Positions 1 through 64,000 of a stretch of DNA of 64,000 nucleotides are shown one piece after another (positions within the stretch are counted from its first letter, which is position 1; each line of letters begins with the position of its first letter). The position numbers were made by a program, and so were the translations under genes. Under the pieces are notes generated by a model. That model made no database searches. It saw only the letters and a list, made by a program, of their open reading frames with translations, and had not been told where the DNA came from. Source of the stretch: Falsiroseomonas oleicola (GTDB lineage Bacteria; Pseudomonadota; Alphaproteobacteria; Acetobacterales; Acetobacteraceae); the NCBI RefSeq assembly GCF_019029495.1, contig NZ_JAERQM010000004.1, positions 62,001-126,000 on the forward strand, read 5' to 3'.

Positions 1-479
1 GTGGCCAGCAACAGATGCGTGGGATCCGGCGGTGTCTCCACGCCCACAACGCCGCCTTCCAGCGTCCGGTCGAAGCGCAGCCCGGCCGCGCCGGGATCCT
101 GCGCGGCATCGGGCAGGATCAAGCAGATCCGCGCCGATCCCTCCGCCACCTGTGCGAGCATGTCGCGCGCACTCGCGGCGGCCAGCAGGGCAGGGGTCAC
201 GACGCAGGCCGTCGCGATGGGCAGCGGCAGCCCGCCGCGCCCGGCACCACAGGCCAGCGCCGCGACATCGGACAGGTCGCCGCCGGCGCCGCCCGCATCC
301 TCCGCGACCATGGTCGCCATCCAGCCGAGGCCGGCGATCGCATCCCAATGCCGGCGCAGGCAGGCCGCCTGCTCGCCCGCCTCGGACAGGGCGGAAAGTT
401 CCGCATCAGCCTCCAGCGCCAGGCGTTGCGCCATCTCATAGGCATCGCCGCCGACCAGCGGACTCGCGGTGAAGGGCAT
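1..479 (-). CDS. Acyl-CoA dehydrogenase, small-subunit type (N-terminal part; runs off the left edge)
   Basis: The minus strand from the ATG at 479 is open to the left end of the window, giving about 159 residues. The protein starts MPFTASPLVGG and has the N-terminal acyl-CoA dehydrogenase pattern: an Ala-rich helical region, then RHWDAIAGLGWMATMVAEDAGG, a segment resembling the 'W..l.elGl.gl..pee.GG' region of the family. It begins 4 bases after the stop of the dehydrogenase at 484-1656, so the two are almost certainly co-transcribed and probably form a heteromeric (alpha2beta2) FAD enzyme that introduces an alpha-beta double bond into an acyl-CoA. The catalytic C-terminal domain lies outside the window, so substrate range cannot be judged. 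Confidence 0.85.
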   Translation of the reverse strand, partial: MPFTASPLVGGDAYEMAQRLALEADAELSALSEAGEQAACLRRHWDAIAGLGWMATMVAEDAGGAGGDLSDVAALACGAGRGGLPLPIATACVVTPALLAAASARDMLAQVAEGSARICLILPDAAQDPGAAGLRFDRTLEGGVVGVETPPDPTHLLLA

Positions 480-483
480 GGCG

Positions 484-1656
484 TCAGGATCCGAAAAGCT
501 GCTTGGCGATCACGTTCTTCTGCACCTCGCTGCTGCCGCCATAGATCGTGCGCACACGCATATACATGTAGTTCTGCACCCATTCGATGCCGGGCGCTTC
601 GGCATTCGGCCCGCTGCCATCGATGCGGCGGAAGCGCGGCGCCAGGCGTTCGCCGACGGCATCCATCGCCACCTCCGCCACATGCTGATGCGTGACGCTG
701 GTGGAGAGCTTGAGCACGGAAGGCAGCAGGCCGAGCGGCCGGCCTTCCATCACCGCCGCCACCGCTTCCTTGCCCAGCGCCAGCGCCCCGCGCAGCTCCG
801 CCTCCGCCAGCAGCAGCCGCAGCTCCAGCGCCGCCCGCTTCGCACGATGCGTTTCGCCGGTCAGTTCCTGTGCGACCAGTTCGCGCGTGCGTTCCAGGTT
901 CTTCAGCGCCGGCGCGACATTGGCGCCGCCGAGGCGCTCGCGTTCCAGCAGGAACTTGCCATAGGTCCAACCCTCGCCTTCCTCGCCGATGCGGTTGGCG
1001 ACGGGCACGCGCACCTTGTCGAGGAACACCTCGTTCACATGGTGCCAGCCATCAATGGTACGGATCGGCCGGATGGTGATGCCGGGCGAGTCCAGCGGGA
1101 TCAGCAGCATGGTGATGCCTTGCTGCTTCTTCGCCTCCTTGGCGGTGCGGACCAGCGTGTACATCCAGTCCGACTCATGCGCGTGGGAGGTCCAGGTCTT
1201 CTGGCCGTCCACGATGTAGTCATCGCCCTCGCGTCGCGCCGCGGTGCGCAGCGAGGCAAGGTCCGATCCGGCGCCGGGTTCGGAATAGCCCTGGCACCAC
1301 CAATCCTCGCCGCTGAGGATGCCGGGCAGGAAGCGCGCCTGCTGTTCCGGCGTGCCGAATTCGATGATGACGGGGCCGATATGGCGCAGCCCGTGATGGT
1401 ACTGCGGCGGGCAATCATTCTCCGCCATCACCTCGTCGAAGATGTGCCGCTGTTGCGGGTCCCAGCCGGTGCCGCCGAACCGCTTCGGCCAGCTCGGCGC
1501 ACCCCAGCCATGCGCATGCAGGATCTGCTGCCAGGGCTGCCAGATCTTGCGCGACAGCTTGCGATAGGTGGCGACGACGGCGCGGATCTCGGGCGGGCAG
1601 CGCGTCCGCGCGAATTCCGTCACCTCGCGCCGGAAGGCCGCGTAGTCCACTTCCAT
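484..1656 (-). CDS. Acyl-CoA dehydrogenase, large-subunit type
   Basis: A 390-residue FAD-dependent acyl-CoA dehydrogenase. The N-terminal helical domain contains GWGAPSWPKRFGGTGW, the middle domain has WWCQGYSEPGAGSDLASL and DGQKTWTSHAHESDWMYTL, and the C-terminus carries IYGGSSEVQKNVIAKQLFG, the usual signature of the family. The open frame extends upstream, but the ATG at 1656 (MEVDYAAFRREV) fits the family length and lies 1 base past the stop of the upstream enoyl-CoA hydratase. With the downstream small-type dehydrogenase at 479 it forms a pair resembling heterotetrameric dehydrogenases used on bulky acyl-CoAs. It is the second gene of the operon read from the promoter/operator at 2455-2500. 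Confidence 0.95.
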   Translation of the reverse strand: MEVDYAAFRREVTEFARTRCPPEIRAVVATYRKLSRKIWQPWQQILHAHGWGAPSWPKRFGGTGWDPQQRHIFDEVMAENDCPPQYHHGLRHIGPVIIEFGTPEQQARFLPGILSGEDWWCQGYSEPGAGSDLASLRTAARREGDDYIVDGQKTWTSHAHESDWMYTLVRTAKEAKKQQGITMLLIPLDSPGITIRPIRTIDGWHHVNEVFLDKVRVPVANRIGEEGEGWTYGKFLLERERLGGANVAPALKNLERTRELVAQELTGETHRAKRAALELRLLLAEAELRGALALGKEAVAAVMEGRPLGLLPSVLKLSTSVTHQHVAEVAMDAVGERLAPRFRRIDGSGPNAEAPGIEWVQNYMYMRVRTIYGGSSEVQKNVIAKQLFGS

Positions 1657-1657
1657 C

Positions 1658-2428
1658 TCAGCGGCCCTTGAAGACGGGCTTGCGCTTCTCGAGCTGGGCA
1701 GCGCGGGCCTCCTTCGCATCCTCCGTCTTCGCCAGCTCGTAGGTGAAGTTCTGCTCGAAGCGATAGGCGTCCTTCGCCGGCATCAGCTCCACCATGTTGC
1801 AGCTGTTCTTGGCGTACTTGATGCCGAGCGGGCTTTTCTGCGCGATGCGCGTGGCCATCGCCATGGCGGCGGTCATCAGCTCCTCCACCGGCCAGACGGA
1901 ATCGATGACGCCGAGGCGGTACAACTCGCTGGCCGGCAGCCGGTCCCCGGTGAACATCAGGCGGCGCGCATAGGATTTGCCGAAGAGCTCGTTGATCATT
2001 GCGGCGCCGCCGGCCAGGCCGACATCGATCTCCGGCATGCCGAACACCGCGGTGTCGGAGGCCAGCATGATGTCGCAGGCGGCCATCAGCCCGAAGCCCG
2101 CGCCGAGCGCCGCGCCATTCACCGCCGCGATCACCGGCTTCGCGCATTCCTTGATGGCGTTCCCCGTCTCCCGCGTGATGCGGTTGTGGTGCCAGAAGGT
2201 GCCGGCCTTGCTCGGGTCGGGCCGCTGCTTCAGGTCGGCGCCGGCGCAGAAGATCCGGCCCTGGCCGGTGAGCACCACCACGCGGATGTCGTCGCGGTCC
2301 GTCACCTCGTCGAAGATCTCGATGATGCGGTTGCGCATCTCGGCGTTCACCGCGTTGACCGGCGGCCGGTTCAGCGTTGCCACTGCCACGTAGTCCGAGA
2401 CTTCCAGCTTCACGACATCCGACGACAT
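1658..2428 (-). CDS. Enoyl-CoA hydratase/isomerase family protein
   Basis: A 256-residue crotonase-fold protein. It has the CoA and oxyanion-hole segments GRIFCAGADLKQ and AALGAGFGLMAACD, and the later block DTAVFGMPEIDVGLAGGAAM with a Glu at the position of a catalytic acid in hydratases. The start at 2428 (MSSDVVKLEVSDYV) is preceded by AGGAGGA at good spacing; the longer open frame upstream would run through the operator. It is the first gene of a leftward operon (hydratase, large dehydrogenase, small dehydrogenase). It probably hydrates the enoyl-CoA made by the dehydrogenase pair. The substrate is unknown. Confidence 0.93.
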   Translation of the reverse strand: MSSDVVKLEVSDYVAVATLNRPPVNAVNAEMRNRIIEIFDEVTDRDDIRVVVLTGQGRIFCAGADLKQRPDPSKAGTFWHHNRITRETGNAIKECAKPVIAAVNGAALGAGFGLMAACDIMLASDTAVFGMPEIDVGLAGGAAMINELFGKSYARRLMFTGDRLPASELYRLGVIDSVWPVEELMTAAMAMATRIAQKSPLGIKYAKNSCNMVELMPAKDAYRFEQNFTYELAKTEDAKEARAAQLEKRKPVFKGR

Positions 2429-2454
2429 GGCGTTGGTTCCTCCTGGCTCGGCAG

Positions 2455-2500
2455 CCGACCGATCGGTCGGGAGGCTATGCGCAGGCCAGCCAGGGCGCAA
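2455..2500 (-). promoter_or_regulatory. Promoter with perfect TetR-type palindromic operator (site 1)
   Basis: CCGACCGATCGGTCGG at 2455-2470 is a perfect 16-bp palindrome, 27 bases upstream of the hydratase start. Read leftward, a -35-like TTGCGC (2500-2495) and a -10-like CATAGC (2479-2474) precede it, so the palindrome sits where transcription should start. The same arrangement recurs at five other promoters in the window. Binding by the adjacent TetR proteins is inferred. Confidence 0.8.
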
Positions 2501-2518
2501 GTGGCGAAAATGCGAGGA

Positions 2519-3286
2519 CTACTCTACGGCCTTCTTCCTCTGGCGAACGGCCTTGGCGGGTGGCGCCGCGCGCAGGCCGTCCAGCAGCAGGTTGCAGAAC
2601 TGGCCCGCGATCTCGGGCGCCTTCAATGGCCCGGCCGGGTTGTACCAGCGCGGCATCCAGTTGATGGTACCGAGCACCAGCCGGCCGGCGATCTTCACGT
2701 CGCCGATCTTCAACTCGCCCGAATCGATGCCCGCCTGCAGGATGTCCCGCAGCAACTGCTCGTAGCGGTCGCGCCAGGCGACGCGTTCCTTGCGTGCCCG
2801 CGCTTCCGGGTCCGACCAGAAGGCGGTGGAGCCCGCGATCCAGGCCCAGCGGAAGGCCTCGAAGAAGGTTGCCGTCTCCACGATGAAGCGCCGCAGCCGG
2901 TCCACGGCCGGCAGCGTGGCATCATCATGACGCGCGACATGCAGGTAGATCGATTTGGTCGCGCCCATGGCCAGCGGCCGCAGGATCGAATCCTTGTCCG
3001 GGAAGTAGTGGTACAGCGTGGCCTTGGAGATTCCGCACTCCGCCGCGATGTCGCGCATGGAGACGCCATCGAACCCCCGTTGGGCGAATTGCCGGCAGGC
3101 CACCTCGTAGATCTGGATGATGCGGCCGCTCGGCACCTCCCCATTGCCGTCTAGCCCCAGCAGGCCCGCCAGGTCGTCCACTGGCGGGGGCGGCGCGACC
3201 TCGCGCTTGCGCGGGCTAGCGCGGCGTGATGCCGACGCGGCGGATGACTTCGCCCCACTTCGCGACTTCGTTTCGGAGTAGGCCAC
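2519..3286 (-). CDS. TetR/AcrR family transcriptional regulator (copy 1)
   Basis: A 255-residue regulator with an N-terminal helix-turn-helix (RDIAAECGISKATLYHYF, then PDKDSI) and a ligand domain rich in Trp and Arg (FRWAWIAGSTAFWSDP). I chose the GTG at 3286 because GGAGGA lies 5 bases upstream. This start overlaps the preceding Bug gene by 71 bases and gives a Ser/Arg/Lys-rich tail before the HTH. A GTG at 3181 is an alternative with a weaker ribosome site. It is a clear paralogue of the regulator at 10346-10987, with an almost identical recognition helix. By position it is likely the repressor of the palindrome-bearing promoters. A lysine/arginine-rich C-terminal tail (RQRKKAVE) is present. 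Confidence 0.9.
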   Translation of the reverse strand: MAYSETKSRSGAKSSAASASRRASPRKREVAPPPPVDDLAGLLGLDGNGEVPSGRIIQIYEVACRQFAQRGFDGVSMRDIAAECGISKATLYHYFPDKDSILRPLAMGATKSIYLHVARHDDATLPAVDRLRRFIVETATFFEAFRWAWIAGSTAFWSDPEARARKERVAWRDRYEQLLRDILQAGIDSGELKIGDVKIAGRLVLGTINWMPRWYNPAGPLKAPEIAGQFCNLLLDGLRAAPPAKAVRQRKKAVE

Positions 3287-4229
3287 CCAGTTCCTCCGGC
3301 GTGCTCGAAACCGGCGGAGATGCGCCGGCCGCCCGCATTCTCTCACGCAGCGCCGGGTCTGCAAGCACCTTCACCAAGGCCTGGTTCAGCCGCTGGATAA
3401 TGGGCCGCGGCGTGCCGGAACGGACGCAGACATAGTTCATCACCGTGACCTCGAAGCCCGGGAGCGTCTCCGCCACCGTTGGAACCTCCGGCAGGTCGGG
3501 CGAACGGCGGGCGCTGGTCACGGCGATGGGGCGCAGATTGCCGGCCTCGATCAGCGGGATCATCGGCCCGTAGGTGTCGATCGAGATATCGACCCGCCCG
3601 GCCGCCACATCCTGCAGCGCCAGGCCGGTGCCGCGATAGGGTACGTGCGACATGCGGATTCCGGCCTGCATGCACAGCAATTCACCCGAAAGATGGCTGC
3701 CCGCGCCGATGCCGGAACTGGCGAAAGTGAGCTCCCCGGGCCGCGCCTTGGCCAGCGCGATCAGTTCCGCCACGCTGCGGGCCGGGACGTCCTTGTTCAC
3801 CACCATCAGGTAGGCGCCCTGCGTCAGCAGGCTGACCGGGGCGAAGTCGCGGTCCGGGTCATAGGGCAGGTTGGCCATCAGGAAGCGATTGGTGACCAGA
3901 GGCCCCGGCGTGCCGTAGAGCAGCGTGTAGCCATCCGCGGGTGCCTGCGCCACCGCGGCGGTGCCGATGGTGCCGCCGGCGCCGCCGCGATTCTCCACCA
4001 CCACGGTCTGGCCCAGCTCCGCGCCCAGCGGTTCCGCCACGAAGCGCGCCGTCAGGTCCGCGCCGCCGCCCGGCACGAAGGGCACGATCATGCGGAGCGG
4101 CCGCGTGGGGTAGGATTGCGCCAGGCCACCGCGCGGCAGCAGGGCTGCGGTGGCGAGCGTGACGGCGGCGGCGAAAGCGCCGCGGCGGCCGAGGTCGCCC
4201 TTGTCCCGGTTGCGGTCCTGCGCGGTCAT
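3216..4229 (-). CDS. Bug-family tripartite tricarboxylate transporter solute-binding protein (copy 1)
   Basis: A 337-residue periplasmic binding protein of the TctC/Bug family. The N-terminus has a twin-arginine-like signal (LGRRGAFAAAVTLATAAL), then the mature start SYPTRPLRMIVPFVPGGGAD, the usual family opening. GQTVVVENRGGAGGTIG and YPGR-like later blocks also fit. It should bind an organic acid or amide in the periplasm. No TctA/TctB membrane components are nearby, so the permease must be elsewhere or the protein may act in sensing. GGAAGGA precedes the ATG at 4229. Promoter/operator site 2 lies 54 bases upstream, and the TetR gene overlaps its 3' end. Confidence 0.94.
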   Translation of the reverse strand: MTAQDRNRDKGDLGRRGAFAAAVTLATAALLPRGGLAQSYPTRPLRMIVPFVPGGGADLTARFVAEPLGAELGQTVVVENRGGAGGTIGTAAVAQAPADGYTLLYGTPGPLVTNRFLMANLPYDPDRDFAPVSLLTQGAYLMVVNKDVPARSVAELIALAKARPGELTFASSGIGAGSHLSGELLCMQAGIRMSHVPYRGTGLALQDVAAGRVDISIDTYGPMIPLIEAGNLRPIAVTSARRSPDLPEVPTVAETLPGFEVTVMNYVCVRSGTPRPIIQRLNQALVKVLADPALRERMRAAGASPPVSSTPEELGGLLRNEVAKWGEVIRRVGITPR

Positions 4230-4282
4230 GTTGATGTTCCTTCCCCGTTCCGGCGACGCTCCTTCACCGGCGCCGCATTCGG

Positions 4283-4337
4283 ACCAACCGAGCGGTCGGT
4301 CCCGGACCGCATAGCGCCATCACGCCCGGCGACGCAA
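4283..4337 (-). promoter_or_regulatory. Promoter with TetR-type operator (site 2)
   Basis: ACCAACCGAGCGGTCGGT at 4283-4300 is an 18-bp near-palindrome matching the other sites. Read leftward it follows -35-like TTGCGT (4337-4332) and -10-like TATGCG (4313-4308) with an 18-base spacer. It should drive the Bug and TetR genes at 4229-2519. Confidence 0.75.
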
Positions 4338-4363
4338 GTCGCCAGGCCGCGCGCCGTGACGGC

Positions 4364-4416
4364 TTGCGGCAGCCGCGGCACGCGCATAGTCTCCGGCAAC
4401 CAACCGATCGGTCGGT
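4364..4416 (+). promoter_or_regulatory. Promoter with TetR-type operator (site 3)
   Basis: ACCAACCGATCGGTCGGT at 4399-4416 follows -35-like TTGCGG (4364-4369) and -10-like CATAGT (4385-4390) on the plus strand. It lies 41 bases upstream of the peptide-type solute-binding protein. Sites 2 and 3 share one divergent intergenic region, about 100 bases apart. Confidence 0.75.
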
Positions 4417-4457
4417 ATGGATGAGCGCCGGAACGGCGCCGTGGGAGGAAACTGCAG

Positions 4458-6065
4458 ATGCTCCAACATGCTCGTCGCAGGAAGGGCCTCGGTGCCCTGC
4501 GCCGGATCGTCGCAGGGCTGGCGGCAGTGCCGCTCGGGGTCGGGCTGGCCGCCGCGCAGACGCTCACCATGGGCGTCGGCTCGCCAGTATCCTCCATCGA
4601 TCCGCATTACCATCTGCTGCGCAGCAACAGCGAAGTCTCGCAGATGCTGTTCGACACGCTGCTGATGACCGATGCGCAGGCGCAGCTGCGCCCGGGGCTG
4701 GCCGAGAGCTGGCGCGCCATGGGCGAGGAAGGCTGGGAATTCCGGCTGCGGGAGGGGATCCGCTTCCATGACGGCACGCCCTTCACCGCCGATGACGTGG
4801 CCTTCACGCTGGCACGCATCCCCACCATCACCGGCCCCGGCGCATCCTTCACCACCCATGTCCGCCCGGTCAGCCGGGTGGAGGTGGTGGATGCCCGCAC
4901 GATCCGCCTGTACACGCGCGCCCCTGCGCCGCTGCTTCCGGTCTATCTCAGCCAGGTACCGATGCTCGGCCGAAGCCTGCATGCGGATGCGACGACGGCC
5001 GATTTCAACAGCGGCCGCGTCGCCATTGGCACCGGCCCGTTCCGCTTCGGCAGCTACACGCCCGGCGACCGGCTGCAGGTGGCGCGGAATGAGGGCTATT
5101 GGGGCGAGAAGCCCGAATGGGCCAGCGTGAACTACCGCATGATCTCGAATGACGGCGCGCGCACCGCGGCGCTGCTGGCCGGGGATGTCGATTTCATCGA
5201 CCAGATCCCGACGGCGGATCTCGACCGCCTGCGCGCCGACAGCCGCTTCCGCGTGGCGGAGACGACGAGCCTGCGCGTCATGTACATCACACTGGATGCG
5301 GAGCGTACACCGCCGGTGCCGCAGATGGCCGCGGCGGATGGCGGCGCGCTGGCGCGCAACCCGCTGGCGGATCGCCGCGTGCGGCAGGCGCTGTCGCTGG
5401 CAATCGACCGGCGGATGATCGTGGACCGCGTGATGCAGAAGGCCGCGCTCGCCACCGGCCAGTTCATGCCGCCCGGTGCCTTCAGCCATATCGACAACCA
5501 TCCGGTTCCGGCGGCGGATCCCGAAGCCGCGCGCCGCCTGCTGGCCGAGGCCGGCTACCCGCAGGGCTTCCAGATGACGCTTGCGGGGTCCAACGACCGC
5601 TACATGAATGATTCGCGCGTCGTGCAGGCGATCGGCCAGATGTGGACCCGCATCGGCATCCGCACCACGGTGGAGGCGCAGCCCTATGCCACCTTCATAG
5701 GCCGCGCCACGCGTCGGGAGTTTCCGGCGGCGCTGCTGACCTGGGGCAATTCCACCGGCGATGCCTCCGTCCTGCTGAATTCGGTGCTGCGCAGTCGAGA
5801 CCGCGAGCGTGGCCACGGCGCCGCCAACCGCACCCATTACAGCAATGCGGAGGTGGATCGCCTGACCGGCGAGGCGGAGCGCGAGATGGATGATGCGAAG
5901 CGCGACCGCCTGCTGCAGCAGGCGAGCCTGGCCGCGATCGATGACGTCGCGCTGGTGCCGCTGTACCTGCAGAACGCGCTGTGGGCGATGCGCCGCGACT
6001 TGACCTATACGGCCCGCGCCGATGAGCGGAACGAGCCCGCCGCGGTGCGCCGCACCACCCGCTGA
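4458..6065 (+). CDS. ABC transporter solute-binding protein, SBP_bac_5 (peptide/opine/nickel) family (copy 1)
   Basis: A 535-residue periplasmic binding protein. A basic N-terminus and hydrophobic signal peptide end near AAAQ (about residue 34). The family hallmark FRLREGIRFHDGTPFTADDV follows, then GTGPFRFGSYTPGD and ADRRVRQALSLAIDR. GGAGGA is 8 bases upstream of the ATG at 4458. No permease or ATPase gene is adjacent, so it is an orphan binding protein. Its own operator-bearing promoter (site 3) places it under the same control as the acyl-CoA genes. It is clearly paralogous to the protein at 21347-22933. The ligand is probably a hydrophobic or peptide-like substrate whose carbon skeleton is degraded as CoA thioesters; this last point is inference. 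Confidence 0.95.
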   Translation: MLQHARRRKGLGALRRIVAGLAAVPLGVGLAAAQTLTMGVGSPVSSIDPHYHLLRSNSEVSQMLFDTLLMTDAQAQLRPGLAESWRAMGEEGWEFRLREGIRFHDGTPFTADDVAFTLARIPTITGPGASFTTHVRPVSRVEVVDARTIRLYTRAPAPLLPVYLSQVPMLGRSLHADATTADFNSGRVAIGTGPFRFGSYTPGDRLQVARNEGYWGEKPEWASVNYRMISNDGARTAALLAGDVDFIDQIPTADLDRLRADSRFRVAETTSLRVMYITLDAERTPPVPQMAAADGGALARNPLADRRVRQALSLAIDRRMIVDRVMQKAALATGQFMPPGAFSHIDNHPVPAADPEAARRLLAEAGYPQGFQMTLAGSNDRYMNDSRVVQAIGQMWTRIGIRTTVEAQPYATFIGRATRREFPAALLTWGNSTGDASVLLNSVLRSRDRERGHGAANRTHYSNAEVDRLTGEAEREMDDAKRDRLLQQASLAAIDDVALVPLYLQNALWAMRRDLTYTARADERNEPAAVRRTTR

Positions 6066-6302
6066 GGCTGCCGCAGGTCGCAGGAGGTTTGCGGTCGCCG
6101 GATCTCGGCGCCGCAGCCTCCTGCGCTCTGGCCACAGTGTTGCTCCAATAGAGAACACTAGGACTGGTTGTGCCGTGGCGGGACGGCCCGGCAGGGCAAC
6201 GCCCTTCGGCCTGGCGCCGGCCGGGGGCCTGGAGCGGAGGTTGGGGTGCGCGGATACGACCGCCTCACCCCGACCCCCATGCCGCGTGCGCAGGGCCACG
6301 CC

Positions 6303-7277
6303 TCAGCGGCGACTGCGCTCAATCGCCGCCAGTGCGATCGGCGCCCATTTCGCCCGTTCCGCCGCGCCGCGCCGCGCGAACTCCTCGGCCGTGCTGTGCA
6401 GCGGGGCCATGCCCTCGCGCTCGAAGGTCGCGACCACGGAAGGGTCGGCGGTGGTGGCGTTGATCGCGCGGTTCAGCTTCTCGATCACCGCCGGCGGCGT
6501 GCCCTTCGTTGTCATGATGCCAAACCAGCCGCTGACCACGAAGTCGCGGAAGCCCTGCTGCTGCATCGTCGCTACATCCGGCAGCAATGCCAGCCGCTCC
6601 GGCGTCGGCGCCGCCAGGGCGCGCAGGGTACCATCGCGGATCTGCGGCAATGCGGTTGGCGTGGTGGCGAAGCAGAAATCGATGCGGCCGGCCATCACAT
6701 CGACCAGCGCCGGCGCGCCGCCGCGGTAGGGTATCTGGATGGTCTCGATCCCCGCATCCTTATCCAGCAGCAACCCGGCGAGCCAGGGGCTGGAACCGAC
6801 GCCGGGATGCGCCCAGGACAGCTGACCCGGCCGGGCCCGTGCCGCCGCCACAAGGTCCGCCACGCTGCGCCAGGGGCGGCTTGCCGGCACCACCAGCACC
6901 GTCATCACATCCGCCACCAGCGAGACCGGCGCGAGGTCGTCCATCGGCTTGATCGGCAGGCTCGGCTCGGTGATCGTGTTGATGATCAACGAGCCCATGT
7001 TCCCGGTGCAGATGGTGTAGCCATCGGCCGTGGCGCGGGCGACCGGTTCGAAGGTCAGCATGCCGGCACCACCGCCCTTGTTCTCGACCACCACATTCTG
7101 GCCGAGGCGGGCAGAGATGCCGGGGGCGACGAGCCGCGCCGTCAGGTCCTGTGATCCGCCCGCGGCGGAACCGACCAGCATGCGGATCGTCCGCGTCGGC
7201 CAGGCGGGATCCGCACGGGCCGTAGCGGTGGCGGCGAGCGACAGCGCGGTACCTGTCAGCAGACGACGTGTGATCAT
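6303..7277 (-). CDS. Bug-family tripartite tricarboxylate transporter solute-binding protein (copy 2)
   Basis: A 324-residue TctC/Bug protein starting MITRRLLTGTALSLAATATARA, a typical signal peptide, and then DPAWPTRTIRMLVGSAAGG. The blocks GQNVVVENKGGGAGMLTFEP and LSWAHPGVGSSPWLAG fit the family. GGAGGA precedes the ATG at 7277; the longer open frame upstream lacks this. It is a single-gene unit behind promoter/operator site 4. No TctA/B partner is in the window. It differs considerably from the Bug proteins at 3216 and 13162, so the three probably bind different acids. Confidence 0.94.
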   Translation of the reverse strand: MITRRLLTGTALSLAATATARADPAWPTRTIRMLVGSAAGGSQDLTARLVAPGISARLGQNVVVENKGGGAGMLTFEPVARATADGYTICTGNMGSLIINTITEPSLPIKPMDDLAPVSLVADVMTVLVVPASRPWRSVADLVAAARARPGQLSWAHPGVGSSPWLAGLLLDKDAGIETIQIPYRGGAPALVDVMAGRIDFCFATTPTALPQIRDGTLRALAAPTPERLALLPDVATMQQQGFRDFVVSGWFGIMTTKGTPPAVIEKLNRAINATTADPSVVATFEREGMAPLHSTAEEFARRGAAERAKWAPIALAAIERSRR

Positions 7278-7357
7278 GGCTTCCTCCCTGGCATGGCCGA
7301 AGGCGCCCAGGCGCGCATCGGCGCGTTCCTCCACCGACCCGGCGTCCTTGACGACGC

Positions 7358-7409
7358 TTCGACCGGCCGGTCGGTCGAAACGCTAAACCCGGGTTCCGGC
7401 AGCGGTCAA
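7358..7409 (-). promoter_or_regulatory. Promoter with TetR-type operator (site 4)
   Basis: The core ACCGGCCGGTCGGT (7362-7375) lies within the extended near-palindrome 7358-7379 (TTCGACC...GGTCGAA). Read leftward it follows -35-like TTGACC (7409-7404) and -10-like TTAGCG (7386-7381) with a 17-base spacer. The -35 box overlaps the stop codon of the upstream alpha/beta hydrolase gene. Confidence 0.78.
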
Positions 7410-8239
7410 GCGATCTGCGGCAGGCTCAGCAGCAGCGCGTCGAAATCCGCCGCGGCCTCATGCGCCACCCAATGCCCGGCGCCATCCAGCAGGTGAATCC
7501 GGGCATCGGGGCGCAGCGCATGCAGCCGCGTCATCCGCTCCGGCAGCATGTCCGCGCAGAAATTGTCGCGGCTGCCCCAGACCACCAGCGGCGCCACCGC
7601 AAGGCGTGGCAGAGCGGCGCCGAGGTCAAGTCCCTCGCGCGGCAGCGGCGTGGCGCGCAGCCTGCTGGCGTTGCGGTCCTCGATCTCCATCGCCAGCCCA
7701 TCCACGGAATCGGGATCCGCCAGCATCAGGCTCAGGATGTTCGCGCGCAGCGCCTCGGCGCGGGCTTCCGGCGGCAATCCGCGCAGGCGCCGCGTTGGCC
7801 GCGGGGTGAACGCGCCGAGCCCACCGGGCGCCGCGAGCACCAGGCGGTGCACGGCCTCCCGCTCCGCCGCCGCCAGCAGCACGGCGAGCGCGCCACCGAA
7901 GGAGAAGCCGACGACCGCATAACGCGCATCGGCACCGAGGATCCGCCGCAGCCCCTGGCCCAGCATCGCCGCAAGGCCCGCATGCAGCGTGCCGGGCGGC
8001 GCCAGGTCCGAATCCCCCATGCCGGGCAGATCCGGCACCAGCAGGCGATGGCGTCGCGCGAGAACCGGGATGTTGCGCGCCCAGTGCATCCAGGACCCGC
8101 CCCAGCCATGCAGCAGCAGCAAGGGCGGCCCTTCGCCCCAGCCGCGCCAGATCATCACCCCCTCGCCGCAGGGCGTGGACCAGCGCGCGGCCTCGCGGTC
8201 CAGCCGGTCCAGCAGCGTGGCGGCCTCCTCGCGCTCCAT
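7406..8239 (-). CDS. Alpha/beta hydrolase
   Basis: A 277-residue alpha/beta hydrolase. The oxyanion/HG motif is LLLLHGWGGSWMHW, the nucleophile elbow is GFSFGG (G-x-S-x-G), an acid follows in VVWGSRDNFC, and the catalytic His is in DGAGHWVAHEA. The ATG at 8239 (MEREEAATLLDRL) lies 4 bases past the stop of the enoyl-CoA hydratase, so it is the third gene of the CaiB-hydratase-hydrolase operon. It may act as an esterase, thioesterase or C-C hydrolase on a pathway intermediate. The sequence alone does not decide which. Confidence 0.92.
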   Translation of the reverse strand: MEREEAATLLDRLDREAARWSTPCGEGVMIWRGWGEGPPLLLLHGWGGSWMHWARNIPVLARRHRLLVPDLPGMGDSDLAPPGTLHAGLAAMLGQGLRRILGADARYAVVGFSFGGALAVLLAAAEREAVHRLVLAAPGGLGAFTPRPTRRLRGLPPEARAEALRANILSLMLADPDSVDGLAMEIEDRNASRLRATPLPREGLDLGAALPRLAVAPLVVWGSRDNFCADMLPERMTRLHALRPDARIHLLDGAGHWVAHEAAADFDALLLSLPQIA

Positions 8240-8243
8240 CGGC

Positions 8244-9068
8244 TCAGCACCCGGTGAAGCGTGGCAGGCGCTTCTCCATGAAGGCGGTGCGGCCTTCGCG
8301 GTAATCCGCGCTGTCGGCGCAGGTGGCGGCCAAGGCCTCCAGCCGCGCCAGGTCGCGCTGCGCCGGGTCCTGCAGCACCGCCGCAATGCCGAGCCGGGCC
8401 GCCTGGATGGCCAGCGGCGCGTTCTGGGCGATCTCGGCTGCCAGGGCCAGCGCCTCCGCCTCCAGCGCATCATCGGGCACGACCTGGTTGATCAGGCCGA
8501 TCCGCTCCGCCTCCTCCGCCCCGATGCGGCGCGTGCTGAGCAACAGCATGCGGGCGCGGGCCGGGCCGATCAGGGAGACCAGCAGGCGCAGCCCCTCGAA
8601 GCCATAGGCGATGCCGAGCCGCGCGGCGGGGATGCCGAAGCGGCTGCCGCTGCCGGCCAGGCGCAGATCCGCCGCCATGGCGATGGCCAGCCCGCCGCCC
8701 AGGCAGTAGCCGCGGATCGCCGCGATCATCGGCTTGCCGAAGCGGCGCAGCGCATCGCGGCCCGTCTGGATGCGCGCCGCATAGTCCCGCTGCGCCGCAT
8801 GGTCGCCGCGCTGCTTGTCGAACTGGCTGATATCGGCGCCGGAGACGAAGGCCTGGTCGCCGGCGCCGGTGAGGATGACGACGCGCACCGCGGGATCCGC
8901 TTCCATGCCCTGCAGAATCTCTGCCAGCCCCTGCCACATCTCGACGGAGATGGCGTTGCGCTTCTCCGGCTGGTTGAAGGTGACCAGGCCGATGCCGCCG
9001 GCCTGCGCCGCCAGCATCCGCCCCTCCGCGAAGGCGCGCGGCGTACCGAGATCGGTGAAGCGCTTCAT
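8244..9068 (-). CDS. Enoyl-CoA hydratase/isomerase family protein
   Basis: A 274-residue crotonase-family protein with AFVSGADISQF and GYCLGGGLAIAMAADLR (oxyanion hole) and FGIPAARLGIAYGFEG. In that last block the canonical catalytic Glu position is Ala, so the reaction may be isomerisation, hydrolysis or decarboxylation rather than simple hydration. This comes from my alignment by eye. The start ATG at 9068 overlaps the CoA-transferase stop (ATGA). It is the middle gene of the operon at 10261-7406. Confidence 0.92.
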   Translation of the reverse strand: MKRFTDLGTPRAFAEGRMLAAQAGGIGLVTFNQPEKRNAISVEMWQGLAEILQGMEADPAVRVVILTGAGDQAFVSGADISQFDKQRGDHAAQRDYAARIQTGRDALRRFGKPMIAAIRGYCLGGGLAIAMAADLRLAGSGSRFGIPAARLGIAYGFEGLRLLVSLIGPARARMLLLSTRRIGAEEAERIGLINQVVPDDALEAEALALAAEIAQNAPLAIQAARLGIAAVLQDPAQRDLARLEALAATCADSADYREGRTAFMEKRLPRFTGC

Positions 9069-10261
9069 GGCGCGGCTCCGGTCACGGCATCGATCTCGGC
9101 CTCGCTCAGCCCGGCCTCGCGCAGCACCTCCCGCGTATGTTCGCCGGCCTCGGGCGTCGGCCGCCGGACGGCGCGCGCATGGCCCGAGACGTCGAGCGCC
9201 GAGCTCACCACATCGACGCGCCCGAGCGCCGGGCTCTGCATCGGCATCGCCAGGCCGAGATGCTGCACCTGCGGATCGGCGAAGACCTGGTCGATGGCGT
9301 AGATCGGCCCGCAGGGAATGCCGGCTTCCTCGAACAGCTCGATCCAATGCGCGGCGGGCTGGGTGCGCGTCACCTCCGCGATGGCGGCGTTGATGGCCAG
9401 GCGATCGGCGCTGCGGCCGGCCTGCGTTGTCCAGCCAGGCTTCTCCGCCCAGTCGGGCCGGCCGATGGCGGCGCAGAAGCGGGTGAACAGGCGGCTGGAA
9501 CTGGCGGCGATGTTGATGTGGCCGTCGCGGGTGGGGAAGACGCCGGTCGGGATGCCGGTCGGGTGGTCGTTGCCCGCCTGGCCGGCCACCTCCTGGTCCA
9601 CCAGCCAGCGCGCCGCCTGGAAATCCAGCATGAAGACCTGCGCCTGCAGCAGCGAGGTGGTGACCCAGCGGCCCAGCCCCGTCCGCGTGCGTTCGAACAG
9701 CGCCATTATGATGCCGAGCGCAAGCAGGTTGCCGGCGGTGAGGTCCGCCACCGCGATGCCGGCCCGCACCGGTCCCTGGCCCGGCAGGCCGGTGATCGAC
9801 ATCAGGCCGCTCATCCCCTGCGCGATCTGGTCCACACCGGCGCGATCGGCATAGGGGCCGTCCTGGCCGAAGCCGCTGATGCTGCCATAGACGATGCGCG
9901 GATTGACGGCATGGACATCCGGCCAGGCGATGCGCAGGCGCCGCTTCACGGCGGGCCGCATGTTTTCCACCACCACATCGGCATCCCGCAGCAGGCGCAG
10001 GAAGGCGGCGTGGCCTGCGGGGCTTTTCAGGTCGAGCTGGATGGCGCGCTTGTTGCGGTGCAGGTTCTGGAAATCGGCGCCGTGACGGCGCCCGGCGACA
10101 TCCTCGCCCGGCCCCGCCGGCGGCTCGATCCGGATCACATCCGCGCCCCAGTCGGCCAGGTGGCGCACGCAGGTCGGACCGGCGCGGGCCAGCGTCAGGT
10201 CCAGCACGCGAAGGCCCGCGAGCGGCCCCGCGGCGGGTGCTTCATGAGGGGCTTCCGGCAT
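9065..10261 (-). CDS. CaiB/BaiF family CoA-transferase
   Basis: A 398-residue class III CoA-transferase. Near the N-terminus it has LAGLRVLDLTLARAGPTCVRHLADWGADV and the family's GxDFQNLHRNKRAIQLDL-type region; the conserved catalytic Asp sits in AVADLTAGN. It moves CoA between carboxylic acids and can activate the substrate. I chose the ATG at 10261, with GGGAGG upstream, over two in-frame TTG codons. It is the first gene behind promoter/operator site 5, which has the most perfect palindrome of the set. Confidence 0.95.
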   Translation of the reverse strand: MPEAPHEAPAAGPLAGLRVLDLTLARAGPTCVRHLADWGADVIRIEPPAGPGEDVAGRRHGADFQNLHRNKRAIQLDLKSPAGHAAFLRLLRDADVVVENMRPAVKRRLRIAWPDVHAVNPRIVYGSISGFGQDGPYADRAGVDQIAQGMSGLMSITGLPGQGPVRAGIAVADLTAGNLLALGIIMALFERTRTGLGRWVTTSLLQAQVFMLDFQAARWLVDQEVAGQAGNDHPTGIPTGVFPTRDGHINIAASSSRLFTRFCAAIGRPDWAEKPGWTTQAGRSADRLAINAAIAEVTRTQPAAHWIELFEEAGIPCGPIYAIDQVFADPQVQHLGLAMPMQSPALGRVDVVSSALDVSGHARAVRRPTPEAGEHTREVLREAGLSEAEIDAVTGAAP

Positions 10262-10285
10262 CAACAACCTCCCTTGCCTCGGCCG

Positions 10286-10334
10286 TCGACCGACCGGTCG
10301 GTCGATTAGGCGCGCAGCCGCGCCACCTTGGCAA
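10286..10334 (-). promoter_or_regulatory. Promoter with perfect 20-bp TetR-type operator (site 5)
   Basis: TCGACCGACCGGTCGGTCGA at 10286-10305 is a perfect 20-bp palindrome. Read leftward it abuts -10-like CCTAAT (10310-10305), with -35-like TTGCCA at 10334-10329 and an 18-base spacer. It lies 25 bases upstream of the CoA-transferase start and 40 bases below the stop of the second TetR gene. Confidence 0.85.
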
Positions 10335-10345
10335 GAGGGGCGTGT

Positions 10346-10987
10346 TCAGCCAGGGCGGGGCATGAAGCCGGCGACGATCATGCCGTAGAACTGGTCGGCG
10401 ATCTCGGGCGCAGTCAGCGGACCCTCCGGGTTGTACCAGCGGGGCAGCCAGCTCAGCGTGCTGGCCACCAGCCGCCCGGCCAGCGCCACATCCATCGGCC
10501 GCATGTCGCCGCGGCGGATGGCTTCCTCGATGATGCTGCGCAGCAGCGTCTCATACCGGTCGCGCCACTCCAGCCGCTGCTTGCGGCGGCGGACCTGCGG
10601 ATCGTTCCAGAAGATGGCGGAACCGGCGATCCAGGCCCAGCGATAGCGCTCGAAGAAGGTCGCCGTCTCCACCATCAGCGTGCGCAGGCGCTCCAGCGGC
10701 GGTCGTTCCGGATCATCCAGCGCGGAGACGTGCTGGAAGATGGACCGCGTGGTGCCCATCACCATCGGGCGGATGATGGAATCCTTGTCCGGGAAGTAGT
10801 GGTACAGCGTGGCCTTGGAGATTCCGCATTCCTGCGCGATGTCGCGCATCGAGGTGCGGTCGAAGCCCTGGGTGGCGAACAGCTTCGCCGCCGCGGTCAG
10901 GATCTGGAGCATCCGTTCCGGCGGCGGGCCTTGCGATGTGCTGAAGCTGAGAAGCTCGCTGAGGTCTTCCATGGGCTTTCCGGTCAT
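10346..10987 (-). CDS. TetR/AcrR family transcriptional regulator (copy 2)
   Basis: A 213-residue regulator with an HTH (RDIAQECGISKATLYHYF, then PDKDSI) and a ligand domain containing YRWAWIAGSAIFWNDPQ and LSWLPRWYNPEGPLTAPEI. It is closely related to the regulator at 2519-3286 throughout, and the recognition helix is the same (SKATLYHYFPDKDSI). Start candidates are the ATG at 10987 and an internal ATG at 10972 (MEDLSELL); neither has a strong ribosome site. It lies 60 bases below the acyl-CoA synthetase gene and just above operator site 5, so it may be read with the long operon from 20164. Probably a repressor released by an acyl-CoA or acid. Confidence 0.92.
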   Translation of the reverse strand: MTGKPMEDLSELLSFSTSQGPPPERMLQILTAAAKLFATQGFDRTSMRDIAQECGISKATLYHYFPDKDSIIRPMVMGTTRSIFQHVSALDDPERPPLERLRTLMVETATFFERYRWAWIAGSAIFWNDPQVRRRKQRLEWRDRYETLLRSIIEEAIRRGDMRPMDVALAGRLVASTLSWLPRWYNPEGPLTAPEIADQFYGMIVAGFMPRPG

Positions 10988-11047
10988 CCGGCCTTGACCG
11001 ATGTCGGCCGGCCCGGCGCGGACCCTTGCGGCGGCGGGCCGGCCCTG

Positions 11048-13165
11048 TCAACCGGCTTCGCGCCGCAGGATCACCGCATCCACCGCGACGCCGCCTTGCG
11101 GCAGCGCGATGAAGGGGTTGATCTCGACGCTGGCCAGCGAATCCCGGTGCCGCAGGGCGAAGCCGGCCAGCGCCACCAGCGCATCCGCCAGAGCCTGCAA
11201 ATCCATCGGTGGACGGCCGCGCGCGCCCTGCAGCAGCGGCAGGCCGCGAATGCCGTGGAACTGCGCGAGCGCCGCCTCCCGCGTCAGCGGTGTCAGGCGG
11301 AACACCACGTCGCGGAACACCTCGACGAAGACACCGCCGAGGCCGAACATCACGAGCGGGCCGAAGACCGGGTCGATGGTGACGCCCAGCACCGTCTCCA
11401 CCCCGCCGGTGATCATCGGCGCCACCAGCGCGCCGTCCAGCCGGGCCTGTGGCGCCTTGGCGGCGACCTCCCGCATCATCGCTTCCCAGGCGGCCGCGAC
11501 CTCCGTTGCGTCGCGCAGGTTCAACCGCACGCCGCCGACGTCGGATTTATGCGCGAGATCGACCGAGAGCACCTTGAGCGCCACCGGGAAGCCCAGCGCC
11601 TCGGCCGCCGCCACCGCTTCCATCACGCTGCGGGCGGTACGTTCCGGGGCGAAGGGAATTCCGGCCTCCCCCAGCAGGCGCTTCGCTGCGGCCTCGTCCA
11701 GCGGGCCGGGCGGCAGGGACAGTGCCGGCGGCAGTGGCGCGGCCGGCAGCGGGGCAGGGCGGGCGCGCAACCGGGCCAGGGCGCCGGCCACGGTCATCGC
11801 GCGGCTCGGATCCTCGATCACCAGGAAGCCCATCGCCTCCAGATCCAGCCGCGTCGCTGGCGGGCAGACGAAGCACAGGATGAACAGCTTGTCCGGATGC
11901 GCGGCCCGCAACCTGGCAAGCATCGGGCGCAGCGTCTCCATCGCCCGCTCACTCAGCCCCATCAGCGCCAGGAAGGCGATGACAATGTCGAAGCCATCGC
12001 CTTCCATCATGATGTCGATCATGCGGCCGAGCAGCGTTCGGTCGTTCACCACCTGCGCCGTGGCATCCACCGGATTGCGCGGATTGGCGAAGGGCACCAG
12101 TTCCAGGATGCGGGACTGCGCCGCGGCGGGCAGCGCAGGCATGGCCAGCCCACGAGCCTCCGCATGGTCCGCCAGCAGCACGCCGACGCCGCCCGAGATC
12201 GTGATGACGCCGAGCCGGTTGCCCGGCGGCAGGATCCCGGCGGCGCAGGCCAGCGCCACATCGACCATTTCCTCGATCGACTGGGCGCGATGCACGCCGG
12301 CCTCGGCGAAGGCCGAGTCATAGGCCGCATCGGTGCCGGCAAGCGCGCCGGTGTGGGACGCCGCGGCATCAGCCCCGAGCGCGGAGGTGCCCACCTTCAT
12401 CGCCACCACGGGCTTGCCGCGCGCCGACGCCAGGGCCAGCGCCGCGCGCATCCGCGCACCGTCGCGGCAACCCTCTATGGAGATGACGATGACCTGCGTC
12501 GCCGGATCCTCGGCGAACCAGGCGATGCAGGCGGCGACATCGACATCCGCCTCGTTGCCGGTTGCGACGAAATGGCTGATCCCGGCGCCGCGCTGGTGCA
12601 GCAGCGTGTAGCAATAGGTGCCGAAGGCGCCGCTCTGGCTGGCGATGGCGATGCCGCCCGGCTTCGGCCAGGTGCCCTGCAGGGACGCCGAGAAGGTGCA
12701 GAACACGCCATCCGCCGGATTGAACAGGCCGAGGCAGTTCGGCCCCAGCATGCGGATGCCGGCCTGCCGGCAGCGCGCCGCCATCGCGTCCTGCCGCGCG
12801 CGCCCCACCTCATCCACCTCCCCGAAGCCGGAGGTGAACATCAGGATGGCGCCGGCGCCGCAGCGGATGCAGGACTCCACCGCCTCCTCCGCCATGCGCG
12901 CCGGCAGGGCGATGACGACGAGGTCGGCCGGGACGGGCAGATCCTCCAGCCTGGGATAGGCGGGCAGGCCCTGGACCGTCGGCTGCGCCGGGTTCACCGG
13001 ATAGATGGCGCCGGTGAAGCCGCCCTGCAGCAGATAGTCCACCGGCCTGCCGCCGATCTTGCGCGGGTCGCTCGAAGCGCCCAGCACCGCGATGCTGCGC
13101 GGCCGGAACAGCGCGTCCAGCCCCTGCGGCCGTGCCGCCTGCTCCGCCATGGTGTCCATGCTCAT
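11048..13165 (-). CDS. Acyl-CoA synthetase (NDP-forming), acetate-CoA ligase family
   Basis: A 705-residue protein with fused alpha and beta domains. An N-terminal CoA-binding Rossmann region (SIAVLGASSDPRKIGGRPVD) is followed by a succinyl-CoA-ligase-like flavodoxin domain with the family SHTGALAGTDAAYDSAF segment, whose His is a candidate phospho-carrier. The C-terminal ATP-grasp domain (about residues 470-700) has LKVLSVDLAHKSDVGGVRLN. It converts an acid and CoA to the thioester with NTP. The ATG at 13165 overlaps the Bug stop (ATGA); internal ATGs at 13159 and 13150 are possible. Last enzyme gene of the long operon beginning at 20164. Confidence 0.93.
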   Translation of the reverse strand: MSMDTMAEQAARPQGLDALFRPRSIAVLGASSDPRKIGGRPVDYLLQGGFTGAIYPVNPAQPTVQGLPAYPRLEDLPVPADLVVIALPARMAEEAVESCIRCGAGAILMFTSGFGEVDEVGRARQDAMAARCRQAGIRMLGPNCLGLFNPADGVFCTFSASLQGTWPKPGGIAIASQSGAFGTYCYTLLHQRGAGISHFVATGNEADVDVAACIAWFAEDPATQVIVISIEGCRDGARMRAALALASARGKPVVAMKVGTSALGADAAASHTGALAGTDAAYDSAFAEAGVHRAQSIEEMVDVALACAAGILPPGNRLGVITISGGVGVLLADHAEARGLAMPALPAAAQSRILELVPFANPRNPVDATAQVVNDRTLLGRMIDIMMEGDGFDIVIAFLALMGLSERAMETLRPMLARLRAAHPDKLFILCFVCPPATRLDLEAMGFLVIEDPSRAMTVAGALARLRARPAPLPAAPLPPALSLPPGPLDEAAAKRLLGEAGIPFAPERTARSVMEAVAAAEALGFPVALKVLSVDLAHKSDVGGVRLNLRDATEVAAAWEAMMREVAAKAPQARLDGALVAPMITGGVETVLGVTIDPVFGPLVMFGLGGVFVEVFRDVVFRLTPLTREAALAQFHGIRGLPLLQGARGRPPMDLQALADALVALAGFALRHRDSLASVEINPFIALPQGGVAVDAVILRREAG

Positions 13166-14139
13166 TCGATCCGCAGGTTCAGGCGCTGCACGATGGCCTG
13201 TTCCTTGACCACCTGCTGGCGCGCGAAGTCCCCATAGGCCGCGCTGTCCATATACATCACGGGCTGGTCGAGCCCCTGCAGATAGGCGAGGGAGTCCGGG
13301 TGGTAGAGCGCTTCCTTGAAGGCGTCGTGGAGCACCTTCACGACGCCCGGGTCCATGCCCTTCGGCCCGGCGAGGCCATAGGGCGATGTGGCGACGATAT
13401 CGTAGCCGAGATCCTTCAGCGTCGGCGCATCAGGGTAGCGGGCGATGCGCTGCGGCGTCCAGACATTCAGCAGCCGCAGCCGGCCATCCAGTACCAGGGA
13501 GGACCAATGGCTGGCCGTTGCCACCGCATCGATCGTGCCGCTGAGCAGCGCGCTGGTCAGTTCGCTGCCGCCGCGATACGGCGCATGCAGCCATTCGACC
13601 TTCTCGATCTCCGCGATGCGGTCCATCACCACATGCGATTCGGTGCCGACGCCGGGCGAGCCGTAGGAGATGCGCCCGGGCTGGCGCTTGCTCGCCGCCA
13701 GGAAATCCGCCCAGGTCCTGTGGGGCGAATCCGCGCGCACGACCAGGCCGAAAGTGTAGCCCGTGAGGCAGATGATGTAGGTGAAATCCTCCACCGGATC
13801 ATAGGGCATGCGCGGCATCATATAGGGCACGCGGAAGACGGAGCCGGGGATCTGCGCCAGCGTGTGACCATCCGCCGGCTCCGATGACAGGGCACGGGCG
13901 GCCAGCGTGCCGTTGGCGCCGGCGCGGTTCTCGATCACCACCGGCTGGCCCAGCTTCGGCCCGACCAGATCCGCCAGCACGCGCGTATAGACATTGGGGC
14001 CGGGCGCCCAGGCGGCGAAGATGCGGACCGGACGGTTGGGAAAGCCAGCGCGCGGTTGGGCCAGGGCTGGCAGGGCAAGACCGCCGGCCGCCGCGGCCAA
14101 CACAGCGCGTCGCGTCAAGGTTGTTCTGCTGTTCTTCAT
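13162..14139 (-). CDS. Bug-family tripartite tricarboxylate transporter solute-binding protein (copy 3)
   Basis: A 325-residue TctC/Bug protein. A twin-arginine-like signal (TLTRRAVLAAAAGGLALPALA) is followed by FPNRPVRIFAAWAPGPNVYT and GQPVVIENRAGANGTLAAR. AAGGAGGAAAC stands just before the ATG at 14139, an excellent ribosome site. It is embedded in the acyl-CoA operon, 22 bases below the small acyl-CoA dehydrogenase and overlapping the synthetase by 4 bases. This ties uptake of one acid directly to its activation to a CoA thioester. No membrane subunits are present. Confidence 0.95.
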   Translation of the reverse strand: MKNSRTTLTRRAVLAAAAGGLALPALAQPRAGFPNRPVRIFAAWAPGPNVYTRVLADLVGPKLGQPVVIENRAGANGTLAARALSSEPADGHTLAQIPGSVFRVPYMMPRMPYDPVEDFTYIICLTGYTFGLVVRADSPHRTWADFLAASKRQPGRISYGSPGVGTESHVVMDRIAEIEKVEWLHAPYRGGSELTSALLSGTIDAVATASHWSSLVLDGRLRLLNVWTPQRIARYPDAPTLKDLGYDIVATSPYGLAGPKGMDPGVVKVLHDAFKEALYHPDSLAYLQGLDQPVMYMDSAAYGDFARQQVVKEQAIVQRLNLRIE

Positions 14140-14161
14140 TGTTTCCTCCTTGCTCAATGCG

Positions 14162-15298
14162 TCAGGCGGCGGCGGAGACCTCCGCCGCCAGCGCGCGCAG
14201 ATGGTGGTCGGCATCACCGAAGGTCGTGTCGATCGCGGCGAGCCGCTTGAAGGCGTGGCCGGCGGCGTATTCCGTGGCGATGCCGATGCCGCCATGCATC
14301 TGCACCGCCTGCTGGCCGATCAGCCGCGCGGAACGGCCGATCTGCACCTTCACGGCCGAGAGCGCCGCGCGCCGCGCCGCCGCGGGTTCCTCCAGCATCA
14401 TGGTCGCGTACATCGCCATGCTGCGCGCCTGTTCCAGCGCCACCATCATGTCGGAGGCACGATGCTGCAGCACCTGAAAGCTGCCGATCGGCGCGCCGAA
14501 CTGCTTGCGCGTCTTCAGGTAGTCCAGCGTCATCGCATGCAGGGCGGACATGGTGCCGACCGCTTCGGCCGCCAGCGCCGCGATCGCCTCATCCACCACG
14601 CGCTCGACCAAGGCCAGACCATCCTCGGCATTGCCCAGCACAGCCTCGGCCCGGGCGGCGGAGAGGGTGATCTCCGCGCCGCGCTGGCCATCGACCATGG
14701 CATAGCCCTGCCGCAGCACGCCCGGCGCATCGCCGCGCAGCAGGAAGACGCCGATGCCGCCGCGATCATGCCGCGCCCCGGCGCTGCGCGCGGTCACCAG
14801 CAGCCAGTCCGCCGTGTCGCCATGCAGCACCACGCTCTTGCGGCCTTCCAGCACCCAGCCATCGCCGTCGCGCCGCGCCGTGGTGGTGATGTCGGACAGG
14901 CTGTAGCGGGATTGCGGCTCGGCCTGGGCGAAGGCGAGCAGCGCCTCGCCGGCGGCGATGGCGGGCACCATGCGCTGGCGCAGCGCCGCATCGGCGCCGT
15001 GGCGCAGCAGCCCGCCGCCGAGCACGACGGTGCTCAGCCAGGGCTCCAGCGCCAACACCTCGCCCAGCGCCTCCGCCACCAGCATCGTCTCCACCGGGCC
15101 ACCGCCGAATCCGCCATCCTCCTCGGCGAAGGGCAGGCCCAGCAGGCCGAGCTCGGCGTAGCGGCCCCACATCGCGCGGCTCCAGCCCGGCGCCTCCGTC
15201 TGGTAGTTGGCGCGGCGGTTGAAGGCGTAGTGATCGGCCAACAACCGCCGCAGGTTGGACTGCAGCAGCCGCTGTTCCTCCGTCAGGTCGAAATCCAT
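14162..15298 (-). CDS. Acyl-CoA dehydrogenase, small-subunit type
   Basis: A 378-residue acyl-CoA dehydrogenase starting MDFDLTEEQRLLQSNLRRLL. It has GLPFAEEDGGFGGGPVETM, the middle-domain DGWVLEGRKSVVLHGDTADW, and the C-terminal QMHGGIGIATEY block. It begins 3 bases below the stop of the large-type dehydrogenase at 15302-16510. The pair is organised like the alpha2beta2 dehydrogenases known from steroid side-chain catabolism in actinobacteria. Whether the two proteins assemble here is inference. Confidence 0.95.
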   Translation of the reverse strand: MDFDLTEEQRLLQSNLRRLLADHYAFNRRANYQTEAPGWSRAMWGRYAELGLLGLPFAEEDGGFGGGPVETMLVAEALGEVLALEPWLSTVVLGGGLLRHGADAALRQRMVPAIAAGEALLAFAQAEPQSRYSLSDITTTARRDGDGWVLEGRKSVVLHGDTADWLLVTARSAGARHDRGGIGVFLLRGDAPGVLRQGYAMVDGQRGAEITLSAARAEAVLGNAEDGLALVERVVDEAIAALAAEAVGTMSALHAMTLDYLKTRKQFGAPIGSFQVLQHRASDMMVALEQARSMAMYATMMLEEPAAARRAALSAVKVQIGRSARLIGQQAVQMHGGIGIATEYAAGHAFKRLAAIDTTFGDADHHLRALAAEVSAAA

Positions 15299-15301
15299 GC
15301 G

Positions 15302-16510
15302 TCAGAGTCCCATGAAGGCCTTGGCCATGATCTGCCGCTGGATCTCGTTCGTGCCGCCGAAGATCGAGAGCTTGCGCCAGTTGAAATAGAGCGGCGCGGC
15401 GCTGCGTGCCCATTCGGGCATCAGTTCCGGCGCATTGCTGCCTTCCGCATCCGGGTCACCTGGCGCCGCCAGGCCGTAGGGGCCGGCGACTTCCATCATC
15501 AGCTCCGTGATGGATTGCGCGATCTCCGAGCCGCGCAGCTTCAGGATGGAGGAGGCCGGGTCCGCCTGGCGCGATTCCCCGGCGCGGCGGCCGCCGGCCA
15601 GCACGTGCAGCACTGTCATCTCCAGCGCCTTCAGCTCCACCTCGATGGCGGCGATTTTTTCCCGGATGCGCTGCTGCTCGATCAGTGGGCGGCCGTTCTC
15701 CTGTGCCTCGCCGGCCATGAATTTCAGCCGCCGCAGCCGTTCCTTGCTGACACCGACGCGCGCCGCGCCGGTGCGTTCATGGCCGAGCAGAAGCTTGGCG
15801 CAATCCCATCCGCGATTCTCCTCGCCGACCAGATTGCTGACGGGCACGCGGACATTGTCGAAGAAGACCTCGTTCACCTCATGCCCGCCATCAATGGTGA
15901 TGACGGGTCGCACGGTGATGCCCGGGCTTCGCATGTCGATCAGCAGGAAGGAGATTCCCTCCTGCCGCTTCGCGGCCTGCGGGTTGGTGCGGACCAGGCA
16001 GAAGATCCAGTCGGCGTTCTGGGCATAGGTGGTCCAGGTCTTCTGGCCATCCACCACGTAATGGTCACCATCCCGTACCGCCCGCGTCTTCAACGAGGCG
16101 AGGTCGGAGCCCGCGCCGGGCTCGGAGAAGCCCTGACACCACCAGTCATCGATGTTGCGGATGCGCGGCAGGAAGTGCCGCTTCTGCGCCTCCGTCCCGA
16201 AGGCGATGATGATGGGGCCGACCATGTTGGTGTTGAAGCCGAGCGGCTGCGGCGCCGGGGTCTGCTGCAATTCCTCGCGGAATATGTAGCGCTGCACGGC
16301 GGTCCAGCCAGTGCCGCCATGTTCCTCCGGCCAGTCCGGCACGGCCCAGCCGCGGGCGTTCAGGATGCGCTGCCAGGCGACGGTCTGCGCCTTGGTCGGC
16401 ACGCGGCCCTCGATCATGCGCTGGCGCGTCTCGGCCGGCAGGTTGGCCTCTATGAAGTCGCGCACCTCGGCGCGGAAGGCGCGTTCCTCCGCGGTGAATC
16501 GCAGATCCAT
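15302..16510 (-). CDS. Acyl-CoA dehydrogenase, large-subunit type
   Basis: A 402-residue acyl-CoA dehydrogenase with GWAVPDWPEEHGGTGWTAVQ, WWCQGFSEPGAGSDLASLKT and VDGQKTWTTYAQNADWIF, ending in IFGGTNEIQRQIMAKAFMGL. It is a clear paralogue of the protein at 484-1656 in length and motifs. Its ATG at 16510 shares one base with the stop of the hydratase/dehydrogenase fusion gene (TGATG). It should oxidise the same acyl-CoA series that the fusion protein then hydrates and oxidises. Confidence 0.96.
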   Translation of the reverse strand: MDLRFTAEERAFRAEVRDFIEANLPAETRQRMIEGRVPTKAQTVAWQRILNARGWAVPDWPEEHGGTGWTAVQRYIFREELQQTPAPQPLGFNTNMVGPIIIAFGTEAQKRHFLPRIRNIDDWWCQGFSEPGAGSDLASLKTRAVRDGDHYVVDGQKTWTTYAQNADWIFCLVRTNPQAAKRQEGISFLLIDMRSPGITVRPVITIDGGHEVNEVFFDNVRVPVSNLVGEENRGWDCAKLLLGHERTGAARVGVSKERLRRLKFMAGEAQENGRPLIEQQRIREKIAAIEVELKALEMTVLHVLAGGRRAGESRQADPASSILKLRGSEIAQSITELMMEVAGPYGLAAPGDPDAEGSNAPELMPEWARSAAPLYFNWRKLSIFGGTNEIQRQIMAKAFMGL

Positions 16511-18600
16511 CAGGCGGACTCCCCGGCGCGCGGCGCACCGCCCAGCAGGCTGCCGCCGGCGGCGGCCAGGCGCTGGATCAGCGGCGCGGGTTGCAATGTC
16601 TCATCCCCCGTCAGCGCCGCGTAATGCGCCAGCCGGTCGCGCACCGTCGCCAGCCCGAGCCCGTCGGCCCAGAGCATCGGCCCGCCGCGCCAGGCGGGCC
16701 AGCCGAAGGCATGCACGAAGATCACGTCGATGTCGGAGGCGCGGGCGGCGATGCCCTCCTCCAGGATGCGCGCACCCTCATTCACCATGGGCAGGATCAG
16801 GCGTTCGCGAATCTCCGCCGCGTCATGGCGGCGCTGCGGCACGCCCAGCCCGGCCGCCACGCGCGCGATCAGCGCCGCCACCTCCGGGTCCGGCTCCGCC
16901 TTGCGGCTGCCCTCCGCGTAGCGGTAGTAGCCGCGGCCGGTCTTCTGGCCGAGCCGCCCCTCGGCCACCAGCGCATCTGCAACCGGGAAGACCGCGCCGC
17001 GCCGTCGCCGGGCCGCCGCGCCGATATCGAGGCCGGCCAGGTCGCCCACCGCGAAGGGGCCCATCGGGTAGCCGAATTCCGTCATCGCGGCATCGACCTG
17101 TTGCGGCAGGGCGCCTTCCTGCAACAGGCGTTCGGCCTGCGCGCCGCGGCGTCCGGTCATGCGGTTGGCGACGAAGCCGTCGCAATTGCCGACCACCACC
17201 GGCACCTTGCCGAGCAACCCGCCGAGCGCCACGCCGCGGGCGAGCGACAGGCCGCTGGTCGCCTTGCCGCGGACGATTTCCAGCAGCTTCATCACATTGG
17301 CCGGGCTGAAGAAATGCAGGCCCAGCACGTCGCCCGGCCGTGCCGTCGCCGCGGCCATACGGTCGATGTCGAGCGTCGAGGTGTTGGAGGCGAGCAGCGC
17401 GCCCGCACCGGCCAGGCGGTCGATCTCGGCAAAGATGCGCTGCTTCAGCGCCATATCCTCGAACACCGCCTCCACCACCACATCCGCGCCGGCCAGGGCT
17501 GCGAGATCGGTGCTGCCGGACAGCAGCGCGCGGCGCCGCTCCATCTCCGCCTGATCCAGCCGGCCACCCTGCACGCTGCGCTGCCAGTTCTGCGCGCAGC
17601 GATCGAGGCCACGTTGCAGGGCGGCCGCATCCATGTCGATGACGGTGACGGGGATGCCCGCATTGGCGAAGCACATGGCGATGCCGCCGCCCATGGTGCC
17701 GGCCCCGATCACCGCAGCACGGCGCACCGGCGGCGGCGCGATATCCGCCGGAATGCCGGCCACCTTCTGGGCCTCCCGCTCCGCGAAGAACAGGTGGCGC
17801 AGGGCGCGGGACTGCTCGCCCTGCACCAACTCCTGGAACAGCGCGCGCTCGCGATCCAGGCCTTCCTCCAGCGGCAATTCGGTGGCGAGGCGCACCGCCT
17901 CGGCGCAGGCCAGCGGGGCGGCCTGGCCGCGCGCGCGCTTGCGGACCTCCGCGATCGCCGCGGCCAGCGACTGCGGGTCATGCGGAGCGCTGCGGTCGCG
18001 TGCCAGGGGCAGGGGGCGGCCTTCCGCCAGGGCGGTGGCGAGGAAGCGGCAGGCGGCGTCCGGAAGATCGCCATCGGCCACCGCCTCCACCAGCCCCATC
18101 TCCAGCGCCGCCTCCGCCGTCACCGGCTCGCCGCTCGCGATCATCCGCAGCGCGGCCTCGGCACCCACCAGCCGAGGCAGGCGTTGCGTGCCGCCGCCGC
18201 CGGGCAGGATGCCGCGCTTGACCTCCGGCAGGCCGAGCAGCGTTCCGGGCGCCGCCACGCGGGCATGGCAGCCCAGCGCCAGTTCCAGCCCGCCGCCGAG
18301 CACGCGGCCATGCAGCGCGGCCACCACCGGCTTGCCCAGCGTCTCGATCAGCTCGATCAGGTCGCGCAGCAGCGGCGGTATGCGGGGCTTGCCGAATTCG
18401 CGCATCTCCGCGCCAGCGCTGAACATGCGTCCGGCGCTGGCCAGCACGATGCCGCGCACCGCCGGATCGGCACCGCAGCGGCGCAGCGCCGAGTCCAGCG
18501 CCGTGCGCAGCGGCGTCGCCAGCGTGTTCACGGGCGGGTTGTCGAGGGTCAGCACGGCGATGCCATCGGCCGCCATGCGCATCCGCACCGGCTCGCTCAC
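16510..18600 (-). CDS. Bifunctional enoyl-CoA hydratase / 3-hydroxyacyl-CoA dehydrogenase (FadB/FadJ-like)
   Basis: A 696-residue fusion. A crotonase domain (about residues 1-190) has RMFSAGAEMREF, GRVLGGGLELALGC and GLPEVKRGILPGGGGTQRLP. An NAD-binding domain begins near residue 300 (AAVIGAGTMGGGIAMCFANA). Two 3-hydroxyacyl-CoA dehydrogenase C-terminal segments follow, with VGNCDGFVANRM. It performs hydration and the NAD-dependent second oxidation of beta-oxidation. I chose the GTG at 18600 because it overlaps the DUF35 gene by 4 bases (GTGA). In-frame ATGs at 18582 and 18576 are alternatives. The length matches FadJ-type proteins. Confidence 0.94.
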   Translation of the reverse strand: MSEPVRMRMAADGIAVLTLDNPPVNTLATPLRTALDSALRRCGADPAVRGIVLASAGRMFSAGAEMREFGKPRIPPLLRDLIELIETLGKPVVAALHGRVLGGGLELALGCHARVAAPGTLLGLPEVKRGILPGGGGTQRLPRLVGAEAALRMIASGEPVTAEAALEMGLVEAVADGDLPDAACRFLATALAEGRPLPLARDRSAPHDPQSLAAAIAEVRKRARGQAAPLACAEAVRLATELPLEEGLDRERALFQELVQGEQSRALRHLFFAEREAQKVAGIPADIAPPPVRRAAVIGAGTMGGGIAMCFANAGIPVTVIDMDAAALQRGLDRCAQNWQRSVQGGRLDQAEMERRRALLSGSTDLAALAGADVVVEAVFEDMALKQRIFAEIDRLAGAGALLASNTSTLDIDRMAAATARPGDVLGLHFFSPANVMKLLEIVRGKATSGLSLARGVALGGLLGKVPVVVGNCDGFVANRMTGRRGAQAERLLQEGALPQQVDAAMTEFGYPMGPFAVGDLAGLDIGAAARRRRGAVFPVADALVAEGRLGQKTGRGYYRYAEGSRKAEPDPEVAALIARVAAGLGVPQRRHDAAEIRERLILPMVNEGARILEEGIAARASDIDVIFVHAFGWPAWRGGPMLWADGLGLATVRDRLAHYAALTGDETLQPAPLIQRLAAAGGSLLGGAPRAGESA

Positions 18601-18989
18601 GCGGCGGCTTCCGGCGTGAACATCGGCATCGGGGGCGCGCCGTCCCGCGGCACGAAGATCACGCGCACGGGCTGGCCGACATGGATGGCGTCGAATTCGC
18701 AATCGACGATGTTCGTCATCATCGTCGTGCCCTCCTCCAACCGCACATAGGCGATGGCATAGGGTTCCGGCGCGCGACGCATCACGCTGTGGCTGTAGAT
18801 GGTGCCGCGGCCGGAGGCTTCCTGCCATGCCGTGGCGCCGCCGCAATGCGGGCAGATCGGGCGGGGATACCAATGCACGCGCTTGCAGGCGTCGCAGCGG
18901 CGCAGCAGCAGGCGGCCTTCGCCGGCTGCCTGCCAGAAGGGTGCCGAATCCGGCGAGGCCGGGGAAAAGGGAATGCTGCGGCCAGCCAT
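18597..18989 (-). CDS. Zn-ribbon / OB-fold protein (DUF35 family)
   Basis: A 130-residue protein with a rubredoxin-like zinc ribbon (C32-x2-C35 and C46-x2-C49) followed by a short OB-fold domain (TIYSHSVMRRAPEPYAIAYV). This family partners with thiolase-like enzymes; in sterol degradation such a domain is required by the aldolase Ltp2. It starts 5 bases after the thiolase-like gene stop, so a complex with that protein is the natural reading. The longer upstream frame overlaps the thiolase and is not needed. Confidence 0.92.
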   Translation of the reverse strand: MAGRSIPFSPASPDSAPFWQAAGEGRLLLRRCDACKRVHWYPRPICPHCGGATAWQEASGRGTIYSHSVMRRAPEPYAIAYVRLEEGTTMMTNIVDCEFDAIHVGQPVRVIFVPRDGAPPMPMFTPEAAA

Positions 18990-18994
18990 GCGGG

Positions 18995-20164
18995 TTACAT
19001 CCGCTCCAGGATCAGGGTTGCGCTGCCATGGCGGGTGCCGAGCGACCCGCCGGTGCCATGCGCCAGCGCCAGCGCACAATCCTTCACCTGCACCGCCGGG
19101 TGCGCCTCCCCGCGCAATTGCCGCACGGCCTCGATCACCTTGGTCATGCCGCCGCGATTCGAGGGATGGTTGTTGCAGAGCCCACCGCCATCCGTGTTGA
19201 AGGGCAGGCGCCCGACGCCGGAGATGAGGTTGCCATCGGCGACGAAGCGGCCACCCTGGCCCTTCTCGCAGAAGCCCAGATCCTCCAGATGCATGAGCAC
19301 GGTGATGGTGAAGCTGTCATAGATGCTGGCGTAGCGGATATCGGCGGGGGTCACGCCGGCCTCGGCAAAGGCGCGCGGGCCGGACCAGCGCGCGCCGGTG
19401 AAGGTGAGGTCCACATCCCCGCCCATCTGGCCCTTCACCGCCTCACCGGCACCACGCAGCATGACCACCGGGCGCTGGAGGCTGCGCGCGATCTCCGGCC
19501 GCGCGACCACCAATGCACCGCCGCCATCGCTGATGACGCAGCAATCGAGACGGTGCAGCGGGGCGGCGACCAGCGGGGAATTCACCACATCCTCCACCGT
19601 CACCACCTCCCGCAGCATGGCATGCGGGTTGTGCTGGGCATGGTGGCTGGCGGCGACCTTGATCCAGGCGAGCTGTTCGGAGGTGGTGCCGAATTCATGC
19701 ATGTGGCGGGTCGCGCACATCGCGTACATGTTCGCGATGGTGGGGCCGTAGGGGTATTCCCACTGCACATCCGGCTGCGCCGGATTGCCGGCGCGCGCCG
19801 TGGTGCCGGTGGCAACCCCCTCGCTGCGCGGACGGCCCGCCAGCGTGATCAGCGCGATGTCGCATTTCCCGGCGGCGATGGCCTGTGCGGCATGCGCGAC
19901 ATGCAGAAGGTAGGAGGAGCCGCCGACATCGGTGGAATCCACATGCCGGACGCGCAGGTTGAGGTAGTCCACCATCGACAGGGGGCCGAGGCCCGGCGCG
20001 TCACCGGCGCAGAAATAGCCATCGACGTCGCGCAGCGTCAGCCCGGCGTCAGACAGCGCGCCGAGCGCCACCTCCGCATGCAACTGCGCCAGCGAGGTGT
20101 CCGGCGCCTTCCGCGTCGGATGCTCGTAGGCGCCCACGATGCAGGCCGCGCCACGGAGGCTCAC
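18995..20164 (-). CDS. Thiolase-like protein (SCP2-thiolase / acetyl-CoA acetyltransferase family)
   Basis: A 389-residue thiolase-fold protein. The N-terminus SLRGAACIVGAYEHPTRKAP is typical of the acetyl-CoA acetyltransferase group that travels with DUF35. GGGLCNNHPSNRGGM keeps the thiolase His. Where classical thiolases have the nucleophilic Cys this protein has STDVGGSSY, and the C-terminal CxGGG-type Cys is replaced (HGTGGSLG). That suggests aldol-type or non-thiolytic chemistry, as in Ltp2. I prefer the GTG at 20164 by comparison with the usual protein start. An in-frame ATG at 20251, 30 bases below the operator, would add 29 residues. First gene of the long leftward operon. Confidence 0.93.
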   Translation of the reverse strand: MSLRGAACIVGAYEHPTRKAPDTSLAQLHAEVALGALSDAGLTLRDVDGYFCAGDAPGLGPLSMVDYLNLRVRHVDSTDVGGSSYLLHVAHAAQAIAAGKCDIALITLAGRPRSEGVATGTTARAGNPAQPDVQWEYPYGPTIANMYAMCATRHMHEFGTTSEQLAWIKVAASHHAQHNPHAMLREVVTVEDVVNSPLVAAPLHRLDCCVISDGGGALVVARPEIARSLQRPVVMLRGAGEAVKGQMGGDVDLTFTGARWSGPRAFAEAGVTPADIRYASIYDSFTITVLMHLEDLGFCEKGQGGRFVADGNLISGVGRLPFNTDGGGLCNNHPSNRGGMTKVIEAVRQLRGEAHPAVQVKDCALALAHGTGGSLGTRHGSATLILERM

Positions 20165-20498
20165 CGCCAGGCCCCATGAAGCGCGCGCACGGCCGATTGG
20201 TGCGCGTTGCTGCGCAGGGGATTGCCCGCTTCCGACGGCATCAGGTCGCATCACCTTTCGATCGTGTTTCCGAACACAGGCCGACCGGCCGGTCGGTCGA
20301 GAGCAGGTAAGCAGCAATGCCCCGCGGCGGCAAGCCTGTTTGATCCGTCCGCTTCGCTGCGAAATGATGTGCCCGGACGGCCTGCGGGGCATCGCGGAAA
20401 TGCCGGTCGCAAGCCACCTCATGTTTTCGACAGCCGGCTCTCAATCACCCTGGCGCCGATCGAAGGCGGCGATAGACTGCGGCTCGGAGGAGACAGAC
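20165..20498. other. Divergent intergenic region between thiolase-like and hydrolase genes
   Basis: This 334-base stretch holds no convincing gene. Its left part is the 5' leader of the thiolase-like gene and includes the alternative ATG at 20251. Promoter/operator site 6 occupies 20281-20333. The remainder up to 20498 should contain the promoter of the rightward hydrolase gene, with its ribosome site GGAGGAG at about 20486-20492. I see no clear -35/-10 pair there. Confidence 0.6.
20281..20333 (-). promoter_or_regulatory. Promoter with perfect TetR-type operator (site 6)
   Basis: CCGACCGGCCGGTCGG at 20281-20296 is a perfect 16-bp palindrome. Read leftward, -35-like TTGCCG (20333-20328) and -10-like TTACCT (20310-20305) are 17 bases apart and precede it. 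It should control the seven-gene operon thiolase-like, DUF35, FadB/J-like, two dehydrogenases, Bug and synthetase. Confidence 0.8.
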
Positions 20499-21341
20499 AT
20501 GCAGGACTTGGCCGCGCGCCTTCGGACCATCAGTGATTTCTATCCCTTCACGACACGCTGGCATGTGAAGGATCTGCGCCGCGGCGCGGAGGCGCATCAT
20601 GAGGGGGACGTGCCGATGCCCTCCGCCAGCGTGCGCAAGATCTCCATCATGATGGCGGCGCTGGCCGCCGTGCATGAAGGCCGCCTGCGGCTGGATGATC
20701 CGGTGGAGATCGAGGCGCGGCTGCAGAAGGACGTCGCCTCCGGCACCTATCGCTACATGACGCCAGGCTGCGTCATCCCCTTCCGGGACGTGCTGGTGAA
20801 CATGATGATCACCAGCGACAATGTCTGCACGCAGGCGGTGCTGGAACGGCTGGGGCCGGAGACGATGACGGGCTATTGCCACGGCATCGGCATGGTCGGC
20901 ACCGACCACCGCGGCCTGATCCCGCCGCTCGGCATCGGCTGGGACCATCCGCCGGAGGCGGTGGCGACGACGACGCAATCCGACCAGGTCCTGTTGCTGG
21001 ACCTGATCCTGCGGGGGACGGAGGATGCGGCCGCGGCGAAGCGCCTCGGCAGCACGCTGGAATTGTGCCGCCTGGCGATGGATATCCTGAGCTGGCAGAT
21101 TCTGCGGAATCTGATTCCCTCGCTGCTGCCCTATGGCACGAAGGTCGCGCACAAGACCGGGCGCGGCCGGCGTGGGCGGATGGATGCGGGCATCGTCTTC
21201 GACGGCGGCCGGCCCCTGTTCATCCTGGCCGCCGCGACGGATTGGGTGCCGGAGACGATGCCGGACGGTCTGCCCGGCTTCGCTGCCTCCTTCGCCAGCA
21301 TCGGCCGCATCGCGCGCGGCTGCTGGGATGCCTTGCGGTAG
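20499..21341 (+). CDS. Serine hydrolase of the class A beta-lactamase fold, no signal peptide
   Basis: A 280-residue protein with all three active-site motifs of class A beta-lactamases and related hydrolases: S44-V-R-K47 (SxxK), S106-D-N108 and K219-T-G221. GGAGGAG before the ATG at 20499 supports this start, which leaves no signal peptide (MQDLAARLRTISDFYPF), so the protein should be cytoplasmic. That argues against antibiotic resistance and for an intracellular amidase or esterase role. It is monocistronic and converges with the solute-binding protein at 21347, 5 bases away. Confidence 0.88.
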   Translation: MQDLAARLRTISDFYPFTTRWHVKDLRRGAEAHHEGDVPMPSASVRKISIMMAALAAVHEGRLRLDDPVEIEARLQKDVASGTYRYMTPGCVIPFRDVLVNMMITSDNVCTQAVLERLGPETMTGYCHGIGMVGTDHRGLIPPLGIGWDHPPEAVATTTQSDQVLLLDLILRGTEDAAAAKRLGSTLELCRLAMDILSWQILRNLIPSLLPYGTKVAHKTGRGRRGRMDAGIVFDGGRPLFILAAATDWVPETMPDGLPGFAASFASIGRIARGCWDALR

Positions 21342-21346
21342 GCGCT

Positions 21347-22933
21347 TCAGCCGGCCGGCCGCACATCCTGCGGCCGGGTCCGCTCATCGGTGCGCGGCGT
21401 GTGCGTGAAGCCCTGGCGCATCGCCCAGACGTTGCGCTGGACATGCATCGGGATGATCGCCTGATCGTCCATCGCCAGGCGCATCGCTTCCTGAAGCACC
21501 GCCTCGCGCTTCGCGTCGTCCAGCTCTCGCATGCCGCGCGTCAGCAATGCGTCGAAGCGCGGGTTGGCGTAGCGGCCGCGATTGACCGCGCCCATGCCCC
21601 GGGTGCGCTCATAGCTGGCCAGCACCGAGCGCATCCCGCCCGAGGGCTCGCCGGTGGAACTTCCCCAGGACACGAGGAATGAGGAGAATTCCTGGCGCGA
21701 TGCGCGGGTGACGAAGTTGGAGAAGGGCTGCACATCCACCGCGGTACGCACGCCGATCCGGGACCACATCTGCGCCACCGCCTGCACGATGCGGGCATCA
21801 TTCGGGTAGCGGTCATTCGGCCCGTGCAGGGTGATGCGGAAGCCCTCCGGATAGCCGGCTTCCGCCAGCAGGCGGCGCGCGGCGGCCGGGTCCGCCGGCG
21901 GCGGCGGCGCCAGTTCCGGCACATGGCCGAAGCCACCCGCCGGCATGAACTGGTTGATCGGCGCCGCATTGCCCTCCATCACCCGCTCGACGATCGCAGC
22001 ACGGTCAATCGCCAAAGCGAGCGCCCGGCGGACACGCACGTCGCGCAGCGGGTTGCGTGGCAGCGGCTGGCCGGCATTGTCGGTGATGAAGGGCGAAGGC
22101 CCGTCACGCATGTGGTCGAAGTGGAAATAGATCAGCCGCAGGCTGTCGATCTCGGAAATGCGAATATTCGCGTCCTGCCGCATCCGCGCCAGGTCGGCGG
22201 TCGGCACCTGGTCGATGAAGTCCACATCGCCGGCCAGCAGCGTGGAGGTGCGCGCCGCGGCGTTGGTCACCATGCGGTATTCCACCCGCTCCCACGGCTC
22301 CCGCCCGCCCCAGTAGCTGTCGTTCCGCTGCAGCTCCATCCGGTCGACCGACCGGCCGCCGCTCATGCGATACGGGCCGGTACCGATGGCGACTCGGCCG
22401 GAATTGAAGTCCTCGGTGCTGGCGCCTTCATGGATCTTGCGCGACAGCATCGGCACCTGGGACAGGTTGGCCGGCAGCACCGGGTCCGGGCCCTGGGTGC
22501 GCAGCCGCACCGTCAGCGGGTCCACCACCTCCACCCCGATGATCGCATGCGTATAGGTGCGGAAGGAGCCGGGGCTGTTCGCCACCTTCGGGATGCGGTC
22601 CAGCGTGAAGGCGACGTCGTCCGCCGTGAAGGGCGTGCCGTCGTGGAAGGTCACGCCGGCCCGCAACTTCAACTCCCACACATCCTCGCCGACCGGGCGC
22701 CAGCTTTCGGCCAGCGCGGCGACCGGCCGCGAATTGGGATCCATCTCCATCAGGTTGGAGAAGATCGTCGCGGCGAAGGCGTTGTTGGGGGAGATGTTGT
22801 GATAGTGTGGATCTAGCGATGTGACCTGCGCACCGACCGCCATGCGAAGCGTCTGCGCGGCGGCTGGTTGCGGCAGGCCTGCACCCGCCAGGCAGCCGGC
22901 CAGCAGCAGGGCCTTCAGGCTTCCGGTTTTCAT
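21347..22933 (-). CDS. ABC transporter solute-binding protein, SBP_bac_5 family (copy 2)
   Basis: A 528-residue periplasmic binding protein. A signal peptide (MKTGSLKALLLAGCLAGAGL...) ends near AAAQ. Family blocks are LRAGVTFHDGTPFTADDVAF, GTGPYRMSGGRSVDRME and RALALAIDRAAIVERVM. AAGGGAGAG precedes the ATG at 22933. It follows the Ldh_2-type dehydrogenase by 37 bases and is the last gene of the leftward operon starting at 25830. Permease and ATPase genes are absent. It shares long stretches with the protein at 4458-6065, so one arose from the other or from a common orphan family. Confidence 0.95.
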   Translation of the reverse strand: MKTGSLKALLLAGCLAGAGLPQPAAAQTLRMAVGAQVTSLDPHYHNISPNNAFAATIFSNLMEMDPNSRPVAALAESWRPVGEDVWELKLRAGVTFHDGTPFTADDVAFTLDRIPKVANSPGSFRTYTHAIIGVEVVDPLTVRLRTQGPDPVLPANLSQVPMLSRKIHEGASTEDFNSGRVAIGTGPYRMSGGRSVDRMELQRNDSYWGGREPWERVEYRMVTNAAARTSTLLAGDVDFIDQVPTADLARMRQDANIRISEIDSLRLIYFHFDHMRDGPSPFITDNAGQPLPRNPLRDVRVRRALALAIDRAAIVERVMEGNAAPINQFMPAGGFGHVPELAPPPPADPAAARRLLAEAGYPEGFRITLHGPNDRYPNDARIVQAVAQMWSRIGVRTAVDVQPFSNFVTRASRQEFSSFLVSWGSSTGEPSGGMRSVLASYERTRGMGAVNRGRYANPRFDALLTRGMRELDDAKREAVLQEAMRLAMDDQAIIPMHVQRNVWAMRQGFTHTPRTDERTRPQDVRPAG

Positions 22934-22970
22934 TGTTTCTCTCCCTTTTCTTTTCTTGGTCGGGCGTCTT

Positions 22971-24080
22971 TCAGCCCAGCAGGTAGTCGGCGCCTCCGCG
23001 TTCGCAGATGGCGCGGATATGGCGATCGAGCGCGGGCGGCACCGGGATGCCGTCGCGCAGCCGCCTGGCGCGGGCTGCTTCCTCCGGGTCCCCCGCCACC
23101 TGCACCGGGCGTGCCGGATCGCATGCGGGCGTGGCGCGCAGCACGTCGATGGCCTCGTCGAGGTCGTGCTCGAATTCGCCCTCCTCGCGGAAGGCCGCGG
23201 GGTTGAGCGCCATGAAGAAATGGCCGAGCCCGTCGGGGTCCTTCTCCGACTGCGTGCGGTTGCGGATGGGGGAGAAGCTGGCACCGACCAGCGTGCCGCC
23301 CAGGATGTGCACCATCATCGCCAGGCCATAGCCCTTGTGGCTCGCCATCTCCGGCGTGCCGCCGAGCGGCGTGAGCCCGCCCTGCGGCCGCTTCATGACA
23401 TAGTCATGCGCAAGGTGCGGGTCCGTCACGCTGGCGCCCGCGCCGTCCATCACCCAGCCGGCCGGCACCGGGCGGTCGTTCAGATGGTGGACCTTCACCT
23501 TGCCGGCGGCGACGGTGGTGGTCGCCATGTCCAGCACGAAGGGCGGGTTGCGTTCGGTCGGCGCGGCAAAGGCCAGCGGGTTGGTGCCCAGCACCGGCAC
23601 CGCGCCCCCCGTCGGCACCATGGCGATGCCGCGCGTGGCGCTGGTGACCATGCCGACGGCGCCGCGCTTCGCCGCGATGCGCGCATAGATTCCGGCCGCG
23701 CCGAAATGGTGCGAGTTGCGCACGCCCACCACGGCCACGCCGGTCTGCATGGCCTTGTCGACGGCCAGGTTCATGGCGAAGACCGAGACCGGATGGCCGA
23801 GCCCCGCGCCTGCATCAACCAGCGCCGTCGCCGGCCCTTGCCGCACGACGTGCGGTCGGGCCTGCAGGTCCAACTTGCCCTCCCGATACCGCTGCTCATA
23901 GGTCATCAGCATGGAGAGGCCGTGCGAATCGACGCCGAGAAGATCGGTCTCGACCATCATCTCCGCCGTCGTCGCCGCCAGATCCGTCGCCATGCCCCAG
24001 CTGTGGAGGATGGCCAGGATCTGCGCATGCACGCGCGCCGCCGGCACCATCAGCATCGCATCCGTCGCGACGGCGCTCAT
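22971..24080 (-). CDS. Ldh_2 family NAD(P)-dependent dehydrogenase (malate/L-lactate/ureidoglycolate type)
   Basis: A 369-residue protein with the conserved DLLGVDSHGL near residue 50 (its His is a catalytic candidate), VVGVRNSHHFGAAG, GTNPLAFAAP and SHKGYGLAMM, all hallmarks of the Ldh_2 family. These enzymes reduce or oxidise 2-hydroxy/2-oxo acids with NAD(P) and do not use a Rossmann fold. It overlaps the FAH-family gene by 4 bases. In this operon it probably interconverts a 2-keto acid released by the hydrolase or dioxygenase steps. Confidence 0.94.
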   Translation of the reverse strand: MSAVATDAMLMVPAARVHAQILAILHSWGMATDLAATTAEMMVETDLLGVDSHGLSMLMTYEQRYREGKLDLQARPHVVRQGPATALVDAGAGLGHPVSVFAMNLAVDKAMQTGVAVVGVRNSHHFGAAGIYARIAAKRGAVGMVTSATRGIAMVPTGGAVPVLGTNPLAFAAPTERNPPFVLDMATTTVAAGKVKVHHLNDRPVPAGWVMDGAGASVTDPHLAHDYVMKRPQGGLTPLGGTPEMASHKGYGLAMMVHILGGTLVGASFSPIRNRTQSEKDPDGLGHFFMALNPAAFREEGEFEHDLDEAIDVLRATPACDPARPVQVAGDPEEAARARRLRDGIPVPPALDRHIRAICERGGADYLLG

Positions 24081-24928
24081 GCCGCCCGCTCCTCCACCAC
24101 CGGGTTTCGCAGCGTGCCGAGCCCGGTGATCTCCACCTCGAACACATCGCCGGCGCGCATCCAGAGTGGCGGCGTGCGGCGGGAGCCGACGCCTTCCGGC
24201 GTGCCGGTGGCGATGATGTCGCCTGGCTCCAGCACCGTCATGGCGGAGACATAGGCCAGCAGCGTCGGGATGTCGTAGATCAGGTCGCCGGTGGAGGCGC
24301 GCTGCACCTCGCGGCCGTTCAGCCGGGATACCAGCGTCAGCTGCGTCGCATCGCCCACCTCATCCGCCGTCACCAGATAGGGGCCACAGGCGCCGGAGCG
24401 GTAGAAGTTCTTGCCGGCGGTCGTGGTGTGCTTCTGCCAGTCCCGCAGGCTGCCATCGGTGAAGCAGGCATAGCCCGCGATGTGGTCGAAGGCGCGGTCC
24501 TTGGTGATGTGCCGCCCGGCCTTGCCGATCACCAGCGCCAGCTCGCCCTCATAGTCGAAATGCTCGGAGGCCTGGGGCCGCCACAGCGCCGCGCCATGGC
24601 CCACCACGGAATCGTTCCAGCGGCCGAAGACGCGCGGGAAGGGCGGAGGCGCGCGGCCCGCTTCCTCCGCCACATGGGACCGGTAGTTGAGGCCGATTCC
24701 GATGATCTTCCGCGCATCCGGCACCACCGGCAGGAAGGTCACCGCATCCAGCGCATGATCCACGCCCTGCTCCGCGCGCGCGGCCTCCAGCGCGGGCGCG
24801 CCGCCGGCCAGCAGCGCGCGCAGCGTCGGGTATCGCGCGCCCAGGCGGCGGCCGAGATCGACCACGCCGGAGGGAACCGCGGCGCCATAGCTGGCGCCGG
24901 CGGCGGTCTCGAAGCTCAGCAGCCTCAT
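24077..24928 (-). CDS. Fumarylacetoacetate hydrolase (FAH) family protein
   Basis: A 283-residue FAH-family hydrolase/isomerase. Active-site and metal blocks include IIGIGLNYRSHVAEEAG, EHFDYEGELALVIGKAGRHI (paired Glu ligands) and IATGTPEGVGSRRTPPLW. Family members cleave or isomerise beta-diketo acids or decarboxylate oxo-acids using Mg2+. It overlaps genes on both sides by 4 bases, so the TauD-FAH-Ldh_2 set is tightly translated together. Confidence 0.94.
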   Translation of the reverse strand: MRLLSFETAAGASYGAAVPSGVVDLGRRLGARYPTLRALLAGGAPALEAARAEQGVDHALDAVTFLPVVPDARKIIGIGLNYRSHVAEEAGRAPPPFPRVFGRWNDSVVGHGAALWRPQASEHFDYEGELALVIGKAGRHITKDRAFDHIAGYACFTDGSLRDWQKHTTTAGKNFYRSGACGPYLVTADEVGDATQLTLVSRLNGREVQRASTGDLIYDIPTLLAYVSAMTVLEPGDIIATGTPEGVGSRRTPPLWMRAGDVFEVEITGLGTLRNPVVEERAA

Positions 24929-25830
24929 CGGGCGTCGGCCATGGCGCGCTCGGGCACGAAGCCCGGCTGGAAGACGCGGTCCGCCATCACCTGGCAGCGC
25001 TTCATCATGCGCGGCTCATCGGCCCGGTAATCCGGCAGGGCATTGTGCAACGTGCCGATATTGTCCCAGATCAGCAGGTCACGCTCCGCCCAGACATGGG
25101 TGTAGATGAAGCGCGGCTCCAGCTGATGCGCGAAGAGCTGGTCCAGCACCCGGTCGCTCTCGGCCTCGTCCAGCTCGTTGATCCGCACGGCGTAGCCGGG
25201 GTTGCAGTACAGCACCTTCCGGCCGGTGATCGGATGCGTCAGGAAGACCGGATGAACCGAGGGCGGGCGGCTGGCGCGCTGCGCCGGGGTCAGCGGGCCG
25301 CGACCGCTGCCCTTGGCGAGCATACCTTCCCAGAACTTGTTGAAGTCATGCGTCGCCGTCATGCCTTCCAGCCGCCGCTTCAGGGCGGGGTCCAGCGCCT
25401 CATAGGCCGCATGCATATTGGCGAAGAGCGTATTGCCCAGCGGCTTGCCGTCGCGCACCGGCACCTTGTGGGCGTTCAGCACGTTCACGAAGCCCATCGT
25501 GTCCCGGTAGGACATGTCCGTGTGCCAGTCCTGGCCGGCATCGGCGATGCCGATCGGCTGCCCATTCTCCACGATGTTGGAGAGGATGCCGACCTCCGGC
25601 ACCTCCGGGTCCTGGAACTTGCCGGTGACCGAAGCCTGGATGCTGCCGAAGCGGGCGGAGAAGTCGCGCAGCGCCGCCGGTTGCAGAAGCTGGTCCGGAA
25701 AGCGGAGCACCCCATGCTCGCCGAGCGCGCGCAGGATGGCGCTGAAATCCGGGGCGGACATGGGCTGGGACAGGTCGATGCCGGTGACGGTCGCGCCGAG
25801 CACATCGCCCGTGGGGCGGATATCGAGCAT
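24925..25830 (-). CDS. TauD/TfdA family Fe(II)/2-oxoglutarate dioxygenase
   Basis: A 301-residue dioxygenase starting MLDIRPTGDVLGATVTGIDL. The HxD iron ligands are in DWHTDMSYRD. The distal His is in DNIGTLHNALPDYR, with the 2-oxoglutarate Arg at the following RMMKR. GAGGAGGAAGCC precedes the ATG at 25830. It hydroxylates a substrate at an unactivated carbon, often releasing sulfite, phenol or an amine. First gene of the operon that runs to 21347, divergent from the IclR gene. Confidence 0.95.
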   Translation of the reverse strand: MLDIRPTGDVLGATVTGIDLSQPMSAPDFSAILRALGEHGVLRFPDQLLQPAALRDFSARFGSIQASVTGKFQDPEVPEVGILSNIVENGQPIGIADAGQDWHTDMSYRDTMGFVNVLNAHKVPVRDGKPLGNTLFANMHAAYEALDPALKRRLEGMTATHDFNKFWEGMLAKGSGRGPLTPAQRASRPPSVHPVFLTHPITGRKVLYCNPGYAVRINELDEAESDRVLDQLFAHQLEPRFIYTHVWAERDLLIWDNIGTLHNALPDYRADEPRMMKRCQVMADRVFQPGFVPERAMADAR

Positions 25831-25872
25831 GGCTTCCTCCTCAGAAATGGCGCGGGTTTCAGCCCGAACCAG

Positions 25873-25921
25873 CCTGATTCGCATCAGGTGGGAACATGGC
25901 GGTTTCCCGTATTTTGGGAAA
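25873..25921. promoter_or_regulatory. Two palindromes in the TauD-IclR divergent region (candidate operators)
   Basis: CCTGATTCGCATCAGG (25873-25888) is an inverted repeat with 6-bp arms. TTTCCCGTATTTTGGGAAA (25903-25921) has 6-bp arms around a 7-base AT-rich centre. Both lie between the divergent start codons at 25830 and 25964. IclR-type regulators commonly bind such palindromes beside their own gene, so one is probably the operator. Which one is unknown. Confidence 0.6.
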
Positions 25922-25963
25922 AATAGGCCTGACTCCTCGTCGCCCGCAACCCACTTTCACGCT

Positions 25964-26845
25964 ATGGTCACCTTCATGCCCCTCGATCCGACCCGCCCGC
26001 CCCTGCCGGACCCGGCACAAGCTGCCCCGGCCGCCGAGGCGACCGCTGCCGAGGCGACCGCTGCCGAGGCAAACCGGGCCGGCGCCGGCAGCCTGGTGCG
26101 GATGCTGGAGGTGTTGGACCAGTTCACGCCGGATCTACCGGTGATCCGCGTGGACGATCTGCAGGCGCGGCTCGGCTATACGAAATCGACCGCCTATCGC
26201 TACGTGAAGGCCCTCTGCGACGCCGGCCTCCTCGCCCAGGCCTCCCAGGGCCGCTATTCGCTCGGCCCGCGCATCGTGGAGCTGGAACGGCTGATGCGCA
26301 TCGCGGACCCGCTGCTGCAGGCGGGCGAGGCGGTGCTGCCGGAACTGGCGGCGGAGGTGCCCAACAGCATGGTCCTGCTGTGCAGCCTGTACCGCGACAA
26401 GGTGCTGTGCGTGCACCGGGAGGGGCCGGAGGCGATCGTGGCCGGCGGCGGCCGCATCAGCATCCTGCGCGCCCGTGGCCTGCCGCTGCCCCTGTTCCAG
26501 GGCGCCGCCTCGCTCGCCATCCTGGCCAGCCTGCCGGCGCCGCGCATCCGTGCCCTGTTCCTGCAACGTCAGGCGGAGATGGCGGCAGCCGGGCTGGGCA
26601 AGGACCTGGCCGCCGTGCGACAGCGGCTGGAGCGCATCCGGCGGGACGGGCAGGTGACGACCGTCGGCCGCTTCAACCGCCATCTGGCGGCGGTGTCGGT
26701 GCCTGTGCGATCACGCGACGGCTCCCAGGTTGTGGGCAGCCTCACGCGCATCATGGCGGCGGATGACTTTGCGGGGCAGGATGCGGAGCGTCTTGTGAAG
26801 CGGCTGCAGGCCGGTGCAGTCCAGCTCTCATCGAAGCTGGCCTGA
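25964..26845 (+). CDS. IclR family transcriptional regulator
   Basis: A 293-residue regulator (289 if the ATG at 25976 is used). An Ala/Glu-rich leader encoded by a short 15-base tandem repeat (EATAAEATAAEA, near 26037-26070) precedes the winged HTH (VDDLQARLGYTKSTAYRYVK). The effector domain contains NSMVLLCSLYRDKVLCVHREG and FQGAASLAILASLP, matching IclR proteins. It is divergent from the TauD operon and likely controls it in response to a pathway acid. No clear ribosome site precedes either ATG. Confidence 0.93.
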   Translation: MVTFMPLDPTRPPLPDPAQAAPAAEATAAEATAAEANRAGAGSLVRMLEVLDQFTPDLPVIRVDDLQARLGYTKSTAYRYVKALCDAGLLAQASQGRYSLGPRIVELERLMRIADPLLQAGEAVLPELAAEVPNSMVLLCSLYRDKVLCVHREGPEAIVAGGGRISILRARGLPLPLFQGAASLAILASLPAPRIRALFLQRQAEMAAAGLGKDLAAVRQRLERIRRDGQVTTVGRFNRHLAAVSVPVRSRDGSQVVGSLTRIMAADDFAGQDAERLVKRLQAGAVQLSSKLA

Positions 26846-26919
26846 GGCGGAGCCCCTCGCACCACGCCCTGCCTGGAAGGGATCATGCGCGGCGAATGAC
26901 GCCGACAATGGTGGTGGCG

Positions 26920-26994
26920 TCAGGCGAGCCGCAGGCGGTGTAGCCTGCGGCAGTTGTAGGCGAGCGCGATCAGGATCCACTCGGTTGCGACTTT
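26920..26994 (-). mobile_element. Remnant of a DDE transposase C-terminus (IS5/IS1182-like)
   Basis: Read leftward, a short frame encodes VATEWILIALAYNCRRLHRL and ends at a TGA at 26920-26922. The 'EW.LIA.AYN..RL' ending is typical of the C-terminus of DDE_Tnp_1-type transposases. Nothing upstream of the fragment continues it. Assignment by pattern only. Confidence 0.55.
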
Positions 26995-27172
26995 TGGTCG
27001 AGACGTTCTTCAAGGCGCTGAAATCCGGGCTCGTCTGGCGCACCGCTTTCGAGACAGGCACCGACGCCGCAGCCGCTACCGGCCGATATATCGACGGCTT
27101 CCACAACCCTGTCCGGCGCCATTCCGCGCTCGACTTCACAAGCGCTGCGCAGTTCGAGAAGATAGCGCTGCC
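26995..27172 (+). mobile_element. Remnant of an IS3-family transposase OrfB C-terminus
   Basis: On the plus strand this segment encodes ETFFKALKSGLVWRTAF, then a diverged linker, then YIDGFHNPVRRHSALDF and SAAQFE. This is the conserved end of the IS3-family OrfB integrase domain. The rest of the element is absent, so it is a relic. It lies immediately beside the opposite-strand transposase relic. Confidence 0.75.
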
Positions 27173-27378
27173 TGACCCAATGCCTCTCCACAAAAGCGGG
27201 GCAAGTCCACATTGCACTCGATTGTTCGCTGCGTATCAACAGGGCAAGGTTGAGGCACATGTGATCGGCCGGGACGAGCAGACCGCCGCTTGCCGCCCCA
27301 GGCCTCCAAGCCGCGCTCCATCGCCTCGACGGTGCCCGCGTGGCAAAGCGATGCGGCCACGCGCTGGCCGACCTCAAG

Positions 27379-28854
27379 CTAGAAGACGTTCCGCCCCGCC
27401 ATCCCCACGACCAGGGTTCTGATCATGATGACGATGTCGAGCCACAAGGACCAGTTCCGCATGTAATGCAGGTCCATCTCGATGCTCTTGCGCGCATTGG
27501 CCTCCTCACGCAGCGCGTAGCTTCGCAGGCCATGCGCCTGGGCGTATCCGGTGATCCCGGGCTTCACCCTGTGCCGCTCCGCATAGTCGCGGACCAGGTC
27601 GGAATAGCGCTCATTGCCCACCAGCATATCCGCGACATAGGGCCGCGGTCCGACGATCGACATCTCGCCGCGCAGCACGTTGAGGATCTGCGGCAACTCG
27701 TCCAGGCTCAACCGCCGCAGGATCGCACCCACGCGCGTCACGCGCCTGTCGTTTGGCCCAGTGGTGCCGATGGTCGCATCATCCTGGGGATCCACATACA
27801 TCGTGCGGAACTTGAGGATGGTGAAGGGCCTGGTGCCGAAGCCCGGCCGCTGCTGGCGGAACAGGACCGGCCCGGGGCTTTCCAGGCGGATCGCCAAAGC
27901 CACCACAAGCATGACGGGTGTCAGCAGGATGATCGCCAGGCTGGCCACCGCATAATCCTCGACCACCTTGAGGACGCCCTGGGAGCCCTTGAACGGGCGG
28001 CTCATCAGCAGCAGGGCCGGCATGTCGCCCAGGCGCATGACGCGGGCGAAGCTGGTGTTCAGGCTTTTCTGCTCGAAGGGGATGATGATATCGGCCGCGA
28101 TCCAACTGACCTGCTCCGCGAGGCCATGCAACTCGCGCGCCGACCATGGAAGGGCGATGACCAGGGTGTCGATGGTGTTGCTCTGCGCGTAGTTCCGCAG
28201 ATCGGCCAGACTGCCGGAGACCGGCACCCCGCCAACGCTTGCCATGCCGGGCGATTCCGATTCGGCGCGGAACAGGGCGACGATCTCGTAGGTCTCGCCC
28301 TTGGCCTGGCTCGAAAGGTCCCGGATGACATGCTCCGCCACCGCATTCGCGCCGATGATCACGACGCGCCGACGCAGCAGGTGCCGTCTCGCTTCGTCCC
28401 GCAGCAGCGTGGCCTGCACCTGCCGACTGGCCAGCAACAGGCAGAAGGTCAAGGCATTCCAGGCCAATAGCCATTGCGGGGCGGACAAGGTCTCGGGCCG
28501 GAAGGCGACGAGCACCAGGAAGCCTGCCATCCAGGCGGGCACCAGTCCCGACAGCATATAGATGCTGGCTGCCAGACGGTCCGTGTAGCGTTCGACACGG
28601 TAGGCCTGCATCCGGGTCAATACCGCCAGGTAGATCATGCCCTGCGCCGAGGCGAGCAGCAGTATCTGAAGTGCCGAAAGGGGATTGGCATAGCCAACAG
28701 CGGGGATATGCGCCGAGAGCACTGCCGCAATACCGATCAGCACGATATCCGACGTACCCACCAGGCGGTTGATGAGTCCAAAAGTCCAGCGGACCAACGA
28801 CACGCGCCTCTGATCGTCGATCATTCCTGCCACTGCCATCGTGCCTGTCGCCAT
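27379..28854 (-). CDS. Undecaprenyl-phosphate sugar phosphotransferase (WcaJ/polyprenyl glycosylphosphotransferase)
   Basis: A 491-residue membrane protein that starts exopolysaccharide synthesis by moving a sugar-1-phosphate to undecaprenyl phosphate. Several N-terminal membrane helices are followed by a nucleotide-binding-like domain (RRVVIIGANAVAEHVI). A late helix (AVASLAIILLTPVMLVVALA) then leads to the catalytic domain with ESPGPVLFRQQRPGF, FTILKFRTM, RRLSLDELPQILNV and GEMSIVGPRPY. I chose the ATG at 28854. Internal ATGs at 28839 and 28824 are possible, and the longer frame upstream is AT-rich non-coding sequence. Confidence 0.93.
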   Translation of the reverse strand: MATGTMAVAGMIDDQRRVSLVRWTFGLINRLVGTSDIVLIGIAAVLSAHIPAVGYANPLSALQILLLASAQGMIYLAVLTRMQAYRVERYTDRLAASIYMLSGLVPAWMAGFLVLVAFRPETLSAPQWLLAWNALTFCLLLASRQVQATLLRDEARRHLLRRRVVIIGANAVAEHVIRDLSSQAKGETYEIVALFRAESESPGMASVGGVPVSGSLADLRNYAQSNTIDTLVIALPWSARELHGLAEQVSWIAADIIIPFEQKSLNTSFARVMRLGDMPALLLMSRPFKGSQGVLKVVEDYAVASLAIILLTPVMLVVALAIRLESPGPVLFRQQRPGFGTRPFTILKFRTMYVDPQDDATIGTTGPNDRRVTRVGAILRRLSLDELPQILNVLRGEMSIVGPRPYVADMLVGNERYSDLVRDYAERHRVKPGITGYAQAHGLRSYALREEANARKSIEMDLHYMRNWSLWLDIVIMIRTLVVGMAGRNVF

Positions 28855-29016
28855 CGATCTGCCGCTACCTGCCGCCACCAAGCGGACGCAAGGGTTCGAT
28901 ACAAAATGCTTCAAAAATAGGCACTTCAAAACGCGACGTACAATATGCACACAATGCAGGCGTCTTGTTAGTAAAAAATTATCTCTTTTTTTCAACCACT
29001 GGGACGGTCGCCACAC
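28855..29016 (-). promoter_or_regulatory. AT-rich upstream region of the priming transferase gene
   Basis: These 162 bases are far richer in A and T than their surroundings, with runs such as AAAAAATT and CTCTTTTTTTC. They probably contain the promoter of the leftward transferase gene. A possible -35/-10 pair read leftward is TTGAAG with TTGTAT near 28900-28930, but this is weak. No gene is evident. Confidence 0.4.
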
Positions 29017-29979
29017 CTACCAGTAGGCACCGCGCTCGATCCTGCCCGCCGTCGGGGGCGATTCCTCTCCACTCGGGCGCACCCAGGCCGCGTTCATGGC
29101 GGAGGTGAAGAACGGGTCCTTGTCCCACCTGCGCCCACGCACGCCGAAGAGGACCTGGGTCGGCCCGCCCATGTGGAAACCGATGGCCCCCGCACGCTTC
29201 GCATGCGCCGCGACAAGAATGGAGATGCCACCCGCGCCGGCCAGTACCACCTCATAGGGCTCGGCATCGATCGCGGCCTTGATGGCGTCCAGCCGCGCCT
29301 CCCAGCTCGGCTCACTGGGCGGCTGCAACCCTGGCGACAGCGGCATGGCCACGGTGCGGAGTTGGAAATCCGGCAGCACGTCCCGGCCCGGCCAGATCTC
29401 CGTTCGGCGCTGGAACTGTCGTGCTATCGTCGCCGCGAAGGGGGACAGCACCGTCACGCGTCGGCCCTGCAGATGCCGCGACCAGGGATCGGGAAAATAC
29501 CAGGGGTCGAGCGCCCGGAGCGAAATCAGCCGCGCCGTCTTCGCATGCCGCGTGATGACCTCCGTCTCCCCCGGATACCCCATGAGGCCGAGGATATCGA
29601 GTTGCCCGGCCGCCTCGATCAGCGCCGTGCAGAAGCGGTCCAGCGACCCGTCATCCACGGGGAACAGCCCGACATTCAGGAACATCTGCTGGCGCAGCCG
29701 TTCCGGATAGGGCTTGCCGCGCGGCCGGCCGGTCAGGAAAAAGCCGGCCGCCTCCGCCTCCAGCCCGCCGATCTTGCCGACGCCGAGTGGCCCGCCGCGC
29801 TGCATCGCCTCAGCCAGCAGCGTCTGCCCGGCCGCATCGGAGGGCGCGAGCCGATCGGCAAGACGGCGGATTCGCGCATCCCGCATGAACTGACGGCATC
29901 GATCATAAGTCGGGTGCAACAAATCCCATAAAATGGGATGGTCGCGTACAAACTGGGCAATGGCACGGCGTGCTTCCAT
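29017..29979 (-). CDS. Exopolysaccharide-locus protein, possible GT-D-type glycosyltransferase
   Basis: A 320-residue soluble protein that I do not recognise with certainty. It opens MEARRAIAQFVRDHPILWDL, contains GVGKIGGLEAEAAGFF near residue 65, GYPGETEVI and DPWYFPDPW in the middle, and VVLAGAGGISILVAAHAKR followed by GFHMGGPTQVLFGVRGRRWD near the end. The early Gly-x-Glu block and the late Gly-rich block resemble the DUF1792/GT-D glycosyltransferase layout. The position between the priming transferase and GMC oxidoreductase agrees with a sugar-transfer role. The function is tentative. The gene starts at the ATG at 29979, divergent from the GMC gene. Confidence 0.7.
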   Translation of the reverse strand: MEARRAIAQFVRDHPILWDLLHPTYDRCRQFMRDARIRRLADRLAPSDAAGQTLLAEAMQRGGPLGVGKIGGLEAEAAGFFLTGRPRGKPYPERLRQQMFLNVGLFPVDDGSLDRFCTALIEAAGQLDILGLMGYPGETEVITRHAKTARLISLRALDPWYFPDPWSRHLQGRRVTVLSPFAATIARQFQRRTEIWPGRDVLPDFQLRTVAMPLSPGLQPPSEPSWEARLDAIKAAIDAEPYEVVLAGAGGISILVAAHAKRAGAIGFHMGGPTQVLFGVRGRRWDKDPFFTSAMNAAWVRPSGEESPPTAGRIERGAYW

Positions 29980-30004
29980 GACTTATCCATATCGCGGCGC
30001 GCTT

Positions 30005-30018
30005 CTCCTGAACAGGAG
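30005..30018. promoter_or_regulatory. Palindrome in the GT/GMC divergent region
   Basis: CTCCTGAACAGGAG is a 14-bp palindrome with two central bases, halfway between the divergent starts at 29979 and 30063. It could be an operator for a dimeric regulator. No regulator gene is adjacent. Confidence 0.45.
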
Positions 30019-30062
30019 ACGTAGCTATTTCTTAACGAATCACATCGGGCCATCCTGACGTC

Positions 30063-31739
30063 ATGATCATTGATGCCGCGACGCTGGAACAAGACACGGC
30101 GCTGGATGCCGAGCTTTGCATCGTCGGTGCCGGTGCGGCCGGCGTGACTCTCGCCTTGCAATTCCTGCGCGGACCGATACGCGTGGTGCTCGTCGAGTCC
30201 GGGCGTGACCAGGCGGAGGCGGCCACGCAGGCGCTCTATGCCGGAGAGGTCGCCGACACCGCGCTGCATCCGCCCACCGACACCTATCGGCAGCGGCAGT
30301 TCGGCGGCTCCACCACCCTCTGGGGCGGTCGTTGCATCCCGCTCGATCCGCTGGATTTGCGGGCGCGGCCCTGGATTCCGCATTCCGGTTGGCCCTTCGG
30401 CCATGAAGCGCTCACGGCCTGGTATCCGCAGGCCAACGCGATCTGCGAGGCGGGCGCCTTCGACTACAACGCCGCCAGCGCGGTGCCGGGCGGCATGCGC
30501 CCGATGGTCGCCGGCTTCACACCGCGGGACTTCACCACCGACGCCATCGAGCGATTCTCGCTGCCCACCAATTTCGCCGCCCGCTACCGCCACCGCCTGG
30601 CCGCGAGCGAGGCCCTCCGCGTTCTGCTCGGCACCAATTGCACCGCGATCGAGCTGGGGGAGGGGGCGCATTCGGTGCGAACCCTGCACCTGCGCACCCT
30701 GGATGGGCGGCGGGTGGCGGTGCGGGCAACCCAGGTGGTTCTCGCCCTGGGTGGGCTTGAGACTCCGCGCCTCATGCTGGCGTCCCGCGGGGCGGGGCAT
30801 CAGGACGGCATCGGCAATCGCCAGGGCCTGGTCGGGCGCTACTACATGTCGCACATCGCCGGCACCTCCGGCCGGCTGCGGCTGCATGTGCCGCCCGACC
30901 GGGTGCGGCCTGGCTATGAGGTGGCGGAGGACGGAACCTATCTCCGCCGCCGGCTTCAGGTGACGGAGGCCGCCCAGAGCAAGCACCGCATCGGCAATGC
31001 GGTGATGCGGCTGCACTTCCCCCGGATTCCGGATCCGGCCCATGGCAGCGGCGTGCTGTCGGCGCTCTACCTGGCGCGGGGGCTGCTGCCCTATGAATAC
31101 CGCAAGCGGTTGGCCGAGCCGGCCGGCGGCAAGGGTGTGGCGCTGCGCCATGTGCGCAACCTGCTGACCGACCCGTTCAGCGCCACGGGCTTCGCCTGGA
31201 CCATGCTGCGCAAGCGCCGGCTCGCCGCGCGCAAGTTCCCGTCGATCATCGTGCGCCCGCCGCGCAACGTCTATTCCCTCGACTATCACGGCGAGCAGGA
31301 ACCCAATCCGGACAGCCGCGTGACCTTGGCGGAGTCCCGGGATGCGCTGGGCATGCCGCGGCTGCGCGTCGACTGGCGCTGCACGGAGGGGGATATCCGC
31401 ACGGCGCAGACCTGCTTCCGGCTGCTGGCCGAGGATCTGGCGCGCTGGGGGCATGGCAGCCTTCAGGCGGACCCGGCGGAGGTGGCGCATGACATGCTGC
31501 GCGACGGCGCCTATGGCGGGCACCATATCGGCACGGCGCGCATGGGCGCCACGCCGGCCGAGGGCGTTGTGGACGCCGAATGCCGGGTGCATGGCATGGC
31601 GAATCTGTGGATCGCCGGCGCCGCGGTCTTCCCCACCTCCGGCCAGGCGAATCCGACCCTGACCGTGGTGGCGCTGGCGCTGCGGCTGGCGGCGCGGCTG
31701 AAGCGGGAATTGGCGCCGCCGCCGATCGCGGCGGGCTGA
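30063..31739 (+). CDS. GMC family FAD-dependent oxidoreductase
   Basis: A 558-residue glucose-methanol-choline oxidoreductase. The FAD-binding GxGxxG is in ELCIVGAGAAGVTLALQFL, GGSTTLWGGRCIPLD is the GMC signature region, and the C-terminal domain has GGHHIGTARMG (catalytic His candidate) and WIAGAAVFPTSGQANPTLT. There is no signal peptide, so it acts in the cytoplasm, presumably on a sugar alcohol or nucleotide-linked sugar for the exopolysaccharide. It is transcribed alone, divergent from the possible glycosyltransferase. Confidence 0.93.
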   Translation: MIIDAATLEQDTALDAELCIVGAGAAGVTLALQFLRGPIRVVLVESGRDQAEAATQALYAGEVADTALHPPTDTYRQRQFGGSTTLWGGRCIPLDPLDLRARPWIPHSGWPFGHEALTAWYPQANAICEAGAFDYNAASAVPGGMRPMVAGFTPRDFTTDAIERFSLPTNFAARYRHRLAASEALRVLLGTNCTAIELGEGAHSVRTLHLRTLDGRRVAVRATQVVLALGGLETPRLMLASRGAGHQDGIGNRQGLVGRYYMSHIAGTSGRLRLHVPPDRVRPGYEVAEDGTYLRRRLQVTEAAQSKHRIGNAVMRLHFPRIPDPAHGSGVLSALYLARGLLPYEYRKRLAEPAGGKGVALRHVRNLLTDPFSATGFAWTMLRKRRLAARKFPSIIVRPPRNVYSLDYHGEQEPNPDSRVTLAESRDALGMPRLRVDWRCTEGDIRTAQTCFRLLAEDLARWGHGSLQADPAEVAHDMLRDGAYGGHHIGTARMGATPAEGVVDAECRVHGMANLWIAGAAVFPTSGQANPTLTVVALALRLAARLKRELAPPPIAAG

Positions 31740-31934
31740 TGATCTATACTGATGGCCCTATCGCGTGACCGCTCTGGGCCCCCTCAGTCGTGCCGGAGGC
31801 ACGCCCAAGGCGTGACGGGCGGAAACCTCCGGTTTCCTTGGCTTCGTCGCGCCGGAGGCGCGCCTCTGGCGCGATGCATAAGCGGCGGCGCCCATTCGGG
31901 CGCTCGGACCGGTCAAGAGACCGGTCCGCTGGTA
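31740..31934. repeat. Hairpin-rich REP-like intergenic element
   Basis: This 195-base gap between two convergent genes is a chain of hairpins: GGAAACC/GGTTTCC near 31820-31840, GCGCC/GGCGC near 31849-31875, GCGCCC-ATTC-GGGCGC (31888-31903), and CGGACCGGTC-AAGA-GACCGGTCCG (31905-31928). The 32 bases at 31876-31907 recur exactly, inverted, at 53100-53131. The last hairpin is 6 bases beyond the epimerase stop and may end its transcription, although no T-run follows. Confidence 0.75.
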
Positions 31935-32903
31935 TTATCCCGCGGCGTTGAACCAGGCGGCGGCGGCGGCCAGCGCCGCGGCGGGCGGCGTGCGCGCGAA
32001 GCCCAAACCGGCATCCGCCCGGCGGTGGTCCAGCGTGATGTCCTGCTGGAACACCCGTTGCAGAGAGGGCGGGATGGGGTCCGGCATGCGCAGCCGCGCC
32101 TTGCGCCCGGCGATTTCCAACACCTTCAGGGGATAGGCGGCCAGCTTCTCGATGGTCATCTGCCGGCCCGCGATACGGCGCAGCGGCGTGGCGCCGATCG
32201 CCTGGGCCAGGGCCAGGAAATAGCTGTTCCAGTCGCCCGGCGCGGGGTCCGAGATGTTGAAGACCAGGCCTGGCGCGGCCGGCAGGCGCAGCGCCGCCGC
32301 CGTCGCGGCCACCAGGTCGTCCACCGCCGTCAGGTTGCAGATGCCGTCGCCGCCGGGCCCGAGATCGCCCAGGCGCCCCGCGCGCAGCAGTCGGCCGGGC
32401 CTTGCCGTCCAGCTTTCGGAACCCGGGCCATGCACGCAGCCCGGTCGCAGCATCACCACCTCCCCGCCCGCCTTGGCGTGGGCGGTCAGCAGGCGCTCGC
32501 TCTCGGCCTTGCTCTCGCCATAGGCGCCCTGGGGGGTCAGCGGCGCGTCCTCATCGACCAGCCCGGTCGCGGCGCCATAGACCGCCATGCTGCTGAGATG
32601 GACGATCCGGCGCGACCCGGCCTCGGCCGCCAGATGCCGGGTTGCCGCCGCCATGGCGGCAGGCTCGGTCGCGACGCAATTCACCACGGCGCGGACACCG
32701 GCCAGCGCGGCGCGCAGCGAGGCAGGGTCGCCGGCATCCACCGCGCGCCATTCGAAGGCCGGGGTCGCACCCGTGGTCGAGGCCGGGGCCGCGAGCGGCC
32801 TGCGCGTCCCCGCCACCACCGCGAAGCCGGCGCGGGACAGTCCGGCCAGCATGTGCCGGCCGATGAAGCCGCCTGCACCCAGGATGAGAATTTGATCGTC
32901 CAT
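31935..32903 (-). CDS. NAD-dependent epimerase/dehydratase (extended SDR)
   Basis: A 322-residue sugar-nucleotide epimerase/dehydratase-like protein. The NAD-binding motif is ILILGAGGFIGRHMLAGL. The Ser and Tyr-x3-Lys region is in VHLSSMAVYGAATG and GAYGESKAESERLL (Y-x3-K). It ends in an Ala-rich helix. The ATG at 32903 matches the usual start just before the Rossmann motif. The context suggests synthesis of a nucleotide sugar for the exopolysaccharide. It is divergent from the Wzz-type gene. Confidence 0.9.
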   Translation of the reverse strand: MDDQILILGAGGFIGRHMLAGLSRAGFAVVAGTRRPLAAPASTTGATPAFEWRAVDAGDPASLRAALAGVRAVVNCVATEPAAMAAATRHLAAEAGSRRIVHLSSMAVYGAATGLVDEDAPLTPQGAYGESKAESERLLTAHAKAGGEVVMLRPGCVHGPGSESWTARPGRLLRAGRLGDLGPGGDGICNLTAVDDLVAATAAALRLPAAPGLVFNISDPAPGDWNSYFLALAQAIGATPLRRIAGRQMTIEKLAAYPLKVLEIAGRKARLRMPDPIPPSLQRVFQQDITLDHRRADAGLGFARTPPAAALAAAAAWFNAAG

Positions 32904-33106
32904 CTTCTGCAAGTTCGTGCCTTTCGGGGGGATGGTGGCGCCAATTATGGATTGGCAATCGCGATGCCGCATGGCAACAATAAAAAGCTGTGTGCGTGCA
33001 GCTCGCTACGGTAACATGTCGATGCGGCAGCTTGGGTGAGCCAGATCGATTTCTTGAAACCTCACCTTGGACCTAGGTTTGGGATATTGTCCCGGGATTT
33101 CCGCTA

Positions 33107-35254
33107 ATGAACTTGGTCCCGAGCGCGCCTCGGCGTGCCGCCTTGCAGGAGGCGGCGCCGCGCATCTTGCCGCCATCCAGCCTCGGCCTGGCACCGCGCG
33201 ATATCCTCACCACGATCTTCATCCGCTGGCGGCTGATCCTGCTGGCCTTCCTGGCGCCGGTCGTCATCGCGCTGGTCGCGGCCGCCTTGATACCCCTGCG
33301 CTGGCCGGCGGAGGGCCTGCTGCTGGTCCAGGTCAGCCGTGAGAGCGTGGGCGCCACGGATCTGACGGGCACGGGGCCCAACGTCGTCAGCGTCGACATG
33401 CCCAAGGTGGTGCAGTCCGAGGTTGATCTGCTGATCTCCGATGTCGTGCTCCGCCGCGCCCTCAGCGGCGACGGCCTGCAGGCGATCTTCCCCGATGCCG
33501 GTGCGCCTCGCCTGTTCGGCCTGCTGCCGGCGGCCCAGGTCTCCATCCCGCAAACCGCGCGGCGGCTCCGCGCCGCCATGATGGTGCTGTCCTCCAACAC
33601 CTCCAACCTGCTGCGCGTCGTGGTGGCACTGCCCGACAGCGAACGCGCGGTGGTCGCCATGCAGCGCGTCTTCGACGCCTATCTGGCGCATCGCCAGTCG
33701 ATCTTCGCGCAGGCCGATGCCCAACTGCTTTCGGTCGAGACGGAGCGCATGGCGGCCGATCTGCGCGAGCTGGACGAGGCCATCGCCAGGCTGCGCACCG
33801 AGACACGCATCCTGCACCTGCCGCAGGATATCGAACTGGCCAATACGCGGATCGCCAGCATCGTCAGCCGCATCGACACCCTGCGCGAACGCAAGGCCGC
33901 GACGGATGCGCAGCTGCGGGCGGCGCGGTCGGCGCTGGCCGTCTATCCCGCCCGAGTCGTCGCGGCGTCGGAGACCACGAACCTCGCGCCCAATGACGAA
34001 AGCCGCAACGAGCTGACCCGCCTGGTGCTGGAACGCCGCCGCATGGCCGCGCAATATGCCCCCGACTGGCCACCGTTGCGCGACCTGGACCAGCGCATCG
34101 CCACGCTGCAGCAGAGCATCGCCACCAACCGCAACACCCGGTTCGAAACGGTGCGCCAGGTGCGCAACCCGGCCGTGGAGCAGCTTTCCCTGCGTATCGC
34201 GACGCTGGAGGTCGAGGCCGATGCGACCGGCCGGCAGATGGCGGAACTCGAACGCCAGGCCGGCGAGGCGGAGGCGCGGGCCGCCGCCCTGCTGCGCAGC
34301 GAAGCCACGCTGAACGACATGGGCCGGCGGCGCGACGCGCTGGATGCCTCCTTCCGCCAGGTCGCCGGGCGCGAGACCGGCGCCCGGATCGGGGAAGATG
34401 CGCGGCGCTCCCGCTCGCCTTCCGTGATCGTCGCGCAGCAGCCGCTGGCCGCGGCACGGCCGCGCGACCTGAGCCTGGCCCTGATCGTCATGGGTCTGGT
34501 TGGCGGTGTGGTCTCGGCGGGCGCGACGGCGGTGCTGCTGACCCTGTTCCGCCGCAGCTTCGCCACCACGGATGAGGCCGCCCGCGGCCTCGGCATGCCC
34601 GGCCTCGCCTCGATCGCGCCCGAGGCACGGCTGGCCGGTGGCAAGGCCACGCCCGCCATCACCGACCTCACCGCCATGCTGCTCGATGCGCGGGAGAGTG
34701 GGGAAAGGCTCTCGCTGATCCAGTTCGTCGCGACCGGGGAGGATGACGGCCGCGGCGCCATTGCCCTGGCCATGGCCGCGGAGGCCGCCCGCACGCGCGG
34801 CCTGCGAACCCTGTTGGCGGACCTGCAGAGCGATGGCCGGGACTTCATGGCCGCCATGGGTTCCCACCCGGTGCATGAGCCGCAGGACCCGGAACAGCTC
34901 CTCGCCTTCAACACCGTCTTGCCGAATCTCTGGGTCGCCTATGGCGCGCGGGAGAGCCTGTTGGGCGACCCGCATGCGGGGATGGAGCGCACCGTCGCAC
35001 TGCTCGACCGGTTGCGCCACGACCTCGACCTCGTGATCCTGGTCGCCCCGACGGATGCCGAGGGCTATGCCATGCGCCGCCTGACCGCCCTGGTGGATGC
35101 GAATGTGCTGGCGCTGCGCGCCGATGGCACGGACAAGGCCGTCGCCCGCGCCGCCCGCGACGCGGTGCTCGCGGCCGGTGGACGGCTGGTCGGCTTCGTC
35201 ATGAGCGGGGAGCGTGCGCCCGTACCGGCGCGGCTCGCCCGGCTGGTGGCGTGA
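33107..35254 (+). CDS. Polysaccharide co-polymerase (Wzz/GumC type) with degenerate kinase domain
   Basis: A 715-residue inner-membrane protein. A first membrane helix lies near residues 40-60 (RLILLAFLAPVVIALVAAAL), a long periplasmic coiled coil follows, and a second helix is near residue 460 (LALIVMGLVGGVVSAGATAV). A cytoplasmic domain comes after. In bacterial tyrosine kinases this domain has a Walker A loop; here the corresponding stretch FVATGEDDGRGAIALAMA lacks GKT/GKS, the Walker A' Asp region is ADLQSDG, and no C-terminal Tyr cluster is visible. It should control chain length without classical kinase activity. First gene of a five-gene overlapping operon. Confidence 0.92.
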   Translation: MNLVPSAPRRAALQEAAPRILPPSSLGLAPRDILTTIFIRWRLILLAFLAPVVIALVAAALIPLRWPAEGLLLVQVSRESVGATDLTGTGPNVVSVDMPKVVQSEVDLLISDVVLRRALSGDGLQAIFPDAGAPRLFGLLPAAQVSIPQTARRLRAAMMVLSSNTSNLLRVVVALPDSERAVVAMQRVFDAYLAHRQSIFAQADAQLLSVETERMAADLRELDEAIARLRTETRILHLPQDIELANTRIASIVSRIDTLRERKAATDAQLRAARSALAVYPARVVAASETTNLAPNDESRNELTRLVLERRRMAAQYAPDWPPLRDLDQRIATLQQSIATNRNTRFETVRQVRNPAVEQLSLRIATLEVEADATGRQMAELERQAGEAEARAAALLRSEATLNDMGRRRDALDASFRQVAGRETGARIGEDARRSRSPSVIVAQQPLAAARPRDLSLALIVMGLVGGVVSAGATAVLLTLFRRSFATTDEAARGLGMPGLASIAPEARLAGGKATPAITDLTAMLLDARESGERLSLIQFVATGEDDGRGAIALAMAAEAARTRGLRTLLADLQSDGRDFMAAMGSHPVHEPQDPEQLLAFNTVLPNLWVAYGARESLLGDPHAGMERTVALLDRLRHDLDLVILVAPTDAEGYAMRRLTALVDANVLALRADGTDKAVARAARDAVLAAGGRLVGFVMSGERAPVPARLARLVA

Positions 35255-35997
35255 TGCGCCTGGTTCCCGGCCTGCTGCTCGCGCTGCTCGGCCTCGCGGC
35301 CTGTGCCCCGGGCACTGCCAATTTCGCCACGACCCAATCGGTGCGGCCGCAGGAACGCATGCCGGAAGGCTTCGCCGCCTGGACCGACGCGCCCGCCCCC
35401 TACCGTTTCGGCGCGGGCGACCGGGTGAAGGTGCAGTTCCTGCTGACGCCGGAGGTGAATGAGATCGCGCTGGTCGCCCCGGACGGCACCATCTCGCTGC
35501 GCGTCGCCGGGCGGGTGGAGGCGGGCGGGCGCACCACCGCGGAGCTGGAGGTCGCCATCGCCGAGGCCTCCCGCCGCATCCTGACCACGCCGATCGTCAC
35601 CGCGGGGCTGGAACAGGCCGGTTCCGCCATGGTCTTCGTCGGCGGTTCCGTCCGCCGCGCCGGCGCCTATCCGCTGACCGGGCGGCAGGGGCTGGCGGAG
35701 ATGGTGGCCCTGGCCGGCGGACTCGACGAGGAGGGACGGATGGACCAGGTGGTGCTGATCCGGCGTTCGCCGACGGACCGGCCGATGCTGCGCACCGTGA
35801 ACCTGAACGCCTTCCTGTCGGGGGCGGAGGTGACCGGCGACGTGCCGCTGGCCTCCGGCGACATCGTCTTCGTGCCGCGTTCGCGCCTGGGCGAGGTCGG
35901 GCAGTGGGTCGATCTGGCGATCAACCGCATCGTCCCCTTCTCACGCAGCTTCTCCTATGCCGTGAACCGCAACCCGGCGAGCGGCGCCGGGTTGTGA
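35254..35997 (+). CDS. Polysaccharide export outer-membrane lipoprotein (Wza/GumB type)
   Basis: A 247-residue protein with a lipoprotein signal (MRLVPGLLLALLGLAAC, lipobox LAAC, Cys17). A Poly_export domain follows (APYRFGAGDRVKVQFLLTPE), then a SLBB-like region (VFVGGSVRRAGAYPLTG). It forms the outer-membrane channel for the exported chain. The ATG at 35254 overlaps the preceding stop (TGATG), so the two are translationally coupled. Confidence 0.95.
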   Translation: MRLVPGLLLALLGLAACAPGTANFATTQSVRPQERMPEGFAAWTDAPAPYRFGAGDRVKVQFLLTPEVNEIALVAPDGTISLRVAGRVEAGGRTTAELEVAIAEASRRILTTPIVTAGLEQAGSAMVFVGGSVRRAGAYPLTGRQGLAEMVALAGGLDEEGRMDQVVLIRRSPTDRPMLRTVNLNAFLSGAEVTGDVPLASGDIVFVPRSRLGEVGQWVDLAINRIVPFSRSFSYAVNRNPASGAGL

Positions 35998-35999
35998 CG

Positions 36000-36749
36000 A
36001 TGCGGGAGATCAACCTGCTCGGCCGGGTGCCGGTCGCCGCGCTGGACCTCGCCGCCGCGACCGCCGCCATCGCGGCGCGCGACCCGGCGGCGAACTTCGC
36101 CTATGTCGCCACCATCAATGCGCAGATCCTCGTGCTGGCGGAGGACCCTTCCACCCAACTGCGCGCTGCGCATGACGGCGCCTGGCTGCGGCTGAACGAC
36201 AGCGGCATCCTGGCCCGGCTGCATCGCTGGGCGACCGGGCAGGCGGTGCCGATCGCGGCGGGCAGCGACCTGTGCCTGGAACTGCTCCGCGGCGTGCTGC
36301 GGCCGGAGGACCATGTCACCATCATCGGTGGCGGACCGCTTCTGGTCGCGGCGCTGACCGCGCGTTTCGGCCTGCACCACCTGGCCCAGCACGAACCGCC
36401 GATGGGCTTTATGGACAGTCCGGCGGCACGCGATGCGGCGATCGCCTTCATCGAGGCCCATCCGGCCCGGCTCGTCTTCGTGGCCACCGGCGCGCCACGC
36501 TCGGAACGCCTGCTCCAGGCCGTGGCGGCGCGGGGGCTGGCGCGCGGCACCGGCCTGGCGGTGGGCAGTGGCCTGCTCTTCGCCGCCGGGCTGACCCCGC
36601 GCGCGCCGCCCTGGATGCGCCGGCATGGGCTGGAATGGCTGCACCGCGCCGTGACCGAGCCGCGCCGGCTCGGCCGCCGCTATGCCGCCGACCTGCTGCC
36701 GCTGCTCCGCCTCGCCATCCAGGCGCGACGCCAACGGGGCCTCATCTGA
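36000..36749 (+). CDS. WecG/TagA/CpsF family glycosyltransferase (GT26)
   Basis: A 249-residue cytoplasmic glycosyltransferase. Family blocks are ATINAQILVLAEDP, LNDSGILARLHRW, VTIIGGGPLLVAAL, LVFVATGAPRSERLL and GTGLAVGSGLLFAAGL, the last near the C-terminal 'RAP.WM...GLEW..R...EP.RL..RY' motif (HGLEWLHRAVTEPRRLGRRY). The ATG at 36000 is 2 bases past the wza-type stop. It adds an amino-sugar or related residue to the lipid-linked intermediate. Confidence 0.94.
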   Translation: MREINLLGRVPVAALDLAAATAAIAARDPAANFAYVATINAQILVLAEDPSTQLRAAHDGAWLRLNDSGILARLHRWATGQAVPIAAGSDLCLELLRGVLRPEDHVTIIGGGPLLVAALTARFGLHHLAQHEPPMGFMDSPAARDAAIAFIEAHPARLVFVATGAPRSERLLQAVAARGLARGTGLAVGSGLLFAAGLTPRAPPWMRRHGLEWLHRAVTEPRRLGRRYAADLLPLLRLAIQARRQRGLI

Positions 36750-38017
36750 ACCCGCAGCGCCTTCGCGCGGCCGGGCTGCGCTATGGGCTGGCGGGCGCGG
36801 AGCAGGGGCTGACCGCGCTGCTGTCGCTCGGCACCGTGCTGTGGCTGATCCGCCGCGGCAGCGCCGAGCAGCTTGGCAGCTACGTGTTCTGGGCCAATTC
36901 CGCGCTGGTCGCGGGCACGCTGGCGGCGGCCTTCACCTCCGTCCACCTCTACCGGCTGCCGCCCGCGCCCTCCCCGGGCCGGAGGCGGGCGGAACGGGTG
37001 CTGCTGTCGGGCAACCTGCTGCTGGCCCTGCTGATGGGGCTGCTGACGCTGCTGGTGGTGCCCTGGCTGGGCGCGACGCTCGGGCTGTGGATCGCGGCGC
37101 TGTTCCTGCCCTGCACCATCCTGGCGCTGCATGCGCGCGTCCTGGCGACCACGCATGGCGCGCTGGGCGCCGCCGCCGCGATCTCGGCGGCACCGCTGCT
37201 GGCCGTGGGCTGTGGCATGGGGGCGGAGCTGGTGCTGGGTCGCACGCCCTCGGTGCCGCTGCTGCTGGCGTTGAACGGGCTGGCGCAGGGGGTCGCGGGT
37301 GCCATCGTGATCCGCCGCCTGGGCGGCCCGTGGCCGATGGATTTCGGCGCGGGGGCGCGGCGGCGCTGGCGGGCGCTGGCGCGGCGGTCGCGCTGGTCGC
37401 TGGCGGCGGGGCTGGGCAATGAGGTCTTCACCCGGCTGTACATCTTCGTCGTTCCCGCCTGGTTCGGCGCGGCGGCGCTGGCCGGGCTGGCGGCGGCGCA
37501 GGCCATGCTGCGCCCGGCGACGCTGCTGGCAGGCGCCTTCGGTGCCGCGGCACGGCGCCCGCTGGCACGGCTGCGGCATGAGGGGGATGCGGCGGGCTTC
37601 TGGCGCCTGCTGACGATCGGCGCCCTGGGGCCGGCCTGCGCCACGCTGCTGCTGGGGGGCGTCGTCGCGGCCCTCTGGCCCTGGATCGCCGCCTGGGTCT
37701 TCGGCGGTCGCTATGCGGGGCTGGAGAAGCTGGTGCTGCTCTGGTCGGTGGTCATGGCGATCAGTTGCTTCTGGGTGGCCGGCCTCGCGGGCCTTCAGGT
37801 GCTGGGGCGGCTGCGCGCCCTGGCCATGGCGGAGATCGGCGGCGCCCTGGTCTGCGCCCTGGCGATGGCGCCGATGCTGCTGCTGCTGGACGCGCCGGGG
37901 GCGCTGCTCGCCATCGCCCTGGGGGGGGTGGTGCAGGTGACGCTGCTGGCGAGCGGCGTCCGCCGCGGACTGCGCGACCTGGCCCCCAACCTGGTCCCCG
38001 CCGCGGGCGCCCGATGA
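36746..38017 (+). CDS. Lipopolysaccharide/oligosaccharide flippase-like membrane protein (Wzx type)
   Basis: A 423-residue, very hydrophobic protein with about 12 predicted membrane segments. They include LTALLSLGTVLWLIRRGSAE near the start, LLLALLMGLLTLLVVPWLGA, and repeated late segments such as MAPMLLLLDAPGALLAIALG. The layout fits oligosaccharide flippases. No ATG, GTG or TTG lies near the expected start. The frame suggests a CTG at 36746 overlapping the previous stop (CTGA). An in-frame ATG near 36,630 would instead overlap the glycosyltransferase gene by about 115 bases. Confidence 0.85.
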   Translation: MNPQRLRAAGLRYGLAGAEQGLTALLSLGTVLWLIRRGSAEQLGSYVFWANSALVAGTLAAAFTSVHLYRLPPAPSPGRRRAERVLLSGNLLLALLMGLLTLLVVPWLGATLGLWIAALFLPCTILALHARVLATTHGALGAAAAISAAPLLAVGCGMGAELVLGRTPSVPLLLALNGLAQGVAGAIVIRRLGGPWPMDFGAGARRRWRALARRSRWSLAAGLGNEVFTRLYIFVVPAWFGAAALAGLAAAQAMLRPATLLAGAFGAAARRPLARLRHEGDAAGFWRLLTIGALGPACATLLLGGVVAALWPWIAAWVFGGRYAGLEKLVLLWSVVMAISCFWVAGLAGLQVLGRLRALAMAEIGGALVCALAMAPMLLLLDAPGALLAIALGGVVQVTLLASGVRRGLRDLAPNLVPAAGAR

Positions 38018-39318
38018 TGTCGAAATGGCGGACCAGCGGTCTGTGGTGGTGGCTGCTGCTGCCGATGTTCTTCCAGATCTTCCACTACAAGCAGGAAGCC
38101 GGCCCGATCTACTACCTGGCCAAGCTCTGGCCGGTCCTGCTGTTCCCGCTGATCCTCTACGCCATGCTGGCGCTGCGGCTGCCGGACGGGCCGGCCTATC
38201 TGCTGCTGGCCGCCTATACGATCTTCCTGACGCCGGTGCTGTCGCTGCTGTACCTGCCGAACGGCCTGGTGGATGCGCTGCTGTCCACCGTGAAGGCATG
38301 GCCGCTGACCTTCTACTTCTCGTTCGCCGCGGCGCTGATCCTGCTGCGGCCCTCGGAGGAAACACTGGCACGCGCCGCGGTGGGCTGCGGCGTGGCGACC
38401 TTCGTGGTCATGGTGCTGATGTGGGTGGTGGTTCCGGCGGAGGCGTTCCAGCCGACCCCATTCGGCGCCAATCTGTTCTCCTGGGATGAGGGGCGCGGCA
38501 ACTACATCCGCATGCCGATGATGCTGGCGGAGGTCGCGCTGTTCTGGCTCGGCCAGCGGCTGGCCCGCGAATGGCGGCTCTGGCAGTTCCTGCTGCTGAT
38601 CGGCGCGATCGTCGCCATGATTACCATCTACAAGGCGCGGTTGCCGACCGGTGTCTCGATCATCATCCTGACCTGGGTCCTGCTGGCACGGCTGCCGGGG
38701 CGTTGGCGCTGGGGGCTCGGCGCGCTGGCCATGGTGCCGGCCCTGGGGGTCATCATGATCGTCGGGCCGCAGGTGCCGGAACTGCTCGCCCGGACCTTCG
38801 ACGAATCCCTGTTCATCCGCCTTCGCTCTGTCGCCATGGCCTGGGACTGGATGAGTGGCGACCCGGTGAAGCTGCTGCTCGGCTCCGGCTCGATCTCGTC
38901 CTTTTCCTCGATCACCATGGCCGACTTCCTCGGCAATGCGGAATTCTTCCTGGCCGACATCGGCTGGCTGGGCGTGGTCATGGAATACGGGCTGGTCGGC
39001 ACCGCCCTGATCGCCTTCGTCCATCTGCGGGCCCTGGCCACGGCCCACGCCGTGCGCGACGACGACCCCTTCCGCTGTGCCCTGCTGAACTACGTGATGT
39101 TCGAGCTGATGTGCTCGGCGGTCTATTCGGTGATGTATGCGCCCGGCCCGGTGGTGACCGTCGCGGCCATCGCCTATTGGCTGCGGGTGCGGGACGCGGC
39201 GGGCATGGCCCGGGATCAGCCAGGCTGGCCGGGGGCGCCGGCAGCCGCCCGCATCGAGACCCCCGCCTGGGCGCAAGGGCGCGTGCCGGTGCCCCGGCAT
39301 TTCTCACGCTCCGCCTGA
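38014..39318 (+). CDS. O-antigen ligase/polymerase-like membrane protein (Wzy type)
   Basis: A 434-residue polytopic membrane protein. It begins MMSKWRTSGLWWWLLLPMFF and has many membrane segments, including WPVLLFPLILYAMLALRLPD and AIVAMITIYKARLPTGVSII. The late periplasmic loop with LLGSGSISSFSSITMADFLG resembles Wzy/WaaL loops. It most likely polymerises the flipped repeat units. The start (ATG at 38014 or 38017) overlaps the flippase stop (ATGATG). Last gene of the operon. Confidence 0.88.
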   Translation: MMSKWRTSGLWWWLLLPMFFQIFHYKQEAGPIYYLAKLWPVLLFPLILYAMLALRLPDGPAYLLLAAYTIFLTPVLSLLYLPNGLVDALLSTVKAWPLTFYFSFAAALILLRPSEETLARAAVGCGVATFVVMVLMWVVVPAEAFQPTPFGANLFSWDEGRGNYIRMPMMLAEVALFWLGQRLAREWRLWQFLLLIGAIVAMITIYKARLPTGVSIIILTWVLLARLPGRWRWGLGALAMVPALGVIMIVGPQVPELLARTFDESLFIRLRSVAMAWDWMSGDPVKLLLGSGSISSFSSITMADFLGNAEFFLADIGWLGVVMEYGLVGTALIAFVHLRALATAHAVRDDDPFRCALLNYVMFELMCSAVYSVMYAPGPVVTVAAIAYWLRVRDAAGMARDQPGWPGAPAAARIETPAWAQGRVPVPRHFSRSA

Positions 39319-39334
39319 GCCGCGTCGCGTGATC

Positions 39335-39385
39335 GAGGTCCTGGCGCGCCAAAGGCAGCCGCAACCGCGGCCCGCCAAGGACCTC
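39335..39385 (+). terminator. Weak inverted repeat after the exopolysaccharide operon
   Basis: GAGGTCCTGGCG and CGCCAAGGACCTC can pair (one base bulged) around a large GC-rich loop containing smaller inverted repeats. It lies 16 bases past the polymerase stop. It may end the operon, but no T-run follows. Confidence 0.4.
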
Positions 39386-39470
39386 CAGCCTCCGCCGCAC
39401 CGGCACCCGGGGCCGCTGTCGCGGGGCGTGTTCGCAGGGCATCATCGCGCGCGAATCGCGGGCGGGATCC

Positions 39471-41240
39471 ATGGCGCGGGCAGGGGCAGTGGGTAGGGCG
39501 AAGGCGGATGAGGCAGGCGCCGCGCTGCTGTCCCGTCAGCGCGCCTTGTCCGCGGTGGCCGATGCCGCGAGCGTCGAGGCGGCGCGCGCGGTCGCCCATG
39601 TCGCCGCCCTCGCCTGGTGGCAGGCCAGCGCCAGGGCGCAGGCTGCCGGCCGGCTCGCGGCCGCGACCCTTCCCGCGGGCCTGGCGCTGGCCGAGCTGTC
39701 GCCGCCCACGACCGCCGAGGCGCGCGCCTTCGGGCGCGACCTTGCCCGGCTGCCGGTGGCGGAGGCCGTGGCGGCGCTCGGCCGGCTCTACACCCAGGCC
39801 CTGCCGCCGGCGCATCGCACCAGCCACGGCATCTTCTACACCCCGCCTGCTTTGGTCCGGCGCCTGCTCGACCAGGCGGAGGCCGCCGGCCATGACTGGC
39901 GCAGCGGCCGGGCCATCGATCCCTCCTGCGGCGGCGGCGCCTTCCTCGTGGAAGCCGCCGCGCGGATGTGCGCCGCCATGGATGGTGCCGCACCCGCCAT
40001 TGCCCTCGCGGCGCTCGGCTCCCGCCTGCGGGGCTGGGACCTGGATGGCTTCGCCGCATGGCTGGCCCATCTCGCGGTGGAGGTGGTGGCCCTGCCGCTG
40101 GTGGCGGCGGCGCGCCGGCGCCTCGGGCCGGTCGCCGAGGCGCGGGATGCGCTGTGCGGGTTCGAGGATGCCGCCGGGCTGCATGATCTCGTCATGGGCA
40201 ACCCGCCCTTCGGCAAGGTGAAGGATACGCCCGGGACGCGCGCACGCTTCGGCCGCAGCCTGTATGGCCACCCCAACCTCTACGGGCTGTTCACCGACCT
40301 GGCGGTGCATCTGGCGAAGCCGGATGGCGGGATCATCGCCTACCTCACCCCCGCGAGCTTCCTGGCCGGGCACTACTTCAAGGCACTGCGCCGGCTTTTG
40401 CAGGAACAGGCCCCGCCCGTGTCGATCGACCTGCTCGAAAGCCGCAGGGAGGCCTTCGCGGATGTGCTTCAGGAAGTGGCGCTCTCCACCTTCCGGCGCG
40501 GCCGCGCGGAACGCCATGCGACCTGTGCCGTGATGCGGGCCGAGCACGGCGCGCTGATCCGGCTGCCGACCGGGGTGCTGATGCTGCCCGACGATCCGGA
40601 AGGTCCCTGGGTGCTGCCGCGCAGCGCCGCCGATGCGGCCTTCGTCCAACGCATGCGGCAGATGCCGTCGCGCCTGGCCGATTGGGGCTATGCGGTCTCG
40701 ACCGGCCCGCTGGTCTGGAACCGCCACAAGGCGCGGCTGCATGCGCGGCCGGGGCGGCACCGCATTCCCATCATCTGGGCGGAGGCGGTCACCCAGGATG
40801 GCCGCTTCATCCTGCGGGCGACGAAGCGCAACCACGCGCCCTGGTTCGAGCCGAGCGGGCCGGATGACCCCAATATCGTCACGCGGCCCTGCATCCTGGT
40901 GCAGCGGACCACGGCGAAGGAACAGCATCGCCGGTTGATCTCGGCCGAACTGCCCGCCGAGGTCATCGCGCGGCATGGCCGCGTCACGGTCGAGAACCAT
41001 CTCAACATGGTGCTGCCCATGCTGCGCGATGCCGGCCCGAAGGTCCCGCTGGCGGCCGTCGCCGCCTTCCTCGCCACCGGCACGGCGGATCGCGTGCTGC
41101 GCTGTATCAACGCATCGGTCGCGGTCAGCGCCTCGGAGCTGGAGGCCATGCCACTGCCGACGGCGGAGGAGTTGCTGGCCGCGCTGGCGGAGCCGGATGT
41201 GGAGGCCGCGATCGCGCGCCTCTACGAGCCGGTCGGATGA
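39471..41240 (+). CDS. Type II adenine-specific DNA methyltransferase (restriction-modification)
   Basis: A 589-residue N6-adenine methyltransferase. After an Ala-rich N-terminus, SHGIFYTPPALVRRLLDQA leads to the AdoMet-binding motif I (AIDPSCGGGAFLVEAA). The catalytic motif IV is NPPFG in DLVMGNPPFGKVKD. YLTPASFLAGHYFKALRR follows, then a target-recognition C-terminal part with WAEAVTQDGRFI. It should methylate the site cut by the downstream endonuclease; the two genes overlap by 4 bases. It is separated from the exopolysaccharide operon by 152 bases. Confidence 0.93.
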   Translation: MARAGAVGRAKADEAGAALLSRQRALSAVADAASVEAARAVAHVAALAWWQASARAQAAGRLAAATLPAGLALAELSPPTTAEARAFGRDLARLPVAEAVAALGRLYTQALPPAHRTSHGIFYTPPALVRRLLDQAEAAGHDWRSGRAIDPSCGGGAFLVEAAARMCAAMDGAAPAIALAALGSRLRGWDLDGFAAWLAHLAVEVVALPLVAAARRRLGPVAEARDALCGFEDAAGLHDLVMGNPPFGKVKDTPGTRARFGRSLYGHPNLYGLFTDLAVHLAKPDGGIIAYLTPASFLAGHYFKALRRLLQEQAPPVSIDLLESRREAFADVLQEVALSTFRRGRAERHATCAVMRAEHGALIRLPTGVLMLPDDPEGPWVLPRSAADAAFVQRMRQMPSRLADWGYAVSTGPLVWNRHKARLHARPGRHRIPIIWAEAVTQDGRFILRATKRNHAPWFEPSGPDDPNIVTRPCILVQRTTAKEQHRRLISAELPAEVIARHGRVTVENHLNMVLPMLRDAGPKVPLAAVAAFLATGTADRVLRCINASVAVSASELEAMPLPTAEELLAALAEPDVEAAIARLYEPVG

Positions 41241-42331
41241 GCCTGCCGCCGCTGATCCCCTGGCAGGAGATGCGCACGCGGCTTCTGGCCATCTTTCCCG
41301 AAGGCACGCCGGATCGCGGCTATCTGATCCGGGAGATGACGGCACGCACGGTCTTCACCGCGCTCTATGTCGGCGCGGTGGCCGGTGCCGATCGCTGGAT
41401 CGCACCGCGCCATGTGGTGCGCATGAGCGACGACCAGGCCGCGCGGGACGACGACACGGCGCGCGGTGCCTACTACGTCGCGATGACCGCGGCCAAGGCG
41501 CCGTCGCCGGAAGGTCGCTGGTATGCGGAGAATACGCGGGAGCCCTTGCGGGACGAGGTGATCCGGCAGGGCCTGGTGCGCGTCAACGCCATGGTGGAAC
41601 GCGGCGGCCTGGCCACCACGTCGCCGCTCGGCCGCTACGCCCTGCAGGCGGATTTCGCCGCGCTGTTCGAGCCGGGCCTGGACGCCGTGCGGCTGGCGGC
41701 GGCGGCGGCGGAATGGCGGCGGCGGAACCTCTCGCCCGCCGCGCTCGCCCGCGCCGCCCTGGTGCGGAACAGCGCCAGCACGGCGAGCGACAACATCACC
41801 GTGCAATGTCCCGGCGGCCCTTCCATCATCCTGCCGCCCGGCCCCAGCCCGATCATCACCAAGGCGGTGGTGGAGGTCTTCGCGCCGGCCTTCCTCGGCA
41901 ATCCGCGCGTCGCCTGGATCAGCGACAGCGGCAACAAGATGCCCTTCCGGGATGCGCCGCTGGCCCGCGCGCTCGGCATCAGCCTGGATGCCGCGACGAT
42001 GCTGCCGGATGTGGTGCTGGTGGATCTCGACCCGCCCGGCCGTGCGGGGGAGGTGCTGCTGGTCTTCGTGGAGGTCGTGGCCTCCGACGGTCCCATGACC
42101 GAACAGCGCCAGCGCGCCCTGCTCGATCTGATCGCCGCCAGCCCTCGCGCCTACCGGCCCGAGGACGCCGCCTTCGTCACCGCCTATCGCGACCGTGGCG
42201 CCGATCCGGCCCGGCGCGGCATGCCGTCGCTCGCCTGGCGGTCATTTGCATGGTTCGTCTCGGAACCCGATAAGCTTCTGCAACTGCATGACAGCGGCAC
42301 GGCGAGGCGCAAGCTCGCCGCGTTGTTGTAG
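41237..42331 (+). CDS. BsuBI/PstI family type II restriction endonuclease
   Basis: A 364-residue protein. The N-terminal region (to about residue 190) carries an Ala-rich helical section. The C-terminal half has the BsuBI/PstI pattern: VAWISDSGNKMPFRD, ATMLPDVVLVDLDPP and LLVFVEVVASDGPMTEQRQR, the last being the family's 'E..TSxGPvs..R' catalytic segment. SWRSFAWFVSEPDKLLQLH ends it. It cuts unmethylated DNA. Family founders recognise CTGCAG, but specificity here cannot be inferred from the sequence alone. The start ATG overlaps the methyltransferase stop. Confidence 0.9.
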   Translation: MSLPPLIPWQEMRTRLLAIFPEGTPDRGYLIREMTARTVFTALYVGAVAGADRWIAPRHVVRMSDDQAARDDDTARGAYYVAMTAAKAPSPEGRWYAENTREPLRDEVIRQGLVRVNAMVERGGLATTSPLGRYALQADFAALFEPGLDAVRLAAAAAEWRRRNLSPAALARAALVRNSASTASDNITVQCPGGPSIILPPGPSPIITKAVVEVFAPAFLGNPRVAWISDSGNKMPFRDAPLARALGISLDAATMLPDVVLVDLDPPGRAGEVLLVFVEVVASDGPMTEQRQRALLDLIAASPRAYRPEDAAFVTAYRDRGADPARRGMPSLAWRSFAWFVSEPDKLLQLHDSGTARRKLAALL

Positions 42332-42360
42332 CGGCGGCATCGATCAGGGACTCCCTCTCC

Positions 42361-43344
42361 ATGAAGATTTGCGTCTACGGCGCCGGCGCGATCGGCGGAC
42401 ATCTGGCGGGGCGCCTGGCGCGTGGTGGGGCGGAGGTGTCGCTGGTCGCGCGCGGCGCCCATCTCGCCGCGATCCAGGCCAATGGGCTGACGGTGCAGGC
42501 GCATGACGGCACGCATCACAGCCGCCCCAGGGCAAGCGCCGATCCGCGCGACCTCGGGCCGCAGGATGCGGTGATCGTCACCGTGAAGGCGCCGGCCTTG
42601 CCGGATGTCGCCGCCGGTATCGCGCCGCTGCTGGGGCCGGCCACCGCCGTCGCCTTCGTCATGAACGGCATTCCCTGGTGGTATTTCCTGGGCCAGGATG
42701 GCCCGCATCGCGACATGCGGCTGCCCGCCGTCGATCCCGGTGGCGCGCTGGAATCCGCCATCGGCCTGGAACGCACCATCGGCGGCGTGGTCTATTCGGC
42801 CAGCGAGGTGATCGCCCCCGGCGTGGTGCATTCCGAGCACGGCAATATCCGCGTCATCCTCGGCGAGCCCGATGGCCGCATCTCCGACCGCGCCAAGGCG
42901 ATCTCCGCGGCGCTGGAGGCGGGCGGCATGCCCAGCCCGGTGACGCCGGAGATCCGGCTGGAGGTCTGGGCCAAGCTTCTGGGCAACCTCGCCAATGGTC
43001 CGCTCTGCGTGCTGACGCGGCGTGGTGTGCGCGACAGCTTCGCCGACCCGCTGCTGCGGGAGGCCGGTCGGCGCAGCGCGCTGGAGGCGCAGGCCATCGC
43101 GGCCAGCCTCGGCGTGGCGCTGCCGGATGCGCATATCGAGCGCGTGTCGCAATCCAACATGATGCACAAGCCCTCCATCCTGCAGGATCTGGAGCTGGGA
43201 CGGCCCATGGAGATCGACGGGCTGTTCGAGATGCCACTGCATCTCGCGCGGCTGACCGGCACGCCGACGCCGCAGCTCGACCTGCTGGTGGCGCTGGCCA
43301 AGCAGACGGCGCGGGCGGCGGGGCTCTATCCGGAGATTGCGTAG
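42361..43344 (+). CDS. Ketopantoate reductase (PanE/ApbA) family protein
   Basis: A 327-residue NADPH-dependent reductase family member. The nucleotide motif is MKICVYGAGAIGGHLAGRLA. VIVTVKAPALP and FVMNGIPWWYFL follow, and the active-site block is EVWAKLLGNLANGPLCVL (the Lys and Asn expected in the family). It could serve pantothenate synthesis, but several paralogues of this family reduce other 2-keto acids. The 3' end overlaps the opposite-strand DUF429 gene by 19 bases. Confidence 0.9.
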   Translation: MKICVYGAGAIGGHLAGRLARGGAEVSLVARGAHLAAIQANGLTVQAHDGTHHSRPRASADPRDLGPQDAVIVTVKAPALPDVAAGIAPLLGPATAVAFVMNGIPWWYFLGQDGPHRDMRLPAVDPGGALESAIGLERTIGGVVYSASEVIAPGVVHSEHGNIRVILGEPDGRISDRAKAISAALEAGGMPSPVTPEIRLEVWAKLLGNLANGPLCVLTRRGVRDSFADPLLREAGRRSALEAQAIAASLGVALPDAHIERVSQSNMMHKPSILQDLELGRPMEIDGLFEMPLHLARLTGTPTPQLDLLVALAKQTARAAGLYPEIA

Positions 43345-44288
43345 CCCGTTCTCGGCATCTCGGTCTGTCCCAGCACCCAGCCTTCCCAGCGGCGGATCCA
43401 GGGGTCGTCGGGAATGTGGTCCGGCTGGGCGCCATCTAGCACCGCGATCAGCGCCAGCAGGCCGAGCACACAGTCCATCCGATCCTCCCCGGTCGCATCG
43501 GCGCCAAAGCCATCGGCGATGAGGTCCGCCAGGGCAGGGGAGGGGTCCACGCGCAGCCTGGCCATGGCGGCCCGCAGCGCCTCGGCCAGCACGCGGCGTG
43601 GCGCCTGCATCCGCTTGCTGCCGGCCAGCTTCAGGCCGAGCTGGCGCAGCGCCTCCGCCGGATAGACCTCGGCCAGCGCGGCGCGGCCCGGGGCGAGCAG
43701 CCCGTGCAGCGGCCCGGCGAAGGGCCAGAGGGAGATGGGCGCGTCGGCGGCCAGCGCGGGCGCGATCCAGTCCCGCCAGGCGGCGATGGCGGCCTTGCCG
43801 GACTGGTTGGCGCCAAGGGTCCAGAACACCGGCGCGCCGGCCGGCCGCAGGGCCGTGGCCCGGTCGCAGAGGCGGGAAAGGCCGGCGGGTCCGGCCAGCC
43901 CCAGCGCCGCCGCATGCGCCGCCCGGGTCATGCCCTTGATGCCGCGCGCCGGATAGAAGGGCTGGGCCGGGGAAACGCTATCGAGCGTCGCCGCCACGTT
44001 GAAGAAGCCAGGGTCGCCAACCAGCCCGGCGAGGAATGCCGGAAAATCCGGCTCCGCCCGGCCCAGCGCCCAGTCCCGTGGCACACCCAGCGGCAGGTCG
44101 AGGCCGAGTGCCACCGGCCGGCCCTCCGCCAGCAGCCCCGGCAGAAGGTCCGTGACATCGCCGACCAGTCGCGGCACCTGCGCCAGCCAGCGGTCGCCCC
44201 GGCGCTCGGCCCGCGCGATCCAGCGCTTGCCGGGCACCATGCTCCAATCCGCATGCGCCGCGATCATGCCACCCTGTTTCGCTTCCAC
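43326..44288 (-). CDS. DUF429-like protein (predicted RNase H-fold nuclease)
   Basis: A 320-residue protein. An early Asp-rich strand pattern (AHADWSMVPGKRWIARAE, then ALGLDLPLGVPRDWA), the middle VFWTLGANQSGKAAI, and the late ATGEDRMDCVLGLLALIAVL with paired acidic residues resemble the DUF429 RNase H-like fold. Function is unknown. The ATG at 44267 (MIAAHADW) is an alternative start. It is transcribed against the reductase gene, with overlapping 3' ends. Confidence 0.75.
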   Translation of the reverse strand: MEAKQGGMIAAHADWSMVPGKRWIARAERRGDRWLAQVPRLVGDVTDLLPGLLAEGRPVALGLDLPLGVPRDWALGRAEPDFPAFLAGLVGDPGFFNVAATLDSVSPAQPFYPARGIKGMTRAAHAAALGLAGPAGLSRLCDRATALRPAGAPVFWTLGANQSGKAAIAAWRDWIAPALAADAPISLWPFAGPLHGLLAPGRAALAEVYPAEALRQLGLKLAGSKRMQAPRRVLAEALRAAMARLRVDPSPALADLIADGFGADATGEDRMDCVLGLLALIAVLDGAQPDHIPDDPWIRRWEGWVLGQTEMPRTGYAISG

Positions 44289-44341
44289 GCCGGATGGAAC
44301 ATCATGGCATACTGAATGGCGCGGGAAGGGATTTTCACCAC

Positions 44342-44929
44342 ATGGAGCTGTCCACGGCCACGCCGCAGGCGCCGATCAAGGGCCAGGATGGGCTGCATCC
44401 GGATGGGCAATATGCATCGCTGGCCAAGTGGTTCCACTGGCTGACCGTGCCGCTGCTGTTCACCGCGCTCGCCACCGGGCTTGTCATCCGCTTCATGAAG
44501 GATGACGCCAAGATGCCCTTCTACGCGCTGCATGAAAGCCTCGGCCTGCTGATCCTGGCGCTGGCCCTGGCGCGGCTGGCCTTTCGCGGCATCAGCAAGC
44601 CGCCGGCCCTGCCGGCGCATATCCCGGAAAGCCAGCAGCGCGTGGCGGCCCTGGTGCATCACGCGTTGTATGCGGCGCTGGTGGTGCAGCCGCTGCTCGG
44701 CTTCCTCACCACCAATGCCTATGGCTTTCCCATGCAGGGCGCGACGGCCTTCCTCGGCTTCATCGACCTGCCGAAATTCATGGAGGCGGCGCCGGGCCTG
44801 GCCGGGGTGCTGCACTGGATGCACAGCCTCATCGGCTGGGCCTTTCCCTTCCTGCTGGGCGCGCATATCGGCGGCGCCATCTACCACCACGCCATCCGCC
44901 GCGACGGCACCCTGCTGCGGATGCTGTGA
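44342..44929 (+). CDS. Cytochrome b561 family protein
   Basis: A 195-residue inner-membrane di-heme cytochrome b. Four membrane segments carry His ligands: KWFHWLTVPLLF, YALHESLGLLIL, VLHWMHSLIGWA and LLGAHIGGAIYHH. It moves electrons between quinol and a periplasmic partner, and in some cases oxidises superoxide. The ATG at 44342 (MELSTATPQ) is preceded by GGAAGGG. Followed directly by a strong hairpin. Confidence 0.93.
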   Translation: MELSTATPQAPIKGQDGLHPDGQYASLAKWFHWLTVPLLFTALATGLVIRFMKDDAKMPFYALHESLGLLILALALARLAFRGISKPPALPAHIPESQQRVAALVHHALYAALVVQPLLGFLTTNAYGFPMQGATAFLGFIDLPKFMEAAPGLAGVLHWMHSLIGWAFPFLLGAHIGGAIYHHAIRRDGTLLRML

Positions 44930-44930
44930 T

Positions 44931-44959
44931 ACCAACGCTCGACTTCATCGAGCGTTGGT
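44931..44959. terminator. Hairpin after the cytochrome b561 gene
   Basis: ACCAACGCTCGA pairs perfectly with TCGAGCGTTGGT across the 5-base loop CTTCA. The hairpin begins 2 bases past the stop. There is no T-run, but the position fits a terminator or mRNA 3' end. Confidence 0.7.
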
Positions 44960-45020
44960 GGCCCTCAAGCGCCGGGCGGTCCCTCCCACAGGTCAGCTGT
45001 CCAGGGCCTTGGTCTGAGTC

Positions 45021-45278
45021 TTATTTGATCGGCTTATGCGCCCGGTCGAGCAGCCGGCCGAGCCAGCCCTTCGCCTCCGGCGCCGCCTTCGCCACCTCGG
45101 CAGCCTGCTTGGCGGCGGCGGCCTCATCGGCGCGGCGCAGGCGCTCCTTCTCCGCCAGCCACTTGTCCAGGCTGAGCCCGGCCTTGGCAGCGCGCTTGGC
45201 CTCATAGGCGCGCTGGCCCTCGGTCAGGGGCGGCTGGGCGACGGGCTTCGCCTGAGTCTTGTCCGGGGTCTTCGCCAT
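45021..45278 (-). CDS. Small charged protein of unknown function
   Basis: An 85-residue hydrophilic protein rich in Ala, Lys and Glu (MAKTPDKTQAKPVAQPP; AKAGLSLDKWLAEKERLRR; KGWLGRLLDRAHKPIK), largely predicted helix. I do not recognise its family. Codon use matches the surroundings, and the frame is clean between a terminator-like hairpin and the divergent DUF1491 gene. A real small gene is likely, but no role is evident. Confidence 0.65.
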   Translation of the reverse strand: MAKTPDKTQAKPVAQPPLTEGQRAYEAKRAAKAGLSLDKWLAEKERLRRADEAAAAKQAAEVAKAAPEAKGWLGRLLDRAHKPIK

Positions 45279-45383
45279 GGCGCGGTCTCTCCATCCGCCG
45301 GGTGAATGGCGCGGCGGCGGCGGCTTCGCAAGGTGGGATGCGCCGGGCTTGCGCCCGCCCGGCGTGGCGGCGACATTGCGGCC

Positions 45384-45719
45384 ATGGATCCAAAGATCAA
45401 GGCCGGCATCTGGGTGTCGATGGCGTTGCGGCTTTCCGACATCGCCGGGCGTTCCGGCGCGGTGCTGCGCAAGGGCGATGCTGATAGCGGCGGCATTCTC
45501 TGCGTGCTGCGACGGGCGCGGGACGAGTTGGTGGTGCTCAGCCAGGTGCGGGACGCCGAAGGCCGCCCGGCCTGGATGCGCGGCACCGGCGACACCCCGG
45601 TGGACCAGGAGACCGCCGATTCCTATGTCGAGCGCCAGGTGAAGCGCGACCCGGACCTCTGGGTGGTGGAATTCGATGCCCCCGACCTGAAACCCGCCTT
45701 CGAGGCGCGAATCCTGTAG
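45384..45719 (+). CDS. DUF1491 family protein
   Basis: A 111-residue protein resembling DUF1491, a small family common in Alphaproteobacteria: KAGIWVSMALRLSDIAGRSG, VLRKGDADSGGILCVLRR and SYVERQVKRDPDLWVVEFD. Function unknown. The ATG at 45384 (MDPKIKAG) fits the family start. Its stop is 3 bases from that of the convergent upp gene. Confidence 0.85.
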   Translation: MDPKIKAGIWVSMALRLSDIAGRSGAVLRKGDADSGGILCVLRRARDELVVLSQVRDAEGRPAWMRGTGDTPVDQETADSYVERQVKRDPDLWVVEFDAPDLKPAFEARIL

Positions 45720-45722
45720 CCT

Positions 45723-46349
45723 CTATTCCACCGTCCCGAAGCAGCGATCCCCGGCATCGCCGAGGCCCGGCACGATGAAGCCGCGGTGGTCAAGACGCTC
45801 ATCCAGCGCGGCGGTGTAGATCGGCACATCGGGATGCGCCTCCTCCAGCCGCGCCACGCCTTCCGGCGCCGCGACCACGCAGATGAAGCGCAGATGCGGC
45901 GCGCCGGCCTCCTTCACCCGTTGCACCGCCGCCACCGCGCTGCCGCCCGTGGCCAGCATAGGGTCGAACAGGATGGCGCCGCGGGTCCGCACTTCCGGCG
46001 GCATGCGCAGCATGTACTGGCTCGGCCGCAGCGTGTGCTCGTCCCGCACCAGGCCGACATGGCCGACCGGCGCCTCCGGCAGGATCTGCATGCCGCCTTC
46101 CATCAGCCCGAGCCCGGCGCGCAGCACGGCGACCAGCACCGGCTCCGGCGCCGCCAGCATGCGGTGGTCCATCTCGGTCAGCGGCGTGGTGATGCGGGCC
46201 ATGCGCTCCGGCAGGCCGCGCGTCGCCTCCAGCGTCAGGATGGCGCCGATCTCGGCCAGCAGCCGGCGGAAGCGGGCGGAGGTGGTGGCGGCATCGCGCA
46301 GCTCCGCCAGCCGGTGGGCGAGCAGCACATGATCGACGACATGCAGCAT
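45723..46349 (-). CDS. upp: Uracil phosphoribosyltransferase
   Basis: A 208-residue Upp. It converts uracil and PRPP to UMP in pyrimidine salvage. The PRPP-binding motif is ILFDPMLATGGSAVAAV. VLRAGLGLMEGGMQILP, GHVGLVRDEHTLRPSQYML and the C-terminal IYTAALDERLDHRGFIVPGLGDAGDR (given as separate blocks) match the family over the whole length. Single gene, convergent with the DUF1491 gene. A palindromic repeat lies upstream. Confidence 0.97.
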   Translation of the reverse strand: MLHVVDHVLLAHRLAELRDAATTSARFRRLLAEIGAILTLEATRGLPERMARITTPLTEMDHRMLAAPEPVLVAVLRAGLGLMEGGMQILPEAPVGHVGLVRDEHTLRPSQYMLRMPPEVRTRGAILFDPMLATGGSAVAAVQRVKEAGAPHLRFICVVAAPEGVARLEEAHPDVPIYTAALDERLDHRGFIVPGLGDAGDRCFGTVE

Positions 46350-46378
46350 GGGGGGCGACTTCCGGGGCAGGGGTCAAA

Positions 46379-46423
46379 GCATGATGACCGTAGGTGCGAA
46401 TGCACCGAAGGTCTGAATCATGC
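46379..46423. repeat. GCATGAT palindromic repeat element (degenerate)
   Basis: GCATGAT (46379-46385) pairs with ATCATGC (46417-46423), and inside it GGTGC-GAAT-GCACC (46393-46406) forms a second hairpin. The outer arms match a palindromic element scattered through many alphaproteobacterial genomes. It lies between upp and the MOSC gene. Confidence 0.6.
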
Positions 46424-46434
46424 GTTTAAACCAT

Positions 46435-47139
46435 TCAGTCCAGCAGCCGCACCGTATCGCCGGGGCGGATCACCCCGAGGCGCGCGGCGGCGGCATAATG
46501 GCCGAGGTGATTGTCGAAAAGCTGCGCCACGGTGCGCAACACGGAGGGATCGCGCCGGGCCGTGTCCGGGCAGATGGTCACCATGGCGCAGCGCGGAATC
46601 GGGTCGTTCACCAGCAGTTCGGTGCCATCGCCGAAAGCCAGGCGACGCCCGGCCCAGGCGCTTTCCGGCTCGTCGCTCTCGATCAGCACATTGATGCGGA
46701 AGCGGCGCGGGTCCAGCGCCGCGCCATGCGCCACCTCCAGCCGCGCCAGGCTTTGCGTGGTGACGATAGAGACCGGCATGGAATCGAAGATGCCGCGCCC
46801 GATCTGGATCAGCGCCGAGGCCCTGCCCGATTCCGCCGAAAGCCGCGCCGCCAGCGCCGGGTCCCGCAGGTCGAATGACGTGCCATCCGGCGCCTCCACG
46901 GTCACGGCGGAGGCGCGGGGATCGGCCGGGTCCGCGAAGCGCGGGCGATAGCGCACCAGCTCGGACAATTCCCGCCCGGTCAGCCAGGGAAAGCGGCCGT
47001 GGTTGCCTTGCTGCACGAAGGCGTATGGACGGTCGCCCGCCAGCCCGGTCCAGCGCAGCTCCACCGCCTCCATCGCCTCCCCGGCCATGGACTTCACCGG
47101 GAAGCGCGCCAGCGCCACGACCTTGCCGACCACCCTCAT
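46435..47139 (-). CDS. MOSC domain protein
   Basis: A 234-residue MOSC protein. The N-terminal MOSC_N-like barrel (VVALARFPVKSMAGEAMEAV; GLAGDRPYAFVQ) and the core with FRINVLIESDEPESAWAGR and the Cys-bearing NDPIPRCAMVTICP are typical. MOSC proteins handle sulfur bound to molybdenum cofactor or reduce N-hydroxylated compounds. The ATG at 47139 overlaps the stop of the 1040-residue motor protein gene, so it may be co-expressed by position alone. Confidence 0.92.
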   Translation of the reverse strand: MRVVGKVVALARFPVKSMAGEAMEAVELRWTGLAGDRPYAFVQQGNHGRFPWLTGRELSELVRYRPRFADPADPRASAVTVEAPDGTSFDLRDPALAARLSAESGRASALIQIGRGIFDSMPVSIVTTQSLARLEVAHGAALDPRRFRINVLIESDEPESAWAGRRLAFGDGTELLVNDPIPRCAMVTICPDTARRDPSVLRTVAQLFDNHLGHYAAAARLGVIRPGDTVRLLD

Positions 47140-50100
47140 CGCGCCACGGTCTCCACCGGCAGCAGTTGCACCGCGACGCGCCGACCCTCCCGTCGCGCCG
47201 TCTCGATCGCGGCGGAGAGCGCGGCGGCGAAGGCGGGCAGGGGCTCGGCATCCGGGCGCGGTGTGGCGAACAGCGGCCCCTCCGTCACCACCGCCAGCAC
47301 CACATCCGTGCCGAAGGGCTCATCCACCAGCCAGCCCGGGAAGCCCGGCCGTGGTTCACCCAGCCGCAGCCGCGCCCCCGGCTGCTGCGCCGGCAGGTGC
47401 TCCAGCCGATAGGCATTGCCGGAGCCGGAGAGGTAGTGCAGCGCCACCTGCCCCCCCCAATCCGGCAGGCCGAGATCCAGCCGCAGCGGCGTGCCGCGCA
47501 CCAGCGGCGCCCGCCCCACGAGATCCAGCCGCGCCGCGGAAGGCCCCGCCGCCGGCGGCACCTGACGCAGCGCCTCGATCACCTCGCAATAGGGGCCGTC
47601 GAAGCCGCGCAGTTCAATCCCCGCCGCCGGCGCGCCCCGCGCCTGAAGGGCGTTGCGCAGCGCCGCCTCCGTGCCGCGCCGGGCGAGGCCGGTGATGCGG
47701 GCGGCATTGCCTGCTTCGGTGACGGAGAGGCGGGCACAGGCCTGGCCCTCCACCACCTCGCCCAATATGCGGCGCAACTCGCCGGCCGGGCCCACCGGGG
47801 CGGCGCCGGTCGGCGCCGGTTCCAGCCGCAGCTCGATGCGGCGGTTCCGCGCCAGGGCATCCGGGCTGTCGCTGTCATCCAGCGGCTGGGTATCGCCAAA
47901 GGCCACCGCCGCCACCTTGTTGGAGGGCAGCCCGGCATCGATCAGCAGCCGCGCCACCGCGATGGCCCGCGCCGAGGACAGTTCCCAATTGCTGGGGAAG
48001 CGCCCGCCCGCCCGGATCGGGCTGCGATCCGCATGGCCATCCACCCGCAGGATCCAGCCGAGATCGGCCGGGAACTGCCGCGCGATCTCCAGCAGCACAT
48101 GGCCCAGGTCGCGGATCTGCTGCTGGCCGGCCTGGGACAGATCGGCCGAGCCCACCGGGAACAGCACCTCCGACTGGAAGACGAAGCGGTCGCCGACGAT
48201 CCGCACCTCCGGCCGGTCACCCAGCACCTGGCGCAGCCGGCCGAAGAAGTCGGAGCGGTAGCGCTGCAACTCCTCCACCCGCGCCGCCAGCGCCACGTTC
48301 AGCCGCTGGCCGAGGGCCACGATCTGCGCGTCCTTGTCCCGCTCCGACGCCTCCGCCGCATCCAGCGCCCGGGCAACCCGCGAAAGCTCCGCCCGCAGGG
48401 ATTCCAACTGCTGGGTCAGGCGCGCGACCTCCACCCGGGCGCTTTCGGACAGCCGGCCATATTCCCCGGCCTGCGCCTCCGCCGCCGCCCGCCGGCGTTC
48501 CTCCTCCGCCGCGCGCCGCCCGGCCTCGCTGGCGAGCTGCGCCGCGGCATCACGCCCGCGTTCCGCCTGGGTGGCGCGGCCGGTCATCTGCTCCAGCATC
48601 GACAGCGCTTCCTGCCGCGCCGTCTCCGCCGTGGCGCGCTGCCGCGCCTCATCCCCGGCCCGGGCGAGGGCCTGTTCCGCCTGCCGCTCCAACTGGTCGC
48701 GCAGCGCCTCCAGCCCGCGGACCTGCGCGGCCAGCCGCGCGATATCCGACAGCCGCGCCTGGATCGTGGCGCGGTCGGCGGTGACGGTCTGGTCCATCCG
48801 CTCCGCCTCTGCCCGCAGCGCCGCCACATCGCGCCGTGCCGCCTCCAGGCTCGCCCGCGCCTCCGCGAGCTGTGCCGCCAGCGCCTCCGCCTCCCGCCGC
48901 CGCGCCTCCAGGTCGCGCGTGGCGGTCGCCCGTGCCTCGGCGAGTTCCCGCGCCGTCGCCGCGCGCGCCGCCCGTTCCGCCGCCAGGTCGCGCGCCACGC
49001 CCGTCGCATTGGCCTGCGCCGCCGTCAGGTCGCGCTGCGCCGCCTGCAAGGTCGCCCGCGCCTCGGCCAATTCGCGCGCCAACGCCTCCGCCTCCCGCCG
49101 CCGATCCTCCAACTGCCGCGCCGTCAGCGCGCGGACCTCCGCCAATTCCTGCGCCGTCGCGGCCTGCGCCTGGGTCTGCGCATCCAGGTCCCGTCGCGCC
49201 ACCTCCAGCGCCGAGCGCGCCGCCGCCAGCTCGCCCGCGAGGGCCTCCGCCGCCCGCTGCCGCGCCTCCAGCTCCCGCTGGGTCAGCGCCCGCACCTCGG
49301 CCAGTTCCTGCGCCGTTGCCGCCCGCGCCTGGGTCTGTGCCTCCAGGTCACGCCGGGCCACCTCCAGCGCCGAACGCGCGGCCGCGAGATCGCCCGACAG
49401 CGCTTCCAGCTCCCGGCGCCTCGCCGCCAGCTCCGCCGCCGACAGCGCCCGGGCCTCCGCCAATTCGCGCTCCGTCGCGCCGCGCGCCTGACGTTCCCCG
49501 GCCAGATCCCGCGCCAGAGCCTCCGCCTGCTGCCGCCGCGTCGCCAATTCCTGCGAGGCCGCATCCCGCGCCGCGCGGGTCTCCGCCAGGTCGCGCTGCA
49601 CTGTCGCCAGCGCCTCACGCTCCCCCGCCAGATCGCGGCCGAGCACCTGCACCTCGCCCCGCGCCGTCGCCAGGTCGCGGCGCACCGCCTCCAGCGCCGC
49701 ACGCTCCGCCGCCAGCAGTCGCTGCGCATCGGTCAGCGTCCGCACCGTCCGCGCCGTATCGCCGCCCGCCGCCTCAGCCCGCGCCTGGGCCTCCGCCAGC
49801 CGGGCCTCCAGCTCCGCAATCCGCGCGCCACCGTCCCGCGCCGAAACCTCCAGATCCGCCAGCCGGGCCGACAGTCGCGACCGCTCCCCCCGCGCCGCGT
49901 CCCGCTCCCCCAGCAGACGGTCCCGCTCCTCGCGCAGCGCCGACAACCCCTCCAGCGCCCCATCCCGCGCCGCGATCGCCGCCCGCAAATCCTCCGTCAG
50001 CCGGCCCAGCGAACCGCGCAACTCCTCCGCCTGCCCCCGCTCCAGGGACAACAACTCCGACAACTCACTGACCTGCCGATTCAACCGATCCAACGCCCTG

Positions 50101-50258
50101 TCCCGCGAGGACAAAGCCACCGACAAAAACCCCTGCCCCAAAACAAACACCAACAAGACGAAAATGATGACCATGAGCAACGTGGACAACGCATCCACAT
50201 AGCCCGGCCAAGCATCCAACCCCCCCCCACCCCGCCGCCTGCGCCCCCCCATCGCCAT
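47136..50258 (-). CDS. MotB-like protein with very long coiled coil, OmpA domain and DUF4384-like C-terminus
   Basis: A 1040-residue protein. The single membrane helix (about residues 20-45, YVDALSTLLMVIIFVLLVF) carries Asp22 at the position used for proton binding in MotB. Residues 55 to about 640 are an uninterrupted Ala/Arg/Glu-rich coiled coil that includes 53-residue tandem units. An OmpA-like peptidoglycan-binding domain follows (FQSEVLFPVGSADLSQAG, RVDGHADRSPI, NRRIELRLEP). Residues about 905-1010 (GTPLRLDLGLPDWGGQVALH, FGTDVVLAVVTEGPLF) resemble DUF4384. It should be the stator-plug partner of the MotA/TolQ-like channel at 50538-51677. The start ATG at 50258 has a weak ribosome site. 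Confidence 0.88.
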   Translation of the reverse strand: MAMGGRRRRGGGGLDAWPGYVDALSTLLMVIIFVLLVFVLGQGFLSVALSSRDRALDRLNRQVSELSELLSLERGQAEELRGSLGRLTEDLRAAIAARDGALEGLSALREERDRLLGERDAARGERSRLSARLADLEVSARDGGARIAELEARLAEAQARAEAAGGDTARTVRTLTDAQRLLAAERAALEAVRRDLATARGEVQVLGRDLAGEREALATVQRDLAETRAARDAASQELATRRQQAEALARDLAGERQARGATERELAEARALSAAELAARRRELEALSGDLAAARSALEVARRDLEAQTQARAATAQELAEVRALTQRELEARQRAAEALAGELAAARSALEVARRDLDAQTQAQAATAQELAEVRALTARQLEDRRREAEALARELAEARATLQAAQRDLTAAQANATGVARDLAAERAARAATARELAEARATATRDLEARRREAEALAAQLAEARASLEAARRDVAALRAEAERMDQTVTADRATIQARLSDIARLAAQVRGLEALRDQLERQAEQALARAGDEARQRATAETARQEALSMLEQMTGRATQAERGRDAAAQLASEAGRRAAEEERRRAAAEAQAGEYGRLSESARVEVARLTQQLESLRAELSRVARALDAAEASERDKDAQIVALGQRLNVALAARVEELQRYRSDFFGRLRQVLGDRPEVRIVGDRFVFQSEVLFPVGSADLSQAGQQQIRDLGHVLLEIARQFPADLGWILRVDGHADRSPIRAGGRFPSNWELSSARAIAVARLLIDAGLPSNKVAAVAFGDTQPLDDSDSPDALARNRRIELRLEPAPTGAAPVGPAGELRRILGEVVEGQACARLSVTEAGNAARITGLARRGTEAALRNALQARGAPAAGIELRGFDGPYCEVIEALRQVPPAAGPSAARLDLVGRAPLVRGTPLRLDLGLPDWGGQVALHYLSGSGNAYRLEHLPAQQPGARLRLGEPRPGFPGWLVDEPFGTDVVLAVVTEGPLFATPRPDAEPLPAFAAALSAAIETARREGRRVAVQLLPVETVAR

Positions 50259-50292
50259 GGCGTCAGACCCGCCGGGAGGAGGAGGGGAGGGT

Positions 50293-50526
50293 GGCGTGGG
50301 TGGTTTGCAAGGAGGGCTCCGCCCTCCCTGCACCCTCCCGCGAAGGGGCAGTGGCCCCTTCGAACCCTTGGATGAGGGGCAGGATGGAGGAGGGGCCGAC
50401 GCAACCGCGGATCATGCGGTCCCGCTGTGCCCCTCCTCCATCCTGCCCCTTAACGGGATTCCAAAGGGACCACTGTCCCTTTGGCGGGGGTGCAGGGGGC
50501 AGCGCCCCCTGCAGACAGCCCACGCC
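50293..50526. repeat. REP doublet (two inverted ~100-bp copies) between the channel genes
   Basis: The left copy (50293-50396) and the inverted right copy (50430-50526) align over nearly their whole length. Both share an identical inner end (GGGGCAGGATGGAGGAGGGG). Each copy contains two hairpins: GGAGGGC-TCC-GCCCTCC and GAAGGGGC-AGT-GGCCCCTTC on the left; CAAAGGGAC-CACT-GTCCCTTTG and GCAGGGGGC-AGC-GCCCCCTGC on the right. Paired bases differ between copies yet pairing is kept. The element fills most of the 279 bases between the two genes. Confidence 0.85.
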
Positions 50527-50537
50527 GACCTCCCCCC

Positions 50538-51677
50538 TCATCGCGGCGGTTCTTCCGCCAGGGCGGCGATGGTGCGGGCGAGGATTTTGATTTCGTTACG
50601 GATTTCGGTGGTGGCTTGCATGCGGCCCTGGGTCATTTCTTCCAGGATTCGGGCCAGGTAGAGTTCCTGGTTGCGGATGTGGTTGCGGGAGGCGTCGTCG
50701 AGGGCGCCTTGGGCGTTGGCGTCGGCCATGCGTTGCAGGGTGGGGGCGAGCTGGGATTGGCTTTCGGCCATGCGGCTCATCAGCACCTGGGCGGCGCGCA
50801 TCTGGTCGGCGAGGATGGAGAGGCGTTCGGTCAGGGTCATCAGCGCCTGGTTGGACTGGGCGCGCCCGTCTTCGCCGCGGCCGATGGCGCGCTGGAGTTC
50901 TTCCATGTTCTCGGCGGATTGTTCGAGCAGGGCCTGGACGTAGGCGGGCATGGAGCCTTCGCCGTCGCCGCCGAGGGCGCCGGAGGACAGGCGTGTGGCG
51001 CCGGCCAGCCAGTCCTCAAGCTCGGAGTAGAAGCGGTTCTGCGCCTGCCCGGCGGTCAGGTCGAGGAAGCCGAGCACCAGGGCGCCGGCGAGGCCGAGCA
51101 TGGAGGAGGAGAAGGCGATCGACATGCCGCGCAGCGGCTGGGCGAGCCCGGTCTTCAGCTGGTTGAACAGCGCGTTGATGTCGCCCGAGCCCACCGACAT
51201 GCCGCCGATCACGTCGGAGACCGCGGCGATGGTCATCAGCAGCCCCCAGAAGGTGCCGAGCAGCCCGAGGAAGATCAGCAGGCCGGTGGCGTATCGGGAA
51301 AGTTCGCGGCTTTCATCGAGGCGGGAGGAGATGCCGTCCAGCACGCTGCGCATCGCCATGGCGGAGAGGGACAGGCGTTCGGATCGGCGGCCGGCGAGCA
51401 TGCTGGCCATGGCGGCGAGCAGGCGGGGGGGCTTGCGGGTGGGGGCGCCGGGGTTGGGGTTGCGGAAGGCTTCCAGCCATTCGACTTCCGCGGTCAGCAC
51501 CAGCACCTGGCGGATGTTCCAGGCGATGCCGAGCAGCAGCACCAGGGTGATGACGCCGTTCAGCATCGGGTTGGCCGCGAAGGCGGTGGCGAGTTCGCCG
51601 GCCAGCAGCCCGACCAGCACCGCGACCGCGGCGAGGAAGGCGAGCATGCGCCAGAGGAAGACGGTCGGGTTGGTCAT
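50538..51677 (-). CDS. MotA/TolQ/ExbB-type proton channel protein
   Basis: A 379-residue protein with four membrane segments: LWRMLAFLAAVAVLVGLLAG, MLNGVITLVLLLGIAWNI, YATGLLIFLGLLGTFWGLLM and MSIAFSSSMLGLAGALVLGF. The third and fourth match the conserved MotA/TolQ channel pair. A cytoplasmic helical tail of about 130 residues (from MPAYVQALLEQSAENMEELQ) follows. The ATG at 51677 (MTNPTVFLW) gives the usual short N-terminus. It lies 4 bases below the OmpA-like gene and upstream of the MotB-like gene, forming a proton-driven stator candidate. No flagellar genes are present. Confidence 0.92.
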   Translation of the reverse strand: MTNPTVFLWRMLAFLAAVAVLVGLLAGELATAFAANPMLNGVITLVLLLGIAWNIRQVLVLTAEVEWLEAFRNPNPGAPTRKPPRLLAAMASMLAGRRSERLSLSAMAMRSVLDGISSRLDESRELSRYATGLLIFLGLLGTFWGLLMTIAAVSDVIGGMSVGSGDINALFNQLKTGLAQPLRGMSIAFSSSMLGLAGALVLGFLDLTAGQAQNRFYSELEDWLAGATRLSSGALGGDGEGSMPAYVQALLEQSAENMEELQRAIGRGEDGRAQSNQALMTLTERLSILADQMRAAQVLMSRMAESQSQLAPTLQRMADANAQGALDDASRNHIRNQELYLARILEEMTQGRMQATTEIRNEIKILARTIAALAEEPPR

Positions 51678-51681
51678 GCGT

Positions 51682-52092
51682 CTACCTCGTGGTGCCGGAT
51701 CGCGCGACGCCGGGGGGCAGGATGTCGGCGGCATCCGCCGGCGGGGTCAGAAGGCCGAGGGCGCGGATATCGATGCGCGTCGCTTCCAGCCCCGCCGCGA
51801 CCAGCGCGTCGCGCACCGTGCCGGCGCGGGCCAGTGCGATGCGGCGGGCGGCGGAGGCGTCGTCGGCGGGGCCGCTGGCCTGGGCTTCGACGGTGATGCG
51901 GCCATGCGGGGTCGCGGCGAGTTGCGGGGCGAGGCGGGCCAGCGCCGCGCGGCCGGGTTCGGTCAGGGCGGCCTGGCCGGGGGCAAAGCCGATCCGCCAG
52001 CCGCCTTGCGGCCGCGCGGACAGCGTCTGGTCGGCCTGCGCGGGCAGGGCGAACAGCAGCAGTAGCGTGGCAAGGTGAATCCGGCGAGTCAT
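51682..52092 (-). CDS. Small periplasmic OmpA-like protein
   Basis: A 136-residue protein with a signal peptide (MTRRIHLATLLLLFALPAQA) and one compact OmpA-like domain: WRIGFAPGQAALTEPGRAAL, RITVEAQASGPADDASAARR and GLEATRIDIRALG. The expected peptidoglycan-binding Asp/Arg motif (NxxLSxxRA) is altered to SAARRIALARAGTVRDAL, so binding may be weak. First gene of the motor-like operon, which probably reads through the two channel genes. Confidence 0.85.
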   Translation of the reverse strand: MTRRIHLATLLLLFALPAQADQTLSARPQGGWRIGFAPGQAALTEPGRAALARLAPQLAATPHGRITVEAQASGPADDASAARRIALARAGTVRDALVAAGLEATRIDIRALGLLTPPADAADILPPGVARSGTTR

Positions 52093-52114
52093 GATGCCGG
52101 CACGCTAAAGCAAA

Positions 52115-52182
52115 CGCCGCGCGGATGAAATCATCCGGCGCGGCGCTATGCTTGTGATTCAATGATATCCTTTGGGGATATC
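52115..52182. terminator. Two hairpins downstream of the suhB-like gene
   Basis: GATATCC and GGATATC (52164-52182) pair around a short loop 5 bases past the suhB-like stop. CGCCGCGC...GGCGCGGCG (52115-52145, one bulge) forms a second, strong hairpin. They separate the phosphatase gene from the motor operon and may act as terminators, or as part of the leader of the latter. Confidence 0.55.
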
Positions 52183-52186
52183 CACC

Positions 52187-53041
52187 TCAGCCCGCGTTGG
52201 CGGCCCGGTGGGCCTGGGCGGCGGCGATGCCTTCCGCCACCACTTCCCGCAGCTTCGGGTGCAGCGCCTGGTTGCCGGCGACGACATCGCCGGTCTCGTA
52301 ATGGGTTTCGCCGCCGGCGGGGTCGGAGAGGAAGCCGCCGGCCTCCTTCACGATGACCAGCCCGGCCGCGATGTCCCATTTCTGAAGGCCGAGTTCCCAG
52401 AAGCCGTCATAGCGCCCGGCCGCGACCCAGCCGAGGTCGAGAGCCGCCGCGCCGAAGCGCCGCACGCCGGCAACCTGCGGCATCAGCCGCGCCAGGGTGG
52501 CGCTGAATTCCGCCTTGCGCGTGATCTTGGCGAAGGGGATGCCGGTGGCGAACAGCGCGCTGCCCATGTCGCGGCGGGCGGAGACGCGCAGGCGCTTGTC
52601 GTTGAGATAGGCGCCCATGCCCTTCTCGGCCCAGAACATCTCGTTCCCGGCGGGGTTGTAGATGCAGCCGGCCATGAGCTCGGAGGTGTTCTCGCCCGTG
52701 CGCTTTTCCACGCCGACCGAGATCGCCCAGTGCGGGATGCCGTGCAGGAAGTTGGTGGTGCCGTCCAGCGGATCGACGACCCAGCGCCATTCCCAGTCAT
52801 CGGCACCCGAAGTCCCCGATTCCTCCATCAGGAAGCCCCAGCCGGGACGGGCGCGGGACAGTTCCTCGCGCAGGGTCTGTTCGGCGCGGATATCCGCCTG
52901 GCTGACGAAATCGCCGGCGCCCTTGGAGGTGACCTGCAGCGATTCGACATCGGCGAAGTCGCGCAGCAGGCGGCGCGCGGCCTTCTGGATGGCGGCCTGG
53001 AGGACCGTCATGGAGGCGGACAGGCGGGGGGAGACGGCCAT
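52187..53041 (-). CDS. suhB: Inositol monophosphatase family protein (SuhB-like)
   Basis: A 284-residue Mg2+-dependent phosphatase. Metal-binding motifs are MEESG, VVDPLDGTTNFLHG and WDIAAGLVIVKEAGG. SVGVEKRTGENT and FWAEKGMGAYLN are usual for the bacterial SuhB group, which hydrolyses inositol-1-phosphate and in some species aids rRNA transcription. The ATG at 53041 is chosen; the ATG at 53011 (MTVLQAAIQ) is close to the common family start. Confidence 0.93.
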   Translation of the reverse strand: MAVSPRLSASMTVLQAAIQKAARRLLRDFADVESLQVTSKGAGDFVSQADIRAEQTLREELSRARPGWGFLMEESGTSGADDWEWRWVVDPLDGTTNFLHGIPHWAISVGVEKRTGENTSELMAGCIYNPAGNEMFWAEKGMGAYLNDKRLRVSARRDMGSALFATGIPFAKITRKAEFSATLARLMPQVAGVRRFGAAALDLGWVAAGRYDGFWELGLQKWDIAAGLVIVKEAGGFLSDPAGGETHYETGDVVAGNQALHPKLREVVAEGIAAAQAHRAANAG

Positions 53042-53099
53042 GGGCGGGATTCCGAACTGAAAGAGCGGCGGCGAGGCTAAAGGCGGCCGGCACTGCCGG

Positions 53100-53131
53100 C
53101 CGAGCGCCCGAATGGGCGCCGCCGCTTATGC
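53100..53131. repeat. 32-bp dispersed repeat, second copy
   Basis: These 32 bases are the exact inverted copy of 31876-31907 and contain GCGCCC-ATTC-GGGCGC read on the other strand. They lie between the suhB-like gene and efp in a 163-base gap that is otherwise GC-rich and inverted-repeat laden. Confidence 0.8.
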
Positions 53132-53183
53132 GGCGAGCCAAGCGCGCGGAGCGCGCGCCCGGCGCTTGAGGGAAACGAATACA

Positions 53184-53216
53184 GCTAAAAGCTGACGCGC
53201 AGCGTCAGCTTTTAGC
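53184..53216. terminator. 15-bp perfect hairpin overlapping the efp stop codon
   Basis: GCTAAAAGCTGACGC (53184-53198) pairs fully with GCGTCAGCTTTTAGC (53202-53216) around a 3-base loop. The efp stop codon (53205-53207) is inside the stem. As efp is read leftward, the hairpin is at the mRNA 3' end and probably ends transcription or protects the message. Confidence 0.75.
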
Positions 53217-53774
53217 GCGCTCGTAGTAGCTGCCGTCTTCCGTCTTCACCACGATCTTCTCGCCGACCGTGATGAAGGGCGGCACCATGGTCTTCACGCC
53301 GTTGGACAGCATGGCGGGCTTGTAGCTGCTGGTGGCGGTCTGGCCCTTCACGACGGGATCGGCCTCCACCACTTCCAGGGTCACCTGTTCCGGCAGGGTC
53401 ATGGCCACCGGCTCACCCTCGATCAGGCGGACGCCGACGGTCATGTTCTCGACCAGGAAGGGCAGGCGGTCGCCGAGGATTTCCTTCGGAACCTGCGTCT
53501 GCTCGTAGTTCTCCGGGTCCATCAGGACGATCATCTCGCCCTCGGCGTAGGAGAAGGTGAACTCCTTGTCCTCGGTCATCAGCCGCTCGACCGTGTCCGC
53601 CGTGCGCCAGCGCTGGTCCTTCTTGGCGCCGGTCTTGATGTTCCGCATGTCCACCTGGATGATCGCGTTGCCCTTGCCCGGGATCATGATGTTCTGGCGG
53701 ATGATGGTGTAGCGCTGGCCCTCGAACTCGATGACCATGCCGGCGCGCATCTGGTTGGCCTGCATCTTCGCCAT
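53205..53774 (-). CDS. efp: Elongation factor P
   Basis: A 189-residue EF-P, which rescues ribosomes stalled at polyproline stretches. The N-terminal KOW-like domain carries the loop IMIPGKGNAIIQ with Lys34, the residue beta-lysylated by EpmA in Enterobacteria. Later blocks YAEGEMIVLMDPENYEQT, GEPVAMTLPEQVTLEVVEAD and PPFITVGEKIVVKTEDGSYY fit the family. The ATG at 53774 (MAKMQANQMRAGM) is chosen; the long upstream frame is not conserved-looking. The modification genes epmB and epmA lie 2.2 kb to the right, beyond an AT-rich insertion. Confidence 0.98.
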   Translation of the reverse strand: MAKMQANQMRAGMVIEFEGQRYTIIRQNIMIPGKGNAIIQVDMRNIKTGAKKDQRWRTADTVERLMTEDKEFTFSYAEGEMIVLMDPENYEQTQVPKEILGDRLPFLVENMTVGVRLIEGEPVAMTLPEQVTLEVVEADPVVKGQTATSSYKPAMLSNGVKTMVPPFITVGEKIVVKTEDGSYYERAKS

Positions 53775-53856
53775 GGCTTGCGTCGTCCTGAATGAGCGGT
53801 GGGGAATTGAGGGGGCGCGGATACAACGCCGGGGCGGGCGGGGCAAGGCGCGCTAG

Positions 53857-54330
53857 TCATCGCCTGAGAAAGCGACCCTCGAGCAACTTGATTCTGTGTC
53901 GAATCGGGGCGGCGGCGCTTCTACATCTCCACGCGAAGTAGATCGAGCCACAGGGACCAGGAAGAATAGAGACAAAAGTCAAAACAGATGCTGTAAAAAT
54001 ATCAATCGAAGACGAATAAGAGAAGGTTATTGTTATCAGAAATATTATTAATAGACAAGCAAATGTGATATTTATTAAAAGAACGGAAATATATTCTGAA
54101 GAAAATTGCTTCTCAAATATATCAATGCTTGAATACAAGGACTCTATTCTATCTTTTATGTCGCCGATGTCGATGTCTTCGTCTTTGTGTTTTTCTACCC
54201 AGCCTTCAATTCTTTTTAATCTTTGCTTGTCAGGTGCCAAACCTAAGTCAGTGATGACTTGCGCCAGGGCTGAGCCTGTATGCAGCGCTGCACCAAACTG
54301 GACAAGTGAGGCAAAATCACCGAACGTCAT
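53857..54330 (-). CDS. Two-TM membrane protein of unknown function (AT-rich island)
   Basis: A 157-residue protein with a soluble N-terminal region (DKQRLKRIEGWVEKHKDEDI) and two adjacent membrane segments (ISVLLINITFACLLIIFLI and IFTASVLTFVSILPGPCGS), followed by a basic tail (RHRIKLLEGRFLRR). I do not recognise the family. Base composition is much richer in A and T than the flanking genes. Its start codon is only 21 bases from the divergent ImmA-type gene, so one control region serves both. It could be a membrane effector of the island. Confidence 0.7.
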   Translation of the reverse strand: MTFGDFASLVQFGAALHTGSALAQVITDLGLAPDKQRLKRIEGWVEKHKDEDIDIGDIKDRIESLYSSIDIFEKQFSSEYISVLLINITFACLLIIFLITITFSYSSSIDIFTASVLTFVSILPGPCGSIYFAWRCRSAAAPIRHRIKLLEGRFLRR

Positions 54331-54351
54331 GTCGACTCCGGGGGGAATTGG

Positions 54352-55503
54352 GTGGCAGTTGAGCTAAGTAGGCCAGCGCTCGAGGCCGCGCTACTGGCGC
54401 GTAGGCTCACTCTGAGTGACCTCGCCAGTCGCTTAGGCATCAAAGAGTCCTCCTTGCTGAATCGCTTCGAGGCCCGCGAAAAGGCAACCGCTGGCTTTCT
54501 GGAGAAGGCGGCGCGCGAGCTGTCCGTACCGCCATTCGCCCTTATGATGAGAGCACCCCTTCCTCTATCTTATCAGCTACCTGATTTTCGCTCGACCAAT
54601 CCTACTCCTGGTGTGTTCGAGCGCCAAACACTCGAAGCAATTGAGCAGGCGCGAGCCATCCAGCGTCGTGCGGTAGCCTTTGGTCATTCTTCAAATCCGT
54701 TACCGGCCTCGCGTCTTGATCCTGGCACCCTCGAGCAAACAGCTGCGCGCTTTCGACGATTTCTTCGACTGAGCGATCAGCGTCAATATGATTGTAAAGA
54801 TGCACTTGAATTTTATCGTTTATGTCGTTTTGAGATCGAGCGGCATGGCATTTTTATTCTTCATCGGTCTTTTCCATCAGTTGATGGAAGCGGCTTCTGT
54901 CTTGCTGATCCTCCTGCTCCTATTATCTGCGTCAACACGATGGCTCAAACTGCCGGACGGCGCCTATTCACGCTCGCGCATGAGTTGGCGCACGTAACAA
55001 TCGGTGCGTCGGGGGTGTCTGATCCTTTTATACGAAAAAATGATACGGAAATTATTTGCAATAAATTTGCAGCGGCGCTGCTGGCGCCAAAATCCCTAGT
55101 TTCCCGAGTTGTCACTGAGTTGCGGCTTGATCCAAATCCATCGCGTGTCGACATTGCCCGCGTTGCAAAGAGGCTGAAGATTAGCCAACAAGCCTCAGTC
55201 ATTCGGCTTGAAGAACTTCAGTATGTGTCTGCTGGCACCCATAGGCGATGGCTGACAGGTATCAACGTTTCCGGTGACCCAGACACAGAAACGGGGGGTG
55301 GGGGCGGTGGTCCGACGCCGCAGCATAAGGTAAAGCTCGCGCGCTTCGGCTTCAGTTTTGCTAAGGTCTTTGGAGCTGCCTTGCGCGATGGGGCGCTTGC
55401 TCCGATCGACCTGTATCGCCTAACCGGACTTAAGCCTAAGTACCAATCTGCCTATTTTAATTTTGCTTCTTTGGCACGATACGACGATGCCGAAGAAGAG
55501 TAA
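54352..55503 (+). CDS. XRE-type HTH + ImmA/IrrE zinc metallopeptidase
   Basis: A 383-residue protein. An N-terminal helix-turn-helix (about residues 15-60, LTLSDLASRLGIKESSLLNR) is joined to an ImmA/IrrE peptidase domain with the zinc motif H210-E-L-A-H214 (FTLAHELAHVTIG) and a downstream Glu in EIICNKFAAALLAP. Such proteins act as antitoxins, or cleave repressors on a DNA-damage or phage signal. The GTG at 54352 has GGGGGAATT upstream. The 3' end overlaps the PIN-like gene by 17 bases, so the two are coupled. Codon use is AT-rich. Confidence 0.9.
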   Translation: MAVELSRPALEAALLARRLTLSDLASRLGIKESSLLNRFEAREKATAGFLEKAARELSVPPFALMMRAPLPLSYQLPDFRSTNPTPGVFERQTLEAIEQARAIQRRAVAFGHSSNPLPASRLDPGTLEQTAARFRRFLRLSDQRQYDCKDALEFYRLCRFEIERHGIFILHRSFPSVDGSGFCLADPPAPIICVNTMAQTAGRRLFTLAHELAHVTIGASGVSDPFIRKNDTEIICNKFAAALLAPKSLVSRVVTELRLDPNPSRVDIARVAKRLKISQQASVIRLEELQYVSAGTHRRWLTGINVSGDPDTETGGGGGGPTPQHKVKLARFGFSFAKVFGAALRDGALAPIDLYRLTGLKPKYQSAYFNFASLARYDDAEEE

Positions 55504-55942
55504 CGGGCGCGCCCACTCGACCTCCGCTGCTGAATCGTATTTTGTTGCGGACAGCCGTTTCTTGTTGTTTTTTGCCGAAACAAAAAATAACCGCGCAATT
55601 TCGGTCCTTGGAAAAATGCTTGAGCGGGGAGAAATCCGAGTGCCAATTGCGGTCTGGCATGAGTTTGAGGATATGTATGCGGATGAAGCGGCCGCGATAG
55701 AGCAGTATGTAAAATTTAAAATAAGACGCAAGCTTTTGTATACTGCACAGGCTGCTCAATTAGCTGATGCTCTGGGCGGTAATCTTCATTTTGAACCATA
55801 TGGAAATTCTGACTGGGACGCCGTGGGTGTTGCCACCGCTGAAGGTATGCCAATCGTTTCAGTTTTGCCGGCGAACTCTCCATGCTATCGCAATGCTGTC
55901 TGCAAAATTGTTGGTGCGATCCAAGTTGTTGAAGAAAATTGA
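55487..55942 (+). CDS. PIN-like domain protein (DUF4411-type toxin candidate)
   Basis: A 151-residue protein. The PIN-like acidic set is visible: Asp22 (YFVADSRFLLFF), Glu59 (VPIAVWHEFEDM) and Asp109/Asp111 (GNSDWDAVGVATAEG), followed by a beta-strand MPIVSVL. This agrees with the DUF4411 group that commonly follows HTH-ImmA genes in toxin-antitoxin pairs. If so, it would be a metal-dependent RNase held in check by the peptidase/antitoxin. The assignment is by pattern. The ATG at 55487 lies inside the end of the upstream gene. Confidence 0.75.
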   Translation: MPKKSNGRAHSTSAAESYFVADSRFLLFFAETKNNRAISVLGKMLERGEIRVPIAVWHEFEDMYADEAAAIEQYVKFKIRRKLLYTAQAAQLADALGGNLHFEPYGNSDWDAVGVATAEGMPIVSVLPANSPCYRNAVCKIVGAIQVVEEN

Positions 55943-55954
55943 TCGCGTGTAGAG

Positions 55955-56971
55955 CTAAACTACATCCTCCCACACCGGCCCCACCACCGCCTTCCCCCCG
56001 CCATTCGGCCGTTCTTGCACGTAGGTCGGCCAGGCCAGCCCCGTCACGCGGAAGCGCAGCGCGGCCAGAAGCGCCCGCCCTTCCTCCGCCGGCACCGTAA
56101 AACGCGCCGTCCCGGGCGCCGGGTCCAACTGGTGCAGGTAGTACGGTTTCACCCGCCCCCGCAGCATCGCCCGGAAAAGCCCCTCCAGCGCCTCCGCCGA
56201 ATCATTCACCCCCCGCAGCAGCACGCTCTGCCCCAGCAGCACCACGCCCGCCCCGGTCAGCCGCTGCAGCGCGGCCATGGCCTCCATCGTGAATTCGCGC
56301 GCGTGATTGGCATGCACGCACAGAAACAGCGGCTTCTCCAAGGTCAGCGCCGCCGCCAGCGCCGCCGTCACCCGCCCCGGATCGGCCACCGGAACGCGGC
56401 TGTGAATCCGCAGGATTTCGACGTGGGGAATGGCCGCAAGCCGTTCCAGCAGCCAGGAAAGGCGACGCGGGCTCAGCATCAGCGGGTCGCCGCCGGTCAG
56501 GATCACCTCCCGCACCGCCGGAGTCCGTTCGAACCAGGCGAGGGCCGCCTCCAACTGCCCGGTCGAAAGCAGCCCGCCATCCGGCCCCACCACCTCCCGC
56601 CGGAAGCAGAAGCGGCAATAGACGGGGCAGGCCAGCAGCGGCTTCAGCAGCGCGCGATCGGGGTAGCGATGCACCACCCCGGGCACCGGGGTGAAGGGCG
56701 CATCGGCGGTGGGGTCCTCGATCTCATGCGGCGCGGTGCGCAGCTCCGCCGGGTCGGGTATGTATTGCGCGGCGATGGGGTCGCGCGGGTCGGCGGGGTC
56801 GATCAGCGCCGCCATGGCGGGCGTCACCGCGATGGCATAGCGCGCCGCCACCGCCTCCAGCCCCGCCAGCTCGGTGCCCGGCGGCAGCAGCCCCGCCTCG
56901 GCCAAAGCGGAGGCATCCCGCAGGGTGCGATGGGACGCTTGAAGGTTTCGGGCGGGGGCGGGATCGGGCAT
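55955..56971 (-). CDS. epmB: EF-P (R)-beta-lysine synthase, lysine 2,3-aminomutase-like
   Basis: A 338-residue radical SAM enzyme. The iron-sulfur ligands are Cys115-x3-Cys119-x2-Cys122 (LLACPVYCRFCFR), and EVILTGGDPLMLSPRRLSWL is the family block. HRYPDRALLKPLLACP and VKPYYLHQLDPAPGT are typical of the EpmB/KamA family. It turns lysine into (R)-beta-lysine for EF-P Lys34. The ATG at 56971 (MPDPAPARN) is used; 68 bases separate it from the divergent epmA. It lies just right of the AT-rich island. Confidence 0.95.
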   Translation of the reverse strand: MPDPAPARNLQASHRTLRDASALAEAGLLPPGTELAGLEAVAARYAIAVTPAMAALIDPADPRDPIAAQYIPDPAELRTAPHEIEDPTADAPFTPVPGVVHRYPDRALLKPLLACPVYCRFCFRREVVGPDGGLLSTGQLEAALAWFERTPAVREVILTGGDPLMLSPRRLSWLLERLAAIPHVEILRIHSRVPVADPGRVTAALAAALTLEKPLFLCVHANHAREFTMEAMAALQRLTGAGVVLLGQSVLLRGVNDSAEALEGLFRAMLRGRVKPYYLHQLDPAPGTARFTVPAEEGRALLAALRFRVTGLAWPTYVQERPNGGGKAVVGPVWEDVV

Positions 56972-57039
56972 TGTCGGGGTCCTAAACCCCAACCCGAGCG
57001 CCGCAACAAGGGGCGCCGCCAGCAGGGAGACCCGCGTCG

Positions 57040-58161
57040 ATGCCCGCCGAATCCCCACGCCGCGCCTGGAGCCGCGAGAGACTGGCCGCGCGCCTGCCCT
57101 TCCTGCGCCGCCGCGCCGAGCTGACTGCCGCCACCCGCCACTTCTTCACCAGCCGTGGCTATCTGGAGGTCGAGACCCCCTGCCTGGTGCCGGCGCCGGG
57201 GATGGAGGTGCATCTGCGCGGCTTCGCCACCGAATACCGCCCGCATCTCGGCATCGGCCAGGACAGCACCCTGTGGCTGCGCACCTCGCCGGAGCTGGCC
57301 TTGAAGCGGCTGCTGGTCGGCGGGGCGGGCAAGGTCTTCGAGCTCGCCCGGGTCTGGCGCAATGGGGAGGCGAGCCCGCGCCACGCGCCGGAATTCACCA
57401 TGCTGGAATGGTATGCCCCCGGCCTCGACCTTGCCGGGCTGATGGAGGAGACGGAGCTGCTGCTGCGCTCCATCTGCCCCGGCCCGGTGGGACATGGGGA
57501 GGCGATGGCGGACCTCTCGCTGCCCTTCGAACGCCTGACCATGGCCGAGGCCTTCAGCCGCCATTGCCGCGGCATGGATATCCTCGGCACCGTCGATGCC
57601 GCGACCGGGGAGGGGGATGCCGCGAAGCTGCGCGCCCATGCGGCGAAGGTCGGGCTGCATGTGCCGGAGAGCGATGGCTGGGAGGACGGCTTCTTCCGCC
57701 TGATGATGCGCTACGTCGAGCCCGCCATCGGCCAGGGCCGCGCCACCTTCCTCACCCACTGGCCGGCCCCCCAGGCGGCGCTCGCCCGGCGCGATCCGCG
57801 GGATGGCCGGGTGGCGCTGCGGTTCGAGCTGTTCGCGGCCGGCCTGGAACTGGCCAATGCCTTCGAGGAGCTGACCGACCCGGTGGAACAGCGCGCCCGC
57901 TTCGAACGCGACGTCGCCCAGCGCCGCGCCGAGACGGGCGAGGAGGGCTGGGACGTGGATGAGGACTTCCTGGCGGCGCTGGAGGCCGGAATGCCGCCGG
58001 CCTCCGGCATCGCGCTCGGCTTCGATCGCCTCGCGATGCTGGCCAGCGGGGCGAGCGATATCGAGGATGTGCTCTGGCTGCCCGCCTTGCCGCGCCAGCC
58101 GCAACCGGCTTTGGCGGCGCCGCCGAAGCTGCTGGAGGCGCCGGCGATCGCGGCGGAGTAG
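57040..58161 (+). CDS. epmA: EF-P lysine ligase (EpmA/GenX/PoxA)
   Basis: A 373-residue class II lysyl-tRNA synthetase paralogue without an anticodon-binding domain. Motif 2 and active-site blocks are VFELARVWRNGEASPRHAPE and FTMLEWYAPG. Motif 3 is in SGIALGFDRLAMLASG. It attaches beta-lysine to EF-P Lys34. At 373 residues it is a little longer than the E. coli protein, with a C-terminal Pro/Ala tail. Divergent from epmB and next to an FkbM methyltransferase gene. Confidence 0.94.
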   Translation: MPAESPRRAWSRERLAARLPFLRRRAELTAATRHFFTSRGYLEVETPCLVPAPGMEVHLRGFATEYRPHLGIGQDSTLWLRTSPELALKRLLVGGAGKVFELARVWRNGEASPRHAPEFTMLEWYAPGLDLAGLMEETELLLRSICPGPVGHGEAMADLSLPFERLTMAEAFSRHCRGMDILGTVDAATGEGDAAKLRAHAAKVGLHVPESDGWEDGFFRLMMRYVEPAIGQGRATFLTHWPAPQAALARRDPRDGRVALRFELFAAGLELANAFEELTDPVEQRARFERDVAQRRAETGEEGWDVDEDFLAALEAGMPPASGIALGFDRLAMLASGASDIEDVLWLPALPRQPQPALAAPPKLLEAPAIAAE

Positions 58162-58165
58162 CGCC

Positions 58166-58888
58166 TCAGCCGGCCAGGGCCGCCCGGATTTCGCCTGACC
58201 GTTCCGCCGGCCAGGCGAAGAAGGTGAAGACATAGGGCTCGCTGGCCGCGAAGACCGCCGGGTCCGGGGAGGCGAGCTGCATCGTCGCCGCGTCGAACGC
58301 CGCATGCGGATGCCAGGCGCCGTCCAGCAGGAACCAGGTCTCGTAGCCGAGGCCCGCCAGCAGCTCCGGCACGTCCCGTGTGCTGCCGGGGCGGTGGCGT
58401 TCCTCCACCTCCAGGCTCAGCACCGGGCGGCAGCGGGTGAGGGTGGCGCGGGCGCCTTCCAGCACCTCCTGCTCGAAGCCCTCGGCATCCAGCTTGATGT
58501 GGTTCAGGTCCGTCAGACCGAGGGAGTCGATGGTCACCACCGCCACCTCATGCCGGGTCACGGTGACGGAGGCAAAATGGGAATAATCCTTGGCGGTGGA
58601 GGCCCATTGTTCCTGCGCCACGCCGTCCAGGACGGGGACCGAGAGCGTCAGCGTGCCGGGCGCCGCGCCCAGCGCCTTGGCGTGCAGGGCGATATTGGGT
58701 GGGATGGTGCCGTATTCGGCGCGCACCGCCGCCTCCAGCCGGTCAAAGGCGCTGGGAAGGGGTTCGAAGGCCAGAACCCGCGCGCCGTGCAGGCGCGAGA
58801 GCGGCAGGGTCAGCAGCCCGTCATGCGCGCCGACATCCAGGATGGTGCCGGCGCGGTGCAGGATGCGGTGGAAGTTCAGTTCGTCCAA
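58166..58888 (-). CDS. FkbM family methyltransferase
   Basis: A 240-residue SAM-dependent methyltransferase. The motif I region is ILDVGAHDGLLTLPLSRLHG and LAFEPLPSAFDRL. HIKLDAEGFEQEVLEGARAT and CRPVLSLEVEERH are characteristic of FkbM proteins, which often O-methylate sugars or polyketides. The substrate is unknown; the exopolysaccharide is possible but far away. The stop codon is 4 bases from the epmA stop (convergent). Confidence 0.92.
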   Translation of the reverse strand: MDELNFHRILHRAGTILDVGAHDGLLTLPLSRLHGARVLAFEPLPSAFDRLEAAVRAEYGTIPPNIALHAKALGAAPGTLTLSVPVLDGVAQEQWASTAKDYSHFASVTVTRHEVAVVTIDSLGLTDLNHIKLDAEGFEQEVLEGARATLTRCRPVLSLEVEERHRPGSTRDVPELLAGLGYETWFLLDGAWHPHAAFDAATMQLASPDPAVFAASEPYVFTFFAWPAERSGEIRAALAG

Positions 58889-58949
58889 AGGTGCCGGGCC
58901 TCGTCCTGGGGAAGCCCGGCATGTGGGGTGGGTGGCGCGGAAGCCAGCC

Positions 58950-59417
58950 TCAGTTCGGCGGCACTTCCGAAATCCGAAGCTGCGCCGGCACGCGCGACCC
59001 GCGGTCGTAATGGCCGATCCAGATGTCGTACTGGCCGGATTGCGGGCGGCGGAAGATCAGGCCGGGATTGGTGCCCTGGAAGTCGTCATTGCAGGCCCAT
59101 GTCCCGTCCGGAAGGTTCACCACCAGGGTGACATCGCTGCGCGACGTGGCCGAGAGGTACAGCGGCAGGCCCTGGCCGGCGCGGTAGTTCAGCCGCACAT
59201 CCGGCGCATTGGCGATGGAGCCGACGCATTGCGCCCCGCCCAGCCGCTCCGCCGGCAGCGTGCCGCCGGCGGTGACGTTCACCGTGGTCGGGTCCGGCGC
59301 GAAATTGGCGCTGAGGTTGACGGTGCCGAAGGAGGGGGGACGGTTGAAGTCCTGCGCGAAAGCGAGCGCGGGCAGGGCGGACATCGCCAGGATCGCGGCG
59401 AGGCGGCGGGGCAGCAT
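58950..59417 (-). CDS. Secreted beta-rich protein, PPC-like domain
   Basis: A 155-residue protein with a signal peptide (MLPRRLAAILAMSALPALAFA) and a beta-strand-rich domain: LPLYLSATSRSDVTLVVNLP, DGTWACNDDFQGTNPGLIF and SGQYDIWIGHYDRGSRVPAQ. The pattern resembles pre-peptidase C-terminal domains, but no protease motif is present. It has two Cys residues that could form a disulfide. Likely periplasmic. Role unknown. Confidence 0.8.
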   Translation of the reverse strand: MLPRRLAAILAMSALPALAFAQDFNRPPSFGTVNLSANFAPDPTTVNVTAGGTLPAERLGGAQCVGSIANAPDVRLNYRAGQGLPLYLSATSRSDVTLVVNLPDGTWACNDDFQGTNPGLIFRRPQSGQYDIWIGHYDRGSRVPAQLRISEVPPN

Positions 59418-59603
59418 GGGCGGTCTCCGGGTTCTTCTTTGGGGCCGTGTGGCAGGGTGGCGCGGCGATGATGAAGAAAGCGGGAAGCCCAGCATCCGCT
59501 GCATCCACCCGGCCAGGCGCAGCGTAACGCCTGTGGAGGCCCTGCATAGGTCTCCGATCACGTTCCGGAGAGTTCGACATGCGAATGACGTCGTGCTGGC
59601 GCC

Positions 59604-60470
59604 TCAGAGGATGAGACGCCCCTCACTGACCCGAACCACATCGCCGCCGACACTGACCCGGATGCCAAGCTGCGGCGTGATCTGGGCCGCCAGTCTCAGA
59701 AGGCTGGGCCGGCCCATCTCGATGCCCTGCTCCACCTCCATCGCCATCGCCGCCGCGCCGTCCCGGTGCAACAGCAGCCCGGCCAGCGCGACATTCGCGC
59801 TGCCGGTTGCCGGGTCCTCCGCCACGCCGGACAGGGGTGCGAACATGCGGGCGCGCCAGCGATCGGGGCCGAGGCGGGTGTAGAGCAGCAGCCCCACCGC
59901 CCGCTCCGCCGGCAGATGCGCGCGGAAGGCGGCGGCCTCCGGCGCGGCGGCTGCCAGCAGCGCGGCATCCGCCACCTCCGCCAGGGCGAAGGGCGTGCCG
60001 CAACTGGCGAGCACCGGCATGCCGACCAGCCCGGGCAGGCCGGCGCAGGCCGCCATGGCCTCGGCGGGCAGCGCCTCGATCAAAGTGAAGGGCGCGGGGG
60101 CGGTGATCTCCGCGGCGCGCACCTCGCCTGCCGCATTCCGGCCGAGCCGTGCGACGACCAGGCCGGCGGGCTGGTCGATCTCCAGCCGGTCGCCTTCCAG
60201 GCCGAGGCGGCGGGCCAGCAGCACGGCGGTGCCGACATTGGGATGGCCGGCGAAGGGCAGTTCGCGCAGCGTGGTGAAGATGCGGATGCGCGCGCGGGCC
60301 GTGGCAGCCTCGGCGGCGAGCACGAAGACCGTCTCGCTCAGGTTGAATTCGCGCGCGATGGCCTGCATCGCGCGCGTCTCCAGCGCCGCCGCGCCGTAGA
60401 CCACCGCCAGCGGGTTGCCGCCGTGGCGGGTGGTGGTGAAGACATCGCAGGTCTCGAAGTCGAGAGGCAT
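59604..60470 (-). CDS. PhzF family isomerase/epimerase
   Basis: A 288-residue PhzF-fold protein. The start is MPLDFETCDVFTTTRHGGNP, and the family's conserved active-site neighbourhood NLSETVFVL (its Glu is the usual acid) and FAGHPNVGTAVLL follow. AEDPATGSANVALAGLLL is the C-terminal active-site block. Members isomerise or hydrolyse small metabolites, and the specific substrate is not predictable. Single gene. Confidence 0.93.
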   Translation of the reverse strand: MPLDFETCDVFTTTRHGGNPLAVVYGAAALETRAMQAIAREFNLSETVFVLAAEAATARARIRIFTTLRELPFAGHPNVGTAVLLARRLGLEGDRLEIDQPAGLVVARLGRNAAGEVRAAEITAPAPFTLIEALPAEAMAACAGLPGLVGMPVLASCGTPFALAEVADAALLAAAAPEAAAFRAHLPAERAVGLLLYTRLGPDRWRARMFAPLSGVAEDPATGSANVALAGLLLHRDGAAAMAMEVEQGIEMGRPSLLRLAAQITPQLGIRVSVGGDVVRVSEGRLIL

Positions 60471-60533
60471 GAAGGCGGTCCATCCGTGGCGCCGGGCCAG
60501 TCCTTCATCCCCAGCCCGTCATCCAGGGTCAAT

Positions 60534-60570
60534 GGCGGAGGATCGCCGGTCCTGCCGATCCTCCTCCGCC
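60534..60570. terminator. GC-rich hairpin between the SDR and PhzF genes
   Basis: GGCGGAGGATCG pairs with CGATCCTCCTCCGCC (3-base bulge). It lies 19 bases past the SDR stop, so it may end that transcript. No T-run is visible. Confidence 0.5.
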
Positions 60571-60588
60571 TTCAACGGCCGAGGCGTC

Positions 60589-61599
60589 TCAGCCCCGATA
60601 ATACTGCGGCCGCGTCAGCACGCTCACCGCCGCGACACCCGCCGCCAGCACGCCCAGCGCCGTGCCCGGATTCCGCAGCGCCTTGTTGTACAGGCTATGG
60701 CTGAACTGGTGCCCCTGGTCGCCGTAGCGATCCCCGTCCTCGCCCGCGCTGTGCAGGTTGTCCGGCGTATCGCGCGGCGGCCGGCCCGGCTGCTTCGCGG
60801 TCTTGTAGTAGCTGTAGGTGAAGATCCGGTCGGTCAGGCTCGGCACCATCCGCGCGGCGGCCACCATGCCGCGGCCCCAGCCGCCGACGATGCGGTTGCG
60901 CGTCGGGTGTTCCGCCGCATGCAGCACGGCCCGCGCCACAACCTCCGGCGCATAGACCGGCGGCGGCACCTGGCTGGCCTCGTCCATATAGTTCTTCGCA
61001 TGCTCGCCGAAGGGCGTGTCGATGCCGGAGGGTTGGATCAGCGTGATGGCGACCGGCGCATCCTCATGCAGCATCTCCATCCGCAGGCTGTCGGTGAATC
61101 CCTTCACCGCATGCTTGGTGGCGGTATAGGCGCCCAGCAGCGGAGACGGCATGTCGGAGGAGATGGAGCCGATATTGATCAGCGCCCCACCGCGGCCTTT
61201 CAGTTCCTTCAAGGCCACCAGGGAGCCATGCACGACGCCCCAGTAATTGGTCTGGAAGATGCGGTGGTGATCCTCCGGCGTCATTTCCTCCAGCGTCGCA
61301 TAGACGCCGATGCCGGCATTGTTCACCCAGGTGTCGAAGCCGCCGAATTCACGCCGCGCAACCTCCGCGATGCGATCCACATCCTCCCGCACCCCCACAT
61401 CGGCGACGACGGTGGCGCAGCGGCCGCCGCCCTCGCGGATGCCGGCGCAGATCTCCGCCAGCGCCGCCTCGTTCCGCGCCGCGAGCACCACGGCGGCACC
61501 GCGCGCCGCGGCCCTGCAGGCGGTGGTGAGGCCGATGCCGGAGGTGGCGCCGGTGATGACGATGACCTGCTCGGCCAGGGGCTTCAGCTTGATTGTCAT
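60589..61599 (-). CDS. Short-chain dehydrogenase/reductase (SDR) with C-terminal extension
   Basis: A 336-residue SDR. The NAD(P)-binding TGxxxGxG is VIVITGATSGIGLTTA, NNAGIG follows, the catalytic Ser is in LINIGSISSDMPSPLLGAYT, and Y-x3-K is YTATKHAVKGFTDSLRME. The C-terminal extension after residue 250 (VVGGWGRGMVAAARMVPSLT and a hydrophobic end ALGVLAAGVAAVSVL) may anchor it to the membrane. GGGAGAC precedes the ATG at 61599. The substrate is unknown. Confidence 0.93.
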   Translation of the reverse strand: MTIKLKPLAEQVIVITGATSGIGLTTACRAAARGAAVVLAARNEAALAEICAGIREGGGRCATVVADVGVREDVDRIAEVARREFGGFDTWVNNAGIGVYATLEEMTPEDHHRIFQTNYWGVVHGSLVALKELKGRGGALINIGSISSDMPSPLLGAYTATKHAVKGFTDSLRMEMLHEDAPVAITLIQPSGIDTPFGEHAKNYMDEASQVPPPVYAPEVVARAVLHAAEHPTRNRIVGGWGRGMVAAARMVPSLTDRIFTYSYYKTAKQPGRPPRDTPDNLHSAGEDGDRYGDQGHQFSHSLYNKALRNPGTALGVLAAGVAAVSVLTRPQYYRG

Positions 61600-61725
61600 G
61601 TCGCTTGTCTCCCATTCGGGCGCGCGCATCGCCGCGCGCCGGTGGGGATTCAACCGATGACCCTGCCGGCTGTTGCAGCCGCCTGAACGCCTCGTGACCC
61701 TGCAACCATACCGGTCAGCGGCGGG

Positions 61726-62025
61726 TCAGATGAACTGCCCCCGCAGGAATCCCAGAGCGGGCAGGGGGGTCCAGGCCTTGGGCAGGTCGGTGCGGCGAAT
61801 CGGCGCCACGCTGTAATGCGGCACCGGCTGCTTCGAGCGCCGCAGGAAATCCTCATAGGCCGCGACCTGCTGCGCCCGCCAGGCCCGGTCCTCCAGCGCC
61901 GCCATCCGGTTGCGGTAGATATTGGCCACGCGGGATTTGCGCCCCGCCGTGGCGATCACCGCCCAGAGCGTGTCGTCGTCTCGGGCACCGGAGGGTAACG
62001 GGCCGACGGGGGACAGGTGCTGCAC
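61726..62025 (-). CDS. Hypothetical protein, conserved-looking small ORF
   Basis: A 99-residue hydrophilic protein (MQHLSPVGPLPSGARDDDTL; ANIYRNRMAALEDRAWRAQQ; SVAPIRRTDLPKAWTPLP). I do not recognise a family. The frame has typical codon use and sits alone between SDR and GST genes. The start could be downstream. Support is moderate. Confidence 0.5.
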   Translation of the reverse strand: MQHLSPVGPLPSGARDDDTLWAVIATAGRKSRVANIYRNRMAALEDRAWRAQQVAAYEDFLRRSKQPVPHYSVAPIRRTDLPKAWTPLPALGFLRGQFI

Positions 62026-62142
62026 AGCGGTCAGGCTCGCAAACCAGCCGCCACCGGGTCAAGCGCCACCGCTGTCACAGGACCGGGCTTTTCGCCGGCC
62101 GCGGGGCGTGGGATCAAACCTTCCAGCAAGGAGACGTATCGC

Positions 62143-62772
62143 ATGATCGACCTCTACACCTGGAACACCCCCAACGGCCGCAAGATCTCCGTGGCGCTGG
62201 AGGAGATGGGGCTGCCCTACGCCGTCCATACGGTGAACATCTCGAAGAACGAGCAGTTCGAGCCGGCCTTCCTGAAGATCTCCCCGAACAACCGCATTCC
62301 GGCGATCACCGACCCGGACGGGCCGGACGGGCAGCCGATCAGCGTCTTCGAATCGGGCGCCATTCTTCTGTACCTGGCGGAAAAGACTGGGAAATTCCTG
62401 CCGAAGGACACGCGCGGCAAGGTCGCCGTGACGGAATGGCTGATGTGGCAAATGGGCGGCTTCGGCCCGATGCCCGGCCAGGTGCACCACTTCCTGATGC
62501 AGCCGGAAGGCCCCGCCCGCGACTACGGTTTTGCGCGCTACCACAACGAGACCAAGCGCCTGTACGGCGTGCTGGACCGCCGCCTGGCCGGCCGCGACTT
62601 CGTGGCGACCGAAGGCGAGCCCAGCATCGCCGATTTCGCGATCCTGGGCTGGGCCTGGCGGCATGAGCGTCATGAGGTCCCCTTCGACGACCTGCCCCAT
62701 GTCGCCGCCTGGTATGAGCGCATGATGGCGCGCCCGGCCGTCCAGCGCGGCTTCGAGATCCCGCTGTCCTGA
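62143..62772 (+). CDS. Glutathione S-transferase family protein (YfcG/YghU-like)
   Basis: A 209-residue GST. The N-terminal thioredoxin-like domain has YTWNTPNGRKISVALEEMGL, and SPNNRIPAITDPDGPDGQPI with the ESGAILLYLAEKTGKFLP block follow. The helical C-terminal domain contains HHFLMQPEGPARDYGFARYH and EPSIADFAILGWAWRHE. These features fit the Ure2-like/YfcG group with disulfide reductase activity. CAAGGAGAC precedes the ATG at 62143. Confidence 0.95.
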   Translation: MIDLYTWNTPNGRKISVALEEMGLPYAVHTVNISKNEQFEPAFLKISPNNRIPAITDPDGPDGQPISVFESGAILLYLAEKTGKFLPKDTRGKVAVTEWLMWQMGGFGPMPGQVHHFLMQPEGPARDYGFARYHNETKRLYGVLDRRLAGRDFVATEGEPSIADFAILGWAWRHERHEVPFDDLPHVAAWYERMMARPAVQRGFEIPLS

Positions 62773-62861
62773 CGATGAAGGAACCGGGGCGGGCGCGCTT
62801 GCCCCCCCGGTTCCGTCCCGCTATGAACACCCGGCATACGTCGTGCAACTTCACACCCTGA

Positions 62862-62953
62862 GGAGGGGTGGCCGAGTGGCTGAAGGCGACGGTTTGCTAA
62901 ACCGTTATAGGGGTTAAACCCTATCGAGGGTTCGAATCCCTTCCCCTCCTCCA
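62862..62953 (+). tRNA. tRNA-Ser(GCT)
   Basis: A 92-base tRNA with acceptor arms GGAGGGG and CCCCTCC, D-arm region TGGCCGAGTGGCTGAAGGC, and anticodon stem ACGGT/ACCGT with loop TTGCTAA. The anticodon GCT is at 62896-62898. A long class II variable arm (TATAGGGGTTAAACCCTATC) follows, then a T-arm GAGGG-TTCGAAT-CCCTT. The long variable arm identifies serine. A terminal CCA appears encoded (62951-62953). Confidence 0.95.
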
Positions 62954-62990
62954 GTTCAATTCACACGGACCGCAACGGCCGCGGCGCGCC

Positions 62991-63752
62991 TCAGACCCAG
63001 GCCGGCGCCGGGTCATAGCGCGCAAACCGAAAAATCAGCCCGTCGGGCGGCGCTGTCTGCCCGGCCTTGGCGCGGTCCAGACCCTCCAGCACCTGGCGCG
63101 GCCAGGTGACAGGGCGGCGGCCCTGGCCGACCTCATACAGCGTGCCGACCAGGTTGCGGACCTGATGGTGCAGGAAGCTGCGGGCTTCCGCGATCACATG
63201 CACCTCCTCCCCCAGCCGCACCACATCCAGCCGGTCCAGCGTGCGCACGGGCGACTTCGCCTGGCAGGCGGCGGCGCGATAGGCTGAGAAATCGTGCCGG
63301 CCGAGCAGCATCTGGGCTGCCTCGTGCATCGCATCGGCATCCAGCCGGCGCTTCACATGCCACAGCTTCGCCGCCTCCATCGCCGGCCGCGCCGGGCGGT
63401 TGAGGATGCGGTAGCGATAGCCCCGGCCGAGGCAGTCGAAGCGCGCGGACCAGTCCGGCGCCACGCGGGCGGCCGCCAGCACCACGACGGGATGCGGCTG
63501 GGTCCGGAAATTGATGGCATCCCGCACCCGCTCCGGCGGCAGGTCCAGCGCCAGCTCGATATCCGCCACGGCGCCTTCCGCATGCACGCCGGCATCGGTG
63601 CGGCCAGAGGCGGTGGCGACGGGCAGCACGCCATGGTTCAGCGGCGCCGCGGCCTCCTCCAGCAGTTTCTGCACGCTGGGCAGGGCGTTCTGGCGCTGCC
63701 AGCCGCAGAAATGCGTGCCGTCATATTCCAGCAGCAGCGCGTAGCGCGGCAT
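62991..63752 (-). CDS. truA: tRNA pseudouridine synthase A
   Basis: A 253-residue TruA, modifying positions 38-40 in tRNA anticodon arms. The active-site Asp is in ASGRTDAGVHAEG. The N-terminus RYALLLEYDGTHFCGWQRQ, SFLHHQVRNLVGTLYEVGQG and RAKAGQTAPPDGL fit the family throughout. The start at 63752 is 2 bases past the fmt stop, the usual fmt-truA order. Confidence 0.97.
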   Translation of the reverse strand: MPRYALLLEYDGTHFCGWQRQNALPSVQKLLEEAAAPLNHGVLPVATASGRTDAGVHAEGAVADIELALDLPPERVRDAINFRTQPHPVVVLAAARVAPDWSARFDCLGRGYRYRILNRPARPAMEAAKLWHVKRRLDADAMHEAAQMLLGRHDFSAYRAAACQAKSPVRTLDRLDVVRLGEEVHVIAEARSFLHHQVRNLVGTLYEVGQGRRPVTWPRQVLEGLDRAKAGQTAPPDGLIFRFARYDPAPAWV

Positions 63753-63754
63753 GT

Positions 63755-64000
63755 CTATGCGAGTCGGGCGGGCAGGCTGTAGCCGCGCAGCATGGCCTCG
63801 GCCGGCATCGCCGCGCGGCCGGGGCGTTGCAGGCGCAGCAGGCGCAGGGCGCCTTCGCCACAGGCCACGACATCTGGCGCCAGCAAGGTGCCGGGGGCGC
63901 CTGCGCCGGCCACCGGCTCCGCCGCATGCAGCCGCAAAACCTCCTCGCCCACCTGGAAGTAGCAGCCGGGCCAGGGGGTGAGGGCGCGGATGCGGCGGTC
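63755..64000 (-). CDS. fmt: Methionyl-tRNA formyltransferase (C-terminal part; runs off the right edge)
   Basis: The leftward frame ending at the TAG at 63755 encodes [20 protein letters not shown] and then a domain ending in [11 protein letters not shown]. This matches the C-terminal domain of methionyl-tRNA formyltransferase. About 81 residues are visible. The placement directly before truA supports the call. Confidence 0.93.

Follow-up and report, generated by a model that had tools for sequence, protein, structure and literature searches.

The six copies of one palindrome that lie among the uptake and acyl-CoA catabolic genes of this locus raise the question of whether they are operators of a common regulator and, if so, of which one. 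An earlier note on this 64,000-nucleotide stretch of Falsiroseomonas oleicola DNA (the window) had proposed a local TetR regulon. We favor the same reading, at a probability of roughly four in five: the palindromes probably serve as operators for TetR-type repressors that act locally and control their own genes as well, because close matches are clustered in the genome, the order of promoter and operator recurs in relatives, orthologous genes carry the same sites, the TetR proteins are of matching kinship and published operators agree in sequence. From these observations we infer that two paralogous repressors, TetR1 and TetR2, both serve one regulon, together with their binding, the repression, its inducer and the substrate.

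Table 1. Predicted operators and genes of the cluster (positions in the window).
Feature	Position	Strand	Remarks
Acyl-CoA dehydrogenase (ACAD)	484..1719	-	weak PimC likeness; unit runs on beyond window, where a further ACAD and an ADP-forming acyl-CoA synthetase follow
ech1, enoyl-CoA hydratase	1658..2428	-	ATG at 2428
Operator 1, CCGACCGATCGGTCGG	2455..2470	-	perfect 16-bp palindrome; 5' of ech1; -35 TTGCGC 2500-2495, -10-like CATAGC 2479-2474
tetR1	2519..3181	-	TetR_N + TetR_C_24; probable GTG start 3181; probably cotranscribed behind tctC
tctC_a, TctC-type solute-binding protein	3216..4229	-	
Operator 2	4283..4300	-	imperfect palindrome, 2 mismatches; 5' of tctC-tetR1; -35 TTGCGT 4337-4332, -10-like CTATGC 4314-4309
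Operator 3	4399..4416	+	imperfect palindrome; 5' of SBP_bac_5 gene; -35 TTGCGG 4364-4369, -10-like CATAGT 4385-4390
sbp5, SBP_bac_5 solute-binding protein	4458..6065	+	
tctC_b, TctC-type solute-binding protein	6303..7334	-	
Operator 4	7358..7379	-	22 bp, 10/11 positions paired; 5' of tctC_b; -35 TTGACC 7409-7404, -10-like TTAGCG 7386-7381
Alpha/beta hydrolase	7406..8239	-	start uncertain
ech2, enoyl-CoA hydratase	8244..9068	-	
CoA-transferase family III	9065..10267	-	true start likely downstream of listed TTG
Operator 5	10286..10305	-	perfect 20-bp palindrome; 5' of CoA-transferase operon; -35 TTGCCA 10334-10329, -10-like CCTAAT 10310-10305
tetR2	10346..10987	-	TetR_N + TetR_C_24; 57% identical to TetR1; last in thiolase run, 60-bp gap, probably cotranscribed
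ADP-forming acyl-CoA synthetase	11048..13165	-	
tctC_c, TctC-type solute-binding protein	13162..14160	-	
Acyl-CoA dehydrogenase, PimD-like	14162..15298	-	488.3 bits, below NCBIfam curated cut-off 652.7
Acyl-CoA dehydrogenase, PimC-like	15302..16510	-	589.9 bits, below NCBIfam curated cut-off 623.85
FadB/FadJ-like enoyl-CoA hydratase/3-hydroxyacyl-CoA dehydrogenase	16510..18588	-	start uncertain
ChsH2/DUF35-type OB-fold protein	18597..18989	-	between thiolase and FadB-like gene
Thiolase	18995..20161	-	PRK08142 subfamily over cut-off; start uncertain
Operator 6, CCGACCGGCCGGTCGG	20281..20296	-	perfect 16-bp palindrome; 5' of thiolase operon; -35 TTGCCG 20333-20328, -10-like TTACCT 20310-20305

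A scan of the window places all six versions of CCGACCGRYCGGTCGG, three of them perfect palindromes, where the earlier note had put them (Table 1). All except operator 2 lie within one mismatch of CCGACCGRYCGGTCGG. The genes behind them differ in part from that account, which had named two solute-binding protein genes and a TetR gene: three solute-binding protein genes (tctC_a, sbp5 and tctC_b) come first in their units, and neither tetR gene stands directly behind an operator. The regulators are carried instead within longer predicted units, tetR1 after tctC_a behind operator 2, and tetR2 at the close of the thiolase run, which follows operator 6 and has no gap of more than 60 bp. The first operon extends about 2.7 kb to the left of the window. 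The suspicion that another promoter lies between thiolase and fadB was dropped, since the gap contains the DUF35/ChsH2-like gene.

At all six sites, the -35-like hexamer sits 15-18 bp 5' of a TA-containing hexamer, as had been described before, and the 16-bp operator core begins 3-10 bp past the latter, with the pair reading into the next gene. This order, found post hoc in 6/6 window sites, has a background of 89/20000. The promoter criterion was fixed after viewing these six sites, and the fair test is therefore in 14 related loci, which give 26 operator-gene rows; 19 rows show the same order (background 98/20000, or 0.5%) and seven lack the pair. On the opposite side of the operator, a promoter-like pair appears in only one of the 26. 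Column counts of the promoter-operator region were made on 29 of 35 rows, the six window rows included and L065, three L076 rows, L068 and one L061 row left out; L067:1503 (within an sbp5 match), L062:17987, L052:16581 and the sites of L087-L089 did not serve as promoter rows. The -10 hexamers match sigma-70 poorly, and a stock sigma-70 consensus scan of positions 1-20000, a range with all sites but operator 6, returned no promoter, suggesting that these are weak, high-GC promoters.

In other Acetobacteraceae, the operator also precedes orthologues of tctC, sbp5 and ech1. A counterpart of operator 1 occupies the same place 5' of ech1 in L060, L063, L064, L068, L069 and L071 (0-2 mismatches), and operators 2 and 3 likewise have counterparts at the same place 5' of tctC and sbp5 (site-by-site positions were compiled for loci other than L077-L086). 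An operator with at most one mismatch lies within about 10 kb in 11/16 named Acetobacteraceae TetR loci (L060-L075) and 11/11 Bradyrhizobium loci (L076-L086), counts that are not independent since related loci share descent; the reversed pattern has a match in 1/80 loci. Among the five Acetobacteraceae loci without such a site, L062 and L065 have 2-mismatch sites and L070, L073 and L075 have none. For operators 5 and 6, no counterpart with at most one mismatch, and a single 2-mismatch site (L197), was found in 58 non-self homologue loci (29 thiolase and 29 CoA-transferase loci with flanks of about 1.5 kb, those scoring highest among the 299 genomes searched for each). Operators 4, 5 and 6 are best called putative, predicted from their sequence and position in this genome. 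The idea that the operator is tied solely to TetRs with a SKATLYH helix was rejected: Bradyrhizobium TetRs with SKSLLYHH accompany CTGACCGATCGGTCGG or its complement, and L058 and L059 carry 2-mismatch variants 5' of ech1. None of five SKSLLYHH/SKALLYHH regions examined contains an operator with at most one mismatch.

Which protein would bind these sites? TetR1 and TetR2 both exceed the Pfam cut-offs for TetR_N and PF17932 (67.3 and 83.5 bits for TetR1, 71 and 74.5 bits for TetR2). Among solved structures, 3vpr, which we take to be Thermus PfmR, matches TetR2 best. It could be argued that TetR1 alone, as part of a conserved module, uses the operators, TetR2 being a relic or having shifted to a different site. 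The arrangement tctC-tetR1-operator-ech1 recurs in L064, L069 and L071, identity between the two proteins is modest, and tetR2 has no operator immediately 5' of it. However, the recognition-helix segment GISKATLYHYFPDKDSI is identical in TetR1 and TetR2, and each clade occurs beside operators in loci that lack the other: in L069, a TetR1-clade protein stands alone with operators (one match at E <= 1e-30 in G141, taken as its genome), and in L060 a sister of TetR2 is the only TetR1/TetR2-type match in the locus, beside three operators (0-2 mismatches) and with the usual tetR1 slot empty. AT-5844 (L061; G107 taken as its genome) has a single match at E <= 1e-30 in its genome, and 1-mismatch operators flank its tetR on either side. 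We therefore consider the restriction to TetR1 rather unlikely.

Far less probable is that the operators are bound by a TetR whose gene lies in another part of the genome, for example a PaaR-like protein. The box is common to paa operons of Burkholderia, and a Burkholderiaceae MAG paa locus has a 1-mismatch site about 0.6 kb 5' of its PaaK match. Yet TetR1 and TetR2 are the only PF17932 TetRs over the cut-off in this genome (one sub-threshold match lies at C28), and the operators travel with TetR genes of this cluster type. Moreover, the near match at C5:39820, a perfect 14-mer rejected as an additional target, falls within a 247-aa reading frame.

Random occurrence throughout the genome, which the earlier note had raised as a pattern contrary to its proposal, is seen for looser matches only. 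At one mismatch or fewer, every match to CCGACCGRYCGGTCGG in the 5.6-Mb genome (five sites, six overlapping places) falls inside this 18-kb cluster, where about 0.026 would be expected by chance at 8 matches per 5.6 Mb, whereas 47 sites with two mismatches, the class of operator 2, are scattered outside it. In the window, the 14-mer with up to three mismatches has 22 matches versus 4.57 (sd 2.25) in 100 shuffles. Genome-wide enrichment was dropped as evidence, as the reversed pattern has 8 matches versus 6 and, at this level, 108/150 family genomes contain the motif. The looser 13-mer ACCGRYCGGTCGG has five sites in the cluster and seven outside. It is thus clustering and placement, rather than number, that constitute the evidence. 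A chance origin of the palindromes in DNA of 70% GC, or a structural role (as terminators or nucleoid sites) without a bound regulator, is highly improbable, since the abundance of 2-mismatch versions and the unenriched totals are set against tight clustering, a uniform place past promoter elements and presence 5' of orthologous genes; terminator-like sites were absent from positions 1-20000, operator 6 lying beyond that range.

Under the local TetR regulon that we prefer, an operator just past the -10 element, over or adjoining the expected transcription start, would allow a bound TetR dimer to block initiation. Alternatively, two overlapping dimers with a 4-bp offset may bind, which the CCGA/TCGG tetranucleotide repeat permits at several sites. 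TetR1 and TetR2, having one recognition helix, probably recognize the same operator, and the presence of both genes in transcription runs behind operators would create negative feedback. A dicarboxylic or alicyclic/aromatic acid is the probable substrate; it would enter via the TctC/SBP systems and be activated to a CoA thioester. Either this thioester or an intermediate of beta-oxidation would then free the repressor, so that uptake and beta-oxidation genes are induced jointly. An acyl-CoA as releasing ligand is suggested by analogy with related regulators and by gene content. More speculatively, the two repressors, with different ligand domains, might share the six operators as a gate that opens fully only if two different CoA thioesters release both. 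The second repressor would have come with, or helped recruit, the second catabolic module (the thiolase and CoA-transferase operons), whose operators would have been gained only in this lineage. We hold this view tentatively and think it doubtful.

The cluster provides a candidate regulon, with operators, promoters and regulators, for PimC/PimD-like acid degradation in Acetobacteraceae. Loci with a TetR1-type protein only, a TetR2-type only, or both may offer a tractable series on a duplicated repressor and the spread of its operators over a second pathway, and TetR1 and TetR2 are candidate acyl-CoA biosensors. Sharing one operator is a familiar means of restricting an acid-degrading pathway to times of need.

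A limited literature search found no description of this regulon or cluster. In B. cenocepacia, the operator ACCGACCGGTCGGT is required for negative control of paaA, ascribed to the TetR-type PaaR (BCAL0210) (PMC2770484). The parallels to the present cluster are a TetR-type repressor, the same dual overlapping inverted repeat and several operator-bearing promoters within a single acyl-CoA catabolic pathway. In contrast, PaaR controls paa genes, none of which were found by gene-family searches of the units behind our operators; its operators lie between -35 and -10 rather than past -10; and the cluster encodes two candidate repressors. In a Burkholderiaceae MAG, the helix core of the TetR that follows paaE reads SKATLYHY, and TetR2 is 32% identical to the TetR beside the paa genes of L122, the protein compared in place of B. 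cenocepacia PaaR itself. PfmR/TTHB023 of Thermus thermophilus also has acyl-CoA metabolism genes among its targets, and the sites at 2455 and 20281 match its 16-bp consensus, (a/c)Y(g/t)A(A/C)YGryCR(g/t)T(c/a)R(g/t), at 16/16 positions, while the other four deviate at one position at least (PMC7022988). It belongs to another phylum, however, its targets are spread over the genome, and some of its sites overlap those of a second TetR (SbtR), unlike two paralogues in one cluster (PMC7022988). FadP of Burkholderiales is likewise a TetR repressor of beta-oxidation genes, and a Ralstonia strain from which it is deleted uses adipate better; it differs in being described as unique to betaproteobacteria and in its larger average regulon (PMC5343134, PMC12543098). 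MbdR of Azoarcus, another TetR protein, represses a CoA-thioester pathway from operators that span transcription starts and is induced by the first CoA intermediate of that pathway, but its operator, ATACN10GTAT, is unlike ours (PMC4424350). The regulon proposed here would thus be a further case of a known kind, the local TetR control of acyl-CoA catabolic genes, with two paralogous repressors.

The reading of this region as a local TetR regulon is right as far as sequence can tell, and the six palindromic operators on which the earlier note built it were all found as described. When aligned on their centres, the six sites are variants of CCGACCGRYCGGTCGG. Because the operator unit repeats every four bases, each site also contains a second match to the 14-mer, shifted by 4 bp and with at most three mismatches; for the sites at 7358, 10286 and 20281 the full 16-mer matches at this shift as well. 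The earlier note had proposed a scan of the complete genome for the palindrome (5.6 Mb in 30 contigs, the window being G000:C25:62001-126000). All matches with 0-1 mismatches fell within the 18-kb cluster, but 47 other sites with two mismatches lay elsewhere, and the 4283 site is itself a 2-mismatch match. The raw count of matches with at most one mismatch (6 genome-wide vs 8 for the reversed pattern) is not above the control, and the 13-mer core occurs at five sites within the cluster and seven outside it; thus, the signal lies in where the sites are and not in their number. No operator with at most one mismatch was found in the whole-genome scan outside the cluster, including around a second thiolase copy and in the catabolic group at 21347-26845.

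All six sites are intergenic and precede a catabolic or uptake gene, assuming the likely gene starts. The promoter-like pair claimed for each was also borne out: TTGNNN, a spacer of 15-18 bases and a TA-containing hexamer, with the 16-bp operator core 3-10 bases further on. Applied to both strands of 1-21500, this criterion, which is post hoc for the window sites, gave ten distinct elements, six of them at operators. Across 14 loci of relatives, 19 of the 26 operator-gene rows have the same pair at a distance of 3-18 bases from the operator, compared with 98 of 20000 random stretches and 1/26 on the opposite side of the relatives' operators. No promoter was returned by a standard sigma-70 scan of 1-20000, a range that includes five of the six sites. 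Operator 6 lies on the upstream side common to the thiolase gene and a beta-lactamase-like gene, and its promoter-like element is directed at the thiolase.

Features of the cluster and related loci (window coordinates unless a contig or locus is named; cotranscription of units is predicted from gene spacing)
Feature	Position	Strand	Content
Operator 1	2455-2470		ech1 (enoyl-CoA hydratase), acyl-CoA dehydrogenase; beyond the window, second dehydrogenase and ADP-forming acyl-CoA synthetase
Operator 2	4283-4300		tctC (solute-binding protein), tetR1
Operator 3	4399-4416		SBP_bac_5 (sbp5)
Operator 4	7358-7379		tctC
Operator 5	10286-10305		CoA-transferase III, ech2, hydrolase
Operator 6	20281-20296		thiolase, ChsH2/DUF35-like, FadB-like, PimC-like and PimD-like dehydrogenases, tctC, acyl-CoA synthetase, tetR2
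tetR1	2519-3181	-	TetR_N, TetR_C_24 (PF17932)
tetR2	10346-10987	-	TetR_N, TetR_C_24 (PF17932)
OB-fold gene	18597-18989	-	ChsH2/DUF35-type, between thiolase and FadB-like gene
Beta-lactamase-like gene	20139-21341	+	PF13354; divergent from thiolase
Catabolic neighbours	21347-26845		SBP_bac_5, Ldh_2, FAA hydrolase, TauD, IclR-type regulator
tRNA-Ser (gct)	62862-62953	+
Second thiolase copy	G000:C25:390189-391352		83% identical
L122	4296-10534		paaK, paaA, paaC, paaE, then TetR

Since the likeness of the two operator-6 dehydrogenases to PimC and PimD falls below the curated cut-offs, a pathway for dicarboxylates or alicyclic acids should be read as a lead only. The ChsH2/DUF35-type gene beside the thiolase is reminiscent of thiolase/aldolase pairs of the BbsAB or Ltp2 type.

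Among the best 80 loci of TetR homologues in named genomes, operators with at most one mismatch were present in 11/16 from Acetobacteraceae (L060-L075), 11/11 from Bradyrhizobium (L076-L086), 2/3 from betaproteobacteria (L087-L089) and 7/50 of the rest (L090-L139), most of them more distant; 1/80 matched the reversed pattern. The five other loci among the 16 from Acetobacteraceae are L062 and L065, with 2-mismatch sites ahead of tctC or tetR, and L070, L073 and L075 (the last a 9.9-kb contig), with no site at up to two mismatches. Pairs with contigs of equal length, taken as the same locus (e.g. L049/L061 and L054/L069), were counted once in the operator and promoter tallies. When window proteins were mapped on these loci, a recurrent core emerged: sbp5, two back-to-back operators and tctC, followed by tetR1 (in some loci no tetR), ech1, which in many cases has an operator of its own, dehydrogenase and acyl-CoA synthetase. 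The Bradyrhizobium loci, apparently a related regulon, encode a TetR 46-47% identical with the helix SKSLLYHH and carry the operator variant CTGACCGATCGGTCGG; in L076 the sites lie before tetR, before ech1 and at one more position.

The second module consists of the thiolase and CoA-transferase operons. Thiolase homologues occur in 148/299 and CoA-transferase homologues in 173/299 family genomes (E <= 1e-120), but no operator with at most one mismatch lies within ~1.5 kb in any of 58 non-self loci, which were the top-scoring ones among many more matches. The operators of this module therefore seem to be a gain of this lineage, or else its counterparts fell outside the 58 loci.

TetR1 and TetR2 show 57% identity across 208 residues, share the stretch GISKATLYHYFPDKDSI unchanged, and were the only proteins found above the PF17932 cut-off in their own genome, where a third match was sub-cut-off. 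Among solved structures, TetR2 best matches 3vpr (E 2.7e-31), presumably Thermus PfmR. TetR2 homologues at E <= 1e-30 were found in 11/150 family genomes, its own included. In a tree with 13 of 26 inner branches open, an 8-row clade with support 100/99 contains TetR1, and the protein of L060 is the sister of TetR2 (99/96). Such operators appear to be served by either clade, since L069 has a TetR1-type protein, and L060 a TetR2-type protein with the usual tetR1 slot empty at the locus, each with three operators (0-2 mismatches). G141, putatively the genome of L069, has one TetR2-homologue match at E <= 1e-30. Both clades are present in the window, and we infer that the two proteins recognise the same sites. 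A single operator set under two sister repressors would be the uncommon feature here, and this arrangement is worth testing at the bench.

Judged by its sequence, the cluster is otherwise a good instance of a regulon type already known. A limited search of the literature brought up no description of this regulon. Negative control of the B. cenocepacia paaA promoter requires ACCGACCGGTCGGT, and the paa promoters become derepressed when the TetR gene paaR is disrupted (PMC2770484); the dual overlapping repeat of that operator resembles the 4-bp-shifted double match of the window operators (PMC2770484). In L122, a locus from a Burkholderiaceae MAG, a 1-mismatch box stands ~0.6 kb before the PaaK match, directly ahead of a 175-aa frame. 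FadP (PMC5343134, PMC12543098) and MbdR (PMC4424350) are further TetR repressors of CoA-thioester pathways, the MbdR operator being unlike that of the window (PMC4424350). The published consensus for Thermus TTHB023 fits the window sites 2455 and 20281 at 16/16 positions (PMC7022988).
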